The translations under genes were made by a program, and so were the position numbers. A model generated the notes under the pieces. The model did not search any database and was not told where the DNA came from. It saw only the letters and a list, made by a program, of their open reading frames with translations. From NCBI RefSeq assembly GCF_000756655.1, contig NZ_ARXU01000007.1, positions 1-64,000 on the forward strand: DNA of 64,000 nt, in the 5' to 3' direction. Source of the DNA: Alcanivorax jadensis T9 (GTDB taxonomy: Bacteria; Pseudomonadota; Gammaproteobacteria; Pseudomonadales; Alcanivoracaceae). This document shows positions 1 through 64,000 of this stretch, in pieces (positions within the stretch are counted from its first letter, which is position 1; the number at the start of each line of letters is the position of its first letter).

Positions 1-26
1 GCGTCGGGCGTCGGGCGTCGGGCGTT
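1..26. repeat. Tandem heptamer GCGTCGG, cut by window edge
   Basis: Three perfect copies of GCGTCGG followed by GCGTT, ending about five bases from the argJ stop codon at 31-33. The array continues to an unknown extent beyond the left edge. It matches the other heptad blocks in this window in unit length and in lying against a stop codon. Confidence 0.8.
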
Positions 27-30
27 CAGA

Positions 31-1233
31 TTATGTGCGATATTCCGCGTTGATCTTCACGTAGTCGTAGCTGAAATCACAGGTCCAGACGGTGCACTCG
101 GCATCGCCGCTGGCCAGATCCGCACTGATGCTGATTTCCGGCTGGGCCATCACCGCTGCACCTTTCGCCTCTTCGTAGCTATCCGCCACACCGCCCTGCT
201 CCACCAACAACAGGTCATCCAGCCAGACATTGACCTTGTCCACGTCCAGGGACGCAATGGGGGCTCTGCCGATGGCAGCCAGAATACGGCCCCAGTTGGG
301 GTCGGAAGCAAACAGCGCAGTCTTCACCAGGGGGGAATGGGCAATGGTTTCCGCCACAATACGGGCGTCGGATTCACTGGCCGCCCCGGCCACGGTAATC
401 GACACAAATTTGGTGGCGCCTTCGCCATCGCGCACCAGAGCCTGAGCCAGCTCGACGAACACGCTTTCCAGAGCCTGATACAGTACCTGGCTATGGTCAT
501 CCAGCGCCTGAATCTCCGGCATCTCCGCCGCAGCGGTGCTGATCAGCATGCAGGCATCGTTGGTGGAGGTGTCGCCGTCCACTGTGACCCGGTTGAAGGA
601 CTTGTCCGCCAGGGCCTTCACCCACTGATCCAGCAGGGGTTTGGCGATAGGCGCATCGGTGGCGATAAAGCCCAGCATGGTGGCCATGTTCGGCTTGATC
701 ATGCCCGAGCCCTTGGCCATGCCGGTGACGGTAATCGGCACGCCGTCAATCTCCACCCGCCGGCTGGTAAGCTTGGGGTAGGTATCGGTGGTCATGATGC
801 CTTCTGACGCACGGCCCCAGTGATGCTCATCCAGTTCCGCCAATGCCTTGGGCAAGCCCGTCGCAAACGCCGGCAACGGGAACTGCTCACCGATTACCCC
901 GGTGGAATACGGCAGGATCTGATCCTCGGCGCAACCAGCCGCATCGGCCAACAGGCGACAGCTGGCCAGACAGTTTTCCATGCCCTTCTTGCCGGTGCCC
1001 GCGTTGGCATAGCCGGTATTGATCATCAGGTATCTGGGTGCCCCTGTGGCAAGACGGCTTTTTGCCACCTGCACCGGCGCGGCGCAAAAACGGTTCAAGG
1101 TGAAAATTCCGCTGACACGGGAATCTTCGCTCAGCTCCAGCACCACCAGATCCTTGCGGTTGGCCTTCTTGATGCCAGCTTCAACAGCGGCAAGACGGAT
1201 ACCGGGGACGGGCAACCATTCTGTCTGTGTCAT
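31..1233 (-). CDS. argJ: Bifunctional ornithine acetyltransferase / N-acetylglutamate synthase ArgJ
   Basis: ArgJ moves the acetyl group from N-acetylornithine to glutamate in the cyclic arginine pathway, and some members also make N-acetylglutamate from acetyl-CoA. The 400-residue protein has the family's self-cleavage site, KPNMATMLG, with the nucleophile Thr near residue 185; cleavage before it would give the alpha and beta chains. I chose the ATG at 1233 because AAAGGA lies about seven bases upstream; a reading frame nine codons longer lacks such a site. It lies downstream of secA on the same strand, behind a hairpin terminator, so it probably has its own promoter. The same neighbour is found in Pseudomonas. 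Confidence 0.95.
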   Translation of the reverse strand: MTQTEWLPVPGIRLAAVEAGIKKANRKDLVVLELSEDSRVSGIFTLNRFCAAPVQVAKSRLATGAPRYLMINTGYANAGTGKKGMENCLASCRLLADAAGCAEDQILPYSTGVIGEQFPLPAFATGLPKALAELDEHHWGRASEGIMTTDTYPKLTSRRVEIDGVPITVTGMAKGSGMIKPNMATMLGFIATDAPIAKPLLDQWVKALADKSFNRVTVDGDTSTNDACMLISTAAAEMPEIQALDDHSQVLYQALESVFVELAQALVRDGEGATKFVSITVAGAASESDARIVAETIAHSPLVKTALFASDPNWGRILAAIGRAPIASLDVDKVNVWLDDLLLVEQGGVADSYEEAKGAAVMAQPEISISADLASGDAECTVWTCDFSYDYVKINAEYRT

Positions 1234-1255
1234 AACCAATCCTTTAGCGTTCAGC

Positions 1256-1345
1256 GACAAGCTTCAAGCCACAAGCCCAAACAAAGAAAGCACCGGCGTT
1301 GCCGGTGCTCTGGTTTTCCTTGCAGCTTGTAGCTTGAGGCAGCTG
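1256..1345. repeat. Heptad inverted repeat around the secA terminator
   Basis: The left arm (1256-1278) is made of CAAGCTT, CAAGCCA and CAAGCCC-like heptads. The right arm (1318-1345) holds their reverse complement (TTGCAGC, TTGTAGC, TTGAGGC). The right arm ends directly at the secA stop codon (1346-1348). The terminator hairpin lies between the arms. Same design as the blocks at 24.8, 25.3, 29.8, 48.5, 59.9 and 63.7 kb. Confidence 0.75.
1280..1310 (-). terminator. Rho-independent terminator after secA
   Basis: Nine-base-pair stem AGCACCGGC/GCCGGTGCT with a 3-nt loop (1289-1309). On the minus strand it is followed by a T-rich run, TTTCTTTGTTT. Confidence 0.75.
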
Positions 1346-4060
1346 TTATTCAATCTTGCCGTGGCACTGCTTGTATTTCTTGCCCGAGCCACAAGGGCAA
1401 GGTTCATTACGACCCACCTTTCGACCTTCGCGAACCACGGTCTTGGTACCATCAGCCTGATTGTTCTGGCCGGCCGTACCATCAGTGCCCGGTTCCGGAG
1501 CCGCCTGCATCTTCATTTTTTCTGCCTGACGAAGGGCTTCTTCCTGGCGCTGCTGCTCGAGGCGCTCCACTTCGTCATCACGTCGAACCTGGAAGCTGTG
1601 CAGCACTCGAATCAGCTCATGCTGGATCTGGTTGAGCAGCCCCTGGAACAACTCGAAAGACTCTTTCTTGTATTCCTGCTTGGGGTTCTTCTGCGCATAG
1701 CCGCGCAGATGAATGCCCTGACGCAGGTGGTCCATGCTGGCCAGATGCTCTTTCCAGTGACGGTCGAGGATCTGCAGCATCAGGTGTTTCTCGATCTTGC
1801 GCAGGTCTTCGACGCCGATCTCCCCTTCCTTGCGCAGATAGTCCTGCTCCAGGGCTTCTACCAGCTTCTCGATGACACCGTCTATGTGCATCTGGTTGTC
1901 TTCGTTGAGCCACTGGCCCACCGGTGCATTGCACTGGAATTCTGCCTCCAGGGTTTTCTCCAGGCCCGGCACATCCCACTGGTCTTCCACGGAACCCGGC
2001 GGCAAGTAACTGTGCACCAGCTCGGTCACCACATCATAACGAATGCCTTGCACGGAGGTGCGCAGGTCGTCGGTTTCCAGAATCTGGTCGCGCTGGGTGT
2101 AGATCACGCGACGCTGGTCATTGGCCACGTCATCGTATTCCAGCAGGTTCTTGCGGATATCGAAGTTACGCCCTTCCACCTTGCGCTGGGCATTCTCGAT
2201 GGCACGGGTCACCCAGCGGTGCTCAATGGCCTCGCCGTTCTCCAGCCCCAGGGAGCGCATCATGTTGCGAATGCGGTCCGAGGCGAAAATCCGCATCAGG
2301 TCATCTTCCATTGACAGGAAGAAGCGGGTGTAGCCCGGATCACCCTGACGACCGGCACGACCGCGGAGCTGGTTATCGATACGGCGAGACTCGTGACGCT
2401 CTGTGCCGATGATATGCAGGCCGCCAGCTTCCATCACGGTGTCATGGTTACCCTGCCACTCGGAGCGAATTTTTTCCGCTTCCTTGTCCGAGGGGGTATC
2501 CATGTGCTTGATCTGCTCTTCCGGATTGCCCCCCAGCACGATATCGGTACCGCGACCCGCCATGTTGGTGGCGATCGTTACCGCACCGGGACGACCCGCC
2601 TGGGCAATAATCTGTGCTTCACGCTGGTGGAACTTGGCGTTCAGTACCTCGTGGGCAATCTTGTCTTTTTTCAGGCGCTGGGAGAGATACTCGGACGATT
2701 CAATGGTCGCGGTACCCACCAGCACCGGGGCACCCTTGGCCACCGCTTCGCTGATTTCCTTGACGATGGCGTCGAATTTTTCTTCCAGTGTCAGATACAC
2801 CAGATCATTGGCATCAACACGGACCATGGGCCGATTGGTCGGCACCACCACCACATCCATGCCATAAATCTGACGGAATTCCAGGGCCTCGGTATCAGCC
2901 GTACCGGTCATACCCGCCAGCTTGTTGTAGAGGCGGAAGTAGTTCTGGAAGGTGGTAGATGCCAGGGTCTGGTTTTCCTGCTGGATATTCACCCCTTCTT
3001 TGGCTTCGATCGCCTGGTGAATGCCCTCGGACCAGCGACGTCCGGGCATGGTACGGCCGGTGTGCTCGTCAACGATAACGATCTGGTTGTTCTGAACAAT
3101 ATAGTCCCGGTCCACATGGAATAAAGCGTGGGCCTTCAGCGCCGCATGAACATGATGAAGCAGCGCCAGGTTATGAGCTGCGTAAAGGCTTTCGCCCTGC
3201 TCCAGCAGGCTATTACTGACCAGCAGCGCCTCAATCTTCTGATGTCCGGTTTCCGTCAACTCGACCTGACGCTGCTTTTCATCAACAAAGTAATCGCCTT
3301 CCTGCTCTTCCGTCTCGGCAGTGAGTCTTGGCATCAGTTTATTGACGGCCGCATACAGCTCGGAGGAATCGGCTGACGGCCCGGAAATGATAAGCGGAGT
3401 GCGGGATTCGTCGATGAGGATGGAATCCACCTCATCCACAATCGCGTAGTTAAGACCACGCTGAACCCGGTCTTCCAGGCGAAAGGCCATGTTGTCGCGC
3501 AGGTAGTCGAACCCGTACTCGTTGTTGGTACCGTAGGTAATATCAGACGCGTAGGCCGCCCGCTTCTCATCGGTGGGCTGCTGGGAAAGAATCACACCAA
3601 CACTGAGGCCCAGAAATTCGTAAAGGGGCCGCATCCAGTTAGCGTCCCGCTCGGCCAGATAGTCATTCACTGTGACCACGTGCACGCCTTCGCCGGACAG
3701 CGCATTCAGATACGCCGCCAGGGTCGCGGTCAGGGTTTTACCCTCACCGGTGCGCATTTCGGAAATACGACCCTCATGCAGAGCGATACCGCCCATCATC
3801 TGCACGTCGAAATGACGCATACCCATCACCCGGGTGGAGGCTTCGCGCACCACCGCAAAGGCTTCCGGCAGCAATTCATCCAGGGTCTTGCCGTCCTGGA
3901 ACGCCTGACGGAATTCACGGGTCTTGAGCTGCAGGTCCGCTTCGCTGAGCTGTGCCAGCGCTTCCCCGTGGCTGTTGATCGTTTCGACCAACTTGGCCAT
4001 GCGTTTCAGCTCACGATCATTCTTGGTGCCGATGATTTTTTTTACGATGGTACCCAGCAT
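1346..4060 (-). CDS. secA: Preprotein translocase ATPase SecA
   Basis: SecA is the motor that pushes unfolded preproteins through SecYEG. The 904-residue length is normal. Visible features are the Walker A segment RTGEGKT (residues 103-109), the Walker B region [12 protein letters not shown] near residue 210, helicase motifs such as [10 protein letters not shown], and a C-terminal zinc-binding tail [13 protein letters not shown]. That tail binds SecB in relatives. No secM leader was found upstream. On the minus strand a TAGAAT box at 4133-4138 could be the -10 of its promoter, but I see no convincing -35. It is followed by its own terminator and argJ. Confidence 0.98.
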
Positions 4061-4194
4061 ACAACTTCCGGTTCGGTAAAAAGTCAGGACAAATAGCCCG
4101 TTGGCGGCAAAGTGCTGGCCGCAAGGTGAGCCATTCTAAACACAATAAGATGAAGAGATAAGGTGGTATTCCCGGTTATCAAGGGTGCTTAACC

Positions 4195-4223
4195 AAAAAC
4201 GGCCCCTTGTAGGGGCCGTTTTT
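4195..4223 (-). terminator. Terminator after the M23 peptidase gene
   Basis: AAAAAC-GGCCCC-TTGTA-GGGGCC-GTTTTT, a symmetric GC stem with T tails on both strands. It lies 11 bases past the stop codon of the M23 peptidase gene and separates it from the secA promoter region. Confidence 0.9.
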
Positions 4224-4233
4224 CGCCTGTTAT

Positions 4234-5166
4234 TCAACGTCGGGCGCGGTAAATATAGGGCTGAGGGTTCACCTGAGCGCCATTTTTAAGCACTTCATAA
4301 TGAATGTGCGGGCCGGTGGAGCGACCGGAATTGCCTACTTTGCCGATAACGTCCCCGGTGCGAACAATCTCACCCGGCTCCACCAGTAATTCCAGGGCAT
4401 GCCCATAGCGGGTGGCAATACCATTGCCGTGGTTGATTTCCACCATCAGGCCATAGCCGGAGCGGTCACCGGAATAGGTCACGACACCGGCGCCGGTGGC
4501 AATAATCGGTGTGCCTTCCTTGCCGGCAAAATCCACCCCTTTATGCCAGGCCACACGGCCGGTGAACGGATCAGAACGACGCCCGAAGCGGCTGGACATC
4601 CAACCCTTGGCCAACGGCCGGCCGGACAGGTAGGTTTGGTCTTGGATCTGCTTGCCGGCCAGCAGGTTTTCCAGAATCTCCAGCTGACGCTCGCGGCGTT
4701 CCAGGGTTTGCGCCATCTGGTTCACCGCTTCCATAAAGGAAGGCAATTCGTAGCTGGCACCCTCCTCCGAGCCTTCCGGTCCACCCAAGCCAGGGACAGT
4801 GCTGAAATCAAACTCTTCGCCGTCAATATCGGCCACTTCCACCAGCCGCTCACCCAGCGCATCCAGCCGAACCAGACGAGCCTGGGCCTGGGCCAATTTC
4901 AGGGTCAGTGCCCGGAACTGCTCCTGGCTGAGTCGATCCAGGGATTCCAGGGCTTTTTGCTGCTCTTCCAGATGGGTGGAGAAACGTTCGGTCATTACCG
5001 GCGTATACTCGGGCTGATCGCTGAGTTGCGACACCAGTAGGTAGCCGCCAACACCCATCAGCACCGGCACAACCACCAGCACGGCAGCCAGTAACCAGGG
5101 CCAGTGTCGCGGAACCGGAAGTGTGCGCGAATGGCCACGCTTGCTGTTAATGACTAAGATATTCAT
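4234..5166 (-). CDS. M23 family metallopeptidase (LytM domain), membrane-anchored
   Basis: A 310-residue protein with a basic N-terminus, one membrane segment (about residues 24-47), a long Q/E/L-rich coiled coil (about 60-180) and a C-terminal LytM/M23 domain. The zinc and catalytic motifs HKGVD and HIHYE are intact, so it is likely an active murein endopeptidase, unlike EnvC/NlpD-type activators that have lost them. The ATG at 5166 is preferred over a TTG eight codons upstream, although neither has a strong ribosome binding site. Pseudomonas has the same gene between secA and dciA. The exact peptidoglycan target cannot be told from sequence. Confidence 0.88.
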   Translation of the reverse strand: MNILVINSKRGHSRTLPVPRHWPWLLAAVLVVVPVLMGVGGYLLVSQLSDQPEYTPVMTERFSTHLEEQQKALESLDRLSQEQFRALTLKLAQAQARLVRLDALGERLVEVADIDGEEFDFSTVPGLGGPEGSEEGASYELPSFMEAVNQMAQTLERRERQLEILENLLAGKQIQDQTYLSGRPLAKGWMSSRFGRRSDPFTGRVAWHKGVDFAGKEGTPIIATGAGVVTYSGDRSGYGLMVEINHGNGIATRYGHALELLVEPGEIVRTGDVIGKVGNSGRSTGPHIHYEVLKNGAQVNPQPYIYRARR

Positions 5167-5267
5167 AAATTCGTGTAACGCACCGGCCAAAAATTAAGAA
5201 ATTCAAATAGTTGCACTGGTTTTCTTGATTGTTTTTTACAATTTGCAGGCTAGTCTAAGTAAAACCT

Positions 5268-5726
5268 ATGAGCAAGACAACTTCGCCCAAAGCCCTGCTC
5301 GCACTGCTAAGTGGTCATCCTACTCTCTCTGGTCTAACCAGGGAGGCCAAAAAGACCGCTCGCCAGGAGCCGGACACCGCAGCAGCCCCCGACCCGCTTG
5401 ACTGCCTGCCGCCGGCACTGCGCGAGCGGGTCACCCTGGTGGAAGACAGCATGCGCTGGCTGGCCATTGCCGAAACCAGCGCCACTGCGCAGCTATTGCG
5501 TTTTCATCTGCCCAAACTGCAGCAGGCCCTGCCCGGCCAGCAGATCAAGATCGTGGTGGGCGGCAAACGCCAGATGCAGAAAAGCAACGTCCGTGCCAAC
5601 CAACAGGACAAGCCCAGATTGGCCAGAGAAAGCGCCAGACAAATTGCCGATCTGGCTGACACCATTGAGGACAAAGGCCTCAAGGCATCCTTGCAGCGGC
5701 TGGCCAGCCGCGGTGAATCAGAATAA
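5268..5726 (+). CDS. dciA: DUF721 family protein, DciA-like helicase loader
   Basis: A 152-residue protein with the DUF721 fold in its middle (about 45-100) and a basic, flexible C-terminal tail. DciA proteins load the replicative helicase DnaB in bacteria without DnaC, including Pseudomonas. The identification rests on length, the segment AQLLRFHLPKLQQALPG, and conserved position between the M23 peptidase and lpxC. It is transcribed divergently from the M23 gene across an AT-rich 101-bp gap. Confidence 0.82.
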   Translation: MSKTTSPKALLALLSGHPTLSGLTREAKKTARQEPDTAAAPDPLDCLPPALRERVTLVEDSMRWLAIAETSATAQLLRFHLPKLQQALPGQQIKIVVGGKRQMQKSNVRANQQDKPRLARESARQIADLADTIEDKGLKASLQRLASRGESE

Positions 5727-5735
5727 TTCGCGTAT

Positions 5736-5957
5736 GTAGGAACGTAGCGTAGCGAAGTAACGCCCACAGGGCGGCCCCGTAGGGGTGAGCACAGCTAATA
5801 ACCCATGCTCGCATGGCGAAACGAGCCTCAGCGAGGACAAGGCGGTGCGGGTTGCTCCCGATCTATCCAGTGAGACCTGTCGAGCCCGGATATTCCTGAT
5901 CGCCCTGCGGGCGATTTCCTCGCTGCGCGAGGTTCGCCATGCGAGCATGGCTCCTAC
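5736..5957. repeat. REP-like palindromic element, copy 1
   Basis: This fills most of the 329-bp gap between dciA and lpxC. It starts with GTAGGAACG and ends with GGCTCCTAC, and contains several hairpins, for example CGCCCTGCGGGCG and CATGCTCGCATGG, the latter repeated inverted near the end. The block CTGATCGCC...GGGCGATTTCC...CGCG..GGTTCGC also occurs in the element at 36.3 kb, so the two are copies of one family. No coding potential seen. Confidence 0.75.
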
Positions 5958-5984
5958 AAAAAAATCTTGTCTTCCCTGAAACGA

Positions 5985-6020
5985 AAAACCACCCGGCGGC
6001 GGGAGAACCGCCGGGTGGCA
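5985..6020 (-). terminator. Terminator after lpxC
   Basis: An 11-bp stem CCACCCGGCGG/CCGCCGGGTGG (5989-5999 and 6008-6018). Read on the minus strand it is followed by TTTTTCGTTT. It lies 36 bases past the lpxC stop codon. Confidence 0.85.
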
Positions 6021-6055
6021 ACAGGGTTTCGACGTTTACAGCGTGCAGCCGGGTA

Positions 6056-6973
6056 TTACTCGGCCGCCGCGAGCACGGGTCGCATGTACGACACTGGCGC
6101 ATCGGTGGCATCTTCGAAGGTCACCACCTCGTAGGAATCCTCCTGACGGAGAATCTCGCGCAGCAGGGCATTGTTGAGGGCATGGCCGGATTTGTGACCG
6201 ATGAACTCGCCGATCAGGCTGTGACCCAGCAGATACAGGTCGCCGATGGCATCCAGCATCTTGTGCTTGACGAATTCGTCCTCGTAACGCAGCCCGTCCT
6301 CGTTGAGGATGCGATACTCATCCACCACGATGGCGTTATCGACACTGCCGCCCAGCGCCAGATTCTGGCTGCGCAGGAACTCGATATCGCGCATGAAGCC
6401 GAACGTCCGCGCCCGCGCCACTTCCTTCACAAACGAGGTCGTGGAGAAGTCGATGCTGGACACCTGGTTACGCTCTTCAAACACCGGGTGGTCGAATTCG
6501 ATGGAGAAGGTCACCTTGAAGCCATCAAAGGGAACGAAAGTCGCTGACTTGTCGCCCTCACGCACCGTGACTTCTTTCTTGATGCGGATGAACTTCTTGG
6601 CCGCTTCCTGCTCCTTGATGCCAGCAGACTGCAGCAGGAACACAAAAGGACCGGCACTGCCGTCCATGATCGGCATTTCCGGCGCGGACAGCTCCACGAA
6701 GGCGTTATCGATGCCCAGCCCTGCCATGGCAGACAGGAAATGCTCCACCGTGCCCACCTTCACGCCATCCTGAACCAGGGTCGACGACAAAGTGGTCTCG
6801 CGGACGGCATCGGCAGACGCCTTGATCTCCACCACCGGATCCAGGTCCACACGCCGGAACACGATACCGGTATCCACCGGTGCCGGGCGTACGGTCATGT
6901 AGACCTTTTCGCCGGTGTGAAGTCCCACGCCGGTGGCGCGGATCACGTTTTTCAGCGTTCGTTGTCTGATCAT
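6056..6973 (-). CDS. lpxC: UDP-3-O-acyl-N-acetylglucosamine deacetylase LpxC
   Basis: LpxC carries out the committed, zinc-dependent step of lipid A synthesis. The 305-residue length is typical. The zinc ligands are visible as His78 (TVEHFLSA), His237 and Asp241 ([10 protein letters not shown]), with the catalytic His264 in GHKSGH. It is the last gene of the division cluster. A TATAAT box in the ftsZ-lpxC gap and a hairpin in the leader suggest at least partly separate transcription. Confidence 0.98.
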
Positions 6974-6990
6974 CAGTCTGTCACACAGCT

Positions 6991-7013
6991 GCGGGTATCC
7001 TGCAGGATACCGC
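6991..7013 (-). other. Hairpin in the lpxC leader
   Basis: GGTATCC-TGCA-GGATACC flanked by GCG/CGC gives a stem of seven or more base pairs about 20 bases before the lpxC start codon. There is no T tail on the minus strand, so it looks like a leader structure and not a terminator. Function unknown. Confidence 0.45.
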
Positions 7014-7039
7014 TTTCCTCAACACAAAATTAGGGCGTA

Positions 7040-7068
7040 ATTATACTGCAATGCCCTGATTTTGCACC
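7040..7068 (-). promoter_or_regulatory. Candidate lpxC promoter
   Basis: A perfect TATAAT (-10) on the minus strand at 7040-7045, about 67 bases upstream of the lpxC start. The -35 at about 7063-7068 (GGTGCA) is poor, so the promoter may be weak or activated. Confidence 0.5.
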
Positions 7069-7083
7069 CTTGGCGCCAGACCG

Positions 7084-8253
<1,170 letters not shown>

Positions 8254-8378
8254 GGTTGATCTCCCGTTATTGCTTCCCTGTTACTACTTTGAACGTCATT
8301 TAACGTCGAATTGTCCCGGTGATGTTGCTGCGGCCCGGAACTGCCGCTTCCGCAAAAACTGTTAACCGGCTCAGGAAA

Positions 8379-9614
8379 CTAGAAGTTGCCCTTGAACCAG
8401 TTTTTGAAACGCTCTACCCAGTTCACTTCCCCGCCACCGGCAAGGGCGCGGGCACTGGTGCCGTCCTTTTCCATGCGCTGGCCATACAACAGCAGGCCCA
8501 CCGCGGTGGAATAGATCGGGTTCTTGACCACATCAATGAGCCCGGAGATACCCTGCGGGGACCCCAGACGCACCGGCATGTGAAAGATTTCTTCGGCCAG
8601 ATCCACCGCGCCCTCGATCTTGGAGGAGCCACCGGTGAGCACGATGCCACCGGGGATCAGGTCCTCGAAGCCGGAGCGACGAAGCTCGGCCTGGATCAGG
8701 GTGAACAGCTCGTCGTAACGCGGCTCCACCACCTCGGCCAGATTCTGGCGGCTGAGGGTACGTGGCGGCCGGTCGCCCACGCTGGGCACCTTGATGGTTT
8801 CGTCCGCGCCGGCCAGCTGGGTCAGCGCGCAGGCGTACTTGATCTTGATCTCGTCTGCGTGCTGCTTGGGGGTCCGCAGAGCCATGGCGATATCGTTAGT
8901 CACCTGGTCCCCGGCAATGGGGATGTTGGCGGTGTGACGAATGGCGCCTTCGGTGAAAATGGCGATATCCGTGGTACCGCCACCGATATCGACGATGCAG
9001 ACACCCAGTTCGCGCTCGTCCTCGGTCAACACGGCGTGAGCACTCGCTAACTGCTCAAGGATGATGTCATCGACCTCCAGGTTGCAGCGGCGCACACATT
9101 TCTCGATGTTCTGGGCGGCGTTCACGGCACAGGTCACCAGATGCACCTTGGCTTCCAGACGCACACCGCTCATGCCGATGGGCTCACGCACACCCTCCTG
9201 GTTGTCCACCACATATTCCTGGGGCAGCACGTGCAGGGTTTTCTGATCTGCCGGGATCGCCACCGCCTGGGCCGCGTCGATCACCCGGTCGATATCCGCC
9301 TGGGCCACTTCCCGGTCGCGAATGGCTACGATGCCGTGGGAATTGAGGCTACGCACATGGGAACCGGCGATGCCCGCATACACCGTATGAATGTGGCAAC
9401 CGGCCATCAGCTCGGCCTCTTCCACTGCCCGCTGGATGGAGCGCACAGTGGCTTCGATATCCACTACCACGCCCTTCTTCATCCCCCGGGACGGCTGGGA
9501 GCCAATGCCGACAATTTCCATGGTGCCATCGGCGGATGACTGACCGACGATGGCCACCACCTTGGAGGTGCCAATGTCGAGTCCGACAATCATGTTTTCT
9601 GATGCGTTTGCCAT
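8379..9614 (-). CDS. ftsA: Cell division protein FtsA
   Basis: An actin-fold ATPase that anchors FtsZ to the membrane. Visible are MIVGLDIGTSKV (phosphate 1), VDIGGGTTDIAIF (phosphate 2), and a C-terminal amphipathic end VERFKNWFKGNF that serves as the membrane tether. I placed the start at 9614 (MANASENMIVG, 411 aa), because the earlier ATG at 9623 sits directly on the AGGAG sequence with almost no spacer. It begins 20 bases after ftsQ ends. Confidence 0.96.
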   Translation of the reverse strand: MANASENMIVGLDIGTSKVVAIVGQSSADGTMEIVGIGSQPSRGMKKGVVVDIEATVRSIQRAVEEAELMAGCHIHTVYAGIAGSHVRSLNSHGIVAIRDREVAQADIDRVIDAAQAVAIPADQKTLHVLPQEYVVDNQEGVREPIGMSGVRLEAKVHLVTCAVNAAQNIEKCVRRCNLEVDDIILEQLASAHAVLTEDERELGVCIVDIGGGTTDIAIFTEGAIRHTANIPIAGDQVTNDIAMALRTPKQHADEIKIKYACALTQLAGADETIKVPSVGDRPPRTLSRQNLAEVVEPRYDELFTLIQAELRRSGFEDLIPGGIVLTGGSSKIEGAVDLAEEIFHMPVRLGSPQGISGLIDVVKNPIYSTAVGLLLYGQRMEKDGTSARALAGGGEVNWVERFKNWFKGNF

Positions 9615-9633
9615 GTCATCCATTCTCCTAAAA

Positions 9634-10407
9634 CTAGCTTTGCTCGCCCCAGGTCACCGCCATGCCATCGGCATAGCGCAGGTCGACCCGGGTTACCCGG
9701 CGGCTGTCCGTGCTCAGCACACCGCGATAGAGCCGCACAAAGCGGCGCAGTTTGCTGGTGTACGCTTCACGGTCTACCACCAGCTGCATATCGTTGTTCA
9801 GGGTCAGTCGCGCGGTCAGTCGTGCGTTGACCTCCATACTGCGAATCCCCAGGTCCACATCTGCCAGCATCTTGCCCATGCTGTGATAGAACCCCATCAC
9901 TTCTTCCAGCCGCTGTTGCGGTCCACTCAGCCGCGGCAGGCCGCTCAGGTCATACTGCTTGAGCGCCTTGAACGGCTCGCCGCTGTCTGAAATCAGCACG
10001 GTGTCATTCCACACCGCCACCGGGCGCCGCTCTTCCACGGTCAACACCACGGTGTCGGGCCACTGCCGGCGAACGGAAACCCGCTCCACCCAGCTCAGGC
10101 CCTGTGCCTGCTGGTAGATGTCTTCCAGCGGCACGGAAAAATAATTTTCGTCGCGAACCAGCGCCGCCAGGGCGGTCTGGATCTGCTGTTGACGGCGCAC
10201 ATCGGTGACACCGTCCACACCCACCTTGCGCACCGGATAGCCGTCCAGTGCTGCCGGCAGATAGATCACACCGACCAGCAACACCGCCGCCACGGTGCCG
10301 ACCAGCATCCAGGGCACCGCTGCTGCCAACCGCTCATTGAGCGGTACGCCGGCTTTTTTCACCGGCTTGCGGCGGGCCCCGCGCGGGGTCGCGGCCTGCT
10401 TAGCCAT
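9634..10407 (-). CDS. ftsQ: Cell division protein FtsQ
   Basis: A bitopic divisome protein of 257 residues: a basic cytoplasmic tail ([14 protein letters not shown]), one membrane helix (about 33-53), then a POTRA domain starting VRKVGVDGVTDV and a beta domain that in relatives binds FtsB/FtsL. The start at 10407 overlaps the ddlB stop codon by eight bases and is preceded by an AGAGG-type site, so it is probably translationally coupled. Confidence 0.94.
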   Translation of the reverse strand: MAKQAATPRGARRKPVKKAGVPLNERLAAAVPWMLVGTVAAVLLVGVIYLPAALDGYPVRKVGVDGVTDVRRQQQIQTALAALVRDENYFSVPLEDIYQQAQGLSWVERVSVRRQWPDTVVLTVEERRPVAVWNDTVLISDSGEPFKALKQYDLSGLPRLSGPQQRLEEVMGFYHSMGKMLADVDLGIRSMEVNARLTARLTLNNDMQLVVDREAYTSKLRRFVRLYRGVLSTDSRRVTRVDLRYADGMAVTWGEQS

Positions 10408-11323
10408 CACCTCTTTCCAGCGCATCCAGCAGGATTTCGCCCACCAGGGTGTCGAAATCCCGCCCGGCGGCCTTGGCCGCCATGGGCACCAGGGAGTGAT
10501 CGGTCATTCCCGGTACCGTGTTCACTTCCAGCAACTGCCAGTTGCCCTGCTCGTCACGCATCACGTCCACCCGGCCCCAGCCGTGGCAGCCAGCTACCCG
10601 GAAAGCGGTCAGGGCCAGTTGGCGCAGGGCCTGCTCATCAGACTCGTCCAGTCCGGCCGGGCACAGGTACTCGGTGCTGTTGGACTGGTACTTGGCTTCA
10701 AAGTCATAAAACGCATTCGGTGTCTTCAGGCGGATCGCCGGCAACGGCTCGTCGCCAAGGATGGCCACGGTGTATTCCGGGCCGTTGACCCAGGCTTCCA
10801 CCAGCACATCGGAATCGAATTTTTCCGCTTCTTTCAGCGCCTGGGCCAGTTGCTCGGCGTTATCCGCCTTGGCCATGCCGATTGAGGAGCCTTCATGGGC
10901 CGGCTTGATCATCAACGGGAAGCCCAGGTCGGTATCATTGCGGCCGGCCACATAAAACGCCGGCGTCGGCAAGCCGGCGCCTTTCCACAGTTGTTTGGTA
11001 CGCACCTTGTCCATGCCGATAGCCGAGGCCATCACTCCGGAGCCGGTATAAGGAATGCCCAGGTGCTCCAGGACCCCCTGAATCACACCGTCTTCGCCGC
11101 CCCGGCCATGCAGGGCGATAAAGGCCACATCGAAACCCTTGAGGGTATCCACGCTCTTGTAAGCCGGATCTACCAGCTCGGCGATCAGCCCCAGATTGCG
11201 CAGGGCCTGATGAACCGCCGCACCACTTTTCAGTGACACGGGACGCTCGGCGGATTTGCCGCCGGCCAGTACCGCTACCCGGCCCACGCTGGCCAGTTGC
11301 TTCTTCAGCAGCACCTTATCCAC
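10400..11323 (-). CDS. ddlB: D-alanine--D-alanine ligase
   Basis: An ATP-grasp enzyme that joins two D-alanines for the peptidoglycan stem peptide. The 307-residue protein shows [19 protein letters not shown] at the N-terminus, [25 protein letters not shown] and [17 protein letters not shown], all family hallmarks. I chose a GTG start at 11323: GGGAGG lies eight bases upstream, and it overlaps the murC stop by eight bases. Cluster position identifies it as the DdlB type. Confidence 0.95.
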
Positions 11324-12746
11324 GCTTGGCGCCTCCCTGCTCAGCCAGTTCTTTGGCGATAGCACCCACATTCCCGGCGCCCTGAGTTACCAGGAGATCG
11401 CCGTCCTGCAGCTGGGTAGCCAGAATCTCTGCCAGCTTGGCCGGATCATCCACGAATACCGGTTCCACCCGGCCACGCTTGCGAATGCTGCGGCACAGGG
11501 CGCGGGCATCCGCACCGGGAATCGGGTCTTCACCGGCGCCGTAGACCTCCAGCATCAACAGCACATCCACCCCGGACAGCACGTCCACGAAGTCCTCGTA
11601 GAGGTCCTGGGTACGGGTATAGCGGTGGGGCTGGAACAGCATGGCCAGACGACGGCCCGGCCAACCGGCACGGATCGCATCGATGGTGACGGCCACTTCG
11701 CTGGGATGGTGACCGTAATCGTCCACCAGGGTCGCGCTACCGCCTTCAAAGTGATATTCGCCCTGTACATCAAAGCGCCGGCCCACTCCGGTAAAGTGGT
11801 TCAGGCCGCGAATAATGGCCTCATCGCTGGCGCCTTCATCGGCGGCCACGGCAATGGCCGCCAGGGCATTGAGTACGTTGTGCTTGCCCGGCATGTGCAA
11901 CACCACATCCAGCGGCTCGCCTTCCTTGCGGATTACCCGGAAGGATGTCGTCATACCCTGCTGCTGCACGTCCTCGGCGCGCAGGTCCGCATCCTCGCTG
12001 AAGCCGTAACGGATCACCTGACGATTGACCCGTGGCAGCAGCTTGCGCACCACCGGGTCATCCACGCACATCACTGCTACACCGTAAAACGGCAGGTTGT
12101 GCAGGAATTCGATAAAGGTGTTCTCCAGCTGGGCAAAATCCCCGCCATAGGTGTGCATGTGGTCCGCTTCGATATTGGTCACGATGGCACTCATCGGCTG
12201 CAGGTGCAGGAAGCTGGCATCGGACTCATCCGCTTCCGCCACCAGATAACGGCTCTGCCCCAGGCGTGCATTGGTGCCGGCACTGTTCAGCCGCCCGCCA
12301 ATCACGAAGGTGGGATCCAGGCCCGCTTCCGCCATGATCGCCGCCGTCATGGAGGTGGTAGTGGTCTTGCCATGGGTGCCGGCCACCGCAATGCCGTGAC
12401 GGAAGCGCATCAGCTCGGCCAGCATCTGGGCCCGCGGTACCACCGGAATCCGGCGGGCATGGGCTTCCGCCACTTCCTCGTTCTCAGTGGTCACCGCCGT
12501 GGAGGTCACCACCACGTCGGCGCCGTCGATATTGTCCGCCCGATGGCCGATTTCCACCCGCACACCCAGGCCGCGCAGGCGTTCTACCACCGCCGATTCC
12601 TTGATGTCGCTACCGCTGATGGCATAGCCCTGGTTGGCCAGCACCTCGGCGATGCCACACATGCCCACGCCACCGATACCCACAAAGTGGATACCGCTGA
12701 TACGCCGCATCTCGGGCACGATATGGATGTTGTCGTTATCGGCCAT
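11316..12746 (-). CDS. murC: UDP-N-acetylmuramate--L-alanine ligase MurC
   Basis: Adds L-Ala to UDP-MurNAc, the first amino acid of the stem. About 476 residues: Rossmann start [16 protein letters not shown]-loop [13 protein letters not shown], and the central ligase motifs ([18 protein letters not shown]). The ATG at 12746 has AGGAGG upstream and overlaps the end of murG by 11 bases. A longer reading frame upstream is only murG read out of frame. Confidence 0.97.
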
Positions 12747-13809
12747 TGGCCACCTCCTCACACAGCGTGGCCGCGCGCTCGGCGCTGTCGGCCACGGCCT
12801 GCTCACGGGCACGCTGCGCCATTTGCGCCAGCAGCCCGCGTTCTGCAACCGGTTTCAATGTGCCCGCCAGGCTGGCGGCACTCATGTCCCGCTGGGGCAG
12901 CAACAGGGCCGCGCCCCGGTCTGACAGCCAGCGGGCATTCAATGTCTGGTGATCGTCCACCGCGCTAGGCAGCGGCACGAACAGGGCCGCCACGCCAGCG
13001 GCAGCCACTTCCGCCACGGTCAGGGCCCCGGCCCGACAGATCACCAGATCTGCCCAGCCGTAGGCTTCCGCCATGTCGTCGATAAATTCACTGACCTGGG
13101 CGTCCAGCCCCAGCGCCTGGTAAATCGGCGCCGCTTCGCCGGTACGGCCGGCACCACACTGGTGACGCACCTGGATATCCTGGCCCAGTACCGCCAGCAG
13201 CAGTTCCGGCAGATCCTGATTCAATATCAGCGCACCCTGGCTGCCGCCCAGTACCAACACACGCAGACTGCCCTGGTGCTGGGCATAACGTCGGGCCGGC
13301 TCTTCCAGGCTGGCAATCTCGGCGCGTACCGGATTGCCCACCCAGCAGGCATCCTGCTTGCCGAAAGCGCCCTGAAAACCTTCCAGGGTCACGGTAGCCA
13401 TGCTGGACAACAACCGGTTGGTCAGCCCCGGCACCGCGTTCTGTTCGTGGACCACCACCGGTACCTTGCAAAGCCGCGCGGCCAGGCCACCGGGGCCACT
13501 GGCAAAACCGCCAAAGCCCACCGCCAGCAGCGGCTGGCGCTGGCTGATCAGGCTGCGCGCCTGCAATACCGCACGCAGCAGATTGAATGGGGCGGTGAGC
13601 TTGCGCTTGAGTCCGCCACCACGCAGCCGGGATACAGCCAGTTCGGCAATCTCGTAGCCGTACTGACGCACCAGCTTGCCTTCCATCCCGTTTTCCGCGC
13701 CCAGCCAGAGGATCCGGAAACCGCGCTCACGCAATTGATCCGCCACTGCCAGTGCCGGGAACACATGCCCGCCGGTACCGCCTGCCATGATCAGGATGGT
13801 GCCACTCAT
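12736..13809 (-). CDS. murG: Lipid II synthase MurG
   Basis: The GT28-family glycosyltransferase that adds GlcNAc to lipid I on the inner membrane face. 357 residues with the glycine-rich loop [16 protein letters not shown] at the N-terminus, a second loop LVLGGSQGA, and the nucleotide-binding [12 protein letters not shown] segment. Overlaps ftsW by four bases (ATGA). Confidence 0.97.
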
Positions 13810-14963
13810 CGTGCCGCCCTCCCTCTCGCTTTCAGCTGCTCGGCTTCAGCGCCGGCGCGCAGGATCAGCCCCACCATGGCGGAGAAGATCAGCAGTGAAG
13901 AGCCGCCATAGCTGATAAACGGCAAGGTCAGCCCCTTGGTGGGCAACAGGCCCATGTTTACACCCAGGTTGATAAAGACCTGGGAGCACAAGACGAAGGC
14001 GCAGCCATAAACCAGATAGGCGTGATACAGCAGACCGCGGGTTTCCAGGCTGTGACCCAGGCGGAAGATGCGCCAGCCCAGCAGCACAAAGCCGCTGATC
14101 AACGCCAGATTCCCCAGCAGGCCCAGCTCTTCGGCCATCACCGCGTAAACAAAATCGGTATGAGCTTCCGGCAGGTAGAACAGCTTCTGCACGCTGTTGC
14201 CCAGGCCTACGCCATCCCAGTGGCCACGGCCGAAAGCGATCAGGCTCTGGGTCAACTGATAGCCGGAGCCGAACTGATCAGCCCAGGGATCGGTAAAGGT
14301 CATCAGCCGCGCCACCCGATAGGGTTCGGCAAAGGCCACCAGGGCCCCCAGTGCCACCGCCGCCAGACCAATCAGCAAGAAACGCAGGGTCGGTACACCG
14401 GACAGGAACAACATGCCCATGGCGGTGATGCCCAGTACCACCACGGCACCGAAATCCGGCTCCAGCAGCAGCAAGATGGTCAGCACGCCAAGCAACGCCA
14501 GGGGCAGCAGAAAGGCCTTCCACTCGGTTTCCAGGGCTGCCTTGCGCTCGGCGATATACCCTGCCAGGTAAAGGACGAAACAGAGTTTGACGATTTCCGA
14601 GGCCTGAATGGTCAGGCCGGGCAGCGCAATCCAGCGAGTGGAGCCGTTCACCGTGCGCCCCAGACCGGGGATGAACACCATCACCAGTACCACCAACGCC
14701 ACCGGCAACATCAAGAAGCGCAACCGCTCCAGCAACGCCAAAGGCACTGCGAAATACACAAAGGCCCCGGCAGCCAGCCCCAGCGACAGATAGATGCCGT
14801 GGCGCAGGGCATAATAGAAGGGGTCGCCCAGCCGGGTTTCGGCAATCTGCAGGCTCGCAGACGAGACCATCACCAGGCCGGCCAGAGCCAACAGAATCGC
14901 TGTCCACATCAGCGTCTTGTCAAGGCCCCGGTTATCCAGCTTGAGGATCATGCGCTCAGTCAT
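13806..14963 (-). CDS. ftsW: Peptidoglycan glycosyltransferase FtsW
   Basis: A SEDS-family polytopic membrane protein that polymerises septal lipid II with FtsI. About 385 residues with some ten hydrophobic segments. SEDS landmarks include GSTRWI, EIVKLCFVLYLA, QLTQSLIAFGRGHWDG and LPFISYGGSSLL. The start at 14963 (MTERMILKLDNRG) has GGGAGG upstream and overlaps murD by eight bases; the upstream in-frame stretch is murD out of frame. Confidence 0.96.
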   Translation of the reverse strand: MTERMILKLDNRGLDKTLMWTAILLALAGLVMVSSASLQIAETRLGDPFYYALRHGIYLSLGLAAGAFVYFAVPLALLERLRFLMLPVALVVLVMVFIPGLGRTVNGSTRWIALPGLTIQASEIVKLCFVLYLAGYIAERKAALETEWKAFLLPLALLGVLTILLLLEPDFGAVVVLGITAMGMLFLSGVPTLRFLLIGLAAVALGALVAFAEPYRVARLMTFTDPWADQFGSGYQLTQSLIAFGRGHWDGVGLGNSVQKLFYLPEAHTDFVYAVMAEELGLLGNLALISGFVLLGWRIFRLGHSLETRGLLYHAYLVYGCAFVLCSQVFINLGVNMGLLPTKGLTLPFISYGGSSLLIFSAMVGLILRAGAEAEQLKARGRAAR

Positions 14964-16281
14964 GGCACACCTCCCTGGCCCGGGCGGAGAAGTCATCACC
15001 ACGGGCAACAAAGCTGGAATACATATCGAAAGACGCACAGGCTGGCGACAGCAAGACCGCATCACCGGGTTGTGCCAGTGCATGGGCCCGGGCCACAGCC
15101 GCTTCCATGTCCGCTACCAGTTCGCAGGGCGCAGCGGACATACCCTCAGCCAGGGTGCTGCGATCTTCACCCATCAGCAGGCCGGCACGCAGATACTGAC
15201 GCGCCGGCTCCGTCAGCGGCGAGAAATCCTGGCCCTTGCCCTGGCCACCGGCAATCAGGATCACCTTGCCGTCGATGCTTTCACCGATACCGGTCAGGGC
15301 TGCCAGGGTGGCACCCACATTGGTGGCCTTGGAATCGTTGAACCAGCGCACGCCACCCGCTTCAGCCACCAGTTGGCAGCGGTGCGGCAGGCCGGTAAAG
15401 GCTTTCACCGTGGCCAGCGCCTTGTCACGGTTCAGGGACAAGGCATCACTGATGGCCAGCACGGAAAGGATGTTCATGGCGTTGTGATGACCGGTGAGCG
15501 CCAATTCGGACAGGGCCAGCAGCCGCTCGCCACGGCACAGTAACTGGGCGTTCTCCGTGTCCAAACGGTAATCCGCCTCCGGATGAGCACCGAAACTGAT
15601 CTGACGCGGCACCCCGGCGTGGGGGCGGGTCGCCAGGTCATCCCGGTTCCACACCGCTACCTGGCAGCCATCATAGATGCGCTGCTTGGCGGCCACGTAA
15701 TCGGCAAAGCTGGCGTAACGATCAAGATGGTCCTGGGACACATTGAGAATGGTCGCCACTTCCGCACTCAGGCTGTAGGTGGTTTCCAGCTGGAAACTGG
15801 AAAGCTCCAGGGCGTACAGGCGGGCCTGATCGTCCAGCAGCTCCAGAGCGGGCACGCCCAAATTGCCGCCGATCCCCGGGTTCATGCCGCAGGCTTCAGC
15901 CACCTGCCCCAGCAGTGTGGTCACCGTGCTCTTGGCGTTGGAACCGGTAATTGCCACCAGCGGCTCACTGGCGGCGCGGGCGAACAGCTCCACATCACCG
16001 ATCACTTCCTTGCCGGCGACGACTTGCTCGGCGATGGCCGGAGTCGCTACAGCCACGCCGGGGCTGACGATCAGGCGACGGGCGTTGTTCATCCAACCGG
16101 ACTTGAAACCGCCGGTATGGATTTTCACGTTGGGGAATTCGACGCGCAGCGCTTCCAGGCCGGCGGGTTCGGCACGGGTGTCCAGGGCGCGCACAGGCAT
16201 CCCCTGGTCCGTCAGATAACGGATCACGGAACGCCCGGATACTCCCAGGCCAATTACCAGATCAAACCCGTCTTTCGCCAT
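14956..16281 (-). CDS. murD: UDP-N-acetylmuramoylalanine--D-glutamate ligase MurD
   Basis: Adds D-Glu to UDP-MurNAc-L-Ala. 441 residues, N-terminal Rossmann part (LVIGLGVSGRS), P-loop ITGSNAKSTVTTL (Ala where many orthologues have Gly), NVSQDHLDRY, and the C-terminal ligase domain with LLSPACASFDMY. Separated from mraY by 17 bases. Confidence 0.96.
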   Translation of the reverse strand: MAKDGFDLVIGLGVSGRSVIRYLTDQGMPVRALDTRAEPAGLEALRVEFPNVKIHTGGFKSGWMNNARRLIVSPGVAVATPAIAEQVVAGKEVIGDVELFARAASEPLVAITGSNAKSTVTTLLGQVAEACGMNPGIGGNLGVPALELLDDQARLYALELSSFQLETTYSLSAEVATILNVSQDHLDRYASFADYVAAKQRIYDGCQVAVWNRDDLATRPHAGVPRQISFGAHPEADYRLDTENAQLLCRGERLLALSELALTGHHNAMNILSVLAISDALSLNRDKALATVKAFTGLPHRCQLVAEAGGVRWFNDSKATNVGATLAALTGIGESIDGKVILIAGGQGKGQDFSPLTEPARQYLRAGLLMGEDRSTLAEGMSAAPCELVADMEAAVARAHALAQPGDAVLLSPACASFDMYSSFVARGDDFSARAREVCHD

Positions 16282-16298
16282 AAAGTTAACTCAATCCC

Positions 16299-17381
16299 CT
16301 ATCGGATTTTCAGGGTCGCCAGACCCACCAGGACCAGAATTACGGTGATGATCCAGAAGCGCACGATGATCTTCGGCTCCGGCCATCCTTTCAGTTCAAA
16401 GTGGTGATGAATCGGCGCCATGCGAAACACACGGCGGCCGGTGAGCTTGAACGAACCCACCTGCAGCATCACCGAAACGGTTTCCATCACGAACACGCCG
16501 CCCATGATGAACAGTACGATTTCCTGGCGGACGATCACCGCCATCACACCCAGCACCGCGCCCAGGCCCAACGCGCCCACATCGCCCATGAACACTTGTG
16601 CCGGGTAAGCGTTGAACCACAGGAAGCCGAGGCCGGCGCCACACAGGGCAGCCGAAATAATCACCAGCTCGCCAGCCCCGGCCACATAGGGAATCTGCAG
16701 GTACGGGGCAAATTCCGCATGGCCACCGGCATAGGCAAAGATACCCAGGGCGCCGCCCACCAATACCGCCGGCATGATCGCCAGGCCATCCAGGCCATCG
16801 GTCAGGTTCACTGCATTGCTGGTTCCATTGATCACGAAATAGGTCAGCACGATGTAGAACCAGCCCATGTTGATGACCACATTCTTGAAGAAGGGCACGA
16901 TCAGCTGGGTTTCCACCGGGCTCTGGGCGGTAAAGAACAGGGCAAAGGCCGCGCCGAGAGCACCGATGGACAACCACAGGTATTTCCAGCGGGCCGGCAG
17001 GCCGCGGGGATTTTTTTCCACCACCTTGCGCCAGTCATCCACCCAGCCCACGGCGCCGAACACGAACAGCACACCCAGGGTGATCCAGATAAAGCGGTTA
17101 CTGAGGTCTGCCCACAGCAGGGTGGAAATGACGATGGCAATCAGGATCAGCGCCCCACCCATGGTGGGGGTGCCGGCCTTGCTCAGGTGACTCTTGGGGC
17201 CATCGTCACGAATGGCCTGGCCCACCTGCTTTTCCTGCAGTTTGCGGATCATGATCGGGCCCACCCAGAAGGCGATAAAAAGGGCCGTCAGCACGCTGAG
17301 AATGCCGCGCAGGGTGATGTACTGCACCACCAGGAAACCGCTGTGAAATTCTGCCAGAAGCTCAGCCAGCCATAGCAACAT
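16299..17381 (-). CDS. mraY: Phospho-N-acetylmuramoyl-pentapeptide transferase MraY
   Basis: An integral membrane enzyme that makes lipid I from UDP-MurNAc-pentapeptide and undecaprenyl phosphate. 360 residues, about ten membrane helices. Family motifs seen: [39 protein letters not shown] and [15 protein letters not shown]. Its ATG overlaps the murF stop by one base (TGATG). Confidence 0.97.
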
Positions 17382-18739
17382 CAGAGTGCCCCCTGTTTCG
17401 ATTTGTGAGGGCCTGCGCCCAGGATCAGTCGCTGCACCACCGCTTCCATACCGGCGCTGCGCGAACCTTTCACCAACACGGTTCCACCCTGTTGCAGAAC
17501 CGGGGCACTCCAGGTTGCCGCCTGCTGATCGTTCTCTGCCGTCCTGGCACCTTCACCAAAGCCCTCGGCGGCCGCACTGGCGCCGGTCATCACTACCAGA
17601 TCGCTGATCCCCGCCTGGCGGGCATAGCCACCCAGCTCTTCGATCAGCTGCTGCGCCTGCGGACCCAGCTCGCCCATGGCGCCCAGCACCAGCATCTGCG
17701 GAGCGGGCTGCACGGCCAGCCAGTCGATGGCGACACGCACGGAACCCGGATTGGCGTTGTAGGTGTCATCCACCAGCACGCCATCACCCACCGCATGCAG
17801 ATTCATGCGGCCTGGCACCGGCTTGAGTTGCGCCAGGCGCGGCAGCACCTCGCCCAGGTTTACGCCCAGGGCGCGCACAGCCGCGCAGGCCAGCAAGGCA
17901 TTGCTGACCTGATGGGCGCCGGGCAGCGGCACTGTCACCGTCTCGCCCAGCGGCTGAAGGACAAATTCCACCCGGTCCTGATGTAGCCGGATAGTGTCGG
18001 CGTACAGATCCGCGGGCGCCTGGCTGCCCACACGGATCACGGTAAGACCAGCCTTTTCCGCCTCACCAGCAAAGAAATCGGCAAAGCTGTCATCGTTGTT
18101 GATAATCGCCTGACCGCCGGCCTGACAACCGCCGAAGATTTCCGCCTTGGCGTTGGCAATGCCCTGCATGGAACCAAAACCTTCCAGGTGCGCGCCGGTC
18201 ACATTGGTCACCAGCACCACTCGCGGCTTGGCCAGGGAACTGGTCCAGGCGATTTCACCGGGGGCATTGGCGCCCAGCTCAATCACCGCATAACGGTGTT
18301 CGCCGGCCAAGCGCAACAACGTCAGCGGCACACCGATGTCATTATTGAAGTTGCCACGGGTGGCCAGGGTGCTCTCGCCCAGCATGGCGGCAGCCATCTC
18401 CTTGACGGTGGTCTTGCCGGCGTTACCGGTTACCGCCAGGCGCTCGCTGGTAAACTGATCTGCATAACCACTGGCCAGGCGGCCCAGACCCAGGCGGGTA
18501 TCGTCTACTTGCACGGCGCTGGCAAAGTCACTTTGCTCACGGTCCACCAGGGCGGCGACAGCACCACTCTCGGCGGCCCTGGCGAGGAACTCATGGGCGT
18601 CAAAACGCTCGCCCTTGAGCGCCACAAACAGGCAGCCCGGCGCCATGTCACGGGTATCAGTCACCACAGCACTGACTGTGCGGTCTTCCCCGATCAGGGT
18701 GCCGCCGGTCCACTGGGCGATCTGCGACAACCACATCAT
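17381..18739 (-). CDS. murF: UDP-MurNAc-tripeptide--D-Ala-D-Ala ligase MurF
   Basis: Attaches the D-Ala-D-Ala made by DdlB. 452 residues; P-loop [39 protein letters not shown], and [12 protein letters not shown] in the C-terminal domain. Start at 18739, with GGAGG six bases upstream; overlaps murE by four bases. Confidence 0.96.
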
Positions 18740-20208
18740 GACGCACCTCCCCGGGCGGCCAGCGCCTGGCGGGCAAGTTCTCTGTCATCACTGGGGTAAC
18801 GCACGCCGTCGATTTCCTGGTAGTCCTCATGGCCCTTGCCGGCCAGCAGAATCACGTCGCCGGCCTGGGCGCTGTTGACGGTTTCCTGAACCGCCTCGGC
18901 ACGATCCACATTTTCGTGGACCGCTTGCGCCCCGGTTAGACCGGCACGCATTTGATCAATAATGGTTTGCGGGTCTTCGCTGCGCGGGTTATCGCTGGTC
19001 AGCACCACGGTATCGGCGAGCTTTTCCGACACTGCCGCCATCTGCGGGCGCTTGCCCTCATCTCGGTTACCGCCACAGCCGACCACACAGAACAGGCGGC
19101 CGGCAAAGTGATCCCGGCATGCCTGCAAGGCTTTTTCCAGGCCATCCGGGGTGTGGGCATAATCCACGATCACCGTCGGACAGCCATCGGCCTGCACAGG
19201 TTCCATACGCCCCGGTACGGGAGTAATGGCGGCCAATGCTCCACCCAGCGCCTCAGCGGCCACACCCTGGCCATGCAGAATGGCCGCCACGGCCATCACA
19301 TTGCTGAGATTGAAACGACCGAACAGGGGCAGACTCAACGGCACCACTGTGCCGCCCACAAACAGCTCCGCGTCGATACCTTCTGCGGTGCATTGCACGG
19401 ACTGGCAACGCACGGTGGCACCCTGCTGGCTGCCGAAGGTGACACAACGAACCCCATCAGGCAGGCAGGCGATCAGGGTTTGTGCTGCCGGATCATCACA
19501 ATTGATCACCGCCAGCTGCACCCCGTCGCGGGTAAACAGCATGGCCTTGGCAGCCAGGTAGGATTCCATGTCGCCGTGATAATCCAGATGATCCCGGCTC
19601 AGATTGCTGAATACCGCGGTGGTGACCAGGGTGCCGCCCAGACGATTCTGGTCCAGGGCATGGGAGGAAATCTCCATGGCTACGGTATCGGCACCAGCAT
19701 CGCGCACTGTCGCCAATCCGGCCTGCAGGGTAATCGGGTCCGGGGTGGTATGACCGGTGGTCTGCTCCTGGCCTTTCAGCCCCAACCCCAGGGTACCCAC
19801 CAGGGCACAGCGGTGCCCCAGCGCATTCAGTGCATCGCGCAGGAACCAGGTGATGCTGGTCTTGCCGTTGGTGCCCGTCACACCGGTAATGCGCAGGCGA
19901 TTGGCCGGCTCACCGAACCAGCGCGCGGCCAGATCACCCACCTGCCCCGCCAGCCCCGGCAGATGCACGCAGGGCACCGGCTGCTGCAGATCCACGGAGA
20001 ACGTCTCCGCCTCTGCCAACACCACGGCAGCACCGGCACTGATAGCCTGAGGGATAAAATGGCGGCCATCACTGGCCACGCCAGGTACAGCCACAAACAC
20101 CTCGCCGGGCTGCAGGCGGCGGCTGTCGAGCTGAAGCCCGGAAATGGTAAGACCTGCCACTTGGGCAGGCAGGTTGTGCTCGGGGAGCAGTTGCTGGAGG
20201 CGCATCAT
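18736..20208 (-). CDS. murE: UDP-MurNAc-tripeptide synthetase MurE (meso-diaminopimelate adding)
   Basis: Adds the third stem residue. 490 residues, P-loop [13 protein letters not shown], and DNPRSEDP, the motif that marks meso-diaminopimelate specificity over lysine, as expected for a Gram-negative. GGAGG is seven bases before the first ATG. Overlaps ftsI by four bases. Confidence 0.97.
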
Positions 20209-21926
20209 GAGCGGTCCTCCGTATCCGGGCTGCCGGCCAGCAGCCCTTCGGGTCTGTCTGGTGGTACATGCAATGTCCGCAACACCCCGCCCATGATTCG
20301 GGAAAAGGCCGGAGCGGCAACCAGACCGCCGTAGTAGGCATCGCTGCGAGGGTCGTCGATAACCACCACGGTGACGATACGGGGATCGGTGGCCGGAGCC
20401 AGGCCAGCAAACAGACCGATATAGCTGTCATCTGCATAACCGCCGGAAACTACCTTGTGCACGGTGCCGGTCTTGCCAGCCACCTGGTAACCGGGCACCT
20501 GGGCGCGGCTGGCGGTCCCCACCTGACTGACCACGGTTTCCAGCATCTGCACCAGTTGCCGGGCAACCGGCTTGCCCAGCACCTGCTCACCAGCAGGCTG
20601 GCTGGCAACCTTCTTCAGAGTCAGCGGCACTTTGACGCCGTCATTGGCGATGACTGCATACGCCTGTGCCAGCTGTACCGCAGACACGCTCAAACCGTAA
20701 CCATAGGAAAGCGCCGCCCGCTCCACTTCCCGCCAGTGGCTACGCAATGGCAGCATGCCGTTGCTTTCACCGGGAAAATCGATGGCAGTGGCCTGCCCGA
20801 AACCGAAACGCTCCAGGTAGTTGGGCAGCGCCAGCGGCTCCATGGCCAGGGCCAGTTTGCTGGTGCCCACGTTGGAGCTCTTGGTGAGCACGGTGGTGAT
20901 ATCAATCACCCCGTAGTCGCGATGGTCACGAATGGTCTTGCTTCCAACCCGCAGGGTGCCGGGATGGGTATTGATGGTAGTCGACGGGGTCACCATGCCC
21001 ATTTCCATGGCCGCCGCCACGGTAAAGGGCTTCATGGTGGAGCCGGGCTCGAACAGATCTGTCACTGCCCGGTTGCGCAGGGCACCGGTATCCAGATTGC
21101 CGCGATTGTTGGGGTTGTAGGCGGGCTGATTCACCATGGCCAGCACTTCACCGGTACGCACATCCAGCACCACTGCGCTGCCGCCCTTGGCCTTGAATTG
21201 CTGCACGGCGCCGAGCAACTCCCGGTAAGCCAGGTACTGCAGACGCAGGTCAATACTCAGCGTTACGTCTTCACCGGGCTCCGCCGGCTCCAGCACTTCA
21301 ATATCCTGAATTACCCGACCCAGCAGATCACGAACCACCTTCTTGCGACCGGATTTGCCAGACAGGTGTGATTCCATATCCAGCTCAACGCCTTCCTGGC
21401 CTTGATCGTCAATATTGGTAAAGCCCACCACGTGGCTAGTCACTTCACCGGCTGGATAGTAACGACGGTATTCGGTCAGCGAATGGATACCGGGAACATT
21501 CAGATCCAGCACGGCCTTGGCCGCTTCCGGCGCCAGACCGCGACCCAGATAGATAAACTCACGGGATTCGTGACGACGCACCTTGCTGGCGAAATCCTGC
21601 TGGCTGATCACCGGATTGCCCGCCAGACGCGCCCATTGCTCCTGGTTTTCCAGGGCTTCACGGGGATTGGCCCAGAGGGTGACCACCGGTGTACTGACCG
21701 CCAGGGGACGGCCATCACGATCACGAATCACGCCCCGATGTGCAGCCAGGGGTTCCACTCGCAAATTGCGGATATCCCCCTGATGGGCAAGAAAGTCATG
21801 CTGGATCACTTGCAGGTCCACCGCCCGTACCACCAGGACACAGGCACACACCAGCCAGAAGCCCAGCACAAAGCGCCAGCGCATCTGGTGATTGGGTTGC
21901 CGTGTCTTGCGAGCCTGGCGTTTCAT
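20205..21926 (-). CDS. ftsI: Septal peptidoglycan transpeptidase FtsI (PBP3)
   Basis: Class B penicillin-binding protein that cross-links septal murein. 573 residues: short cytoplasmic tail, one membrane segment (about 17-38), a pedestal domain, then the transpeptidase domain with the nucleophile Ser296 in STMK, SSN at 350-352 and KTG at 485-487. All three catalytic motifs are intact. Overlaps ftsL by four bases. Confidence 0.97.
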
Positions 21927-22189
21927 GGCCGGATCAGCACTCTCTCATCGGTTTTCGGTAATTTCATGCCCAGCTTCTCGCGAGCCAAGCGTTCTACCCG
22001 GGCATAGCTGCCCCAGGTGCTGTGCTCCAACAGCAGCTGACTCCACTGGCTCTCCAGTCGAGTTTGCTGCTGCTTCAATTTCTGGCTCTCGTCGGTGAGT
22101 CGACGCGCCTCATGGACGCTGTAACTCACCGCCAGCGCGGAGATCACTACCAGCATCACCAGGGTGCGGATCAGCCAGGGGACGCTCAT
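21923..22189 (-). CDS. ftsL: Cell division protein FtsL
   Basis: An 88-residue bitopic protein: hydrophobic segment about 5-24, then a heptad-patterned stretch (LTDESQKLKQQQTRLESQWSQ) that pairs with FtsB, and the C-terminal REKLGMKLP motif. The ATG at 22189 overlaps the expected rsmH stop codon by one base (TGATG), so it is likely coupled to rsmH. Because of the break in rsmH, ftsL lies in the same open frame as the shifted rsmH product. Confidence 0.9.
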   Translation of the reverse strand: MSVPWLIRTLVMLVVISALAVSYSVHEARRLTDESQKLKQQQTRLESQWSQLLLEHSTWGSYARVERLAREKLGMKLPKTDERVLIRP

Positions 22190-23125
22190 CAGGCCACCTT
22201 CTCCGCTACCCGCAACACCGCACTGCGCGAGCGAACATTCACTTTCAGCTCGGCCTTGCTGGCACGAATAGCCTTGCCAATCGGCTCCAGCCGCTGGGGC
22301 ATTTCGTCGCCCAACGGCAAACCACCGCGCCCCTTGGGAGCCCGGCCGGAGTGATCGCGAATAAACAGCTTCACGATCCGGTCTTCCAGAGAATGGAAGC
22401 TGATAATGGCGAGACGCCCCGATGGCGAGCGTCTCCAGGGACTGTTCGAGCACTTGGGTCAGCGCATCCAGCTCCCCGTTTATATGTATTCGCAATGCCT
22501 GAAAACTGCGTGTGGCCGGGTGCTTGCCCGGCTCGCCGCGGCCAATGGCCGACTCGATCAGATCGGCCAGCTGCAAGGTGCGGGTAATCGGCTGCTCCTT
22601 GCGCTCTTCGCAGATACGCCGGGCAATCCGACGCGACTTGCGCTCATCGCCATAGCGATACAGCACATTGGCAATATCCTGCTCGTCGGCCCGGGCCAAC
22701 CACTGCGCAACACTTTCACCCTGAGTTGGGTCCATGCGCATATCCAGCGGCCCATCACGCAGAAAGCTGAAGCCACGACCGGCATCGTCCAGTTGCGGCG
22801 ACGACACACCCAGATCCAGCAACAGGCCATCAATGGGGCGACCCACCTGGTCTACCACATCAGGCAGGCAGTCAAAGCGGCTGGCCACGATCTGGAAACG
22901 GCCATCTTCCGATGCCAGCTGCTCACCCGCGGCAACGGCCTGGGGATCACGATCGATACCGGCAAGGCGCCCCTGTGCGTCCAGCTTTTCCAGCAGTGCA
23001 CGGCTGTGGCCACCTCGCCCAAAGGTGCCATCCACATAAAAGCCATCACCACGGCTGAACCACATATCCAGTACCTCTTCCAGCATCACCGGCTGGTGTT
23101 CGTACTGCGCGCCCTTGTCGGTCAT
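22189..23125 (-). pseudogene. rsmH: 16S rRNA m4C1402 methyltransferase RsmH, apparent frameshift
   Basis: RsmH (MraW) methylates N4 of C1402 in 16S rRNA using S-adenosylmethionine. Residues 1-234 read normally (HQPVMLEEVLD, VDGTFGRGGHSRALL, LLLDLGVSSPQLDD, GFSFLRDGPLDMRMD). At 22417-22426 the frame then shifts. The expected continuation ([13 protein letters not shown]...[26 protein letters not shown]) is fully present in another frame and ends at 22189. Adding two bases restores a 312-residue protein of normal length, giving LAPSGR or LAIGGR across the join. As written, translation runs through about 78 out-of-frame residues and then in frame into FtsL. A sequencing or assembly error in a C or G run is the simplest explanation; a real strain mutation is possible. 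Confidence 0.9.
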
Positions 23126-23565
23126 CAGAAGGACAACTCCTGCACACTTTCCGGCAATGCATCCGGGTCCAGGGTGCCGTCCTCTTCCAACCAGCTTTCT
23201 GCTTTCCAGATCTCAAAACGGTGCATCTGACCGATCAGCATGGCCTGCTTCTCCAGGCCGATGGCCGCCCGCAATTCCGGCGGCACCAGCAGCCGGCCAT
23301 TGCTATCCATGTCAATTTCCACCGCCTGGCCGAGGAAGCGACGCTTCAGCTGACGCACCTGCGGACTGGAGTCTCGCTGGGCGGACAGTTTGCCGGCGGT
23401 TTCCATAAATTCATCACGTGGGTAAAGCGCGAGGCATTCGTCATAGGGGTGACGGGTAAGCACAAGCTGGCCGCCGCAGGCTTCGTTCAACGAAGCGCGA
23501 TAACGGGTCGGCATGGTGAGCCGCCCCTTGGCATCCAGATTGAGTGATGTGCTTCCAGTAAACAC
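23125..23565 (-). CDS. mraZ: Transcriptional regulator MraZ
   Basis: A 146-residue protein with two SpoVT/AbrB-like half-domains (LDAKGRLTMPTRYR and MDSNGRLLVPPELRA). First gene of the division cluster; in E. coli MraZ represses its own operon by binding repeated TGGG boxes. It starts with GTG at 23565, with AGGA six bases upstream. The stop codon overlaps the rsmH start by one base. Boxes of the expected type lie 83-107 bp upstream. Confidence 0.96.
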   Translation of the reverse strand: MFTGSTSLNLDAKGRLTMPTRYRASLNEACGGQLVLTRHPYDECLALYPRDEFMETAGKLSAQRDSSPQVRQLKRRFLGQAVEIDMDSNGRLLVPPELRAAIGLEKQAMLIGQMHRFEIWKAESWLEEDGTLDPDALPESVQELSF

Positions 23566-23647
23566 TGGCCGTCCTCATGCTCGATTATTCGGTTCCTTCC
23601 CGGGGGTTCTGTTTACCCCACTTTGCGACACCGGCCGCCAAGAAATT

Positions 23648-23672
23648 CCCACTTTTTCCCACTTTTCACCAC
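23648..23672 (-). promoter_or_regulatory. Triple MraZ operator boxes
   Basis: On the minus strand, GTGGT, GTGGG and GTGGG are spaced exactly 10 bp apart (23668-23672, 23658-23662, 23648-23652), separated by A-rich 5-nt spacers. This matches the TGGG-N-spaced direct repeats known to bind MraZ. A further GTGGGG at about 23618-23623 is out of register. A sigma-70 promoter just downstream is likely, but I could not pick a convincing one. Confidence 0.78.
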
Positions 23673-23891
23673 ATTGAGACACTCTATGGCCACTGGGAAC
23701 ACCAAGTCAAGCGTCGACACCTGGGCAAACGTAAAAGAATTTCCAGACAAATCAGCCTGTTAGCTGTGTCACACGGAATGGACGAAGAGACGAACGGAGG
23801 GAGTTTCGAGACGAATCAGAGCGCTGGAACGTGCAGGTGAGAAAGCACTTTAAGTGTTAGACGGATTAGTTATTACTAACTTTTTTTATAT
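23673..23891. other. Gap upstream of the division cluster, no gene seen
   Basis: The 326-bp gap between mraZ and the diiron protein holds the MraZ boxes in its first part. The rest has no supported gene. It becomes AT-rich near 23850-23900, with a short TTAGT/ACTAA stem before a T run that is too weak to call a terminator. Confidence 0.5.
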
Positions 23892-24698
23892 TCACTTATT
23901 AAAGGTTAAGCTTTGTTCGGACACGGGCAAGCGATAGGATTGGCTATCCAGCAGGTCCACGCCGCACTCGAGCGCCGCCAACCAGTCAAGGAAATGCCCC
24001 ACCTGCTCCCCCACAAAGTAGCCACCATGCTGGGGAACGATCATACGCGGCGCCAGCTTGCGCACCATGGCCACCCACAGTCGACAGGCCCGGTTGCTGG
24101 CCATATAACGGCGATGAAACCCCGTCATGCTGTGCAGGTGGTCGGCAAAGTTTTCCACCTGCCCTTCCTCGCCCCCCAGAGACGCACCAATATCGCCGGA
24201 AAACAGGATGCCGCTGAGCGGATCGTAGAAGCTGAAATTACCCACCGAGTGCAGGAAATGCGCAGGCAACACCCAGATCTCGGTATCAGCAAACGGCAGC
24301 ACCTTGCCCTCGTCCGCCACACCCTGGATACGCGACTGTAGTTGCTCGCCCATTTTGCCAGTCACATAGGAGGAAGCCAGATGAGGCAGAAACCGGGACC
24401 ACAACCTGCTCACTACCACCTGGCTGCGCGTGTGCATCAGCCAGCGCGGCAGGGACGCGATAATATCCGGGTCCTGATGTGATGCCAGAATATAGTCCAG
24501 ACCATCCAGACTGATTCGGCGACTCAAGGCAATGGTTAGCGGGGTGTAGGTCAGATCCCCACCCGGATCAATCAGCGCAGCACGGTCCCCGTGGCGAATG
24601 CAGAACTGGTTGGCCTGCACTCCCTCCCCGACAACCAGATCGGAAAAGCGCAGCACTTCGTGATTATTGTCGAGATAGAGGGTATCGGTCTGCGCCAT
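23892..24698 (-). CDS. Stand-alone diiron metallo-beta-lactamase-fold protein (ODP/flavodiiron-like)
   Basis: A 268-residue protein with the metallo-beta-lactamase fold of flavodiiron proteins but without their flavodoxin domain. Probable metal ligands are His74-x-Asp76-x-Asp78 (ASHQDPD), His147 (LPAHFLH), Asp169 (FSGDIGAS) and His224 (PQHGGYF). The first motif is HxDxD where classical flavodiiron proteins have HxExD. Related proteins bind O2 at a diiron site and may act in oxygen sensing or reduction; the role here is unknown. It lies alone between rnpB and the division cluster. Confidence 0.8.
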   Translation of the reverse strand: MAQTDTLYLDNNHEVLRFSDLVVGEGVQANQFCIRHGDRAALIDPGGDLTYTPLTIALSRRISLDGLDYILASHQDPDIIASLPRWLMHTRSQVVVSRLWSRFLPHLASSYVTGKMGEQLQSRIQGVADEGKVLPFADTEIWVLPAHFLHSVGNFSFYDPLSGILFSGDIGASLGGEEGQVENFADHLHSMTGFHRRYMASNRACRLWVAMVRKLAPRMIVPQHGGYFVGEQVGHFLDWLAALECGVDLLDSQSYRLPVSEQSLTFNK

Positions 24699-24788
24699 GT
24701 CGGACTCCTGCCAGATTGTAAGCCCGGCAATTCTGACGACATCGCATCACTGGATAATGACTCAGATCAAGAAGAGGAAGCGTTTTGG

Positions 24789-24855
24789 GGCGAGAGCGAC
24801 GAGTCACGAAAGGCAAACCCCGGTTCGGGTATTCGCTTCTCGCAACTCGCATCTC
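24789..24855. repeat. Heptad inverted repeat downstream of rnpB
   Basis: On the minus strand GCGAGTT, GCGAGAA and GCGAATA lead into a hairpin CCCGAACCGGGG. TCGTGAC, TCGTCGC and TCTCGCC follow in the opposite sense. It probably acts as the rnpB 3' terminator region. Confidence 0.6.
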
Positions 24856-24864
24856 ATACTGAAA

Positions 24865-25229
24865 AGGTGGACCGGTCGATAAGCCGGGTTCTGTCGTGGA
24901 CAGTCATTCATCTGGGGCTTGCGTCGCCACAAACCTCTAGCAACCTACCCGGATCCAGCGCGGGCCACGCCAACGGATCCCTATTTGGTCTTGCTCCGGG
25001 TGGGGTTTACCCTGCCACCACTGTTGCCAGCGGCGCGGTGCGCTCTTACCGCACCTTTTCACCCTTACCGGTTCCTTCCAAAGGAGGGAACAGGCGGTAT
25101 CTTCTCTGTGGCACTAGCCGTAGCCACACCGTCACCAGTGTAGCCCCCAGGCGTTACCTGGCACCCTGCCCTGTGGAGCCCGGACTTTCCTCCAGCGGCT
25201 ACGCCGCCAGCGACTGTCTGACCGATCCG
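24865..25229 (-). ncRNA. rnpB: RNase P RNA (class A)
   Basis: The catalytic RNA that matures tRNA 5' ends. On the minus strand the conserved core appears in order: GACAGTCGC, GGAGGAAAGTCCGGGCTCC, ACAGGGCAGGGTGCCAGGTA, a GAAAAGGTGCGGTAAGAGC-type block, and AGAACCCGGCTTATCG near the 3' end. The ends were set by pairing GGATCGGTC (25220-25228) with GACCGGTCC near 24867-24875 to form helix P1. The exact ends are uncertain by a few bases. Confidence 0.95.
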
Positions 25230-25235
25230 GGGCGG

Positions 25236-25265
25236 AGTTTAGGGGACGGCAATGAAAAACACCAA
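25236..25265 (-). promoter_or_regulatory. Candidate rnpB promoter
   Basis: Minus-strand TTGGTG (25260-25265), 18-bp spacer, TAAACT (25236-25241), seven bases before the predicted RNA 5' end. Its -35 borders the left arm of the neighbouring heptad repeat. Confidence 0.45.
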
Positions 25266-25425
25266 TTGATAATTGAGAATGGATAATTGATAACTTGCGG
25301 AACAGGGCGCCAAGTCCAGAAACGCAAGAGGCCGCGTCCAAACGATTGGTCGCGGCCTCTTGCGTTCAAAGACAGCAAAGCGCCAGTCCGCGTCGTTATT
25401 AATTATCCATTCTCAATTATCAATT
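25263..25425. repeat. Heptad inverted-repeat element, GTCCAA core, copy 1
   Basis: The left arm 25263-25294 is TTGATAA, TTGAGAA, TGGATAA, TTGATAA. The right arm 25395-25425 is its near-perfect reverse complement. In the centre is a perfect 16-bp stem AACGCAAGAGGCCGCG (25321-25336) with its complement at 25351-25366. The right arm supplies the last codon and stop of rsmI. The core AGAGGCCGCGTCCAA recurs in the 48.5 kb element. Confidence 0.85.
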
Positions 25426-26256
25426 TTCTTTCCCCATCCCTTCCAACAGCGCATACACCGCCTGCCGCTTCAGCCCGGTGTGGGCGGCCATGATTTTCGC
25501 CACCCGGGATACCGGCAGTTCCGCGAGCAGGGATTTTGCCAGGGCCTGATCCTGCTCGCTCCAGTCTGCGGTTTGTGCGGCGGGCGACAGCACCAGCACC
25601 AACTCGCCGCGTTGCTGGTTGCGATCTGATGCCACCCAGTCACAAATATCAGCCACGGTTCCCATGCGAATCGTCTCAAATTGCTTGGTCAGCTCACGAC
25701 AAAGCGAGATTTCACGATCTTTTTCAACTGACGCTTTCAGCGCCTCCAGGAAAGAGAGCACCCGGTGAGGAGCTTCGTAGATAATACTTGTGACTGACAG
25801 CTTGGCCAGGCGCTCGATGGCCTGCTGGCGAGGCGCTCCCTTGGCCGGCACAAAACCCTCAAAAAGAAAACGATCAGATGGCTGCCCCGCCGCCGCCAAC
25901 GCTGCCAACAGTGCCGACGCACCGGGAATCGGCACCACCCGTACATCAGCCTGGTGGCAGGCGCGCACCAGACGATAGCCGGGATCACTGACCAGCGGCG
26001 TGCCCGCATCACTGATCAAGGCACCCTGCTCACCTGACTGCAAACGAGCCACCAACTCTTCGCTGCGCGCACTTTCGTTGTGGTCATGACAACTAATCAA
26101 CCGACTGCGGATTCCCAACTGTTCCAGCATGCGCTGACTATGCCGGGTATCCTCCGCCGCCACCCAGTCCACCTCCCCCAGTACCGCTATCGCCCGACGA
26201 CTGATGTCATCCAGATTTCCGATCGGTGTACTGACAATATACAAAGTTCCACTCAT
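25420..26256 (-). CDS. rsmI: 16S rRNA 2'-O-methyltransferase RsmI
   Basis: Methylates the 2'-O of C1402 of 16S rRNA, the same nucleotide whose base is modified by RsmH. 278 residues with the tetrapyrrole-methylase fold: YIVSTPIGNLDD, AAEDTRHSQRML, LISDAGTPLVSDPGYRLV and YEAPHRV. Divergent from lpoA. Its last codons run into the right arm of the neighbouring repeat. Confidence 0.96.
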   Translation of the reverse strand: MSGTLYIVSTPIGNLDDISRRAIAVLGEVDWVAAEDTRHSQRMLEQLGIRSRLISCHDHNESARSEELVARLQSGEQGALISDAGTPLVSDPGYRLVRACHQADVRVVPIPGASALLAALAAAGQPSDRFLFEGFVPAKGAPRQQAIERLAKLSVTSIIYEAPHRVLSFLEALKASVEKDREISLCRELTKQFETIRMGTVADICDWVASDRNQQRGELVLVLSPAAQTADWSEQDQALAKSLLAELPVSRVAKIMAAHTGLKRQAVYALLEGMGKEN

Positions 26257-26286
26257 ATCTGTGCACGACTCAACTGGTGGGGCTCC

Positions 26287-26315
26287 AATGAAGCGCCTAC
26301 AATAGCGGCTTCATT
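26287..26315. promoter_or_regulatory. Inverted repeat between rsmI and lpoA
   Basis: AATGAAGC and GCTTCATT, perfect 8-bp arms with 13 bases between them that contain TACAAT, a possible -10 for lpoA. It sits in the middle of the 81-bp divergent promoter region and could be an operator or a bidirectional promoter element. Confidence 0.4.
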
Positions 26316-26337
26316 CTGGTAATACGAACGTCTCGCC

Positions 26338-28209
26338 ATGGAATTCAGAAAGGCCCGTTTGGCAGCCCTGCTTGCTGCCGCAGTCATCGCCGGCTGTTCT
26401 ACCACCACTCCTACGCGCACCACGGTTTATGAACAGCCGTCGGCTGCCAAGGTTGGCACCGCTCCCACCGCGCTGTCCGCTGCCCGCAGTCAACTGGCCA
26501 CCATGAAAACCGATGCACGCATCGGTGCCGCGCTGCAGTGGGCGGAACATTATCTGGATCAGCAGCGACCCGGTGATGCCGGCCAGTTGCTCGCCGATCT
26601 GAATCCTCAGGCCATGGACAACGAACAACGGTTTACCTGGATACTGCTCAGCGGTCGCGCCCAGCTGGGTGACCAACGACCCGACGACGCGCTGGCCCTG
26701 CTGCAACGTCACGAAGATGACATTCTTCAGTATCCCGCCGAGCAACAGGCAGGGCTGGATCTGCTCAAAGCCGACGCCCTGGCAATGAAGGGTGATCTGA
26801 CCGGCAGCCTGCAACAACGGGTGGCCACACACCCCCTGCTGGAAGATGAAGATCAAGACTATAACCACGGCATGATCTGGCAACTGCTGATGCAACTGTC
26901 CAGCTCCGAACTGGCCGATGCCATTGAGGACAGCCGTGGTGATTTACTCGGCTGGCTCACCCTGGCCCAGCTTTACCGGGACCCGATCGCCGATCTCGAT
27001 GCCCAGGTCAGCCGGCTGAATCAATGGAGCGCCCAGTGGCGCACCCACCCGGCCACCGATGACGTTCCCGATATGCTCGACGCCCTGGAAAAAGCTGTCA
27101 GCGAACGCCCCAGCAAGGTTGCCATTCTGCTGCCTGCCACCGGCCCGCTGAAAAATGCCGGCAAGGCACTCCAGGAAGGCATCATGACGGCCTACTATCG
27201 GCACAAACAGGACGGCAACCCACCGGTATTGCGCTTCTACGATTCCGGCGGTGACGACATCCTCGCTCTCTACCAGCAGGCCGTTCAGGACGGCGCCGAC
27301 TTCATCCTCGGGCCGCTGGCCAAGGACAAGGCAGCCACCATTGCCAACCAGGGCACCCTGCCTGTTACCACCCTGGCGCTGAACTATATTGATCAGGGCG
27401 AACTGCCAGAGAATTTCTTCCAGTTCGGCCTCGCGCCGGAAGACGAAGCTCGCCAGATAGCCCTGCAAGGTGCTCGCGAAGGCGCAAGCCAGGCCGGCAT
27501 CCTCTACCCGGAAGGGGAATGGGGTGAACGGGTTGCCCAGGCGTTTGCGCAAGAATGGCAATCCCTCGGTGGTACCGTGACCGTGACTCGTACCTACCAG
27601 GAAGGCCCCACTCTGGGCGACACCGTCAAGGAACTGCTGCTGGTGGCGCAGAGCCAGAGCCGCGGCCAGGCAGTGAGCCGCTTCACCAGCCTGGACATGG
27701 ATATCCAGCCACGTCGTCGCCAGGATATGGGCTTCCTGTTTCTGCTCGCCAATCCCAACCAGGGACGCCAGGTCAAACCGGCGCTGAATTTCCACTACGC
27801 CAAGGATCTGCCGGTCTACTCCACGGCCCTGGTTCACAGCGGCGAATCCAACCCGAGGCGCGACCAGGACCTGAACGGGGTACGCTTTGTGGACATGCCC
27901 TGGATGCTCAGCAACGAAGACTCTCAGCTACGCCGAATGAGCAACGAGCAATGGCCCGAAGGCCACGGCCGCTACGAGCGTCTGTTTGCCATGGGCATTG
28001 ATGCCTATCGATTGCAAAGCCGTGTTTTCCTGCTAAGCACCCTGCCCTCCAGTGAACTGCCCGGAGTCACCGGCCGCCTGAGCATGAAACAGCAACGTAT
28101 CGTGCGCGAACTGAACTGGGGCGTCTTTATCAATGGCGAGGCACGCGCCCTGCCCAAGGTAGCCGAACCTGCAAACAACAGCAGAACCCGTGAAATTACC
28201 GCGCAGTAA
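26338..28209 (+). CDS. lpoA: Outer-membrane lipoprotein LpoA, activator of PBP1a
   Basis: 623 residues with a lipoprotein signal ending AAAVIAGC, the lipidated Cys at about residue 20. The N-terminal part is TPR-like and helical (about 50-250); the C-terminal part is a periplasmic-binding-protein-like domain starting KVAILLPATGPLKNAG (about 260-600). LpoA reaches through the murein to activate the synthase PBP1a. It sits between rsmI and yraN as in many gammaproteobacteria, and its end overlaps yraN by 20 bases. Confidence 0.93.
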   Translation: MEFRKARLAALLAAAVIAGCSTTTPTRTTVYEQPSAAKVGTAPTALSAARSQLATMKTDARIGAALQWAEHYLDQQRPGDAGQLLADLNPQAMDNEQRFTWILLSGRAQLGDQRPDDALALLQRHEDDILQYPAEQQAGLDLLKADALAMKGDLTGSLQQRVATHPLLEDEDQDYNHGMIWQLLMQLSSSELADAIEDSRGDLLGWLTLAQLYRDPIADLDAQVSRLNQWSAQWRTHPATDDVPDMLDALEKAVSERPSKVAILLPATGPLKNAGKALQEGIMTAYYRHKQDGNPPVLRFYDSGGDDILALYQQAVQDGADFILGPLAKDKAATIANQGTLPVTTLALNYIDQGELPENFFQFGLAPEDEARQIALQGAREGASQAGILYPEGEWGERVAQAFAQEWQSLGGTVTVTRTYQEGPTLGDTVKELLLVAQSQSRGQAVSRFTSLDMDIQPRRRQDMGFLFLLANPNQGRQVKPALNFHYAKDLPVYSTALVHSGESNPRRDQDLNGVRFVDMPWMLSNEDSQLRRMSNEQWPEGHGRYERLFAMGIDAYRLQSRVFLLSTLPSSELPGVTGRLSMKQQRIVRELNWGVFINGEARALPKVAEPANNSRTREITAQ

Positions 28210-28567
28210 CAAAAATTCCGGTGGCGAAGCGGAAAAACAGGCTGCACACTGGCTCACGCAGCAGGGACTAGAGGTTGTGGCCCGCAATTTCCGCTGCCGG
28301 CAAGGTGAAATCGACCTGATTATGCAGGACGGCAACACCCTGGTGTTCACGGAAGTGCGCTGGCGCAGCTACCGAAGTCATGGCGGTGCACTGGCTTCCG
28401 TGGATCACCACAAACAACGCCGGCTGATCCTGGCGGCCCAGCATTACCTGGCCCGTCACCCGCAATACCATGATCGCCCCTGCCGCTTTGATGTACTGGG
28501 AATGGAACCGGACAACAACGACACTGTCCGTTATCAGTGGATACAAAACGCGTTCTACAGCGAATAG
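28190..28567 (+). CDS. yraN: YraN family (UPF0102) endonuclease-fold protein
   Basis: A 125-residue protein with the nuclease-like core GEAEKQAAHWLTQQGL, GEIDLIMQDGNTLVFTEVR and the basic segment HHKQRRL. The acidic E, D and E-x-R residues of the Holliday-junction-resolvase-like fold are present. Its cellular role is not established. It overlaps the 3' end of lpoA, implying coupled translation. Confidence 0.92.
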   Translation: MKLPRSNKNSGGEAEKQAAHWLTQQGLEVVARNFRCRQGEIDLIMQDGNTLVFTEVRWRSYRSHGGALASVDHHKQRRLILAAQHYLARHPQYHDRPCRFDVLGMEPDNNDTVRYQWIQNAFYSE

Positions 28568-28576
28568 CCCCAATAA

Positions 28577-29191
<615 letters not shown>

Positions 29192-29779
29192 ATGGCCGCA
29201 CGCTTCACCCGTTTGAGCAGCATTCTGACTCTGTTCTTGATGCTTGTTACCAGCACCGGTTGTGTCTCCCTGTCCAAGGGCATGTCCGATGATCCGGTCG
29301 ACCAAAATCACGGCAAACGCACCTTTGGGGCCTTTGTCGAGGACGGCAATATTGAACGCAAGGTCGCAGTGAATCTGGCCCGGGCCAGTGCCGAGCTGGA
29401 CGAGTCACGCATTGTGACGGTGAGCTACAACGGCAACGTCCTGCTTGCCGGCCAGGTAGCCAGCGAAGACCTGAAGACTCAGGCCGGAAATATCGCCGAG
29501 AAGGTTCGTCATGTCCGCCATGTGCACAACGAACTGCAGGTGGTGGGGTCCAACTCCTTTCTGGCACGGACCAATGACACCTGGCTGACCAGCAAGGTCA
29601 AAAGCCGACTACTGATCAACGGCGATGCACCCGGCTGGCGCACCAAAGTGGTAACAGAAAACGGTGTAGTCTACTTGATGGGCCTGCTGACCCACGCAGA
29701 GGCTACTGCGGTCGTCGAACAGGTGCAGAAAGTCTACGGTGTGCAGAAGATCGTGAAGATTATCGAGTATATCGACTAA
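29192..29779 (+). CDS. dolP: Outer-membrane lipoprotein with two BON domains, DolP (YraP) family
   Basis: 195 residues. Lipoprotein signal LVTSTGC with Cys at about residue 24, then two BON domains (about 45-115 and 125-193; GNVLLAGQVASEDLK and GVVYLMGLLTHAEA). DolP supports outer-membrane integrity and BAM function at division sites. The start codon directly follows the previous stop. Confidence 0.93.
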   Translation: MAARFTRLSSILTLFLMLVTSTGCVSLSKGMSDDPVDQNHGKRTFGAFVEDGNIERKVAVNLARASAELDESRIVTVSYNGNVLLAGQVASEDLKTQAGNIAEKVRHVRHVHNELQVVGSNSFLARTNDTWLTSKVKSRLLINGDAPGWRTKVVTENGVVYLMGLLTHAEATAVVEQVQKVYGVQKIVKIIEYID

Positions 29780-29785
29780 AGAGCA

Positions 29786-29813
29786 GCTGCAAGCGACAAG
29801 CTTCAAGCCGCAA
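29786..29813. repeat. Degenerate CAAGCNN heptads after dolP
   Basis: CAAGCGA, CAAGCTT and CAAGCCG follow the dolP stop codon within about ten bases. They resemble the reverse complement of the large GTAGCTC array on the other side of the terminator, and the heptads next to secA. Confidence 0.6.
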
Positions 29814-29864
29814 CACGAAGAAAGGCCCTCCCCAACCGGAACGCCGAGCCCGCGCTGCCCCCCC

Positions 29865-29898
29865 AAAAAAAACCGCGCCCGAAGGGTGCGGTTTTTTT
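29865..29898 (+). terminator. Terminator after dolP
   Basis: Eight A, CCGCGCCC-GAA-GGGTGCGG, seven T. The T run abuts the first unit of the heptamer array. Confidence 0.9.
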
Positions 29899-30233
29899 GT
29901 AGCTCGTAGCTCGTAGCTCGTAGCTCGTAGCTCGTAGCTCGTAGCTCGTAGCTCGTAGCTCGTAGCTCGTAGCTCGTAGCTCGTAGCTCGTAGCTCGTAG
30001 CTCGTAGCTCGTAGCTCGTAGCTCGTAGCTCGTAGCTCGTAGCTCGTAGCTCGTAGCTCGTAGCTCGTAGCTCGTAGCTCGTAGCTCGTAGCTCGTAGCT
30101 CGTAGCTCGTAGCTCGTAGCTCGTAGCTCGTAGCTCGTAGCTCGTAGCTCGTAGCTCGTAGCTCGTAGCTCGTAGCTCGTAGCTCGTAGCTCGTAGCTCG
30201 TAGCTCGTAGCTCGTAGCTCGTAGCTCGTAGCT
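29899..30233. repeat. Perfect GTAGCTC tandem array, 47.9 copies
   Basis: 335 bases made of 47 perfect copies of GTAGCTC plus GTAGCT, with no interruption that I can find. It fills the whole space between the T run of the dolP terminator and the A run of the sspB terminator. All plus frames hit TAG every 21 bases. Minus frames are open (repeating Glu-Leu-Arg-Ala-Thr-Ser-Tyr) but have no start codon, so it is not coding. The copy number probably varies between strains. Confidence 0.97.
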
Positions 30234-30262
30234 AAAAAAAACCGGCTTTCGCCGGTTTTTTT
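30234..30262 (-). terminator. Terminator after sspB
   Basis: Eight A, CCGGC-TTTC-GCCGG, seven T. On the minus strand it ends the sspA-sspB transcript; the sspB stop codon overlaps the edge of the T run. Confidence 0.85.
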
Positions 30263-30659
30263 ACTTCACCACTTTCAAATGGCTGACCTTTCCCTTGCTG
30301 TCGTCCTTTTCCGGTTCCGGGGGCGGCGGCTCGGGAGGCGTCTCAGCCGGATCGAAGGCCATACCCTGGCCGTTTTCACGGGCAAAGACCGCTACCACCG
30401 CGTTCACCGGCACCCGGATAGTCATGGGCATGCCGCCGAAACGAGCAGAGAACGTAATCTCGTCATTGCCGGCAATAAACTGCGTCACTGCCCTAGGCGC
30501 AATATTCAGGACGATCTGACCGTCCTGAACAAAGTCCTGAGGCACTTCCACACCGGGATAGGAGGTATTCACCGCCAGGTGGGTGGTCAGGCCGTTATCA
30601 CAGATCCACTCGTGGATCGCCCGTATCAGATACGGGCGATTGGGGGACATATCAGACAT
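30261..30659 (-). CDS. sspB: ClpXP adaptor SspB
   Basis: 132 residues: substrate-binding domain (about 5-100; RPYLIRAIHEWICDNGLTTHL, SARFGG), then a Pro/Glu-rich linker (PPEPPPPEPEKDD) and the short ClpX-docking tail VSHLKVVK. SspB brings ssrA-tagged peptides to ClpXP. Begins two bases after sspA ends. A second Met three codons in is also possible. Confidence 0.95.
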   Translation of the reverse strand: MSDMSPNRPYLIRAIHEWICDNGLTTHLAVNTSYPGVEVPQDFVQDGQIVLNIAPRAVTQFIAGNDEITFSARFGGMPMTIRVPVNAVVAVFARENGQGMAFDPAETPPEPPPPEPEKDDSKGKVSHLKVVK

Positions 30660-30661
30660 GA

Positions 30662-31300
30662 TTACAGCGGGTTGCGCAGTTCGCGCTCGGCATCGGTCAG
30701 GCTGGCCTGGAAGGCATCACGATCGAACAGACGCTCGGCATAATCCAGCAACGGCTTGACCTGCTTGGCCGGCAGCTCGATACCCAGGGCCGGCAACCGC
30801 CACAGGATGGGGCCAACCACACAGTCCACCAGAGTGAACTCTTCGCTCATGAAGTACGGCAGCTCGCTGAAGATCGGCGCAGTGGCAATGATCGCTTCGC
30901 GCAGTTCCTTGCGACGCTTGTTGAGGCTGGCCTCTTTTTCTTCACCGGCCAGAATCGCATCAACGTGGCCACACCAGTCACGCTCGACCCGATGGATCAG
31001 CAGACGGCTGTGGGCACGGGCTACCGGGTAAACCGGCAGCAACGGCGGATGCGGGAAACGCTCATCCAGGTATTCCATGATGACCGTGGACTGATACAGG
31101 GTCAGTTCACGGTCCACCAGGGTAGGCACTTCGTTGTAAGGGTTCAGCGACGCCAGATCTTCCGGCTTGCTGTTATTGTCCACATCAACGATATCGACTG
31201 TGACCCCTTTTTCCGCCAGCACGATACGTACGCGATGGCTGTAATGATCTTCCGGGGAAGAAAAGAAAGTCATTGAAGAACGCTTGGTCACCACACCCAT
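30662..31300 (-). CDS. sspA: Stringent starvation protein A (RNA polymerase-associated)
   Basis: About 212 residues with a glutathione-S-transferase-like fold: N-terminal thioredoxin-like part ([46 protein letters not shown]) and a helical C-terminal part. SspA binds RNA polymerase and alters transcription in stationary phase or acid stress. ATG at 31300 chosen over an upstream TTG. Forms an operon with sspB. Confidence 0.95.
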
Positions 31301-31335
31301 GGTCGAATCATCTCCGCACAAATAGCTATAACAGA

Positions 31336-31367
31336 AACAGGGTAACCGCTTACACGGATACCCTGTT
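31336..31367 (-). terminator. Terminator after the bc1 operon
   Basis: Perfect 9-bp stem AACAGGGTA/TACCCTGTT with a 14-nt loop. On the minus strand it is followed by TTTCTGTTAT. It lies 26 bases after the petC stop. Confidence 0.7.
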
Positions 31368-31392
31368 CAACGCTGAAAAGGGGCACTAATCG

Positions 31393-32049
31393 TTAGTGCA
31401 CGTCTTTCCAGTATTCCTTCTTGAGCAGGTATGCCGGGACAAGCAGAATGCCCAGGAACACCAATACATACACACCCAGACGCTCACGCAGGGGACGAAC
31501 CGGCTCCGCGGTGTAAGCCAGGAAATTGGTAAGATCACCCATCTCCTGCTTGAACTCCTCTTCGCTCAGCTCTTCTTCCAGGCTTGCCATCACATGGGGC
31601 ATGCCCACGTTCTCGAACACCCGGTTGTTGTAACCGAAGGGACGAGACTCGTCTTCGTAGAAGTTGATCAGGTAGGAATACACCCAATCCTCTGAACGAT
31701 AACGGGTCACCATGGTGAGATCCGGCGGTGCATTGCCGAACCAAGCCTTGGCATCTTCCGATGCCATGGCTGTACGCATCTGATCACCCACCTTGTCGGT
31801 GGTGAAATTCAGTTTTTCCTGCACCAGCTCTTCCGGAATTTCCAGATCTTCAGCCAGTCGGCTGTAGCGCTGATACTGCAGACCATGACAGCCCATGCAG
31901 TAGTTTACAAACAGCTTGGCGCCATTCTGCAGGCTCACTTTATCCTGCAGATTGACCGGTGCCGGTACTTCATACTCACTCTTGCCACCACCGGCCGCGA
32001 AGGCGACCAACGGCAGGCAGCTGAAAAGAACGACCGCTAATTTCTTCAT
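31393..32049 (-). CDS. petC: Cytochrome c1, short form
   Basis: The haem c subunit of the cytochrome bc1 complex. 218 residues: signal peptide ending AFA, haem site CMGCH, probable Met ligand in FENVGMPHVMASL, and a C-terminal membrane anchor ending YLLKKEYWKDVH. Compared with the roughly 260-residue Pseudomonas protein as I recall it, about 40 residues between the Met ligand and the anchor are missing, including a Cys-containing loop. Start overlaps the petB stop by one base. Confidence 0.95.
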   Translation of the reverse strand: MKKLAVVLFSCLPLVAFAAGGGKSEYEVPAPVNLQDKVSLQNGAKLFVNYCMGCHGLQYQRYSRLAEDLEIPEELVQEKLNFTTDKVGDQMRTAMASEDAKAWFGNAPPDLTMVTRYRSEDWVYSYLINFYEDESRPFGYNNRVFENVGMPHVMASLEEELSEEEFKQEMGDLTNFLAYTAEPVRPLRERLGVYVLVFLGILLVPAYLLKKEYWKDVH

Positions 32050-33332
32050 CAGTGACCCCCCGTTACCCGTTCCGGAACCGGCTTGGATTTTTCGAATTTG
32101 TGAACAAACGGCATGATCAACAGGAAATAGCTGAAGTAATAGATCGTACCGAACTGAGCCATCATGGTCTTAGCAGGAGTCGCCGGCTGAGTACCAAAAT
32201 AACCCAGCATCAGGAAGTCCAACACGAAGATCGTCATGAACAGCTTGCTCAACCAGCCACGATAGCGGATGGAGCGAACCGGGTGGCGATCCAGCCAGGG
32301 GATCACGAACAGGATCACGATAGCACCACCCATAGCCACCAGGCCCCAGGCCTTGGCAGGCATGATGATATCCAAGGTCGCGGCACGCAACATCGCGTAG
32401 TAAGGACCGTAATACCATACCGGTGCAATATGATCCGGCGTCTTCAGCGGGTTAGCCGGCTCGAAATTCGGCTTCTCCAGCAGGTAGCCACCGCCATCCG
32501 GGAAGAAGAAGATCACCACGGCAAAGATCATCAGGAACACGATCACGCCGGGCAGGTCCTTCACGGTGTAGTAGGGGTGGAACGGAATGCCATCTACCGG
32601 GATACCGTTTTCGTCCTTGTTCTGCTTGATTTCCACGCCATCCGGGTTGTTGGAGCCCACTTCGTGGAGCGCCAGGATGTGCAGTACCACCAGAGCCAGC
32701 AGAACGATGGGAATCGCCACCACGTGCAGGGCAAAGAACTTGTTCACCGTCGCAGTGGACAGCAGATAGTCACCACGTACCCAGGTCGTCAGGCCTTCAC
32801 CGATTTCCTTCGCTTCAGCGGCATCGATAAACGGCAACAGATCAAAGGGAATAGCACCGGCCAGGGAAATAATCACCTGGGCGCCCCAATAGGACATGTT
32901 GCCCCAGGGCAGCACATAGCCGAGGAAACCTTCCGCCATCAGCGCCAGGTAGATCAGCATACCGAAGATCCACACCAGTTCCCGCGGCGGCTTGTAGGAG
33001 CCGTACATCAAACCACGGAACATGTGGATATAGACCACCGCGAAGAAGGCGGACGCCCCTACCGCGTGCATGTAACGGATCAACCAGCCCCACTCCACAT
33101 CACGCATGATGTATTCCACCGAGGCAAAACCTTCGCTGGGGGAGTAGAACATGGTCAGCCAGATACCGGTGAGCAGCTGGTTGATCAGGACCACCAGCGA
33201 CAGCACACCGAAGTAGTACCAGAAGTTGAAGTTCTTCGGGGCGTAGTATTCGGACATGTGGCGCTTGTAAGCGTCCACCACGGGCAGACGGGCATCTACC
33301 CAGTCGACAACACGATTCACCAATCCCATCAT
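32049..33332 (-). CDS. petB: Cytochrome b of the bc1 complex
   Basis: 427 residues, eight or so membrane helices with the paired haem-ligand histidines ([40 protein letters not shown]). The Qo-site motif is PVWY ([11 protein letters not shown]) in place of the mitochondrial PEWY, as I recall for many gammaproteobacteria. It carries quinol-derived electrons across the membrane. Overlaps petA by about four bases. Confidence 0.97.
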
Positions 33333-33916
33333 GCCTCGGTCTCCCCTTCTTCAGAACCCACAATGATGACACCTTCACTCAGATAGGAGTGCGGCGGCAC
33401 CACCAGGTTGGTGGGTGCGGGCACGCCCTTGTAGACGCGACCGGCCAGATCAAACTTGGAACCGTGACAGGGGCAGAAAAAACCACCGTGCTCCAGCTCC
33501 ACCGTAGGCTCGTCCTCATACAACGGCGAACACCCCAGATGGGTACAGGTGCCAATCAGCACCAGCAGCTCTTTCTTGATAGAGCGCCACTCGTTCTGCG
33601 CATAGGCAGGCTGCTGGTCAGCTTCAGACGCAGGGTCACTAAGCTTGTTTTCCAGCTGAGGCAAGGTTTGCAGCATATCGTCGGTACGACGCACCACCCA
33701 CACGGGCTGGCCTCGCCATTCCTCAACCACACGCTGACCGGGCTCCAGTTTGCCAATATCCACCGTTACCGGCGCACCGGCATTCTTGGCTTTGGCACTG
33801 GGTTGCCAGGATTTCACAAAAGGAACAGCCGCGCCAACTGCACCTGCGGCACCAATAGCCGAGGTCAAGCCGATCAAGAAGGTGCGGCGGCTGGTATTAA
33901 CGCCGTCGTTGCTCAT
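33329..33916 (-). CDS. petA: Rieske iron-sulfur protein of the bc1 complex
   Basis: 195 residues. An N-terminal twin-arginine signal/anchor (SRRTFLIG followed by a hydrophobic Ala/Gly segment) and a Rieske domain with both cluster-binding boxes, CTHLGC and CPCHGS. First gene of petA-petB-petC, lying downstream of rplM-rpsI and its terminator. Confidence 0.97.
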
Positions 33917-34079
33917 TCAGTTATTCTCCCCTTAGATCCCACGCTCGGGAATAGTCCGAGACTCGAGGTACTACCTCGCGCTCCGGGCGGAGTAAGGCGG
34001 CGCAAATGGTAAAGAAAAAGCCCACACCTGACAACCGGTTATTCCCCGGCCAGAGTCGCTAAACGCCTGATTTGAACAC

Positions 34080-34110
34080 AAAAAAGCCCAGCATTGCTGG
34101 GCTTTTTTGT
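34080..34110 (-). terminator. Terminator after rpsI
   Basis: A run, AGCCCAGC-ATT-GCTGGGCT, T run, symmetric on both strands. It lies 19 bases past the rpsI stop. Confidence 0.92.
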
Positions 34111-34128
34111 GAACAGCTGTTGTAAAGC

Positions 34129-34524
34129 TTAACGCTTGGAGAACTGCGGGCGACGACGCGCCTTGCGCAGACCCACTTTTTTACGCTCAACTTCACGCGC
34201 ATCACGGGTCACGTAACCGGCACGACGCAGCTGACCACGCAGCTCACCATCGTACTCCATCAGCGCACGGGTGATGCCGTGACGGATGGCGCCAGCCTGA
34301 CCGTTGTTGCCGCCACCGCTTACGGTAACCAGCACATCAAACTTGTCGGTCACTTCGATCAGTTCCAGCGGCTGACGAACTACCATCTGGTTGGTTTTAC
34401 GACCGAAGTAAACATCCAGCGGGCGGCCATTAACAGAAATCTTGCCGCTACCCGGACGCAGAAAAACGCGAGCGGAAGAGGTCTTGCGGCGACCGGTTCC
34501 GTAGTTGGTTTCTACAGTTGCCAT
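34129..34524 (-). CDS. rpsI: 30S ribosomal protein S9
   Basis: 131 residues: [20 protein letters not shown] at the start and the basic C-terminal tail [17 protein letters not shown] that reaches the P site. The ATG at 34524 follows AAGGGG; a TTG one codon earlier is less likely. Cotranscribed with rplM (11-bp gap). Confidence 0.98.
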
Positions 34525-34535
34525 CAATAAACCCC

Positions 34536-34964
34536 TTAAATTTCCAGCTGCTGCGGCTGCTGAGCGGTGTGCGGATGCTCAGTACCGGCGTAAACTTTCA
34601 GTTTGCGGAACATGGCGCGACCCAGAGGGTTACGCGGCAGCATGCCCTTCACCGCCTTCTCAATGATCATTTCAGGCTTTTCGGCCTGCAGAGTGGAGAA
34701 GTTGGCTTCTTTCAGGCCACCCGGGTAACCGGTGTGACGGTAGTACATCTTGTCATTTGCCTTGTTACCGGTAACGGCCACTTTATCGGCATTGACTACG
34801 ACGATGTAATCACCGGTATCGACGTGTGGAGTAAACTCCGGCTTGTGTTTACCGCGCAGACGGCTGGCGACTTCGGTCGCCAACCGACCCAGCGTTTTGC
34901 CGGAGGCGTCTACCACATACCAGTCGCGCTTTACGCTTTCCGGTTTTGCGCTGTAGGTCTTCAT
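34536..34964 (-). CDS. rplM: 50S ribosomal protein L13
   Basis: 142 residues, with [18 protein letters not shown] at the N-terminus and [30 protein letters not shown] later, all typical of L13. Start at 34964. First gene of the rplM-rpsI operon, with a strong promoter upstream. Confidence 0.98.
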
Positions 34965-35042
34965 GGAATTCTGCCCTAAATTCAATATGTTACGGGTAGC
35001 AAACACCCGCCGGCGTCAGTTCCGCCGGGCAAGAGAGCGCGA

Positions 35043-35071
35043 ATTCTACCCAAGCCCCCCAAAGAACACAA
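35043..35071 (-). promoter_or_regulatory. rplM-rpsI promoter
   Basis: Minus-strand TTGTGT (35066-35071), exactly 17 bp, TAGAAT (35043-35048), about 80 bases before the rplM start. The leader is long enough for regulation, but I see no clear L13-binding structure. Confidence 0.7.
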
Positions 35072-35210
35072 GCGGTTCGGGGGCTTTTGTTGTCATGTCG
35101 TTTACTGCCTGGCTGCAGGTCAGTTCCCACCATTGTGCCGCAACAGGCAGCATGATGAGATTGGCGCCTATTCTACCCGTGCCTACCGGCCCCTTTGCAA
35201 GGAGTACACC

Positions 35211-36248
35211 ATGGAATACCGCCGTATTGGACGCACTGACCTGAAAATCAGCAGCCTGTGCCTGGGCACCATGACCTGGGGAAGCCAGAATACGGCGGAG
35301 GAAGGCCATGCCCAGATGGATATGGCCCTGGACCACGGCATCAATTTTTTTGATACCGCCGAGATGTACGCGGTGCCAGCCAGCCCGGACACCTCATTCC
35401 GTACGGAAACCATCATTGGCGAATGGTTCGCCCGCACCGGCAACCGTAACAAGGTGATCCTGGCCACCAAGGCCGCCGGTCCCGGCGACTATGTAAAGCA
35501 TATACGCGGCGGCCCGCGATTCGACCGCCACAGCCTGCAGGGGGCCGTGGAAGGCAGCCTCAAGCGCCTGCAGACCGATGTCATCGACCTTTATCAGCTG
35601 CACTGGCCGGAGCGCACCACCAACTACTTTGGCCGCCTGGGTTACAAGCATCGCGACGGGGAAGACGGCATCGCCATCAGCGACACCGTGGCTGCGCTCA
35701 AGGAACTGGTGGATGCCGGCAAAATCCGCCACTGGGGCCTGTCCAACGAAACCCCCTGGGGCACCATGAGCTTTCTTCGCGAAGCCGAGAAGATCGGCCT
35801 GGCACCGCCGGCCAGCATCCAGAACCCCTACTCCCTGCTTAACCGCAGCTTTGAAGTGGGCCTGGCGGAAATCGCCCATCGCGAGCACGTCGATCTGCTG
35901 GCCTACTCGCCCCTGGCCTTCGGCATGCTGACCGGCAAATACCGCAACAACCAGTGGCCCAAAGGTGCCCGGCTGACAGAGGTGAAACAGTTCAGCCGCT
36001 ACACCAACGACCAGGCCAGTGCTGCCACCGAGGCCTACTGCCAACTGGCAGAGGAACGCGGCCTGAGCCCGACCCAACTGGCATTGCAGTTCGTCACTAC
36101 CCGCCCCTTTGTGGCCAGCAATATCATCGGCGCCACCAGCCTTTCCCAGCTGGAGGAAAACCTGAAGAGCGTGGACCTGCCCTGGGACCGGGACCTGGAA
36201 AAGGCCCTGGAGGCCATCCACACCCGTTTCCCCTACCCGGCGCCCTGA
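35211..36248 (+). CDS. Aldo/keto reductase, Tas-like
   Basis: 345 residues, an NADPH-dependent aldo/keto reductase. The tetrad is visible: Asp and Tyr in FFDTAEMYAVP, Lys in ILATKAAG, His in LYQLHWPER. The nucleotide-binding end is VASNIIGATSLSQLEENL. AAGGAG lies seven bases before the ATG. Similar to E. coli Tas and to the gene next to rplM in Pseudomonas. The true substrate is unknown. Confidence 0.9.
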   Translation: MEYRRIGRTDLKISSLCLGTMTWGSQNTAEEGHAQMDMALDHGINFFDTAEMYAVPASPDTSFRTETIIGEWFARTGNRNKVILATKAAGPGDYVKHIRGGPRFDRHSLQGAVEGSLKRLQTDVIDLYQLHWPERTTNYFGRLGYKHRDGEDGIAISDTVAALKELVDAGKIRHWGLSNETPWGTMSFLREAEKIGLAPPASIQNPYSLLNRSFEVGLAEIAHREHVDLLAYSPLAFGMLTGKYRNNQWPKGARLTEVKQFSRYTNDQASAATEAYCQLAEERGLSPTQLALQFVTTRPFVASNIIGATSLSQLEENLKSVDLPWDRDLEKALEAIHTRFPYPAP

Positions 36249-36325
36249 CATCAACAGCTCGCCGCGCCCAATGCCCGGGCGCGGTGCGTCACAGCTGAAG
36301 GCCTCAATACACCTCCGCCTCGACG

Positions 36326-36545
36326 GTAGGAGTTCCCATCCTGGGGACGAACCGAGCGCAGCGAGGCGACAGCGGTTTCAAAAACCCTGTTCTTCCTGAA
36401 ACCTGTCTAGCGCTGACATCCCTGATCGCCCGCGGGCGATTTCCACGCTGGCGCGTGGTTCGCGCCTCCAGAGGTGTTATTCGCTTCGCTCACCCTTCGG
36501 GCCGCACGGAAATACGTGCGTTACTCCGCTACGCTCCGCTCCTAC
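36326..36545. repeat. REP-like palindromic element, copy 2
   Basis: This fills most of the 395-bp gap between the aldo/keto reductase and tetR genes. It begins GTAGGAG and ends GCTCCTAC. Inside are CCTGATCGCCCGCGGGCGATTTCC and further palindromes (ACGCTGGCGCGT, CACGGAAATACGTG). It shares its core with the 5.7 kb element. No coding potential seen. Confidence 0.75.
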
Positions 36546-36583
36546 AGCAGCTCCGGAGCCACCAAGCGACCCGCATAGAACCG

Positions 36584-36625
36584 TTGACGATACAGTCTTG
36601 CTCATGCAATGTTAACGGCGTTAAC
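36584..36625 (+). promoter_or_regulatory. Candidate promoter and TetR operator upstream of tetR
   Basis: TTGACG at 36584-36589 could be a -35. The palindrome GTTAAC-GGC-GTTAAC (36611-36625) overlaps the expected -10/+1 region and ends 18 bases before the tetR start. This is a typical arrangement for TetR self-repression. Confidence 0.6.
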
Positions 36626-36643
36626 TTCAGCAAATGAGAAATC

Positions 36644-37255
36644 ATGGCACGCACGGCATACCACCACGGCGACCTTTACCAGCAGGCCCATGAGCAGGCC
36701 CTGGCCATTGTTCGTGAGCAGGGCGACAGCGCTATCAGCCTGCGCGCCCTGGCCAGGCAGATCGGCGTTAGCACGCCGGCGTTGTATCGCCACTATGCCG
36801 ACCGGGAAAGCCTGCTGGCCGAACTGGCGATCAGCGGTTTCCAGACCCTGCGTCAGCATTTGCTGGCCGTGGACCAGCAAGACAGCCGCAGCGCCCTGAT
36901 CGGCATCGGCCTGGCCTACGTAGCCTTCGCCCGGGAGGAGCCCAACCTGTACCGACTCATGTTCGGCGGGCGAGTGTTGCCGCGTGGCGCCCACCCGCGA
37001 CTGGATCAGGCCGGGCTGGCGGCATTCCAGGTACTGGAAGACACCGTGGCAAACGGCCAGCAAAGGGGTTACCTGAAAGCTGCGCCCCTGGCCCTGCTGA
37101 CCGCCGCCGCCTGGTCCCTGGTGCACGGACTGTCGCAACTGACCATCGACGGCCACCTTCCCGGCCATGACAACGAACCGCAACTGGCAGCGGGCATCAC
37201 CGCCCTGCTGCTGGACGGCAGCATTGAACGTTCCAACAAGGAGCCCACCCCATGA
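36644..37255 (+). CDS. TetR family transcriptional regulator
   Basis: 203 residues: N-terminal helix-turn-helix (SLRALARQIGVSTPALYRHYADRESLLAEL) and a ligand domain of the WHG type (AWSLVHGLSQL). The stop codon overlaps the start of the flavoenzyme gene (ATGA), so regulator and enzyme are coupled. A GTTAAC palindrome just upstream is the likely operator. The inducer is unknown; a lipid or isoprenoid-like compound would fit the neighbours. Confidence 0.92.
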   Translation: MARTAYHHGDLYQQAHEQALAIVREQGDSAISLRALARQIGVSTPALYRHYADRESLLAELAISGFQTLRQHLLAVDQQDSRSALIGIGLAYVAFAREEPNLYRLMFGGRVLPRGAHPRLDQAGLAAFQVLEDTVANGQQRGYLKAAPLALLTAAAWSLVHGLSQLTIDGHLPGHDNEPQLAAGITALLLDGSIERSNKEPTP

Positions 37256-38877
37256 GCAGCCCCACACCGAGCACCCTGCGCGTTGGCCGACGTTATCGGG
37301 CCAATCGCCTCGATGGCCCCTATGACGCCATCATCATCGGCTCCGGTATCGGCGGCCTGACCGCCGCCGCTTGTCTGAGCAAAATGGGCAAGAAGGTGAT
37401 TGTGCTGGAGCAGCACTATACCGCCGGCGGTTTCACCCACAGCTATGACCGCAACGGCTACGAATGGGATGTGGGCGTGCACTACATCGGCGATATGGGC
37501 GCCAAACACACTCTGGCCCGCCGCCTGTTCGATTACGTCACCGACAGCAAACTGCAATGGGCGGCCATGGACGATCACTACGACCGCCTGTTCATCGGCA
37601 ATCGCCAGATCGATCTGGTCGCCGGGCCCGAGGCCTTTGCCAACGAACTGAAAACCCAGTTTCCCGGCGAAGAGCAGGCCATCGACAGCTATCTGGATTA
37701 CCTCTCCCAGGTGGCCAAGGCCATGCCCGGGGTGACGCTGGCCAAGATACTGCCGAACCTGCTGGCCCGGCCGTTCCGGCATCTTGCTCGCCGCAAGGCT
37801 CCCGACTTTCTCAATCGCACCACCCGGGAAGTACTGGAAACCCTCACCGGCAACCAGGAATTGATTGCCGCCCTCACCGGCCAATGGGGCGACAATGGTC
37901 TGGTGCCCGATGACTCCAGCTTTATCATCCACGCACTGATCGCCCGGCATTACCTCTACGGTGGCTACTACCCGGTGGGCGGCGCCTCGGAAATGGCCAA
38001 GACCATTATTCCGGTGATCCAGCAAGGTGGTGGCGAAGTCTTCACCTATGCAGACGTGAAGGAAATCCTGATCGACAATGGCAAGGCGGTGGGCGTGCGC
38101 ATGGCCGACGGCCAGGCCATCCACGCCCCCGCCGTGATCAGCAACGCCGGCGTTTTCAACACCTTTGGGCCATTGCTGCCGGAGAGCGCTCCTCACAAAG
38201 CCTTCTATCAAAACAAACTGGGGCAGGTGCAACGCTCCATGGCCAGCGTCTGCCTGTATATCGGCCTGCAGGACACCGCGGAAAACCTGAAGCTGCCGAA
38301 AACCAACTTCTGGATTTACCCGGGCGCGGATTACCGCGGTCAGGTTGAGAGTTTTCTCGCCGCCCCGGACAGCCACGATATTCCGCTCACCTATATTTCC
38401 TTTCCCTCCGCCAAGGACCCCAGCTTCACAGAGCGCTACCCGGGCCGGGCCACCATCGAGATCGTGGCCCCGGGGCCATTCGAGTGGTATCAGGACTGGG
38501 CGGACCAACCCTGGGGGAAACGCGGCGAGGATTACGAGGCGAAGAAGGAAGCCTATGCCCAGCGCCTGCTGGAAAAGCTCTATGAGAAAATGCCGCACCT
38601 GCGTGGCAAGGTGGATTACTACGAACTGTCCACGCCACTGTCCACGGACTATTTCTGCCGCTACAGCACAGGCGAAATCTACGGGCTGGACCACACGCCA
38701 CAACGGTTTGAACAGGACTGGCTGAAACCCAAGACCCGCCTCCCCGGCCTGTACCTGACCGGCCAGGACATCATGACCTGCGGGGTGGTCGGCGCCATGA
38801 TCGGCGGCCTGCTGACCACCGTTGCTGTCAGCGGCCTGAAAGGCCTGCCGCTGGCCAAGAAAATGTTTGTGGGATAG
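37252..38877 (+). CDS. FAD-dependent oxidoreductase, retinol saturase / phytoene desaturase-like
   Basis: 541 residues. N-terminal dinucleotide fold IIIGSGIGGLTAAACLSKMGKKVIVLEQH, then AGGFTHSYDRNGYEWDVGVHYIG as in all-trans-retinol 13,14-reductases and carotenoid isomerases, and the C-terminal FAD motif LPGLYLTGQDIMTCGVVGAMIGG. No carotenoid genes are nearby, so the substrate may be another polyene or lipid. Cotranscribed with tetR (overlap) and the SGNH hydrolase (3-bp gap). Confidence 0.87.
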   Translation: MSSPTPSTLRVGRRYRANRLDGPYDAIIIGSGIGGLTAAACLSKMGKKVIVLEQHYTAGGFTHSYDRNGYEWDVGVHYIGDMGAKHTLARRLFDYVTDSKLQWAAMDDHYDRLFIGNRQIDLVAGPEAFANELKTQFPGEEQAIDSYLDYLSQVAKAMPGVTLAKILPNLLARPFRHLARRKAPDFLNRTTREVLETLTGNQELIAALTGQWGDNGLVPDDSSFIIHALIARHYLYGGYYPVGGASEMAKTIIPVIQQGGGEVFTYADVKEILIDNGKAVGVRMADGQAIHAPAVISNAGVFNTFGPLLPESAPHKAFYQNKLGQVQRSMASVCLYIGLQDTAENLKLPKTNFWIYPGADYRGQVESFLAAPDSHDIPLTYISFPSAKDPSFTERYPGRATIEIVAPGPFEWYQDWADQPWGKRGEDYEAKKEAYAQRLLEKLYEKMPHLRGKVDYYELSTPLSTDYFCRYSTGEIYGLDHTPQRFEQDWLKPKTRLPGLYLTGQDIMTCGVVGAMIGGLLTTVAVSGLKGLPLAKKMFVG

Positions 38878-38880
38878 CCC

Positions 38881-39618
38881 ATGCACCTGCCCTTCTGGCT
38901 CAGCACCGCCCTGCTTGCCCCGCTGCTGGTCTGGCAGGGCAAACGGACCCGCCGTACCACCCCGCGCCTGCCGGAAGCCGGCGGTGCACAACACGGCCAG
39001 TACGGTGACGGCGAGCCGACACGGCGACTGCTGGTGATCGGCGAGTCCACCGCTGCGGGGGTGGGCGTGGCGCATCATCAAGATGGCCTGGCCAGCCAAC
39101 TGGCCCGGCAGCTACAGCAGCAAAGCCTTCACACCATTGGCTGGCACAGCCATGGCATTAACGGTATCCGCCTGCAGGCCCTGCTGGACAACCTGAAAAC
39201 CATCGAGCTACCGGAGGCGGACGCCATTCTGCTGAGCATGGGAGTCAATGACACCACCGGGCTGACCCCCAGGCGCCGTTACCGTCAACAGTTGCTGGCC
39301 CTGAACGCCCGACTGCCAGGCCCCCTGTACCTGCTTAGCGTACCGCCCATGCACCGCTTTACCGCCCTGCCCTCGCCCCTGCGCCAGCTGCTGGGCTGGC
39401 GGGCCAGACAACTGGATGCCATCCAGCAGCAACTGGCGCGGGAGCGGCCCGCTGACTTTATCTATCTGAGCTATCCGCCAATGAACGACCCGGCCCTGCT
39501 GGCCGAAGACGGCTACCACCCGAGCATCAAGGGGTATCAGGCCATGGCTACCGCGCTGGCGCCGGCCCTGACCGCAACACTGCTGAGATCGAAGGAAACG
39601 CAGGGTGGATTAGCCTGA
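38881..39618 (+). CDS. SGNH/GDSL hydrolase
   Basis: 245 residues. N-terminal hydrophobic segment (signal or anchor), block I GESTAAGVG (Ser nucleophile), block III GVND, and block V DGYHPS with the Asp and His. Likely an esterase or lipase acting at or outside the membrane. The last four codons and the stop come from a GGTGGATTA-type repeat, so the original end of the gene may have been different. Confidence 0.87.
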   Translation: MHLPFWLSTALLAPLLVWQGKRTRRTTPRLPEAGGAQHGQYGDGEPTRRLLVIGESTAAGVGVAHHQDGLASQLARQLQQQSLHTIGWHSHGINGIRLQALLDNLKTIELPEADAILLSMGVNDTTGLTPRRRYRQQLLALNARLPGPLYLLSVPPMHRFTALPSPLRQLLGWRARQLDAIQQQLARERPADFIYLSYPPMNDPALLAEDGYHPSIKGYQAMATALAPALTATLLRSKETQGGLA

Positions 39619-39696
39619 GCGTAATCCACCTTCTCTCGGCAGCCACGGTACGGAATTCAAACATGGAGGATTACGCCTGCGGCTAATTCACCCTAC
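39602..39696. repeat. GGTGGATTA/TAATCCACC inverted repeat
   Basis: GGTGGATTA (39604-39612) and TAATCCACC (39622-39630) form one hairpin. A second, related palindrome GGATTACGCCTGCGGCTAATTCACCCTAC follows at 39668-39696. This type is scattered in many proteobacterial genomes. It overlaps the end of the SGNH gene. Confidence 0.7.
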
Positions 39697-39743
39697 ATTG
39701 TCGGGAAGGTTTTACCGCCCTTACCCGAGTGCATAGCAAACAT

Positions 39744-39774
39744 AAAAAAAGGCCCTGCAAGCAGGGCCTTTTTT
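39744..39774 (-). terminator. Terminator between the SGNH hydrolase and fadL genes
   Basis: Seven A, GGCCCTGC-AA-GCAGGGCC, six T. It lies between convergent genes and can serve both; 20 bases from the fadL stop. Confidence 0.92.
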
Positions 39775-39793
39775 GCTGGAACGTAGCAAGGGA

Positions 39794-41083
39794 TTAGAAG
39801 CGGTAGCTAAGCTGCGCGCCAATCACATCCGCATCCAGTTCATAGGTACCTTTCAACTGAGCGCCTTTATCCGCTCGGTTGATATCCGCATCTTCCACAA
39901 AGATATGCGCATAACCCACGTCGATGGTCATGTTCTCCACCGGGGTGAAACCAGCGCCCAGAGTAAGCCAAACGCGGTCGGAATCCGGAGAGATCGCCGA
40001 GCGATTATCAGTGCCCTGAGTGGATTCTTCCTTCGCCACACCGGCACGCAGCACGGTAGTTTCATTCATGGCATGACGGACGCCAAGGGAGTAGCGCACG
40101 GTGTTTTCCCAGTCGAAATTTTCGGTCGGGTTGAACGCAAGCTGATCGCTCTCTACCTCCAACTTGTCCAGGCTGCTCCACTCCATCCATTCAACACCCA
40201 TCAGGATCTGAGTGCGATCAGAGAGGTCACCCGCATAGGACAGTTGCAGCGATGCCGGCAAATCAATGGAAGCCTCGCCTTCATAGGTTCCAGCCGCGAC
40301 AACTGGCGCACCTGCCTGGAAATTGGTCAAGTTGGCACCGAGCTGACTGAAAGTGATATCGCCTTCCACGTCATATTCAATTTTGGAACGATAGGCGACA
40401 CCAAAGTGGTTATTGTCATCCGGGCTGTAAGTCAGCCCAAGATTCCAGCCGTAGCTATCATCATCACCTTCAAGACGAGTCGCGGCGTTGCGAATATCCG
40501 CATCCAGTCGCTGGTAACTCAGGCCCAGCCCTACACTCAGAGAGTCAGTCAGCTGAACACCAAGTGACGGATTAATATTATACGTTCTAAGGTCTGATTC
40601 TGTTGAGTACAAGTCCCCAGCAGTAATGGGGCCCAGAGGCGTCAGATAACTATTACCCCAGTTTTTCTCGTACTCGATTTTGGTTCCAAACGGCGCATTC
40701 ACGCCCAAACCGAAAGTCATCATGTCGCTGAGCGGGACAGCCAGGAAAAGACTACCAACGAAAGGCTCCACGTCTTCGAAATCACCAGGTCCAACGCCTG
40801 ACTGGGGAATCAAACCTGCAAAGCTGCCGTCATTATCAGCTTCGAACGTCGTATCGACCCACACCTGATGAGCTGCAGCAGAAAGCTCTGCCTGCTTCAG
40901 CCCTGCCAGGGTAGCCGGGTTGTACCATTGGTTAGAGGCGTTCTCGCTCAGTACACCGGCACCGGCATAGGCGGTACCCAGAGCGGACACGGATTGATAG
41001 GACACGGAAAAGCCACTTGCCGCCGCGTGCCCGGCAACCAGGCTCAATGCGGAACCGACAAGAACGGCACCTGTTTTTTTCAT
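39794..41083 (-). CDS. fadL: FadL-family outer-membrane transporter for fatty acids or hydrocarbons
   Basis: 429 residues with a signal peptide (MKKTGAVLVGSALSLVAGHAAAS), the FadL N-terminal hatch region (GTAYAGAGVLSENASNQWYNPATLAGL), alternating beta strands of a 14-strand barrel, and a terminal Phe (QLSYRF) as BAM requires. FadL proteins let long-chain fatty acids, and in some marine bacteria alkanes, cross the outer membrane. GGGAG precedes the ATG at 41083. Minus-strand TTGCGT-18-TATAAG near 41150-41180 is a possible promoter. Confidence 0.92.
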   Translation of the reverse strand: MKKTGAVLVGSALSLVAGHAAASGFSVSYQSVSALGTAYAGAGVLSENASNQWYNPATLAGLKQAELSAAAHQVWVDTTFEADNDGSFAGLIPQSGVGPGDFEDVEPFVGSLFLAVPLSDMMTFGLGVNAPFGTKIEYEKNWGNSYLTPLGPITAGDLYSTESDLRTYNINPSLGVQLTDSLSVGLGLSYQRLDADIRNAATRLEGDDDSYGWNLGLTYSPDDNNHFGVAYRSKIEYDVEGDITFSQLGANLTNFQAGAPVVAAGTYEGEASIDLPASLQLSYAGDLSDRTQILMGVEWMEWSSLDKLEVESDQLAFNPTENFDWENTVRYSLGVRHAMNETTVLRAGVAKEESTQGTDNRSAISPDSDRVWLTLGAGFTPVENMTIDVGYAHIFVEDADINRADKGAQLKGTYELDADVIGAQLSYRF

Positions 41084-41216
41084 GATTTCTCTCCCTCTTC
41101 CTCGCAAAGTAATGCTGTCGAAATGATTAAAAGAACAGCAATCCACTTATACACAATAGGCCGCGATACACGCAAGGAATCCCGTTCACTCAGCCTTTCG
41201 TATTAGAAAGAGAAAA

Positions 41217-41250
41217 TAAAAAAAAGGCAGCGAATGCTGCCTTTTTTTAT
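41217..41250 (-). terminator. Terminator after the acyl-CoA dehydrogenase gene
   Basis: A run, GGCAGC-GAAT-GCTGCC, T run, 20 bases past the stop of the acyl-CoA dehydrogenase and upstream of fadL. Confidence 0.88.
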
Positions 41251-41270
41251 TTGCGATCATGCCACCGGCT

Positions 41271-42416
41271 TCAGTCAGCCAGAACTGCCTTGGCAATAAT
41301 CGTTTTCATGATCTCATTGGTGCCGCCATAGATCCGCTGTACGCGTGAATCTGCAAACATGCGCGCTACCGGGTATTCCCACATGTAGCCATAACCACCA
41401 TGCAACTGCACGCACTCGTCGATTACTTCGCACTGCAAATCAGTGATGTAATACTTGGCCGCCGCAGCGGTGGGAATATCCAGTTCCTTTTTCAGGTGCA
41501 GCTCCAGACAGCGATCCACGTAGGCGCGGGCCACTTCCAGTTTGGTGTGCATCTCGGCGATCTTGAACTGGGTGTTCTGGAAAGCGGCGACTGGCTTGCC
41601 AAATGCTTTACGTTCTTTTACATAATTGATGGTATGTTCCAGCGCGGATTCCGCCATGGCCAGACCACCGATGGCAATCCCCAGACGCTCCTGCGGCAGC
41701 TCCTGCATCAGGTAGACAAAGCCCATGCCTTCCTCACCCAGAAGATTCTCCGCCGGTACTTTCACGTCCTGGAAGAACAGCTCGGAGGTGTCCTGGGCCT
41801 TCATGCCCACTTTCTTCAGGTTGGTGCCCTTCTCAAAGCCTTCAGAGTCGGTTTCTACCACAAACAGGCTGATGCCCTTGGCACCTTTGGACGGATCGGT
41901 TTTCGCCACGACGATGACGATATCCGCATTCTGGCCGTTGGTAATAAAGGTTTTGGAACCGTTGAGGATGTAGTGATCGCCCTCTTTCACGGCAGACGTC
42001 TTCACGCCCTGCAGATCTGAGCCGGCACCCGGTTCGGTCATGGCGATGGCACCAATCACTTCACCGGTCACCATTTTCGGCAGGTATTTCTGCTTCAGGG
42101 CTTCGGAGCCATTGTGCTCGATGTAGGGGGCCACGATTTCCGTATGCAGGCCCCAACCGATACCGGTCAGGCCCAGGCGGGACACTTCCTCACCGATCAC
42201 CACACTGTAGAGAAAGTCGGCACCGATACCGCCGTACTCTTCTTCGACCATGGGGCACAGGAAGCCCTGCTCACCCGCCTTCAGCCAGACGTCTTTCGGC
42301 ACAACACCAGTCTGCTCCCATTCCTCATGATGCGGTACTGCCTCGTTTTCGAGGAATTTGCGCACGGTATCGCGGAAGGTTTCATGGTCAGAACTGAACA
42401 ACGTACGGGGAATCAT
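41271..42416 (-). CDS. Acyl-CoA dehydrogenase
   Basis: About 381 residues. The family flavin-binding blocks are present: AIAMTEPGAGSDLQGVKTSA, and YGTNEIMK-like RIYGGTNEIMKTII at the end. The catalytic Glu is probably the one in GGYGYMWEYPVARMFAD. It catalyses the first oxidation of beta-oxidation; chain-length choice cannot be told. Two ATGs lie side by side; the second (42416) is six bases from GGAG and is preferred. It lies upstream of fadL on the same strand but has its own terminator. Confidence 0.93.
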   Translation of the reverse strand: MIPRTLFSSDHETFRDTVRKFLENEAVPHHEEWEQTGVVPKDVWLKAGEQGFLCPMVEEEYGGIGADFLYSVVIGEEVSRLGLTGIGWGLHTEIVAPYIEHNGSEALKQKYLPKMVTGEVIGAIAMTEPGAGSDLQGVKTSAVKEGDHYILNGSKTFITNGQNADIVIVVAKTDPSKGAKGISLFVVETDSEGFEKGTNLKKVGMKAQDTSELFFQDVKVPAENLLGEEGMGFVYLMQELPQERLGIAIGGLAMAESALEHTINYVKERKAFGKPVAAFQNTQFKIAEMHTKLEVARAYVDRCLELHLKKELDIPTAAAAKYYITDLQCEVIDECVQLHGGYGYMWEYPVARMFADSRVQRIYGGTNEIMKTIIAKAVLAD

Positions 42417-42574
42417 CATGCTCTCCGGTATCAGGTTATCAGGGGTGGCCCCGATACCGGGCTCGGCCGGGGCAAAGAATGCCACATTCTGTGCATTTAG
42501 CCTGCCAGCGGGCAATGACCGAAATGTTCAACGCTGGGCAGCGATGACAATTCCGGCCAATGACGAAAACGGTC

Positions 42575-43657
42575 TCAGGCCCGGTGCTCGAGGCCCAGAT
42601 ATTCGGAGGACTGCATTTCCTGAAGGCGGGAGCGGGTTCGCTCGAATTCGAAATCCAGACGGCCACCGGCATAGATGTCTTCGATGGGCACTTCTGCGGT
42701 AATCACCAGCTTCACGGCCCGATCGTAGAACTCATCCACCAGATTGATAAAACGCCGGGCCATATCATCCTTACCGGCCCCCATCTGCTCCACATTGGAG
42801 ACCAGCACGGTATGAAACTCCCGCGCTACTTCAATGTAGTCGGTCTGGCTGCGCGGCCCATCACACAGAGCCTTGAATTCAAACCAGACCACGTCATCAG
42901 CACACATGACCGAGGAGATCTTGCGCCCCTCGATCAGCACATTGCCGTGGTCACGGTGGCGGGAATGATCCGGCTCCAGGGTATGAAACCGTTCGCGGAG
43001 AAACGCATCAGCAGCCTTGCCCAGCGGACAATGGTACAACTCGGCCTGCTCCAGTAGCCGCAGACGGTAGTCATTGCCGCCGTCCACGTTGAGCACCTTG
43101 GTGTATTCCTTGAGCAGCTCGATGGCCGGCAGGAAGCGCGCCCGTTGCAGGCCATCCTTGTAGAGGCCATCAGGCTCGATGTTGGACGTCGCCACCAGGG
43201 TCACGCCATTGGCAAACAACTCACCCATCAGCCCGGCCAGGATCATGGCATCGGTGATGTCAGTGACGAAGAACTCATCAAAACACAGCACCCGGGCCTG
43301 ACTGGCAAATTTCCGGGCGATGCTGACCAGCGGATTCTTTTCCCCCTGGCGCTCACGCATTTCCCGATGCACCTTCTGCATGAAACGGTGAAAGTGCATG
43401 CGGCGTTTTTCCTTGAACGGCAACGCCTGGAAGAACACGTCCATCAGGTAGGTCTTGCCGCGGCCGACGCCACCCCACATGTACAGCCCCGTGAGGGTAC
43501 GGGGCTTGCGGAAACGTGACAGAAAGCCCCCACCGACGGGCTCTGCCAGCAACCGGTGATAGAGCTCATCCAGCTCTGCCACCGCCCTTTCCTGGGCGGG
43601 GTCCTGGAAGAAATCTTCGCGCTGAAGGTCGGCTTTATACTGCTCAAGAGGCGTCAT
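42575..43657 (-). CDS. zapE: Cell division ATPase ZapE (AFG1/LACE1 family)
   Basis: 360 residues, a AAA-type ATPase with Walker A GGVGRGKTYLMD, Walker B LCFDEFFVTDI and an SNIEP sensor (TLVATSNIEPDGLY). ZapE acts at the Z ring in late division; the mitochondrial relative AFG1 acts in protein quality control. The ATG at 43657 (MTPLEQYKADLQ) matches orthologue starts; a longer TTG-initiated frame would overlap the next gene's stop. Confidence 0.93.
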   Translation of the reverse strand: MTPLEQYKADLQREDFFQDPAQERAVAELDELYHRLLAEPVGGGFLSRFRKPRTLTGLYMWGGVGRGKTYLMDVFFQALPFKEKRRMHFHRFMQKVHREMRERQGEKNPLVSIARKFASQARVLCFDEFFVTDITDAMILAGLMGELFANGVTLVATSNIEPDGLYKDGLQRARFLPAIELLKEYTKVLNVDGGNDYRLRLLEQAELYHCPLGKAADAFLRERFHTLEPDHSRHRDHGNVLIEGRKISSVMCADDVVWFEFKALCDGPRSQTDYIEVAREFHTVLVSNVEQMGAGKDDMARRFINLVDEFYDRAVKLVITAEVPIEDIYAGGRLDFEFERTRSRLQEMQSSEYLGLEHRA

Positions 43658-43721
43658 GGGTCTCGGGGCCTGCTGCTCGGACGGGGCAATGTAGCGTCGC
43701 CAAAGGGGACTGACAAGGTTG

Positions 43722-44357
43722 TCAGCCAAGCAAATGGCTGGCGGCGGCCTGCTTCAGCTCTACCAGCTTGCCATGGAAGAAGTGGCCGCAATCCGGGAAA
43801 CGGATTAAATCCGGCGCCAACGGCGTCGCTTCTGCCCAGCGAAACACCTGCTCCGCCGGGACCACTTCATCATCGTCCCCCTGGACCACAGTCACCGGGC
43901 AACCGGTCTGCTCGATATCATCAAAGGGATAATGGTGTACCGGCGGCGCTACCAGCAACAGCTCCCGGGCAGGCATACCGTTGGCCTTGAGTATTTCCGC
44001 CCCGCGGGCGGCCACGAAGCTGCCGAAGGAAAAACCGGCAAGCCACAGGGGCAGATCCGGCCAGGTATGAGTCAGCCAACTGTGTATCGCCAGCAGATCT
44101 TCGGTTTCGCCGATGCCGTCGCTATAGGCCCCCTGGCTTTCGCCGACGCCGCGGAAGTTGAAACGCACCACCACCGCGCCCTGGTCCCGGGCCAGGCGAC
44201 TCAGGCTGGTCACCACCTTGTTGTCCATGGTGCCACCAAACAGGGGGTGCGGGTGGCAGACAATGGCGACAAATGAGGGCGTGTCACTACCCTGTTCCAC
44301 CACGGCCTCAAGATTGCCCGCCGGCCCGGAGAGACTTTGCCGCTGTTGTGCTGCCAT
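43722..44357 (-). CDS. Alpha/beta hydrolase
   Basis: 211 residues. Oxyanion region CHPHPLFGGTMDNKVV, nucleophile elbow GFSFGS (Ser), acid in VVQGDDDEVVP and His in FPDCGHFFHG. This small subgroup (often labelled CocE/NonD-like) is a conserved neighbour of zapE. Substrate unknown. Confidence 0.9.
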   Translation of the reverse strand: MAAQQRQSLSGPAGNLEAVVEQGSDTPSFVAIVCHPHPLFGGTMDNKVVTSLSRLARDQGAVVVRFNFRGVGESQGAYSDGIGETEDLLAIHSWLTHTWPDLPLWLAGFSFGSFVAARGAEILKANGMPARELLLVAPPVHHYPFDDIEQTGCPVTVVQGDDDEVVPAEQVFRWAEATPLAPDLIRFPDCGHFFHGKLVELKQAAASHLLG

Positions 44358-44466
44358 ATTTCACCTCTCTCGCATTTCTTGCCCTGCCGACCAGCTGCTG
44401 CACCCGGACGCAAAACCTTACGCCGCATCAAGGACTTCAAGAGTATCAACAGTCTCTTACACCTTG

Positions 44467-44732
44467 GAGCCTATTCATGGCCTCTTCACAACCGCGCCGG
44501 AGTCAATTTTGTTGCCAGCTCGTGATGGCGATTTTGTAGTGTAGTCATTCTACATGAACAAGCGCCATCGCGGGCTGGCGGCAAAAGGGGCCCGGCCCTT
44601 CGGGTTGCCGCTAAAAATGGCCCCATGCTGTGTTATGAACCTTGAACTTGACCCGTCAGGCCCTGCGGTTCATGCCTTGCCTGGGACCATTTTTAGCGGC
44701 AACGCGGTTGTGAAGAGACCCTGAATAGGCTC
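44467..44732. mobile_element. Nested-palindrome element with 30-bp terminal inverted repeats (MITE-like)
   Basis: The terminal arms at 44467-44496 and 44703-44732 match at 28 of 30 bases (GAGCCTATTCA..CTCTTCACAACCGCG). Inside are a second imperfect palindrome (44507-44544 against 44550-44585) and a third (GTTGCCGCTAAAAATGG at 44604-44625 against 44682-44703, 21 of 22 bases). No transposase frame is present. It takes up most of the 435-bp gap before zapG; 44358-44466 shows nothing else recognisable. Confidence 0.6.
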
Positions 44733-44792
44733 TAACCCTTGGCGACTGCCCGGCACTGTGCTGGAATAGCTGGAATTCAGAAGGAGTATGCC

Positions 44793-45323
44793 ATGGATAT
44801 GCTGACAACTGGGGTGCTGTGCTTCGCCGCCGGCGTGGTAGTGGGCGCAGGATTACTGTTCTGGTTGTTACCGGCACGGCGTCAGGCCGGCCAGTTGATC
44901 CGTGATCGCGATGAGGCCCGCCAGGCCCTCAATCATTATCGTGATCAGGTGGATGACCATTTCCTGCACACCGCAGAGCTGGTCAACGATATGACGCAGG
45001 CCTATCGCTCTGTCCACGAACATCTTTCCAAGGGCGCTCAGGCACTGTGCTCCGAAGTGGGTCGCAAACGGGCGGTGGCGAAATCCCTGGATTCCGCCCC
45101 GCAAAAAGGCAGCGATGAACCGGTGGCGCCGCCGCTGGACTATGCCCCCAGCGCCAAGGGCGGCACCCTCGCCGAGGATTTCGGCCTGCAACAGAAAGCC
45201 ACCGGGCCTTTCACACCGGTGGATGTGGCAGACAGCCCGGTACCTGACAACATCGTCGAGCCGCCACGTGATTATGCGGAAGGCTGTGACGAACAGGGTT
45301 GCCCGCCGGAAGAGAAGAAATGA
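44793..45323 (+). CDS. zapG: ZapG / YhcB family (DUF1043) membrane protein
   Basis: About 176 residues: one N-terminal membrane helix (TGVLCFAAGVVVGAGLLFWLL), a coiled coil (about 35-85; DRDEARQALNHYRDQVDDHF), and a long disordered tail rich in Pro, Ala and Glu. YhcB links cell division and envelope synthesis in E. coli. The ATG at 44793 has AAGGAG seven bases upstream. The tail ends with a CDEQGCPPEEKK segment whose two Cys are unusual. Confidence 0.87.
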   Translation: MDMLTTGVLCFAAGVVVGAGLLFWLLPARRQAGQLIRDRDEARQALNHYRDQVDDHFLHTAELVNDMTQAYRSVHEHLSKGAQALCSEVGRKRAVAKSLDSAPQKGSDEPVAPPLDYAPSAKGGTLAEDFGLQQKATGPFTPVDVADSPVPDNIVEPPRDYAEGCDEQGCPPEEKK

Positions 45324-45402
45324 GAGGAAACTGAAGCGCAACAGGCGTCATGCAACCGCCTTACCGCGTCAACCGGTTCCTGTTTTGCATTTGTCGCCGA
45401 AT

Positions 45403-45432
45403 AAAAAAAGTCCGCTTTCGCGGGCTTTTTTA
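45403..45432 (+). terminator. Terminator after zapG
   Basis: A run, GTCCGC-TTTC-GCGGGC, T run. It lies about 80 bases past the zapG stop; the genes are convergent. The rest of the gap to 45616 shows only a small CCGGG/CCCGG hairpin. Confidence 0.85.
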
Positions 45433-45616
45433 TTTCCTGGCCGAGTGGCCTGACAGTTCCGCTTTGACTTCTCGTGGCCCTGTAGTCAGGCCTAGTAGTA
45501 ACGGCCCAACACTCCCGGGACCTTTCCCGGCTGCAATTATCCGGCAGGGAATGAACCATCACAGATTTCGATGGCGATCCTGGGAGCCGGGTTATTCAAA
45601 GACGCCTTGCCATGAA

Positions 45617-46489
45617 TTACTGGAACGTATCCGCCACCCGCATGGGTACCGGCTCATCTTCCATCACAATCTCCGCCGGCAGTTGGCCGGCCGGGTCGCC
45701 ATCGGCCTGGATCGGCTCATCGGCGCCCTCACAGCGGATCTCCACCCGCTGGGCCCGTAGGCTGGCAACGCCGTCGACCCGCTCCATACGCCCCAGCAAC
45801 AGCGCAGCCAGGCAACGCAGCAAGAAACTGACTCCCGGCTTCTGGAACAACAGCACCTGTACCTGGGGCCGCAGGATGTTGGCTTCCCGGCTGAGCACAA
45901 AGCTGCCGCCGTAATGGCGACCATTGGTGACAATGGCGGAGAAACAGTCCAGCGGACGGCCATCCACCATGACCCGGTAATGACGCTGACCGTAACGGCG
46001 GATCTGCGCGAGCATGGACTGCACATAGGCCAGTTTGCCGAAGCGCTCCTTCACCGCCAGATTCACCCCGTTCACCACCCAGGCGTCATAGCCGATGCCA
46101 CACATCATGATAAAGCGCCGGCCGTTGAGCCGGGCCGGCGTCACCGGCACATTCTTGCCATTGACCACGATCTGAGCCGCCAGCTCCGGCGTTCTGGGCA
46201 ACTGCAGCTCTTTTGCCAGCACATTGGCGGTACCAGTGGCAAAGACGCCCAGGGCCACACCGGGAGCCAGACCATTGAGGACTTCGTTGGTGGTGCCGTC
46301 ACCGCCCACCGCCACCACACAGTCGCCCTGATCTTCCAGGCCCTGCAGGTACTCGGTGGCATCACCCGGCCCACGGGTGTGGTAAAGGCGCACCCGGGCG
46401 CCCTGTTTTTCCAGTTCGGCCACAAAGCGGCAAAGCAGCTTCTCCCGACCACCACCGGCGGTCGGGTTATATACAACAGTAATCTTCAT
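45617..46489 (-). CDS. Diacylglycerol/lipid kinase family protein (YegS-like)
   Basis: 290 residues with the DAGK catalytic start KITVVYNPTAGGGR, the GGDGT nucleotide motif (VVAVGGDGTTNEVLNGL) and GVFATGTANVLAKEL. It probably phosphorylates a lipid such as diacylglycerol or phosphatidylglycerol; the true substrate is unknown. ATG at 46489, 28 bases after the nif3 gene ends. The long in-frame extension upstream is nif3 out of frame. Confidence 0.87.
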   Translation of the reverse strand: MKITVVYNPTAGGGREKLLCRFVAELEKQGARVRLYHTRGPGDATEYLQGLEDQGDCVVAVGGDGTTNEVLNGLAPGVALGVFATGTANVLAKELQLPRTPELAAQIVVNGKNVPVTPARLNGRRFIMMCGIGYDAWVVNGVNLAVKERFGKLAYVQSMLAQIRRYGQRHYRVMVDGRPLDCFSAIVTNGRHYGGSFVLSREANILRPQVQVLLFQKPGVSFLLRCLAALLLGRMERVDGVASLRAQRVEIRCEGADEPIQADGDPAGQLPAEIVMEDEPVPMRVADTFQ

Positions 46490-46517
46490 GGGATCAGGGT
46501 GTTCCTCAGAACCTGTT

Positions 46518-47273
46518 TCAGGCCGGATTATCGATATCGATAAAGATATGTTCCACACCGAACCGCTCATTGAGCCATTGCCCCAGGGCCTGGACCCCGT
46601 AGCGTTCGGTGGCATGATGACCACAGGCGAAATAATGCATGCCGGTTTCCCGGGCAAAGTGGGTGGTGGGTTCGGAAATCTCACCACTCAGATAGGCGTC
46701 CACACCCCGGGTCTGGGCCTTGTCGATAAAGCCCTGGGCACCGCCGGTGCACCAGCCGATGGTTTCTATTTCGTCGCCCGGATCCCCCACATGCAGCGGG
46801 GTCCGACCCAGCACCGCTTCCGCGTGGGCGGCGAACTCCGCCGCAGACATGGGGCTGTCCAGCCGCCCCACATTGCCGATGGGGCGCGGCGAATCGTCCA
46901 GCCCCCCTTCCACACTGAAACCCAGACGCCGGGCGAGCTGGGCGTTATTACCCAGAGTCGGGTGCGCATCCAGAGGAAGATGATAGGCAAACAGGTTGAT
47001 ATCGTGACGTAACAGAGTCTGCAGGCGCTGCTTTTTCATGCCCCGCACCCGCTGGTTTTCGCCCTTCCAGAAGTAGCCATGGTGGACCAGGATGGCATCC
47101 GCGTCTTCCACGATTGCTGCATCGATCAAGGCCTGGCAGGCGGTAACCCCGCTGACCACCCGCCGGATCTGCTCGCGGCCTTCCACCTGCAATCCATTGG
47201 GACAGTAATCCTGAAAGTGATCCGCAGCCAGCTCCTGGTCGAGCAAGGTCAGCATGTAATCGCGCTTGAGCAT
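46518..47273 (-). CDS. Nif3-like dinuclear metal centre hexameric protein
   Basis: 251 residues, YbgI/Nif3 family. Metal-site histidines appear as ILVHHGYFWKGE, YHLPLDAH and FACGHHATERYG. The ring-shaped hexamers hold two metals per subunit. Function is unsettled; GTP cyclohydrolase-like and other activities have been proposed. The ATG at 47273 overlaps the -35 of the divergent algW promoter. Confidence 0.92.
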   Translation of the reverse strand: MLKRDYMLTLLDQELAADHFQDYCPNGLQVEGREQIRRVVSGVTACQALIDAAIVEDADAILVHHGYFWKGENQRVRGMKKQRLQTLLRHDINLFAYHLPLDAHPTLGNNAQLARRLGFSVEGGLDDSPRPIGNVGRLDSPMSAAEFAAHAEAVLGRTPLHVGDPGDEIETIGWCTGGAQGFIDKAQTRGVDAYLSGEISEPTTHFARETGMHYFACGHHATERYGVQALGQWLNERFGVEHIFIDIDNPA

Positions 47274-47301
47274 GACACCTACCGGGCAATGATCTGATAA
47301 T
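47272..47301 (+). promoter_or_regulatory. Candidate algW promoter
   Basis: ATGACA (47272-47277), 18 bp, GATAAT (47296-47301). It lies over the nif3 start codon, so the two genes share a compact divergent region. Confidence 0.5.
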
Positions 47302-47396
47302 ATTGCGCGCAGTTTACCTATCCAGACCCGCGCTTGTCTCGTTCGCACCCCGTCTCGTCGGCTGCGCAAGGCAATAGCACGGGCCAAAGCGAGCGC

Positions 47397-48509
47397 ATGG
47401 GGGCATTGTCGGTGATCAGAGCCTTTCGTTTTTTTGCCGGACCGATCCTGGCGGGCCTGGCCGTGGGCCTGGCTGTGCTGTGGTGGTACGAGTGGGGCCC
47501 CAATGCCCGACCCGGTCGCTATGACAGCGGCACCGCCAGCTATGCCGGCGCGGTCAACCACGCCGCCCCGGCGGTGGTCAATATCTTCACGACCCAGATT
47601 CTCGCCAGCGAGGATGTGCCGGAAGACCCCCTATTCAACCGCTTCATGGAAGAACCCCGCCGGGAACGGGCACTGAACAGCCTGGGCTCCGGGGTAATCG
47701 TGGACGACAAAGGCTACATCCTCACCAGTTATCACGTAATCCGCGATGCGGACGAAATCCTGGTAGCCCTGCGCGATGGTCGCGACGCCCCGGCACGGGT
47801 AGTCGGCACTGACCCGGAAACCGATCTGGCCCTGCTCCATGTGGCGCTGGAGGACCTGCCGGAAGTGGAACTCAATGGCAACGGCCCGGTGCAGGTAGGT
47901 GATGTGGTGCTGGCCATCGGCAACCCGCTAGGCGTGGGCCAGACCGTCTCCATGGGCATTGTCAGCGCCACCGGGCGCAGCCATCTGGGCATTGCCACCT
48001 TCGAAAACTTCATCCAGACCGACGCGGCCATCAACCGGGGCAACTCCGGCGGCGCCCTGATTGATACCCGCGGCCATCTGATCGGCATCAACACCGCTAT
48101 TCTCTCGGCGGATGGCAGCTGGCAGGGCATCGGCTTCGCCACCCCGGCCTCCATTGCCCGGGAAGTGATGCGCGACCTGATCGACCATGGCCGGGTAATT
48201 CGCGGTTACCTGGGCGTCACCGTGCAGGATATTACCCCATCCCTGGCCGAAACTTTCGGCATGGATCAGGTCCGTGGCGGCGTGATCACCGAAGTGGTCA
48301 TCGACAGCCCCGCCCACAAGGGCGGCCTGCAACCCGGCGATGTGCTGGTGGGCATCAACGACATCGCCATGGCCGACGGCTACGAAGCCATGAACCGCAT
48401 CGCCGGCATGAAACCGGACGAGAAAGTCAGCCTCAACATCGTCCGCAATCGCCAGCCCCTGACCGTGGATGTGGTCATTGGTACACGGCCGCCGGCGGAA
48501 ACGGAATGA
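47397..48509 (+). CDS. algW: Periplasmic serine protease AlgW/DegS
   Basis: About 370 residues: membrane anchor (about 8-30), trypsin-like domain with His in TSYHVI, Asp in TDLALL and Ser in GNSGGAL, then one PDZ domain (about 275-360; GYLGVTVQDITPSLAE). One anchor and one PDZ mark DegS/AlgW and not DegP. It starts the cleavage of the anti-sigma factor (RseA/MucA) under envelope stress. ATG at 47397 chosen; a TTG at 47334 is also open. Next to the his genes as in Pseudomonas. Confidence 0.92.
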   Translation: MGALSVIRAFRFFAGPILAGLAVGLAVLWWYEWGPNARPGRYDSGTASYAGAVNHAAPAVVNIFTTQILASEDVPEDPLFNRFMEEPRRERALNSLGSGVIVDDKGYILTSYHVIRDADEILVALRDGRDAPARVVGTDPETDLALLHVALEDLPEVELNGNGPVQVGDVVLAIGNPLGVGQTVSMGIVSATGRSHLGIATFENFIQTDAAINRGNSGGALIDTRGHLIGINTAILSADGSWQGIGFATPASIAREVMRDLIDHGRVIRGYLGVTVQDITPSLAETFGMDQVRGGVITEVVIDSPAHKGGLQPGDVLVGINDIAMADGYEAMNRIAGMKPDEKVSLNIVRNRQPLTVDVVIGTRPPAETE

Positions 48510-48512
48510 GGG

Positions 48513-48680
48513 TTAATTGATAGTTGATAATGGATAATTGATAACGTCGCGAGCCTGTCTTGCGGTTATCCTGAAAGCAAAGAGGCCGCGTCCAATGACT
48601 TGAGCGCGGCCTCTTTGCTTTCAGATTATTCCTGCGCTTGATCGCGCAGTTATCAATTATCCATTATCAACTATCAATTG
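48513..48680. repeat. Heptad inverted-repeat element, GTCCAA core, copy 2
   Basis: The left arm 48513-48545 is TAATTGA, TAGTTGA, TAATGGA, TAATTGA and starts four bases after the algW stop. The right arm 48649-48680 is its reverse complement and ends five bases before the stop of the convergent DUF4139 gene. In the centre is a perfect 20-bp stem (48571-48590 and 48605-48624) containing AGAGGCCGCG, with loop TCCAATGACTTGAG. It likely acts as a two-way terminator. Confidence 0.88.
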
Positions 48681-48684
48681 CCTT

Positions 48685-50280
48685 TCAAAGCCCTTCCACC
48701 CCACTCAAACTCTCCCCCGCCGGATAACGAATCTCGAAGCCCTGCTTGAAGCTTTCCTCTCCGCCGGCGGGCAGGGTGAATTGCCAGCGTTGCAGGCCCT
48801 TCACATCATCCACATCGCGGTCATCGGCGGGCTTGCCTTTGGCAGTGACGGTAATGTCATCGTTGCCGGCCACCGGCAAACGGTCCAGCAGGTTTACCGT
48901 GATCGACTTGTCGTAGTGGGAGGTGAGAGTAATGTTCTTCAGGGCCGACAGAGTGCTTTCCTTGCTGATCAGGCCGGTCTCGCCTTCCCGGGAAGGCTCG
49001 CGGACCACATCGATCTGCAGGCGCGGGTCATCACCGAAGCTCATTTTTATCTGCTCGCCCTGCTTGATGCTCTCGCTGCGGTGATAACGGGTCAGGCGCT
49101 GACCATCGCGCAGCAAAGTGACGCTGCCCGCCAGCCAGGGCAGCGGGCTGGTGTTCTTCCACTCCCCAACCAGCAACACCGCAGGCTGCTGCCAAAGATA
49201 GCTTTCCCGGCTCAGCGTCACCGGCAGTTCTGCCTGCTGATAGGGTACCCGAGCACTGGCGTCGCCACTAGCCAGGGACAGCGGCGCCGAGAGCGGCACG
49301 CGCATATCGAAACCGTGCGCAACAGGAGGCGCCATCGGCATGCTGTTGCCGCTCGCCATGTCCGCCTCATAGGCAGCAGGCTCGGCCATTACCGCTCGCA
49401 ATGATTGCTTGCGCATTTCCGGCTGTGGCGTTGCCAGACGTACGATCCAGGGCTGCGGGTCCGGCAAGTGGCGGTAGCCGGCGGGCACCAGCCCCAGGGT
49501 AGCGCTGACATTCTGCCAATCTTCACCGGTGCGGTTATGAATCAGGGCAATACCGGTTACCGCCACGGTTTCACTACCGCTATTCATATCCACGCGCAGC
49601 TGGTTCTGCCAGCCGGCCTGCCCGGTAAAATACTGCAGTCGAACCCGCGCAGTGGAAGGCTTGGCCGTGCTGACGGTGAGAACCAGCTCGCGACTGCGGG
49701 TCTGCCCCTGGCCCAGTTGCTGGCGCTCCTGGCGCAGGGCATCCAGTGTCTGCTGCTGATCGTGACGCGTCACCGCCCGCTGATTGATGGCCGCCTGACG
49801 TTTTTCCACCGCCTTGCCGATGGATTCCCAGGCGCTGGACCACTTTTCCACTGGCACCTGGGCAAACACTGCCTGCCCCTGGGGAGCCTGCCCCATCAGG
49901 GATTGCAGATGATTGATCTGCTGCTGATCCAGGCCATCAGCCGCCTTGGCAGCGGCCATGGAATGTTCCAGCTCGCGGATGGCTGTATCCAGCTCGGCGC
50001 GACGGGCTGATACATCGGCTTTATTGATGGCAAATCCCTGGCGAATGCCCAGCAACTGAGCCCCTTCCACTGCCACCTGCAAGCTGTCCAGATCCAGCTC
50101 CGGCAAGCCGCTGACCAGCAATTGGTGTTCACCGGCAGGCAGAGGCTGGCTGAGAGCGCGAGTCAGGTGGGCCTGGGCGGGAAACAGCACCGCATCGGTC
50201 ACCGGGGCGGCAACAGTGAAATCGGCGGCAAAAAGAGGGGCCGGCAACAGCGCGCAGGCAAGCAGTAAGGTTTTTTTCAT
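48685..50280 (-). CDS. DUF4139 domain-containing secreted protein
   Basis: 531 residues with a signal peptide (MKKTLLLACALLPAPLFA). An N-terminal DUF4140-like part (PVTDAVLFPAQAHLTRALSQPLPAGEH) is followed by a coiled coil (about 90-200) and a beta-rich DUF4139 region. Likely periplasmic or outer-membrane associated. Function unknown. It stands alone between repeats, convergent with algW. Confidence 0.85.
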   Translation of the reverse strand: MKKTLLLACALLPAPLFAADFTVAAPVTDAVLFPAQAHLTRALSQPLPAGEHQLLVSGLPELDLDSLQVAVEGAQLLGIRQGFAINKADVSARRAELDTAIRELEHSMAAAKAADGLDQQQINHLQSLMGQAPQGQAVFAQVPVEKWSSAWESIGKAVEKRQAAINQRAVTRHDQQQTLDALRQERQQLGQGQTRSRELVLTVSTAKPSTARVRLQYFTGQAGWQNQLRVDMNSGSETVAVTGIALIHNRTGEDWQNVSATLGLVPAGYRHLPDPQPWIVRLATPQPEMRKQSLRAVMAEPAAYEADMASGNSMPMAPPVAHGFDMRVPLSAPLSLASGDASARVPYQQAELPVTLSRESYLWQQPAVLLVGEWKNTSPLPWLAGSVTLLRDGQRLTRYHRSESIKQGEQIKMSFGDDPRLQIDVVREPSREGETGLISKESTLSALKNITLTSHYDKSITVNLLDRLPVAGNDDITVTAKGKPADDRDVDDVKGLQRWQFTLPAGGEESFKQGFEIRYPAGESLSGVEGL

Positions 50281-50389
50281 TATCGGGGCCTTTCCGTTGG
50301 GCGATACCTGTTAGTACCGCAGGGATGCGGAAAGGTTCAAGCGGGGACGCTTGCGGCGCTGGTTGGCGCGATCTCTCTCCTTGTGTAGC

Positions 50390-50630
50390 AAAAGATTTTT
50401 TTACCACAGAGGACACAGAGCTCACTGAGAAAAAGATAAACCCGGGCGGCCCGCGTAGGGTGCACTGAGCCTAAGGCGAACTGGACCCTACGCATTCTGC
50501 AATGGATGTTTTATCAACGGCAGAATCGCGCCGCCAGCGACGTTCCTACACGAAAGGCTTTCACCACAGGTTACCGAGCCAGCCTTTTTCTCTGTGTGCT
50601 CGGCGCCCTCTGTGGTGAAAAAAGATTTTT
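50390..50630. repeat. Nonamer inverted repeat downstream of hisC
   Basis: Left arm 50390-50436 (TTTACCACAGAGG-ACACAGAG-CTCACTGAG) and right arm 50581-50630 (CTCTGTGTG, CTCGGCGCC, CTCTGTGGT) have a 9-bp period and are inverted copies. Inside is a second palindrome, GCGTAGGGT...ACCCTACGC (50453-50493). It fills most of the 362-bp gap after hisC. Confidence 0.75.
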
Positions 50631-50642
50631 CCGCAGCGGGAA

Positions 50643-51731
50643 TCAGAGCAGCGTGTCCAGCGCCTCAATCAAGGCCTGATTCTGCTCTACCGTACCAACA
50701 GTAATTCGCAGGTAATCAGCAATGCGCTCGGGTTTACCGAAGTGACGCACGATGATGCCCTGCTCTCGCAGGCCCTGAGCCAGGGAGGAACCACTGTGTT
50801 GCGGGTGAAAGGTGAACAGGAAGTTCGCCGCTGACGGCAGACTCTCGAAGCCCCGTGCCGCCAGTTTTTCATTGAGCCAATCCCGCTGACTGATTACCAG
50901 CTCACAGCCCTGTGCGAACCATTCCTGGTCCTCAAACGCCGCAGCGCCAGCGGCAATGGCCAGCTGGTCCAGCGGATAGGAATTGAAGCTGTCTTTGATG
51001 CGGTTGAGGCCATCGATCAGTGCTTCGTCGCCCACCGCCAGACCGATGCGCAAACCGGCCAGGGAACGAGACTTGGACAGGGTCTGGGTGACCAGCAGGT
51101 TCGGGTAGCGATTGACCAGGCTAATGGCCGTGTCGCCGCCGAAATCAATATAAGCCTCATCAATCACCACCAATGACTCGGTATTGGCTTGCAGCAGACG
51201 CTCAATCTCACTCAGTGGTAACAACCTGCCGGTGGGGGCGTTGGGATTGGGGAAAATAATCCCGCCGTTGGGACGCGGCTTTTCTTCATCAAGATAGTCA
51301 CCGACATCAATGGCCAGCTCGGCATTGAGCGGTACGGCCTGATAGTCGATCTGATAAAGCCCGCAGTACACTTTATAAAAGCTGTAGGTGATATCCGGAA
51401 AAAGGAGCGGTTCATCCTGTTTGAAAAAGCCCATGAACAGATGCGCCAGCACTTCATCGGAACCGTTGCCGACAAATACCTGGGAGCGTTTGATGTCATG
51501 GCCTTTACCGGAATAGTAATCGGCAATGGCCTGCTTGAGCTGGCTGCTGTCCGGGTCCGGGTACAAGCGCAGTCGCTCGTCCGCCCCCGCACGAATCACC
51601 TCGATCACCTTGGGCGAAGGGCCCAGCGGGTGCTCGTTGGTGTTCAGTTTCACCAACCTCTCCATCTTCGGCTGCTCGCCGGGGACGTAGGGTTCCAGGT
51701 GGTGAACGAAATCGCTCCAGTATTTGCTCAT
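50643..51731 (-). CDS. hisC: Histidinol-phosphate aminotransferase HisC
   Basis: 362 residues, a PLP enzyme of fold type I. Seen are [25 protein letters not shown] (substrate and cofactor contacts), DEAYIDFGG, and the PLP lysine in [14 protein letters not shown]. Converts imidazole-acetol phosphate to histidinol phosphate. Third of hisG-hisD-hisC, split from hisD by a repeat element. Confidence 0.96.
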
Positions 51732-51743
51732 AGACCTTCAGCC

Positions 51744-51925
51744 AAAAGATTTTTTACCACAGAGGGCACAGAGTTCATTGAGGAAGAGACAGCTCGTTTC
51801 CTATCGCGATCATAGAAGGCCCACGTAGGGTGCCGTTCGCTACGCTCAGTACACCCACACCACAGACTCTTCCCGACTTCAGACAAGAGCACTGTTTTTT
51901 TACTCTGTGGCCTCTGTGGTGAAAA
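51744..51925. repeat. Nonamer inverted repeat between hisD and hisC
   Basis: Left arm 51744-51790 (TTTTACCACAGAGGGCACAG...) and right arm 51896-51925 (CTCTGTGGC, CTCTGTGGT). The right arm ends five bases before the hisD stop codon. A GTAGGGTGC segment lies between. Confidence 0.75.
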
Positions 51926-51929
51926 CTAT

Positions 51930-53228
51930 TTATTTCTTGATCCGATACTCGGCACTGCGCGCGTGGGCGGTGAGGCTTTCGCCGCGGGCCAGCGGTGAGG
52001 CGATTTTCGCCAGTTCACTGGCACCCTCCGGGGAGCAGCCGATCAGCGAGCTGCGCTTCTGGAAATCATAGACACCCAGGGGTGAAGAAAACCGTGCCGT
52101 CGCACTGGTGGGCAACACGTGGTTGGGGCCCGCGCAGTAATCACCCAGGGCTTCCGGAGTATGACGACCCAGGAAGATGGCGCCGGCATGACGAATCTGC
52201 TTTGCCCACTGTTCCGCGTCGTCGATGGACAACTCCAGGTGCTCGGAGGCGATGGTATTGGCCAGGGCGATGGCCTGCTGCAGATCCTGCACCTGAATCA
52301 TGGCCCCGCGGTTTTTCATGGACGTGCGGATGATGGTTTCCCGCTCCAGGGTCACCGCCAGTTTTTCCATGGACTCGGCCACCTGCTGCAGGAAGTCGCC
52401 ATCGGGGCTGACCAGAATGGCCTGGGCTTCCTCGTCATGCTCTGCCTGGGAAAACAGATCCATGGCGATCCAGTCCGGGTCGGTCTTGCCGTCGCATACC
52501 ACCAGAATTTCCGACGGGCCGGCGATCATGTCGATGCCCACCTTGCCGAACACCTGACGCTTGGCTTCCGCCACATAGATGTTGCCGGGTCCCACGATCT
52601 TGTCCACGGCAGGGACGGTGTCGCTGCCATAGGCCAGTGCTGCCACCGCCTGGGCACCGCCAAGGGTGAACAGCTTGTCCACCCCGGCAATGGCCGCCGC
52701 CGCCAGCACCATGTCATTGATTTCACCATCAGGGGCCGGAGACACCATGATGATTTCACCGACGCCGGCCACCTTGGCCGGCAGGGCATTCATCAGCACC
52801 GAGCTGGGATAGGCGGCCTTGCCGCCGGGCACGTAAATACCGGCCCGGTCCAGCGGGGTGACTTGCTGGCCCAGCAGGGTGCCGTCGGTTTCCCGGTACT
52901 GCCAGGAATCCTGCTTCTGCTTTTCATGATAGCGACGCACCCGTTCGGCGGCCGCTTCCAGCGCCTGGCGCTGTTCGGCGGGAATACGATCCAGTGCCGC
53001 CTGCAATTGATCATGCCCCACCACCAGCTCATCCATGCCGGCCACGTCACGGCGGTCAAAGCGGTTGGTGTATTCCACCAGCGCCGCATCGCCGCGTTTG
53101 GCCACATCACGAAGAATACCGCGCACCCGATCCGCCACTTCCTCGTCCCGCTCTTCGGACCAGGCGGTAAGGGCGGCCAGCTTGGCATCGAAATCCGCGT
53201 CTTGGGCGTTAAGCCAGGTGGTTTCCAT
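51930..53228 (-). CDS. hisD: Histidinol dehydrogenase HisD
   Basis: 432 residues, zinc- and NAD-dependent; does the last two steps of histidine synthesis. Landmarks: [67 protein letters not shown] (zinc-site Gln and His) and [21 protein letters not shown] chose the ATG at 53228; a GTG eight codons upstream is possible and neither has a clear binding site. Confidence 0.96.
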
Positions 53229-53258
53229 GGTTGGCACCGTTGTCAAAGTCACAATCTG

Positions 53259-53404
53259 TTTTTTACCACAGAGGGCACAGAGTTCAGTGAAAGGAAGGCG
53301 GGTCTTTTTCTATCACAGAGATCAACAAAGCCTCTCGCTCAAAAGCACACCGAACCGGTAAGTTTTTTTTACTCTGTATGCTCTGTGACCTCTGTGGTGA
53401 AAAG
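53259..53404. repeat. Nonamer inverted repeat between hisG and hisD
   Basis: Left arm 53259-53296 (TTTTTTACCACAGAGGGCACAGAG...) and right arm 53362-53404 (CTCTGTATG, CTCTGTGAC, CTCTGTGGT). The right arm ends three bases before the hisG stop. Same family as the other two his-operon elements. Confidence 0.78.
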
Positions 53405-53407
53405 CCT

Positions 53408-54052
53408 TTAACCGGCCTTACGGGCCTCCACCGCCTCGGCCAGCTGATCCAGGATGCCCTGAATGTCCCCGTGGCGGGTTTTCATGCTGGCGCGGTTGAC
53501 GATCACCCGGGTGGAAATATGGGCGATCAGCTCTGTGGGCTCCAGACCATTGGCGCGCAGGGTGTTGCCAGTGTCCACGATGTCCACGATACGGTCGGCC
53601 AGACCCACCAGCGGCGCCAGCTCCATGGCACCGTAAAGCTTGATCACTTCTGCCTGTTTGCCCTGCTGGGCGTAGTAGGCCTTGGCCACGTTGACGAATT
53701 TGGTGGCCACGCGCAGGCGTCCCCCCGCATCCGGGGCATCCTTCACCGCCGCTACCATCAATTTGCAACGAGCGATATTCAGATCCAGGGGTTCGAACAC
53801 GCCGTCGCCGCCATGCTCCATGAGCACATCCTTGCCGGCCACACCGATATCCGCCGCACCGTGCTGCACATAGGGGGGCACATCGGTGGCGCGAATAATG
53901 ATGATTTTCACATCATCGCGGGTAGTATCGAAGATCAGCTTGCGTGACGCTTCCGGATCTTCCAGCAGTTCAATGCCCGCCGCTTTCAGCAGCGGCAGGG
54001 TTTCCTTGAGGATGCGCCCTTTGGACAGGGCGATGGTCAACGGCTTGGTCAT
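53408..54052 (-). CDS. hisG: ATP phosphoribosyltransferase HisG, short form
   Basis: 214 residues, which is the short type lacking the C-terminal regulatory domain. Seen are [41 protein letters not shown] and [14 protein letters not shown] (PRPP site). Short HisG needs the HisRS-like partner HisZ for activity and feedback control; hisZ is not in this window. First of the three his genes, 18 bases after murA. Confidence 0.96.
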
Positions 54053-54070
54053 TACGACGCTCTTTCCCGA

Positions 54071-55342
<1,272 letters not shown>

Positions 55343-55373
55343 CTAGGCTTGTCAGAAGGCCGGGCGCAATGCC

Positions 55374-55628
55374 TCAGCCGATACCCATTTTCTGGGCTTT
55401 TTCCCACTCGGCCGGGGTATAGGTAATGATCTGCACCGCGTGGATAGTATTGCTCTGGATCTGCTCGTTGATGGTCGCGTACACCAGCTGCTGCTTCTTC
55501 ACCGGCATCAGGCCGTCAAAGGCGGTAGATATCACGCGAATCTGGAACCGGTCGCCGCCGCCTTCCACCGCCACGTCGGCATCATCAAAACCGGCTTCGA
55601 CCAGCGCTTTTACCTCTTCCGGATTCAT
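55374..55628 (-). CDS. ibaG: BolA-like protein IbaG
   Basis: 84 residues with a BolA fold (DRFQIRVISTAFDGLMPVKKQQLVYATINEQI) and the conserved C-terminal His in TIHAVQIITYTPAEW. BolA proteins pair with monothiol glutaredoxins in iron-sulfur handling. Neighbour of murA as in E. coli and Pseudomonas. Confidence 0.94.
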   Translation of the reverse strand: MNPEEVKALVEAGFDDADVAVEGGGDRFQIRVISTAFDGLMPVKKQQLVYATINEQIQSNTIHAVQIITYTPAEWEKAQKMGIG

Positions 55629-55641
55629 GTTCGCTCCTCAT

Positions 55642-55690
55642 CGGGGCCGACAGCGGCCCGAACAGCAAGGAGCGGGACAGACCCGCTCCT
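55642..55690. other. Two tandem hairpins between mlaC and ibaG
   Basis: Stem CGGGGCCG/CGGCCCG (55642-55660), and a perfect 9-bp stem AGGAGCGGG/CCCGCTCCT with loop ACAGA (55668-55690). No strong T tail on the minus strand. They could slow transcription or protect mRNA ends between mlaC and ibaG. Confidence 0.5.
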
Positions 55691-55753
55691 CGGTAAAAAC
55701 GGCAATAATACGCGAGCCGGCGCCCCCTTGCCACGGCGGCGGCGGCCGAACAA

Positions 55754-56398
55754 TCAGCTCTTCTGGTCTTCACCCTCGATGCCGGCGTCGATCTTGGCGT
55801 CCGCGGACCAGTTGTCGATCACCTTGTCGATGTCGTTGTACTGCTGCATACCCTGGGCGAACTGGCTCTGGAAGGTATCGCGCAAATCCAGACCGTTGAC
55901 GTAGACATTGATCACCCGCCACTGATCATCACGCTGGAACAGGGTGTAATAGATCGGCACGGTCTTGCCGGAGTTGGTTTTCACCTCCATGCGCACCCGT
56001 GCATAGTCGCCCTTACGGTCCCCTTCCTGCATGGGCAGGGTGGTAATCTTCTGACCTTCATAAAGGGTGATGCCGGAGGCATAGGTGTTGATCAGGCTGT
56101 TCTTGAACACATCCAGAAAGCGGTACTTCTGCTCCTTGCTGGACGGTCCGAAGTAATCGCCCATCACCATGCGGGTGATACGCTTGAAATCCACAAGGTC
56201 GCCCAGCTCCTCGCGCACCAGTTCCCTGGCCCGGTCCGGGTTCGTTTCCAGTTGCTCCCGCTCCGCTTCAATGCGGGATGTCATGCGCTCCACCGCTTCC
56301 ATCACCACTTGCCGCGGATCATTTTCCGCCGCCGCCAAAGAGGCCATGGCGGTAAGCACCATCGCCAGCCAGATCCGGATCACACGCTGCAAATGCAT
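55754..56398 (-). CDS. mlaC: Phospholipid-binding protein MlaC (Ttg2D)
   Basis: 214 residues with a signal peptide (IWLAMVLTAMASLAAA). MlaC-family segments: VVMEAVERMTSRIEAEREQLE, FKRITRMVMGDYF, FKNSLINTYASGITLYEG and WRVINVYVNGLDLRDTFQSQF. MlaC ferries phospholipids between the outer and inner membrane Mla complexes. ATG at 56398 with GGGAG upstream. The usual mlaFEDB partners are not next to it here; upstream is a divergent promoter region and kdsD. Confidence 0.92.
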   Translation of the reverse strand: MHLQRVIRIWLAMVLTAMASLAAAENDPRQVVMEAVERMTSRIEAEREQLETNPDRARELVREELGDLVDFKRITRMVMGDYFGPSSKEQKYRFLDVFKNSLINTYASGITLYEGQKITTLPMQEGDRKGDYARVRMEVKTNSGKTVPIYYTLFQRDDQWRVINVYVNGLDLRDTFQSQFAQGMQQYNDIDKVIDNWSADAKIDAGIEGEDQKS

Positions 56399-56528
56399 AG
56401 AAAACTCCCTGTTAATGTCCGGCGGTTTTACGGTTTTATACCGCTGATGTCCAGTAACACACTGAACCGCATCTGCTTTATTGGAGTCCCAAGATGTCAC
56501 AACGGTTCCAAATGAAACAGAATTCGGG

Positions 56529-56557
56529 TCAACGTGGCCTGCCCAGCAATGTATAAT
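56529..56557 (+). promoter_or_regulatory. Candidate kdsD operon promoter
   Basis: A perfect TATAAT at 56552-56557, 25 bases before the kdsD start. The -35 region (TCAACG at about 56529) is weak. It would drive kdsDC-lptCAB. Confidence 0.55.
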
Positions 56558-56581
56558 CGGCCCCGACCAGAGGAGAGATGA

Positions 56582-57550
56582 ATGAGTCACAACCACATCG
56601 GCGTGGGCCGACGGGTTCTGGACATCGAAGCCAGAGCCGTGGACGCCCTGAAAGACAGCCTGGATGACAGCTTCTCCGCCGCCTGCGACCTGATGCTTGG
56701 CGCCCGTGGCCGGGTAATTGTTACCGGCATGGGCAAAAGTGGCCATGTGGGCAGCAAACTGGCCGCCACCCTGGCCAGCACCGGCACCCCCGCTTTCTTT
56801 GTTCACCCGGGTGAAGCCTCCCACGGCGACCTGGGCATGATCACCACCGATGACGTGGTGCTGGCCCTGTCCAATTCCGGCGAAACCGCCGAAGTGCTGG
56901 CCATTTTGCCGGTGATAAAGCGCAAGGGCACCGCCCTGATCGGCATGACCGGTCGTCCGCAATCCGCGCTGGCGCAACTCTCCGACGTACACCTGACCGT
57001 GGCAGTCAACGAAGAGGCCTGCCCGCACAATCTGGCGCCCACCTCCTCCACCACGGCGGCTCTCGCCATGGGCGATGCCCTCGCCATCGCGCTGCTGGAA
57101 GCACGCGGTTTCACCCCTGAAGACTTCGCCATGAGCCACCCCGGTGGCAGCCTGGGCCGCCGCCTGCTGCTCAAGGTGGACGATATCATGCATGCTGGCG
57201 AGCGCCTGCCGGTGGTTGCCTCGGGCACTCCGCTCAGCGAAGCCCTGCTGGAAATGACCCGCAAAGGGCTGGGCATGACCGCCATCGCCCGGGACGACGG
57301 CACCCTGGCCGGCATCTTTACGGATGGCGATCTGCGCCGCATGCTGGATCGGGATATCGACATTCGCAAGGCCACCATCGATGAGGTCATGGTGGCTCAG
57401 CCGATCACCATCGAACCCGGCCACCTGGCCGCCGAGGCCCTGCAGATCATGGAAACCCGCAAGATCAATGGCCTGATGGTCTGCGACAAGGACCACAAGC
57501 CTCTTGGTGCCTTCAACATGCAGGACCTACTGCGCGCGGGGGTGGTGTAA
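56582..57550 (+). CDS. kdsD: Arabinose-5-phosphate isomerase KdsD
   Basis: 322 residues: SIS domain (about 35-175; VTGMGKSGHVGSKLAATLASTGTPAFFVHPGEASHGDLGM) and two CBS domains (about 205-320). Makes arabinose-5-phosphate, the precursor of Kdo for LPS. GAGGAG lies before the ATG. First gene of the LPS operon; next gene kdsC starts directly after the stop. Confidence 0.97.
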   Translation: MSHNHIGVGRRVLDIEARAVDALKDSLDDSFSAACDLMLGARGRVIVTGMGKSGHVGSKLAATLASTGTPAFFVHPGEASHGDLGMITTDDVVLALSNSGETAEVLAILPVIKRKGTALIGMTGRPQSALAQLSDVHLTVAVNEEACPHNLAPTSSTTAALAMGDALAIALLEARGFTPEDFAMSHPGGSLGRRLLLKVDDIMHAGERLPVVASGTPLSEALLEMTRKGLGMTAIARDDGTLAGIFTDGDLRRMLDRDIDIRKATIDEVMVAQPITIEPGHLAAEALQIMETRKINGLMVCDKDHKPLGAFNMQDLLRAGVV

Positions 57551-58054
57551 ATGCCCATGCAACTGTCGTCCATTGATACACAGAACCTGCGCCTGATGGC
57601 CTTCGACGTGGACGGGGTGATGACCGACGGGCGCATCTACTTCAGCCCGGAAGGCGAAGCCATCAAGGTCTTCAACACCCTGGACGGCCACGGCCTGAAA
57701 AAACTGGCCGCCAGCGGCGTCACCCTGGCCATCATCACCGGTCGCAACACGCCCATGGTGGCCAAACGCGCCGCCGACCTGGGCATCGCTCATGTGATAC
57801 AGGGCCGCGAAGACAAGGGGGTGGCCCTGGCCGATCTGGCGCAACAGCTAGGCATCGCCGCCAGCGAGACCGGCTATGCCGGCGATGACGAACCCGACGT
57901 GAGCGCCCTGGACTGGGCCCAGCTCAGTTTTGCCCCGGCCAATGCCCATGACTGCGCCAAGGCAGCTGCCGACCACATTACCGAACGGCGCGGCGGCGAA
58001 GGCGCGGTTCGCGAAATCTGCGACGCCATCCTCGCGCAACGGAGCCCAGCATGA
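57551..58054 (+). CDS. kdsC: Kdo-8-phosphate phosphatase KdsC
   Basis: 167 residues, a cap-less HAD phosphatase with the nucleophile motif FDVDGVMTDG, ITGRNTPMV and GYAGDDEPDV. Hydrolyses Kdo-8-phosphate to Kdo. Overlaps lptC by four bases. Confidence 0.96.
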   Translation: MPMQLSSIDTQNLRLMAFDVDGVMTDGRIYFSPEGEAIKVFNTLDGHGLKKLAASGVTLAIITGRNTPMVAKRAADLGIAHVIQGREDKGVALADLAQQLGIAASETGYAGDDEPDVSALDWAQLSFAPANAHDCAKAAADHITERRGGEGAVREICDAILAQRSPA

Positions 58055-58608
58055 AGCGCCAGGGCTTGCTCAGCGCCACCGGCATCCTGATGCTGGGGCT
58101 GGTCATGCTGATGACCCTGCACGAGTGGGATGACTCCCTGCCGGGCCAGGAGGATGCCATCCTCACCGCGCCAGCCATCGTCGCCAAGGACATTACAGCA
58201 CGCGCCTTTAGTGAAGATGACGGCCGTCTCCAGTACTATCTCACCGCCGAGACGCTGACCCAGTACGACCACAACCCGCTCACGGAAATGCAGCAACCTG
58301 AGCTGGAAATGGCCAACGACAAAGGCAGCTGGACCATTGTCAGCGAGCAGGGCGTGGTGCAGGAAAATGGCGACCTGATTGTTTTCTCCGGCGACGTGAC
58401 AGCCAGCAATCAGCAACAGAAAATCACCCTGGATACCCAGGAGCTGCGCTTTCTCAGCGAGACCAACATCGCCAGCTCTCCCGGGGATGTTGACATAGAA
58501 TTTGAATCCGGCAAGACCCGCGCGGGTGCGCTGGAGGCCGATCTCGACAAGGGCATACTGACCCTTGAAAAAGGAGTAAAGAGTGAGTTTGATGCGCCGG
58601 CTTCTTAG
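58051..58608 (+). CDS. lptC: LPS export protein LptC
   Basis: 185 residues: one N-terminal membrane helix (LLSATGILMLGLVMLMTL) and a periplasmic beta-jellyroll domain (ITARAFSEDDGRLQYYLTAETL...). Takes LPS from LptBFG and hands it to LptA. Overlaps lptA by 26 bases. Confidence 0.94.
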   Translation: MKRQGLLSATGILMLGLVMLMTLHEWDDSLPGQEDAILTAPAIVAKDITARAFSEDDGRLQYYLTAETLTQYDHNPLTEMQQPELEMANDKGSWTIVSEQGVVQENGDLIVFSGDVTASNQQQKITLDTQELRFLSETNIASSPGDVDIEFESGKTRAGALEADLDKGILTLEKGVKSEFDAPAS

Positions 58609-59149
58609 AACCTGCACCATCGCCCTGGCTGCGGCCCTGCCGGTGAGCACAGTGGCCGCCCCACCGCAAATGCCAGTTTCCGTCACCGCCGACTCGGGGC
58701 GTTTCGAACAGGACGCCGGCAGCGGGCTTTATCGCGGCAATGTGGAACTGATACAGGGCAAGCGGAAACTGTTTGCAGACGAAATGCGCCTGTTTACCCG
58801 CAATGGCGAACTGATCCGCGTGGAAGCGTCCGGCACCCCGGTGCGCATGGAAGAAGGTGAGGACCTGCAGGCCCACGCCAACAACCTGGTCTACGATATT
58901 CGCCAACGCACCCTGGTACTTACCGGCGACGCTTACATTGAACACCTGGGCAACACCTTCGAAGGCGCCAAGGTGGAGTACAGCCTGGATTCCAAGCGGG
59001 TTGACGCCAGCAGCGAAGGCGACAAGCGTGTGCGACTGGTGATCCCTGCCGAAAATCAGACGCCCAAGGAAGACACTCCTGCGGACAACAATACAAACGA
59101 AGAGGCGCCCGTAGAGCCCTCCTCCGAGGCGGAGCCAAACACCCTATGA
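58583..59149 (+). CDS. lptA: LPS periplasmic bridge protein LptA
   Basis: 188 residues: signal peptide ending near STVAA, an OstA/LptA jellyroll (about 30-140; [35 protein letters not shown]), and an acidic, low-complexity tail rich in E, P and N. A GTG start at 58583 is six bases from AAGGAG; an ATG three codons later is possible. Overlaps lptB by four bases. Confidence 0.93.
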
Positions 59150-59871
59150 GCCATTTACGTGCCCACCACCTGGCAAAAAGCTACAAGGGTCGCCGAGTCA
59201 TCGAGGATGTCTCCCTGGACGTGGAGGCCGGCCAGATCGTCGGCCTGCTCGGCCCCAATGGCGCCGGCAAGACCACCTGCTTCTACATGATTGTCGGCCT
59301 GGTGGAAGCGGACGCCGGGCGAATCGACATCAACGAGGCGGATATCACCCATCTGCCCATGCATGGCCGCGCCCAGCGCGGCATCGGCTATCTGCCACAA
59401 GAAGCCAGCATCTTCCGCCGCCTGACCGTGGAAGAAAACATCATGGCGATCCTGGAAACCCGCAAGGAGCTCAGCAAGGCGGATCGCCACGAGCGCATGG
59501 AGAGCCTGCTCAAGGAATTCCATATCACCCATATCCGTGATTCCCTGGGCATGAGCCTGTCCGGCGGTGAACGACGTCGGGCAGAAATCGCCCGCGGTCT
59601 GGCCACCGACCCGGATTTCATCCTGCTGGATGAACCCTTCGCCGGCGTGGACCCGATTTCCGTGAACGACATCAAGGGCATCATCCGCCACCTGAAAGAG
59701 CGCGGCATCGGCGTGCTGATCACCGATCACAACGTGCGCGAAACCCTGGATATCTGTGACACCGCCTATATTGTCAGCGCCGGGCACATTATCGCCTCCG
59801 GCGACGCCGACACCATTCTCGGTAACCAGCAGGTGCGGGATGTGTACCTGGGGGCCGATTTCAGGCTGTAA
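59146..59871 (+). CDS. lptB: LPS export ABC transporter ATPase LptB
   Basis: 241 residues. Walker [11 protein letters not shown]-loop YLPQEAS, signature LSGGERRR, Walker [14 protein letters not shown] and H-loop [10 protein letters not shown]. Powers LPS extraction with LptF and LptG. Followed by a heptad inverted repeat that separates it from rpoN. Confidence 0.97.
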
Positions 59872-59875
59872 ACAA

Positions 59876-60036
59876 ATTGACAGTTGATAGTGGACAGTTG
59901 ACAGCTACGCGATAAAGGCACTTGGTTCTGAAGCCCTTTGAGGGCCGCGCCCAAACTTTAAACGCAGCCTCAGACATTGCAGATAAAGACAGGATTCCCC
60001 GCGACGCTGTCAACTGTCCACTATCAACTGTCAACT
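59876..60036. repeat. Heptad inverted-repeat element after lptB
   Basis: The left arm 59876-59905 contains CAGTTGA, TAGTGGA and CAGTTGA and starts four bases after the lptB stop. The right arm 60007-60036 is its almost perfect reverse complement. The middle has a decayed version of the GGGCCGCGCCCAA core seen at 25 and 48 kb. Confidence 0.85.
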
Positions 60037-60134
60037 TTGCTCTCTAGCACACAACCATCATTGGCACAAATATTGCTTGCCTTATGCATAGGCTGTTATT
60101 CTCGTGTTTTGGGGATGACATCAGCCTGAGCAGT

Positions 60135-61601
60135 ATGAAGCCAAGCCTACAACTACAAATCGGCCAGCAGCTGACCATGACACCGCAGCTGCAGCAGGCC
60201 ATTCGCCTCTTGCAGCTATCCACGCTGGACTTGCGTCAGGAGATTCAGCAGGCAGTGGAAAGCAATCCGTTGCTGGAGCTGGCTGATGATTTCGGTGACG
60301 AATCCCTGCCTGACGCTGACGAAGAACGTCAGGACGAACAGGAGCTGGATACCGAGCGTGACGACGCTCTGGAAGAGTTCGTGGACGACGAACCCGGCAT
60401 CGAAACGGAATGGGACGATGTCTATTCCGGCCAGACCAGCAGTGCCTCCAGCGCCCTCCCCGACGATGCCGACGACTGGCAACAACGCCATAGCATTGCC
60501 GGCAATCTTCAGGACCACCTGCTCTGGCAACTGAATCTGACCCCCATGAGCGATGTAGACCGCATTATCGCCATGACCATCATCGAGTCCCTGGACGATC
60601 GCGGCTACCTGACCGTCACCGTGGACGAGATCGTAGCGATGATGAACGCCCAGGATGACCTGCTCACCGAAGGCGACGAACTGGAAGCCGATGAAGTACT
60701 GGCAGTTCAGCACCGCCTGCAGCAATTCGATCCGGTAGGGGTCGCCAGCCTGGATCTGGCCGACTGCCTGCGGGTGCAGTTGCGCCAACTCCCCACAGAC
60801 ACTCCCTTTCTGGACTATGCCCTGGCCCTGCTGGGGCATCTCGCGCTGCTGGAAAAGCACGACTACGCCGCCCTGCGCCGGGTACTGCAGATCAGCGAAG
60901 AAAACCTGCTCGACGCGCTCTCGCTGCTGCGCACCCTGGACCCGGCACCCGGCGAACAGATCGGTGAAAGCCAGGTGGATTACGCGGTGCCGGACGTGAT
61001 TGTGCGCCAGCACCAGGGACGCTGGCAGGTCAGCCTGAATGAGGAAGTGCTGCCCAAGGTCAACCTGCAGCAGCAGTACGCCTCCATGGCCCGCAAGGCC
61101 GGTGGCGAGGATGGTCAGTACCTGCGCAACTGCGTGCAGGAGGCCAAGTGGTTCATCAAGAGCCTCCAAAGCCGCCACGACACCCTGCTGAAGGTGGCCA
61201 CCCGCATCGTTGAAGTTCAACAAGACTTCTTTGACTATGGCGAGGAGGCAATGAAACCGCTGGTTCTGGCCGAGATTGCTGATGCCGTCGAGATGCACGA
61301 ATCGACCATCAGTCGGGTCACCAACCAGAAATACATGATGACACCCCGCGGCGTCTTTGAGCTCAAGTATTTCTTCTCCAGCCACGTGGGAACAGACGGC
61401 GGCGGTGAGTGTTCCTCCACCGCTATTCGTGCCATTATTAAGAAGCTGGTCGCTGCCGAGAATCCCCGCAAGCCGCTTAGCGACAACAAGCTGGCTAGCT
61501 TGTTGAACGAGCAGGGGATCAACGTGGCGCGCCGGACAGTCGCCAAGTATCGTGAGGCGATGAGAATACCGTCATCCAGCGCCCGCAAGCGTTTGGTGTA
61601 G
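60135..61601 (+). CDS. rpoN: RNA polymerase sigma-54 factor RpoN
   Basis: 488 residues. Region I is rich in Q and L (MKPSLQLQIGQQLTMTPQLQQAIRLLQ), an acidic region II follows (about 55-110), then the core-binding region, and the RpoN box ARRTVAKYRE near the C-terminus. Reads -24/-12 promoters with enhancer-binding proteins. ATG at 60135 fits the family start; a longer frame from 60084 is unlikely. Followed by hpf, ptsN, rapZ and ptsO, the standard rpoN cluster. Confidence 0.97.
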   Translation: MKPSLQLQIGQQLTMTPQLQQAIRLLQLSTLDLRQEIQQAVESNPLLELADDFGDESLPDADEERQDEQELDTERDDALEEFVDDEPGIETEWDDVYSGQTSSASSALPDDADDWQQRHSIAGNLQDHLLWQLNLTPMSDVDRIIAMTIIESLDDRGYLTVTVDEIVAMMNAQDDLLTEGDELEADEVLAVQHRLQQFDPVGVASLDLADCLRVQLRQLPTDTPFLDYALALLGHLALLEKHDYAALRRVLQISEENLLDALSLLRTLDPAPGEQIGESQVDYAVPDVIVRQHQGRWQVSLNEEVLPKVNLQQQYASMARKAGGEDGQYLRNCVQEAKWFIKSLQSRHDTLLKVATRIVEVQQDFFDYGEEAMKPLVLAEIADAVEMHESTISRVTNQKYMMTPRGVFELKYFFSSHVGTDGGGECSSTAIRAIIKKLVAAENPRKPLSDNKLASLLNEQGINVARRTVAKYREAMRIPSSSARKRLV

Positions 61602-61640
61602 GCGCCGGGACGGCCCAACGAGCAGGTAAAGGAGTCAGCC

Positions 61641-61943
61641 ATGCAAATTAATATCAGCGGTCATCACCTGGAAATTACCGATGCTTTGCGAGCCTACGTA
61701 GGAGACAAATTCTCCCGTCTTGAACGGCATTTCGACCAGATTACCAGTGTCCAGGTGATTCTTTCTCCGGAACCCAAAACCCACAAGGCAGAATCCACCA
61801 TCCATATTTCCGGGGCCGACGTCTTCGCCACCGCTGAAGCAGTGGACATGTACGCTGCCATCGACAAGCTGACTGACAAGCTCGACCGCCAGATCCTCAA
61901 ACACAAGGAAAAGGCTGTCAGCCACAAGCACGGCGGCCACTGA
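61641..61943 (+). CDS. hpf: Ribosome hibernation promoting factor HPF
   Basis: 100 residues, short type (MQINISGHHLEITDALRAYVGDKFSRLERHF; AAIDKLTDKLDRQILKHKEK). Binds 30S subunits and helps form 100S dimers in stationary phase. AAAGGAG precedes the ATG. Confidence 0.95.
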   Translation: MQINISGHHLEITDALRAYVGDKFSRLERHFDQITSVQVILSPEPKTHKAESTIHISGADVFATAEAVDMYAAIDKLTDKLDRQILKHKEKAVSHKHGGH

Positions 61944-61959
61944 ACCCAAAGCGACAATT

Positions 61960-62433
61960 ATGCGAGTTCGCGAACTACTCACCGAAGCACGCACCCATAG
62001 CGAGGTGCAGGCCAGCAGCAAGAAACAGCTGCTGGACCAGGTTGCGCAGCTGGCCGCGGCCGGCTGCGACAGCCTCAACGAACAGGAGGTCTTCGATGCC
62101 TTGGTAGCCCGGGAAAAGCTGGGCTCCACGGGCATCGGTGAAGGCATCGCCATTCCTCACTGCCGTCTTGGTCACTGCCAGCAACCCATCGGGCTGCTGC
62201 TGAAACTGTCTACCCCCATCGATTTCGACGCCGTTGACGGTCGTCCGGTAGATCTGGTTTTTGTGCTGCTGGTTCCCCAGGAAAACCCTGAACAGCACCT
62301 GAAAACCCTCAGCCACCTGGCTTCCCTGTTCAACGACGACGATTACCGTGACGAACTGCGATTGAGCAAGAACGATCATCACCTTTATCACACCGCCGTG
62401 GAATCCGAAGCGGAGCTGCGACTGGCATCATGA
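61960..62433 (+). CDS. ptsN: PTS IIA-like nitrogen regulatory protein PtsN
   Basis: 157 residues, an EIIA-Ntr domain with the phosphorylated His67 in GIAIPHCRLGH. Part of the PtsP-PtsO-PtsN phosphorelay that affects potassium, nitrogen and carbon regulation. 16 bases after hpf. Confidence 0.96.
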   Translation: MRVRELLTEARTHSEVQASSKKQLLDQVAQLAAAGCDSLNEQEVFDALVAREKLGSTGIGEGIAIPHCRLGHCQQPIGLLLKLSTPIDFDAVDGRPVDLVFVLLVPQENPEQHLKTLSHLASLFNDDDYRDELRLSKNDHHLYHTAVESEAELRLAS

Positions 62434-62530
62434 AGGAACGCAACACACTTTCAGGCATCACCCGGGATATCCCCTCGTCTATCAATTTTGCGTGTCAACG
62501 TGCGGCAAATAGCATGCAAGCGGTGCAACC

Positions 62531-63382
62531 ATGAAACTCACCATCATCAGCGGCCGATCCGGCTCGGGGAAAACCACCGCCCTGCAAGCCATGGAAGACC
62601 AGAACTACTACTGCGTCGACAATCTGCCGGTGGGCATGCTCCCGACACTGGCGGAGCAGCTTGATCAGGGTGAGCTACCCATAGAACGAGCGGCAGTAGG
62701 CATTGATGCCCGCAACCTGCCCACCCAGTTGCTGGCCTTTGATGCCATCCTTGATGCACTACACCAGCAGCAGGTAAAGACCGAAATTATTTACCTGGAT
62801 GCGGACGACAGCACTCTGCTGAAGCGCTTCAGCGCCACCCGGCGGCGTCACCCGCTGGGCGCCCAGCAGGGCTCCGTGGAGGCAGCCATTCAGCATGAGC
62901 GGGAATTGCTCTCCAATATCCGCCTGCGTGCCGACCTGGTGATCGACACCAGCAACTATGACGTTCACAGCCTGCGCAACCTGATGCGCGAGCGGGTAGC
63001 CAATCGCAGCGCGGCCCTGTCCCTGCAACTGGAATCCTTCGGGTTCAAGAACGGCTTGCCCAACGATGCCGATCTGGTGTTTGACGTGCGAGTACTGCCC
63101 AACCCGCACTGGCGGGCCGACCTGCGGCCCTTTACCGGCCGCGATGACGCCATCATCGATTTCCTCCAGCAGCACCAGGCCAGCCACGACATGCTTGATG
63201 ACATTCATCATTTCGTAAAACGCTGGCTGCCGGCGTTTGCTGACAGCGATCGCAGCTATGTGACGGTCGCCATCGGCTGCACCGGTGGCCGCCATCGTTC
63301 GGTATTCATTACCGAGCAACTGGCAAAACGGCTACGCAATGAGGGCACCACCCTTCAGGTCCGCCACCGCGAACTGGATTAG
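62531..63382 (+). CDS. rapZ: RNase adapter protein RapZ
   Basis: 283 residues: N-terminal kinase-like domain with Walker A SGRSGSGKTTAL (7-18) and DADDSTLLKRFSATRRRHPL; C-terminal domain with CTGGRHRSVFI, the RNA and metabolite binding segment. In E. coli it directs RNase E to the GlmZ sRNA to control GlmS; whether that holds here is not shown. 97 bases after ptsN. Confidence 0.96.
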   Translation: MKLTIISGRSGSGKTTALQAMEDQNYYCVDNLPVGMLPTLAEQLDQGELPIERAAVGIDARNLPTQLLAFDAILDALHQQQVKTEIIYLDADDSTLLKRFSATRRRHPLGAQQGSVEAAIQHERELLSNIRLRADLVIDTSNYDVHSLRNLMRERVANRSAALSLQLESFGFKNGLPNDADLVFDVRVLPNPHWRADLRPFTGRDDAIIDFLQQHQASHDMLDDIHHFVKRWLPAFADSDRSYVTVAIGCTGGRHRSVFITEQLAKRLRNEGTTLQVRHRELD

Positions 63383-63396
63383 GCTTCCACCACTCA

Positions 63397-63666
63397 ATGA
63401 TCGAAAAGCAACTGGATATCATCAACAAGCTTGGCCTGCATGCCCGTGCTGCCGCCAAGGTGGTCAGCGTGGCCTCACGCTATGAAAGCCGCATTCACGT
63501 CATTCACAACGGCAACCCCATCGACGCCAAAAGCATCATGGGGTTGTTGATGCTTGGCGCCGCCAAGGGCACCAGCGTTACCTTTCAGGTTGACGGCAAC
63601 GATGAAACCGCCGCCATGGAAGAACTCACCGATCTGTTCGGCCGCCGCTTTGACGAAGAAGAATGA
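63397..63666 (+). CDS. ptsO: Phosphocarrier protein NPr (PtsO)
   Basis: 89 residues, HPr-like fold with the phospho-accepting His15 in KLGLHARAAAKVV and SKS-like DAKSIMGLLML. Passes phosphate from PtsP to PtsN. Ends the rpoN cluster, followed by a heptad inverted repeat. Confidence 0.96.
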   Translation: MIEKQLDIINKLGLHARAAAKVVSVASRYESRIHVIHNGNPIDAKSIMGLLMLGAAKGTSVTFQVDGNDETAAMEELTDLFGRRFDEEE

Positions 63667-63671
63667 AAAAA

Positions 63672-63766
63672 CAGTTGATAGTTGATAGTTGACAGTTAAC
63701 AGTTAGGGGCTCGCTCGCGGCCAGCCTGTTTTTAGCTGTCCACTGTCAACTATCACCTGTCAACTG
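63672..63766. repeat. Heptad inverted-repeat element after ptsO
   Basis: Left arm: CAGTTGA, TAGTTGA, TAGTTGA, CAGTTAA, CAGTTAG from 63672, five bases after the ptsO stop. Right arm 63734-63766 reads CAGTTGA, CAGGTGA, TAGTTGA, CAGTGGA on the other strand. The core is GC-rich and shorter than in the other copies. It ends 12 bases before mgtE and so forms part of its leader. Confidence 0.82.
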
Positions 63767-63778
63767 CCTGTCCTATTT

Positions 63779-64000
63779 ATGCCCGCCGATACCAGCCGTA
63801 GCCAACAGCACCACAAAATCATCAACCGCGCCTTGTCCAGCGGCACCTATACCCAGGTCCGTCAGCTGTTCAATAATCTGCCCGGTGCTGAGGCGGCGCA
63901 TTTGCTGGAATCGTTCCCTCCCCGGGAACGGGAAATTCTCTGGCAACTGCTGAGCAAGGATCAGGAAAGCGAGGTCCTCCAGTATCTGGGCGAGGAAGTG
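63779..64000 (+). CDS. mgtE: Magnesium transporter MgtE, N-terminal part
   Basis: The first 74 codons of a frame that runs off the right edge. The segment INRALSSGTYTQVRQLFNNL, AAHLLESFPPREREILWQLLS and EVLQYLGEEV fits the helical MgtE N domain that senses Mg2+. MgtE follows ptsO in some relatives. Channel helices are outside the window, so the call rests on this domain only. Confidence 0.8.
   Translation, partial: MPADTSRSQQHHKIINRALSSGTYTQVRQLFNNLPGAEAAHLLESFPPREREILWQLLSKDQESEVLQYLGEEV

Follow-up and report, generated by a model that had tools for sequence, protein, structure and literature searches.

The window, meaning the whole stretch of 64,000 nucleotides analysed here, belongs to an Alcanivorax-like genome and contains six gaps (S1 to S6) that lie at the ends of secA, rsmI, lptB, the gene for HPr and a DUF4139 gene, and beside the RNase P RNA gene. 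The original prediction read these gaps as one design, in which arms of degenerate 7-bp units, the right arm inverted relative to the left, enclose a hairpin, and the sequences are as it described them, with S1 weaker than the others and S2 weakest. The parts are as follows, with the strand given where one is assigned.

1256–1276: S1 left heptad arm, CAAGCTT type
1289–1309, minus strand: S1 GC-rich terminator-like hairpin of secA
1322–1345: S1 right heptad arm, abutting the secA stop codon (1346–1348, minus strand)
24789–24809: S2 left arm, GCGAGTT type, weak
24818–24829: S2 small GC hairpin
24833–24855: S2 right arm, 8 bp past the RNase P RNA 3' end
24864–25229, minus strand: RNase P RNA gene, a neighbour between S2 and S3
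25264–25294: S3 left heptad arm, AATTGAT type
25321–25366: S3 core hairpin
25395–25425: S3 right heptad arm, containing the rsmI stop codon (25420–25422, minus strand)
48515–48552: S4 left heptad arm and CGCG box, 5 bp past a stop codon (48507–48509)
48571–48624: S4 core hairpin
48642–48679: S4 right heptad arm and CGCG box, 5 bp short of the convergent DUF4139 stop codon
59874–59911: S5 left heptad arm, AGTTGAC type, 2 bp past the lptB stop (59869–59871)
59940–59971: S5 decayed core
60000–60037: S5 right heptad arm, upstream of rpoN
63672–63705: S6 left heptad arm, 5 bp past the HPr stop (63664–63666)
63733–63766: S6 right heptad arm

Inverted arms of approximately 25–38 bp with strong lag-7 self-similarity are found in S3 (25263–25425), S4 (48513–48680), S5 (59876–60036) and S6 (63672–63766). 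S1 (1256–1345) has an inverted arm of only about 16 bp in the source genome and, as judged by eye, a GC hairpin with a T tract behind it; in 12 of the 17 genomes of the genus, secA ends in heptad arms satisfying the same rule. S2 (24789–24855) yielded no inverted pair at the settings used for the others, and its folding is clearly better than that of shuffles on one strand only (z of −4.7 versus −1.6), while S3 and S4 fold with z of −15 to −20. The core AGAGGCCGCGTCCAA is present in S3 and S4 and in decayed form in S5, as had been predicted, and the majority of the approximately 40 matched places in the genome contain cores related to it. The hairpin of this core family is strong, but its T run is short (mean longest 2.7), which makes it look weak as an intrinsic terminator. 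RNase P was the only RNA family above its gathering score in an Rfam search of the window, which also contains a 48-unit GTAGCTC array.

Measurement of a 644 kb sample of the same genome yielded 111 inverted repeats, compared to 5 when its dinucleotides were shuffled once. In 15 of these repeats (none in the shuffle) both arms had a period of 7, with two at period 9, one at period 6 and none at the remaining lags from 3 to 13. One of the 15, belonging to a 9-mer family, was left out, giving 14 de novo elements. A larger set of 57 parsed elements (85 records minus 28 failing the arm template) has arms of about 25–38 bp, spans of about 86–165 bp, terminal inverted repeats and a gene-free interior. 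The unit spellings found were AATTGAT, AGTTGAC, AATTAAT, AGTTAAC, AGTTGAA and AGCTNNN, several unrelated ones lying side by side in one genome, and a distinctive TG unit, usually third in the arm, is kept across several of them.

The original prediction had staked itself on a genome-wide excess of such structures near stop codons, and the sampled sequence shows this excess. According to the analysis's own codon-model gene calls, an arm ends no more than 10 bp from a stop codon in 12 of the 14 de novo elements (null 5.4%; binomial tail 5e-14) and no more than 5 bp away in 7 of the 14 (null 3.0%; binomial tail 6e-8). Within the window, the claim of arms beside stop codons holds for five of the six gaps but not for S2, which is not beside a stop codon and lies just past the RNase P RNA 3' end. 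Core-family elements (n = 29) reside between convergent reading frames in 21 cases and tandem frames in 8, with none between divergent frames, against a background of 66 convergent and 67 divergent among 427 gaps.

In the AATTGAT and AGTTAAC families, the arm itself often provides the stop codon. As three does not divide seven, three successive heptads place a stop triplet in every frame, and the inversion of the arm makes the supply work from both sides. Among the 28 arms carried by the 14 de novo elements, three-frame stops occur in 46% read inward and in 11% read outward. The corresponding values in the 57 template-kept elements, 77% and 1%, are biased since the selecting template itself holds TTGA/TTAA, and the de novo elements are the fairer sample. 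Reading frames entering an arm end inside it on 54 of 74 sides, although any frame running into a stop-rich arm must terminate there. A universal stop-codon role of the heptads is rejected: AGCT-type elements together with one AGTT-type element carry three-frame stops inward in 0 of 6 arms (outward 50%), and eight elements from outside the genus or picked across genera give no clear result (inward 31%, outward 25%). For the stop-carrying families, frame-cycling stops offer one testable explanation of a unit length not divisible by three.

We lean towards reading these palindromes as copyable, exchangeable, two-way gene-end cassettes. Their design, location, retention at the tested slots, arm–interior linkage, inversions, similar copies at unrelated loci and 7-bp steps are all observed. 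Each cassette is an end-to-end palindrome of about 90–170 bp that sits flush on stop codons and consists of a heptad arm and a GC-rich hairpin followed by their inverted counterparts; core-family members have in addition a CGCG box and a free spacer between arm and hairpin, and most of them lie between convergent genes. Transcription from either side could produce one long stem around the central hairpin that should end or protect both transcripts, and, judging from sequence, transcript termination or 3'-end protection is the putative function. The slots would outlast species divergence, with whole cassettes (spelling and interior) swapped in, copied between and flipped within slots, and with arm length often shifting in 7-bp steps.

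Evidence for such exchange comes from 12 slots, selected because the source genome carries a core-family element there, that were followed into three sister species. Among the 36 slot-by-genome combinations, 30 loci were found and two were unreadable (a run of N; a contig end), and an element was present in all 28 readable orthologous slots, although at slot k12 in genome G005 a left arm alone was visible in the sequence examined. A comparison of empty with filled orthologous gaps had been suggested, and instead every readable slot was filled and the occupant varied. As no clean empty orthologous site was seen at these 12 slots, insertion itself was not observed, and simple insertion at empty sites is unsupported. 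Elements are absent or lost at some of the window's slots in G004, G015 and other genomes; where S5 or S6 has no element in a genome, the site is not cleanly empty. The earlier suggestion of a mobile element targeting 3' ends thus stands insofar as the elements are dispersed and behave as copied or exchanged, but not as regards insertion into empty 3' ends.

The occupant of a slot is usually not the same between species, with seven occupant lineages at S3 over 15 genomes and four at k9 over four genomes. Interiors were homologous in 60 of 107 orthologous pairs with the same spelling versus 5 of 168 pairs with different spellings and, at the 12 chosen slots alone, in 9 of 9 same-subtype versus 2 of 29 different-subtype pairs, with subtype calls that are automatic and crude and that assign units of mixed spelling to one side. 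Of the 98 slot sequences, these counts leave out 13 that had no parsed interior and six with an interior below 45 bp (k7 in G000 and G009; k10 in G001; S6 in G000, G009 and G012), and no relatives of S2 entered them; removal of S5 in G015, a false parse inside rpoN, took the different-spelling denominator from 180 to 168. Orientation was inverted in 8 of the 65 homologous interior pairs, and interiors up to 91% identical were found at loci with unrelated flanks. As arm spelling and interior mostly change together, whole-cassette exchange fits better than conversion of the arms alone. Gene conversion, also proposed originally, is therefore unsupported as the main process in its arm-only form and stays for S3 and k8, where the arm has changed around a shared, kept interior. 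Arms and cores are common to several loci, and the shared ancestry shown in this way is that of arms other than the CAAGCTT-like ones of S1 and the GCGAGTT-like ones of S2.

Gaps in aligned arms bear on growth in place, whereby slippage and template switching in a cruciform around an existing terminator would keep the arms symmetrical with no movement between loci, seven being a step preferred by the polymerase. Of 16 arm gaps of at least 3 bp, 11 are 7 or 14 bp long, and all 15 interior gaps are shorter than 3 bp, sizes that were computed without the element parser, which partly builds in arm lengths as multiples of 7. The left arm of k7 in G005 has expanded to approximately nine AGTGAAT units, and the 48-unit GTAGCTC array of the window would be a further product of such growth. 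The same design occurs with unrelated units in other gammaproteobacterial genera. Microbulbifer rhizosphaerae, for example, has GAATGCG arms at its HPr stop, a slot where eight other Microbulbifer showed none. The portions of two reports available to us contain a proposal that heptamers mirror the polymerase footprint (PMC4679880, PMC4692102). This account is nevertheless unlikely as a whole, for spelling and interior change together, near-identical interiors reside at unrelated loci, and free slippage should wipe out the distinctive TG unit that several spellings have kept. The recurrent growth of arms that the original prediction envisaged is seen on a small scale, in the 7- and 14-bp gaps.

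Exchanges look exact at the slot, and one genome can share occupants with different species by slot; G000, for example, has the same occupants as G009 at k5 and k6 and different ones at k4, k8 and k9. Both observations would be expected if interspecies homologous recombination, possibly by transformation, moved old alternative cassettes together with their flanks. In bins covering 0–650 bp, however, mean flank identity was 0.88–0.89 in 12 occupant-sharing pairs and 0.88–0.91 in 33 non-sharing pairs, a comparison of limited power since the species are about equally distant, and recombination over long tracts carrying flanks is not supported by it. Allelic exchange alone also leaves the similar copies at unrelated loci and the inversions unexplained, and we regard it as improbable. 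Returning to copyable, exchangeable cassettes, a possible but doubtful extension is that the tandem-heptad arms let an incoming mobile cassette precisely replace the occupant at a stop codon without flanking DNA, so that slots are kept while the cassette set and dominant spelling turn over. Both the mechanism of exchange and selection for keeping the slots are putative.

Dispersed copies with terminal inverted repeats resemble a non-autonomous MITE- or REPIN-like element moved as single-stranded hairpins by a Y1 (HUH) transposase. Y1 transposase genes, the only enzyme genes sought, were matched in 16 of 17 genomes of the genus, and the sole exception, G015, has almost no heptad arms (7 and 0 in the two arm counts), although one such case cannot serve as a test, and repeats of the GTAG type, which this genome carries, are the usual partners of Y1 (PMC3733652). 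No heptad arms were found at the four Y1 loci checked and no empty sites were seen. There was no signal of target-site duplication in 31 elements (longest direct repeat mean 2.87 versus 3.05 for shuffled pairing), in a comparison of 15 + 15 bp flanks whose fuzzy ends could let a very short duplication escape. With no enzyme tied to the cassettes in the search for Y1 genes, movement by this route seems quite improbable.

The heptad arms are real and part of a genus-wide system, in which the dominant spelling is unlike between sister genomes. TG arms outnumber TA arms by 160 to 74 in G000, and the relation is 51 to 328 in G001, in counts that repeat arms of more than four units and that have G015 as their practical background, as the reversed control itself spells heptads, produced numerous matches and provides no null. 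Such variation recalls the dialects of uptake sequences (PMC3630211) and could be read as heptads serving as sites for a sequence-reading protein of drifting specificity, with the arms of a genome changing together. Several unrelated spellings in one genome, and a type tied to the interior rather than to the genome alone, make this very improbable. Wider searches were affected by their patterns: an exact pattern matched 0 of 369 genomes, including the source genome itself, and is too strict to show distribution, and an AGCT pattern, applied to 293 genomes from 118 genera of the order, matched 21 genomes from 15 genera, mostly at long tandem arrays and not inverted pairs, with the control also matching in several genomes.

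Intergenic palindromes are usually regarded as single insertions that then decay. A place that stays stable while its palindrome is swapped points to either a route of replacement for which no description was found, or strong selection for a two-way gene end. The old observation of a 7-base preference in bacterial simple repeats also gains a setting, namely inverted heptad arms at gene ends. Drosophila Foldback elements similarly have long inverted ends made of internal tandem repeats, although they are much larger, eukaryotic and transposable.

The design had been thought to have no formal description, but inverted pairs of heptad arrays have been published, though not the present system. In Xanthomonas, GGGAATC heptad arrays occur in inverted pairs (Rehm et al. 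2015, PMC4692102) and, like the present elements, are tandem, intergenic and near stop codons; in the part of that report available to us, they have one G-rich unit studied for quadruplexes, unlike the units here, and spelling exchange, inversion and arm-supplied stops are absent from the description. Geobacter metallireducens has class 3 sites, mostly of five tandem heptads (MTYCTGA) and drawn as strand-switching, and 49 elements with four tandem heptads, which the accessible sections of the report propose as regulatory or regulator-binding sites and do not describe as gene-end cassettes (PMC2700814). ERIC, NEMIS and RUP-type MITEs are likewise dispersed, about 100–200 bp long and strongly stemmed, and RUP and the 155-bp NEMIS carry stops in all frames, but their terminal repeats are short and several of them have target duplications (PMC2229807), in contrast to the tandem-heptad arms, missing duplication signal and lack of clean empty slots here. 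DUS share inverted pairs at terminators and genome-specific spelling of a short repeated word, yet are common inside genes and serve transformation (PMC3630211), whereas the present arms lie at gene ends with several spellings per genome. REP and REPIN of the GTAG and CGTC superfamilies are also interspersed palindromes, often inverted dimers, located downstream of genes and mainly between convergent or unidirectional ORFs, and families with long terminal inverted repeats have been reported beside them; their units of 20–40 bp are tagged with GTAG or CGTC and lack a heptad period (PMC3733652), whereas the present arms are heptad arrays without either tag. A separate GTAGGAGC family, of GTAG-type repeats, co-occurs in the same genome.

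All six gaps for which the original prediction had proposed one design, with arms of 7-bp units inverted around a hairpin, were examined in sequence. The observation was confirmed and the interpretation only in part. The design is strong in S3 to S6, shorter in S1 and weak in S2.

Gaps of the window holding heptad inverted repeats
S1, 1256-1345: end of secA; shorter version of the S3 to S6 design, around a terminator-like hairpin
S2, 24789-24855: just after the RNase P RNA 3' end, not at a stop codon; weak
S3, 25263-25425: long inverted repeat, arms of about four to five degenerate 7-bp units
S4, 48513-48680: long inverted repeat, arms as in S3
S5, 59876-60036: lptB-rpoN gap; long inverted repeat, arms as in S3
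S6, 63672-63766: HPr stop; long inverted repeat, arms as in S3

End-to-end pairing is possible for S3 and S4, with folding z of -15 to -20; values are -8 to -11 for S5 and S6, -4 to -7 for S1, and -1.6 and -4.7 for S2. Heptad elements flank the RNase P RNA gene on both sides (24789-25425), with S2 following the 3' end and S3 immediately upstream of the gene, which also places S3 near that gene's promoter. Comparison of the S3 region with its own genome (29 contigs, 3.63 Mb) yielded at least 81 matches at a minimum of about 40 places (40 of the 105 candidates scored). Members of the core family usually consist, in order, of an arm, a CGCG box, a free spacer, the hairpin AAACGCAAGAGGCCGCGCCC..., a second spacer, a second CGCG box and the inverted arm; arms alone, a single arm or a different core occur at a few places.

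De novo scanning of 644 kb (the window, 20 stretches and 9 further stretches) detected 111 inverted repeats, compared with 5 in a control of one dinucleotide shuffle. Both arms had a period of 7 in 15 cases, 9 in 2 and 6 in 1, with zero at the remaining lags from 3 to 13 and zero in the shuffle. With one 9-mer family taken out, 14 period-7 elements were used for position tests, with gene calls from our own codon model. An arm end lay within 10 bp of a stop codon in 12 of the 14, against 5.4% for random placement in gaps, and within 5 bp in 7, against 3.0%. This excess bears out the predicted closeness of arms to stop codons, except at S2, which follows the RNase P RNA instead. Eight of these elements are in tandem and six in convergent gaps, with none divergent or within genes, and 29 core-family elements are flanked by convergent (21) or tandem (8, two weak calls) coding directions and never by divergent ones; 427 background gaps include 66 convergent and 67 divergent. 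The available text of PMC3733652 describes long-TIR families as well as REPs, which likewise favour convergent and unidirectional gaps.

The places at gene ends that hold these elements (slots) recur among the 17 genomes of the genus, G000 (that of the window) to G016. In the lptB-rpoN gap the element starts a few to about 20 bases past the lptB stop in most genomes, in several spellings.

Heptad spelling of the S5 element
AGTTGAC: G000, G010
AGTTAAY: G001, G005, G008, G011, G014, G016
AATTAAT: G003, G007, G009
AGTTGAA-like: G006

In G002 and G013 the S5 element has decayed, and in G012 a contig end truncates it; G004, G015 and the genera read besides this one lack it in this gap. Contig C4 (L142), binned with a genome placed in another genus (G020), is nearly identical to the window's lptB-rpoN locus, with one arm short by exactly 14 bp, or two heptads; G020 also has a second lptB, 84% identical, and C4 is probably a misbinned contig. 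Under a rule of inverted arms with period 7, which misses some elements accepted by eye and parsed otherwise, slots were filled in 12/17 of the genomes read for S1, 12/17 for S3, 5/8 for S4, 11/16 for S5 and 13/17 for S6. Twelve further slots (k1 to k12), picked for a core-family element in the window's genome, were examined in G001, G009 and G005. The locus was obtained for 30 of the 36 combinations, 28 of them readable, and every one of the 28 is occupied at the corresponding position (27 show both arms within the sequence read, 1 the left arm alone), so the comparison of empty with filled gaps suggested in the original prediction found no empty slot among them.

The occupants of these stable slots, by contrast, appear from sequence comparison to be exchanged as units of arm spelling and interior. 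Interiors were compared for 78 parsed elements in 16 slots (one false parse removed), and a pair was called homologous if its score exceeded all those that either member reached against elements of another slot in another genome. Among orthologous pairs, interiors were homologous in 60/107 of the same heptad subtype versus 5/168 of different subtype (9/9 versus 2/29 in the 12 chosen slots alone; 51/98 versus 3/139 in S3 to S6, so that by this strict rule about half of the same-subtype pairs there are unrelated in interior too). S3 holds seven lineages in 15 genomes and k9 four in four; S6 holds only one among the 10 genomes whose interiors measure at least 45 bp, a count without G000, G009 and G012, whose interiors are short and different. 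Mean flank identity in bins from 0 to 650 bp was 0.88-0.89 for 12 occupant-sharing pairs and 0.88-0.91 for 33 non-sharing pairs, and sharing therefore does not track the flanks. Within the window's genome, interiors at separate loci can be as much as 91% identical inside unrelated flanks (L003/L004). The homologous interiors were inverted in 8/65 pairs, which amount to roughly five independent inversions (S4 in G010; S5, G000 versus G010; k6; k8 in G009; k11), with a weak further case at S5 (G001 versus G005). An interior was kept with a changed arm type at S3 (G002 with G003 and G008; G003 with G011) and at k8 (G009 with G001 and G005), with k1 (G000 versus G001 or G005) borderline.

Arm spelling also differs among genomes. 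With up to two mismatches tolerated per four-unit arm, the ratio of TG-type (TTGA/TGGA) to TA-type (TTAA/TGAA) arms was 160:74 in G000, 157:61 in G009, 51:328 in G001 and 25:360 in G005. G015 has 7 TG-type and 0 TA-type arms; this genome, nearly devoid of heptad arms, is also the single one of the 17 without a Y1 transposase match, which is one case. The arm template was met by 57 of 85 records, and heptad position 5 was G in 8/8 units in 22 of these and A in 8/8 in 19. Left and right arms of the TG type matched at 25.84 of 30, above the maximum of 25.55 in 2,000 within-type shuffles. The TA type was less clear (24.27 versus 23.12 +/- 0.39, maximum 24.54), and its in-register match was not better than a shift by one unit.

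Among same-lineage orthologues (31 pairs, not independent), arm gaps of at least 3 bp measured 7 or 14 bp in 11/16 cases, with 18 other arm gaps of 1-2 bp, and all 15 interior gaps were shorter than 3 bp; this pattern fits slippage in heptad steps. At k7 in G005 (L319) the left arm has grown to about nine AGTGAAT units with about four in the right arm, so arm lengths can turn very unequal. Two terminator-like hairpins enclose a perfect tandem GTAGCTC array of about 48 copies (29899-30233); heptads of AGCT type adjoin the upstream stop, and the array resembles an AGCT-type arm after runaway expansion. A short perfect GCGTCGG array (3.6 copies) occupies the very start of the window (1-25).

Stops in all three frames were found inward in 46% and outward in 11% of the 28 arms of the 14 de novo elements (59% and 0% in those bearing TTGA/TTAA; 0% and 50% in the other three), and inward in 77% and outward in 1% for the 57 template-kept elements. 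For heptads permuted without change of composition the expectation is 69% inward and 84% outward. The inward stops are thus explained by composition together with a period indivisible by three, and the dearth of outward stops is the notable part of the pattern. In the chosen slots, the entering reading frame ends within the arm on 54 of 74 sides and just before it on 19; such stops show where genes now end, not the reason. The cassette may end or protect transcripts of both neighbouring genes. As the T run of the core hairpin is short (mean longest run 2.7), 3'-end protection or Rho-assisted ending would be as likely as intrinsic termination.

The inverted heptad-arm design is not limited to the genus. 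In 80 named gammaproteobacterial loci (1.57 Mb), among which the RpoN nearest to that of the window is from Alcanivorax sp. NORP25 (89% identity), followed by an Alcanivoracaceae genome (86%), period-7 inverted arms numbered 11, compared with at most 2 at any other lag. These comprise the S5 and S6 orthologues of L030, about three chance-like cases and six clear ones.

Clear period-7 elements
Microbulbifer rhizosphaerae: GAATGCG arms at the HPr stop, which is the S6 slot; 8 other Microbulbifer showed none there
Pseudidiomarina marina: one
Zobellella: one
Oceanimonas: one
Metagenome-derived gammaproteobacterium (L092): two

Forty stretches from other genomes, of which some were picked by AGCT match and one came from a family relative, gave no period-7 excess (lag 7, 2; lag 3, 2; lags 10 and 11, 1 each).

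The original prediction knew of no formal description of the design, but the available text of published sources reports inverted heptad-array pairs in X. campestris (70) and X. axonopodis (75) (PMC4692102) and, in G. metallireducens, heptad sites that are depicted as strand-switching (PMC2700814). Portions of other sources present heptanucleotides as the commonest longer simple repeat in most genomes (earlier work cited in PMC4679880), TAACTGA direct repeats as proposed translational signals that carry all-frame stops (PMC4679880), the MITE properties used for comparison (PMC2229807), uptake-sequence dialects (PMC3630211) and inverted repeats at E. coli stop codons (PMC6060812). In open-licence literature, mostly judged by titles, no description of the Alcanivorax gene-end heptad system was found. 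Inverted heptad arrays are thus already known, and the unusual part is the evolutionary behaviour, apparent exchange of occupants in stable slots, which merits strain-level study.

Other repeat families were noticed as well. Inverted pairs of the form GTAGGAGC...GCGAA (L009 7439-7549, L018 17712-17780, L025 8040-8122 and others) make up an abundant family distinct from the heptad elements, which looks like a GTAG-type REP/REPIN family. Three window gaps (50396-50623, 51751-51925, 53260-53403) carry inverted arms TTTTTACCACAGAGGGCACAGAG of roughly 9-bp unit, like the heptad elements in plan but different in unit length. A nested inverted-repeat element of 266 bp (window 44467-44732), with ends GAGCCTATTC/GAATAGGCTC, is not heptad-built, and a similar plan is present at L016 13495-13761 and L023 14235-14499.
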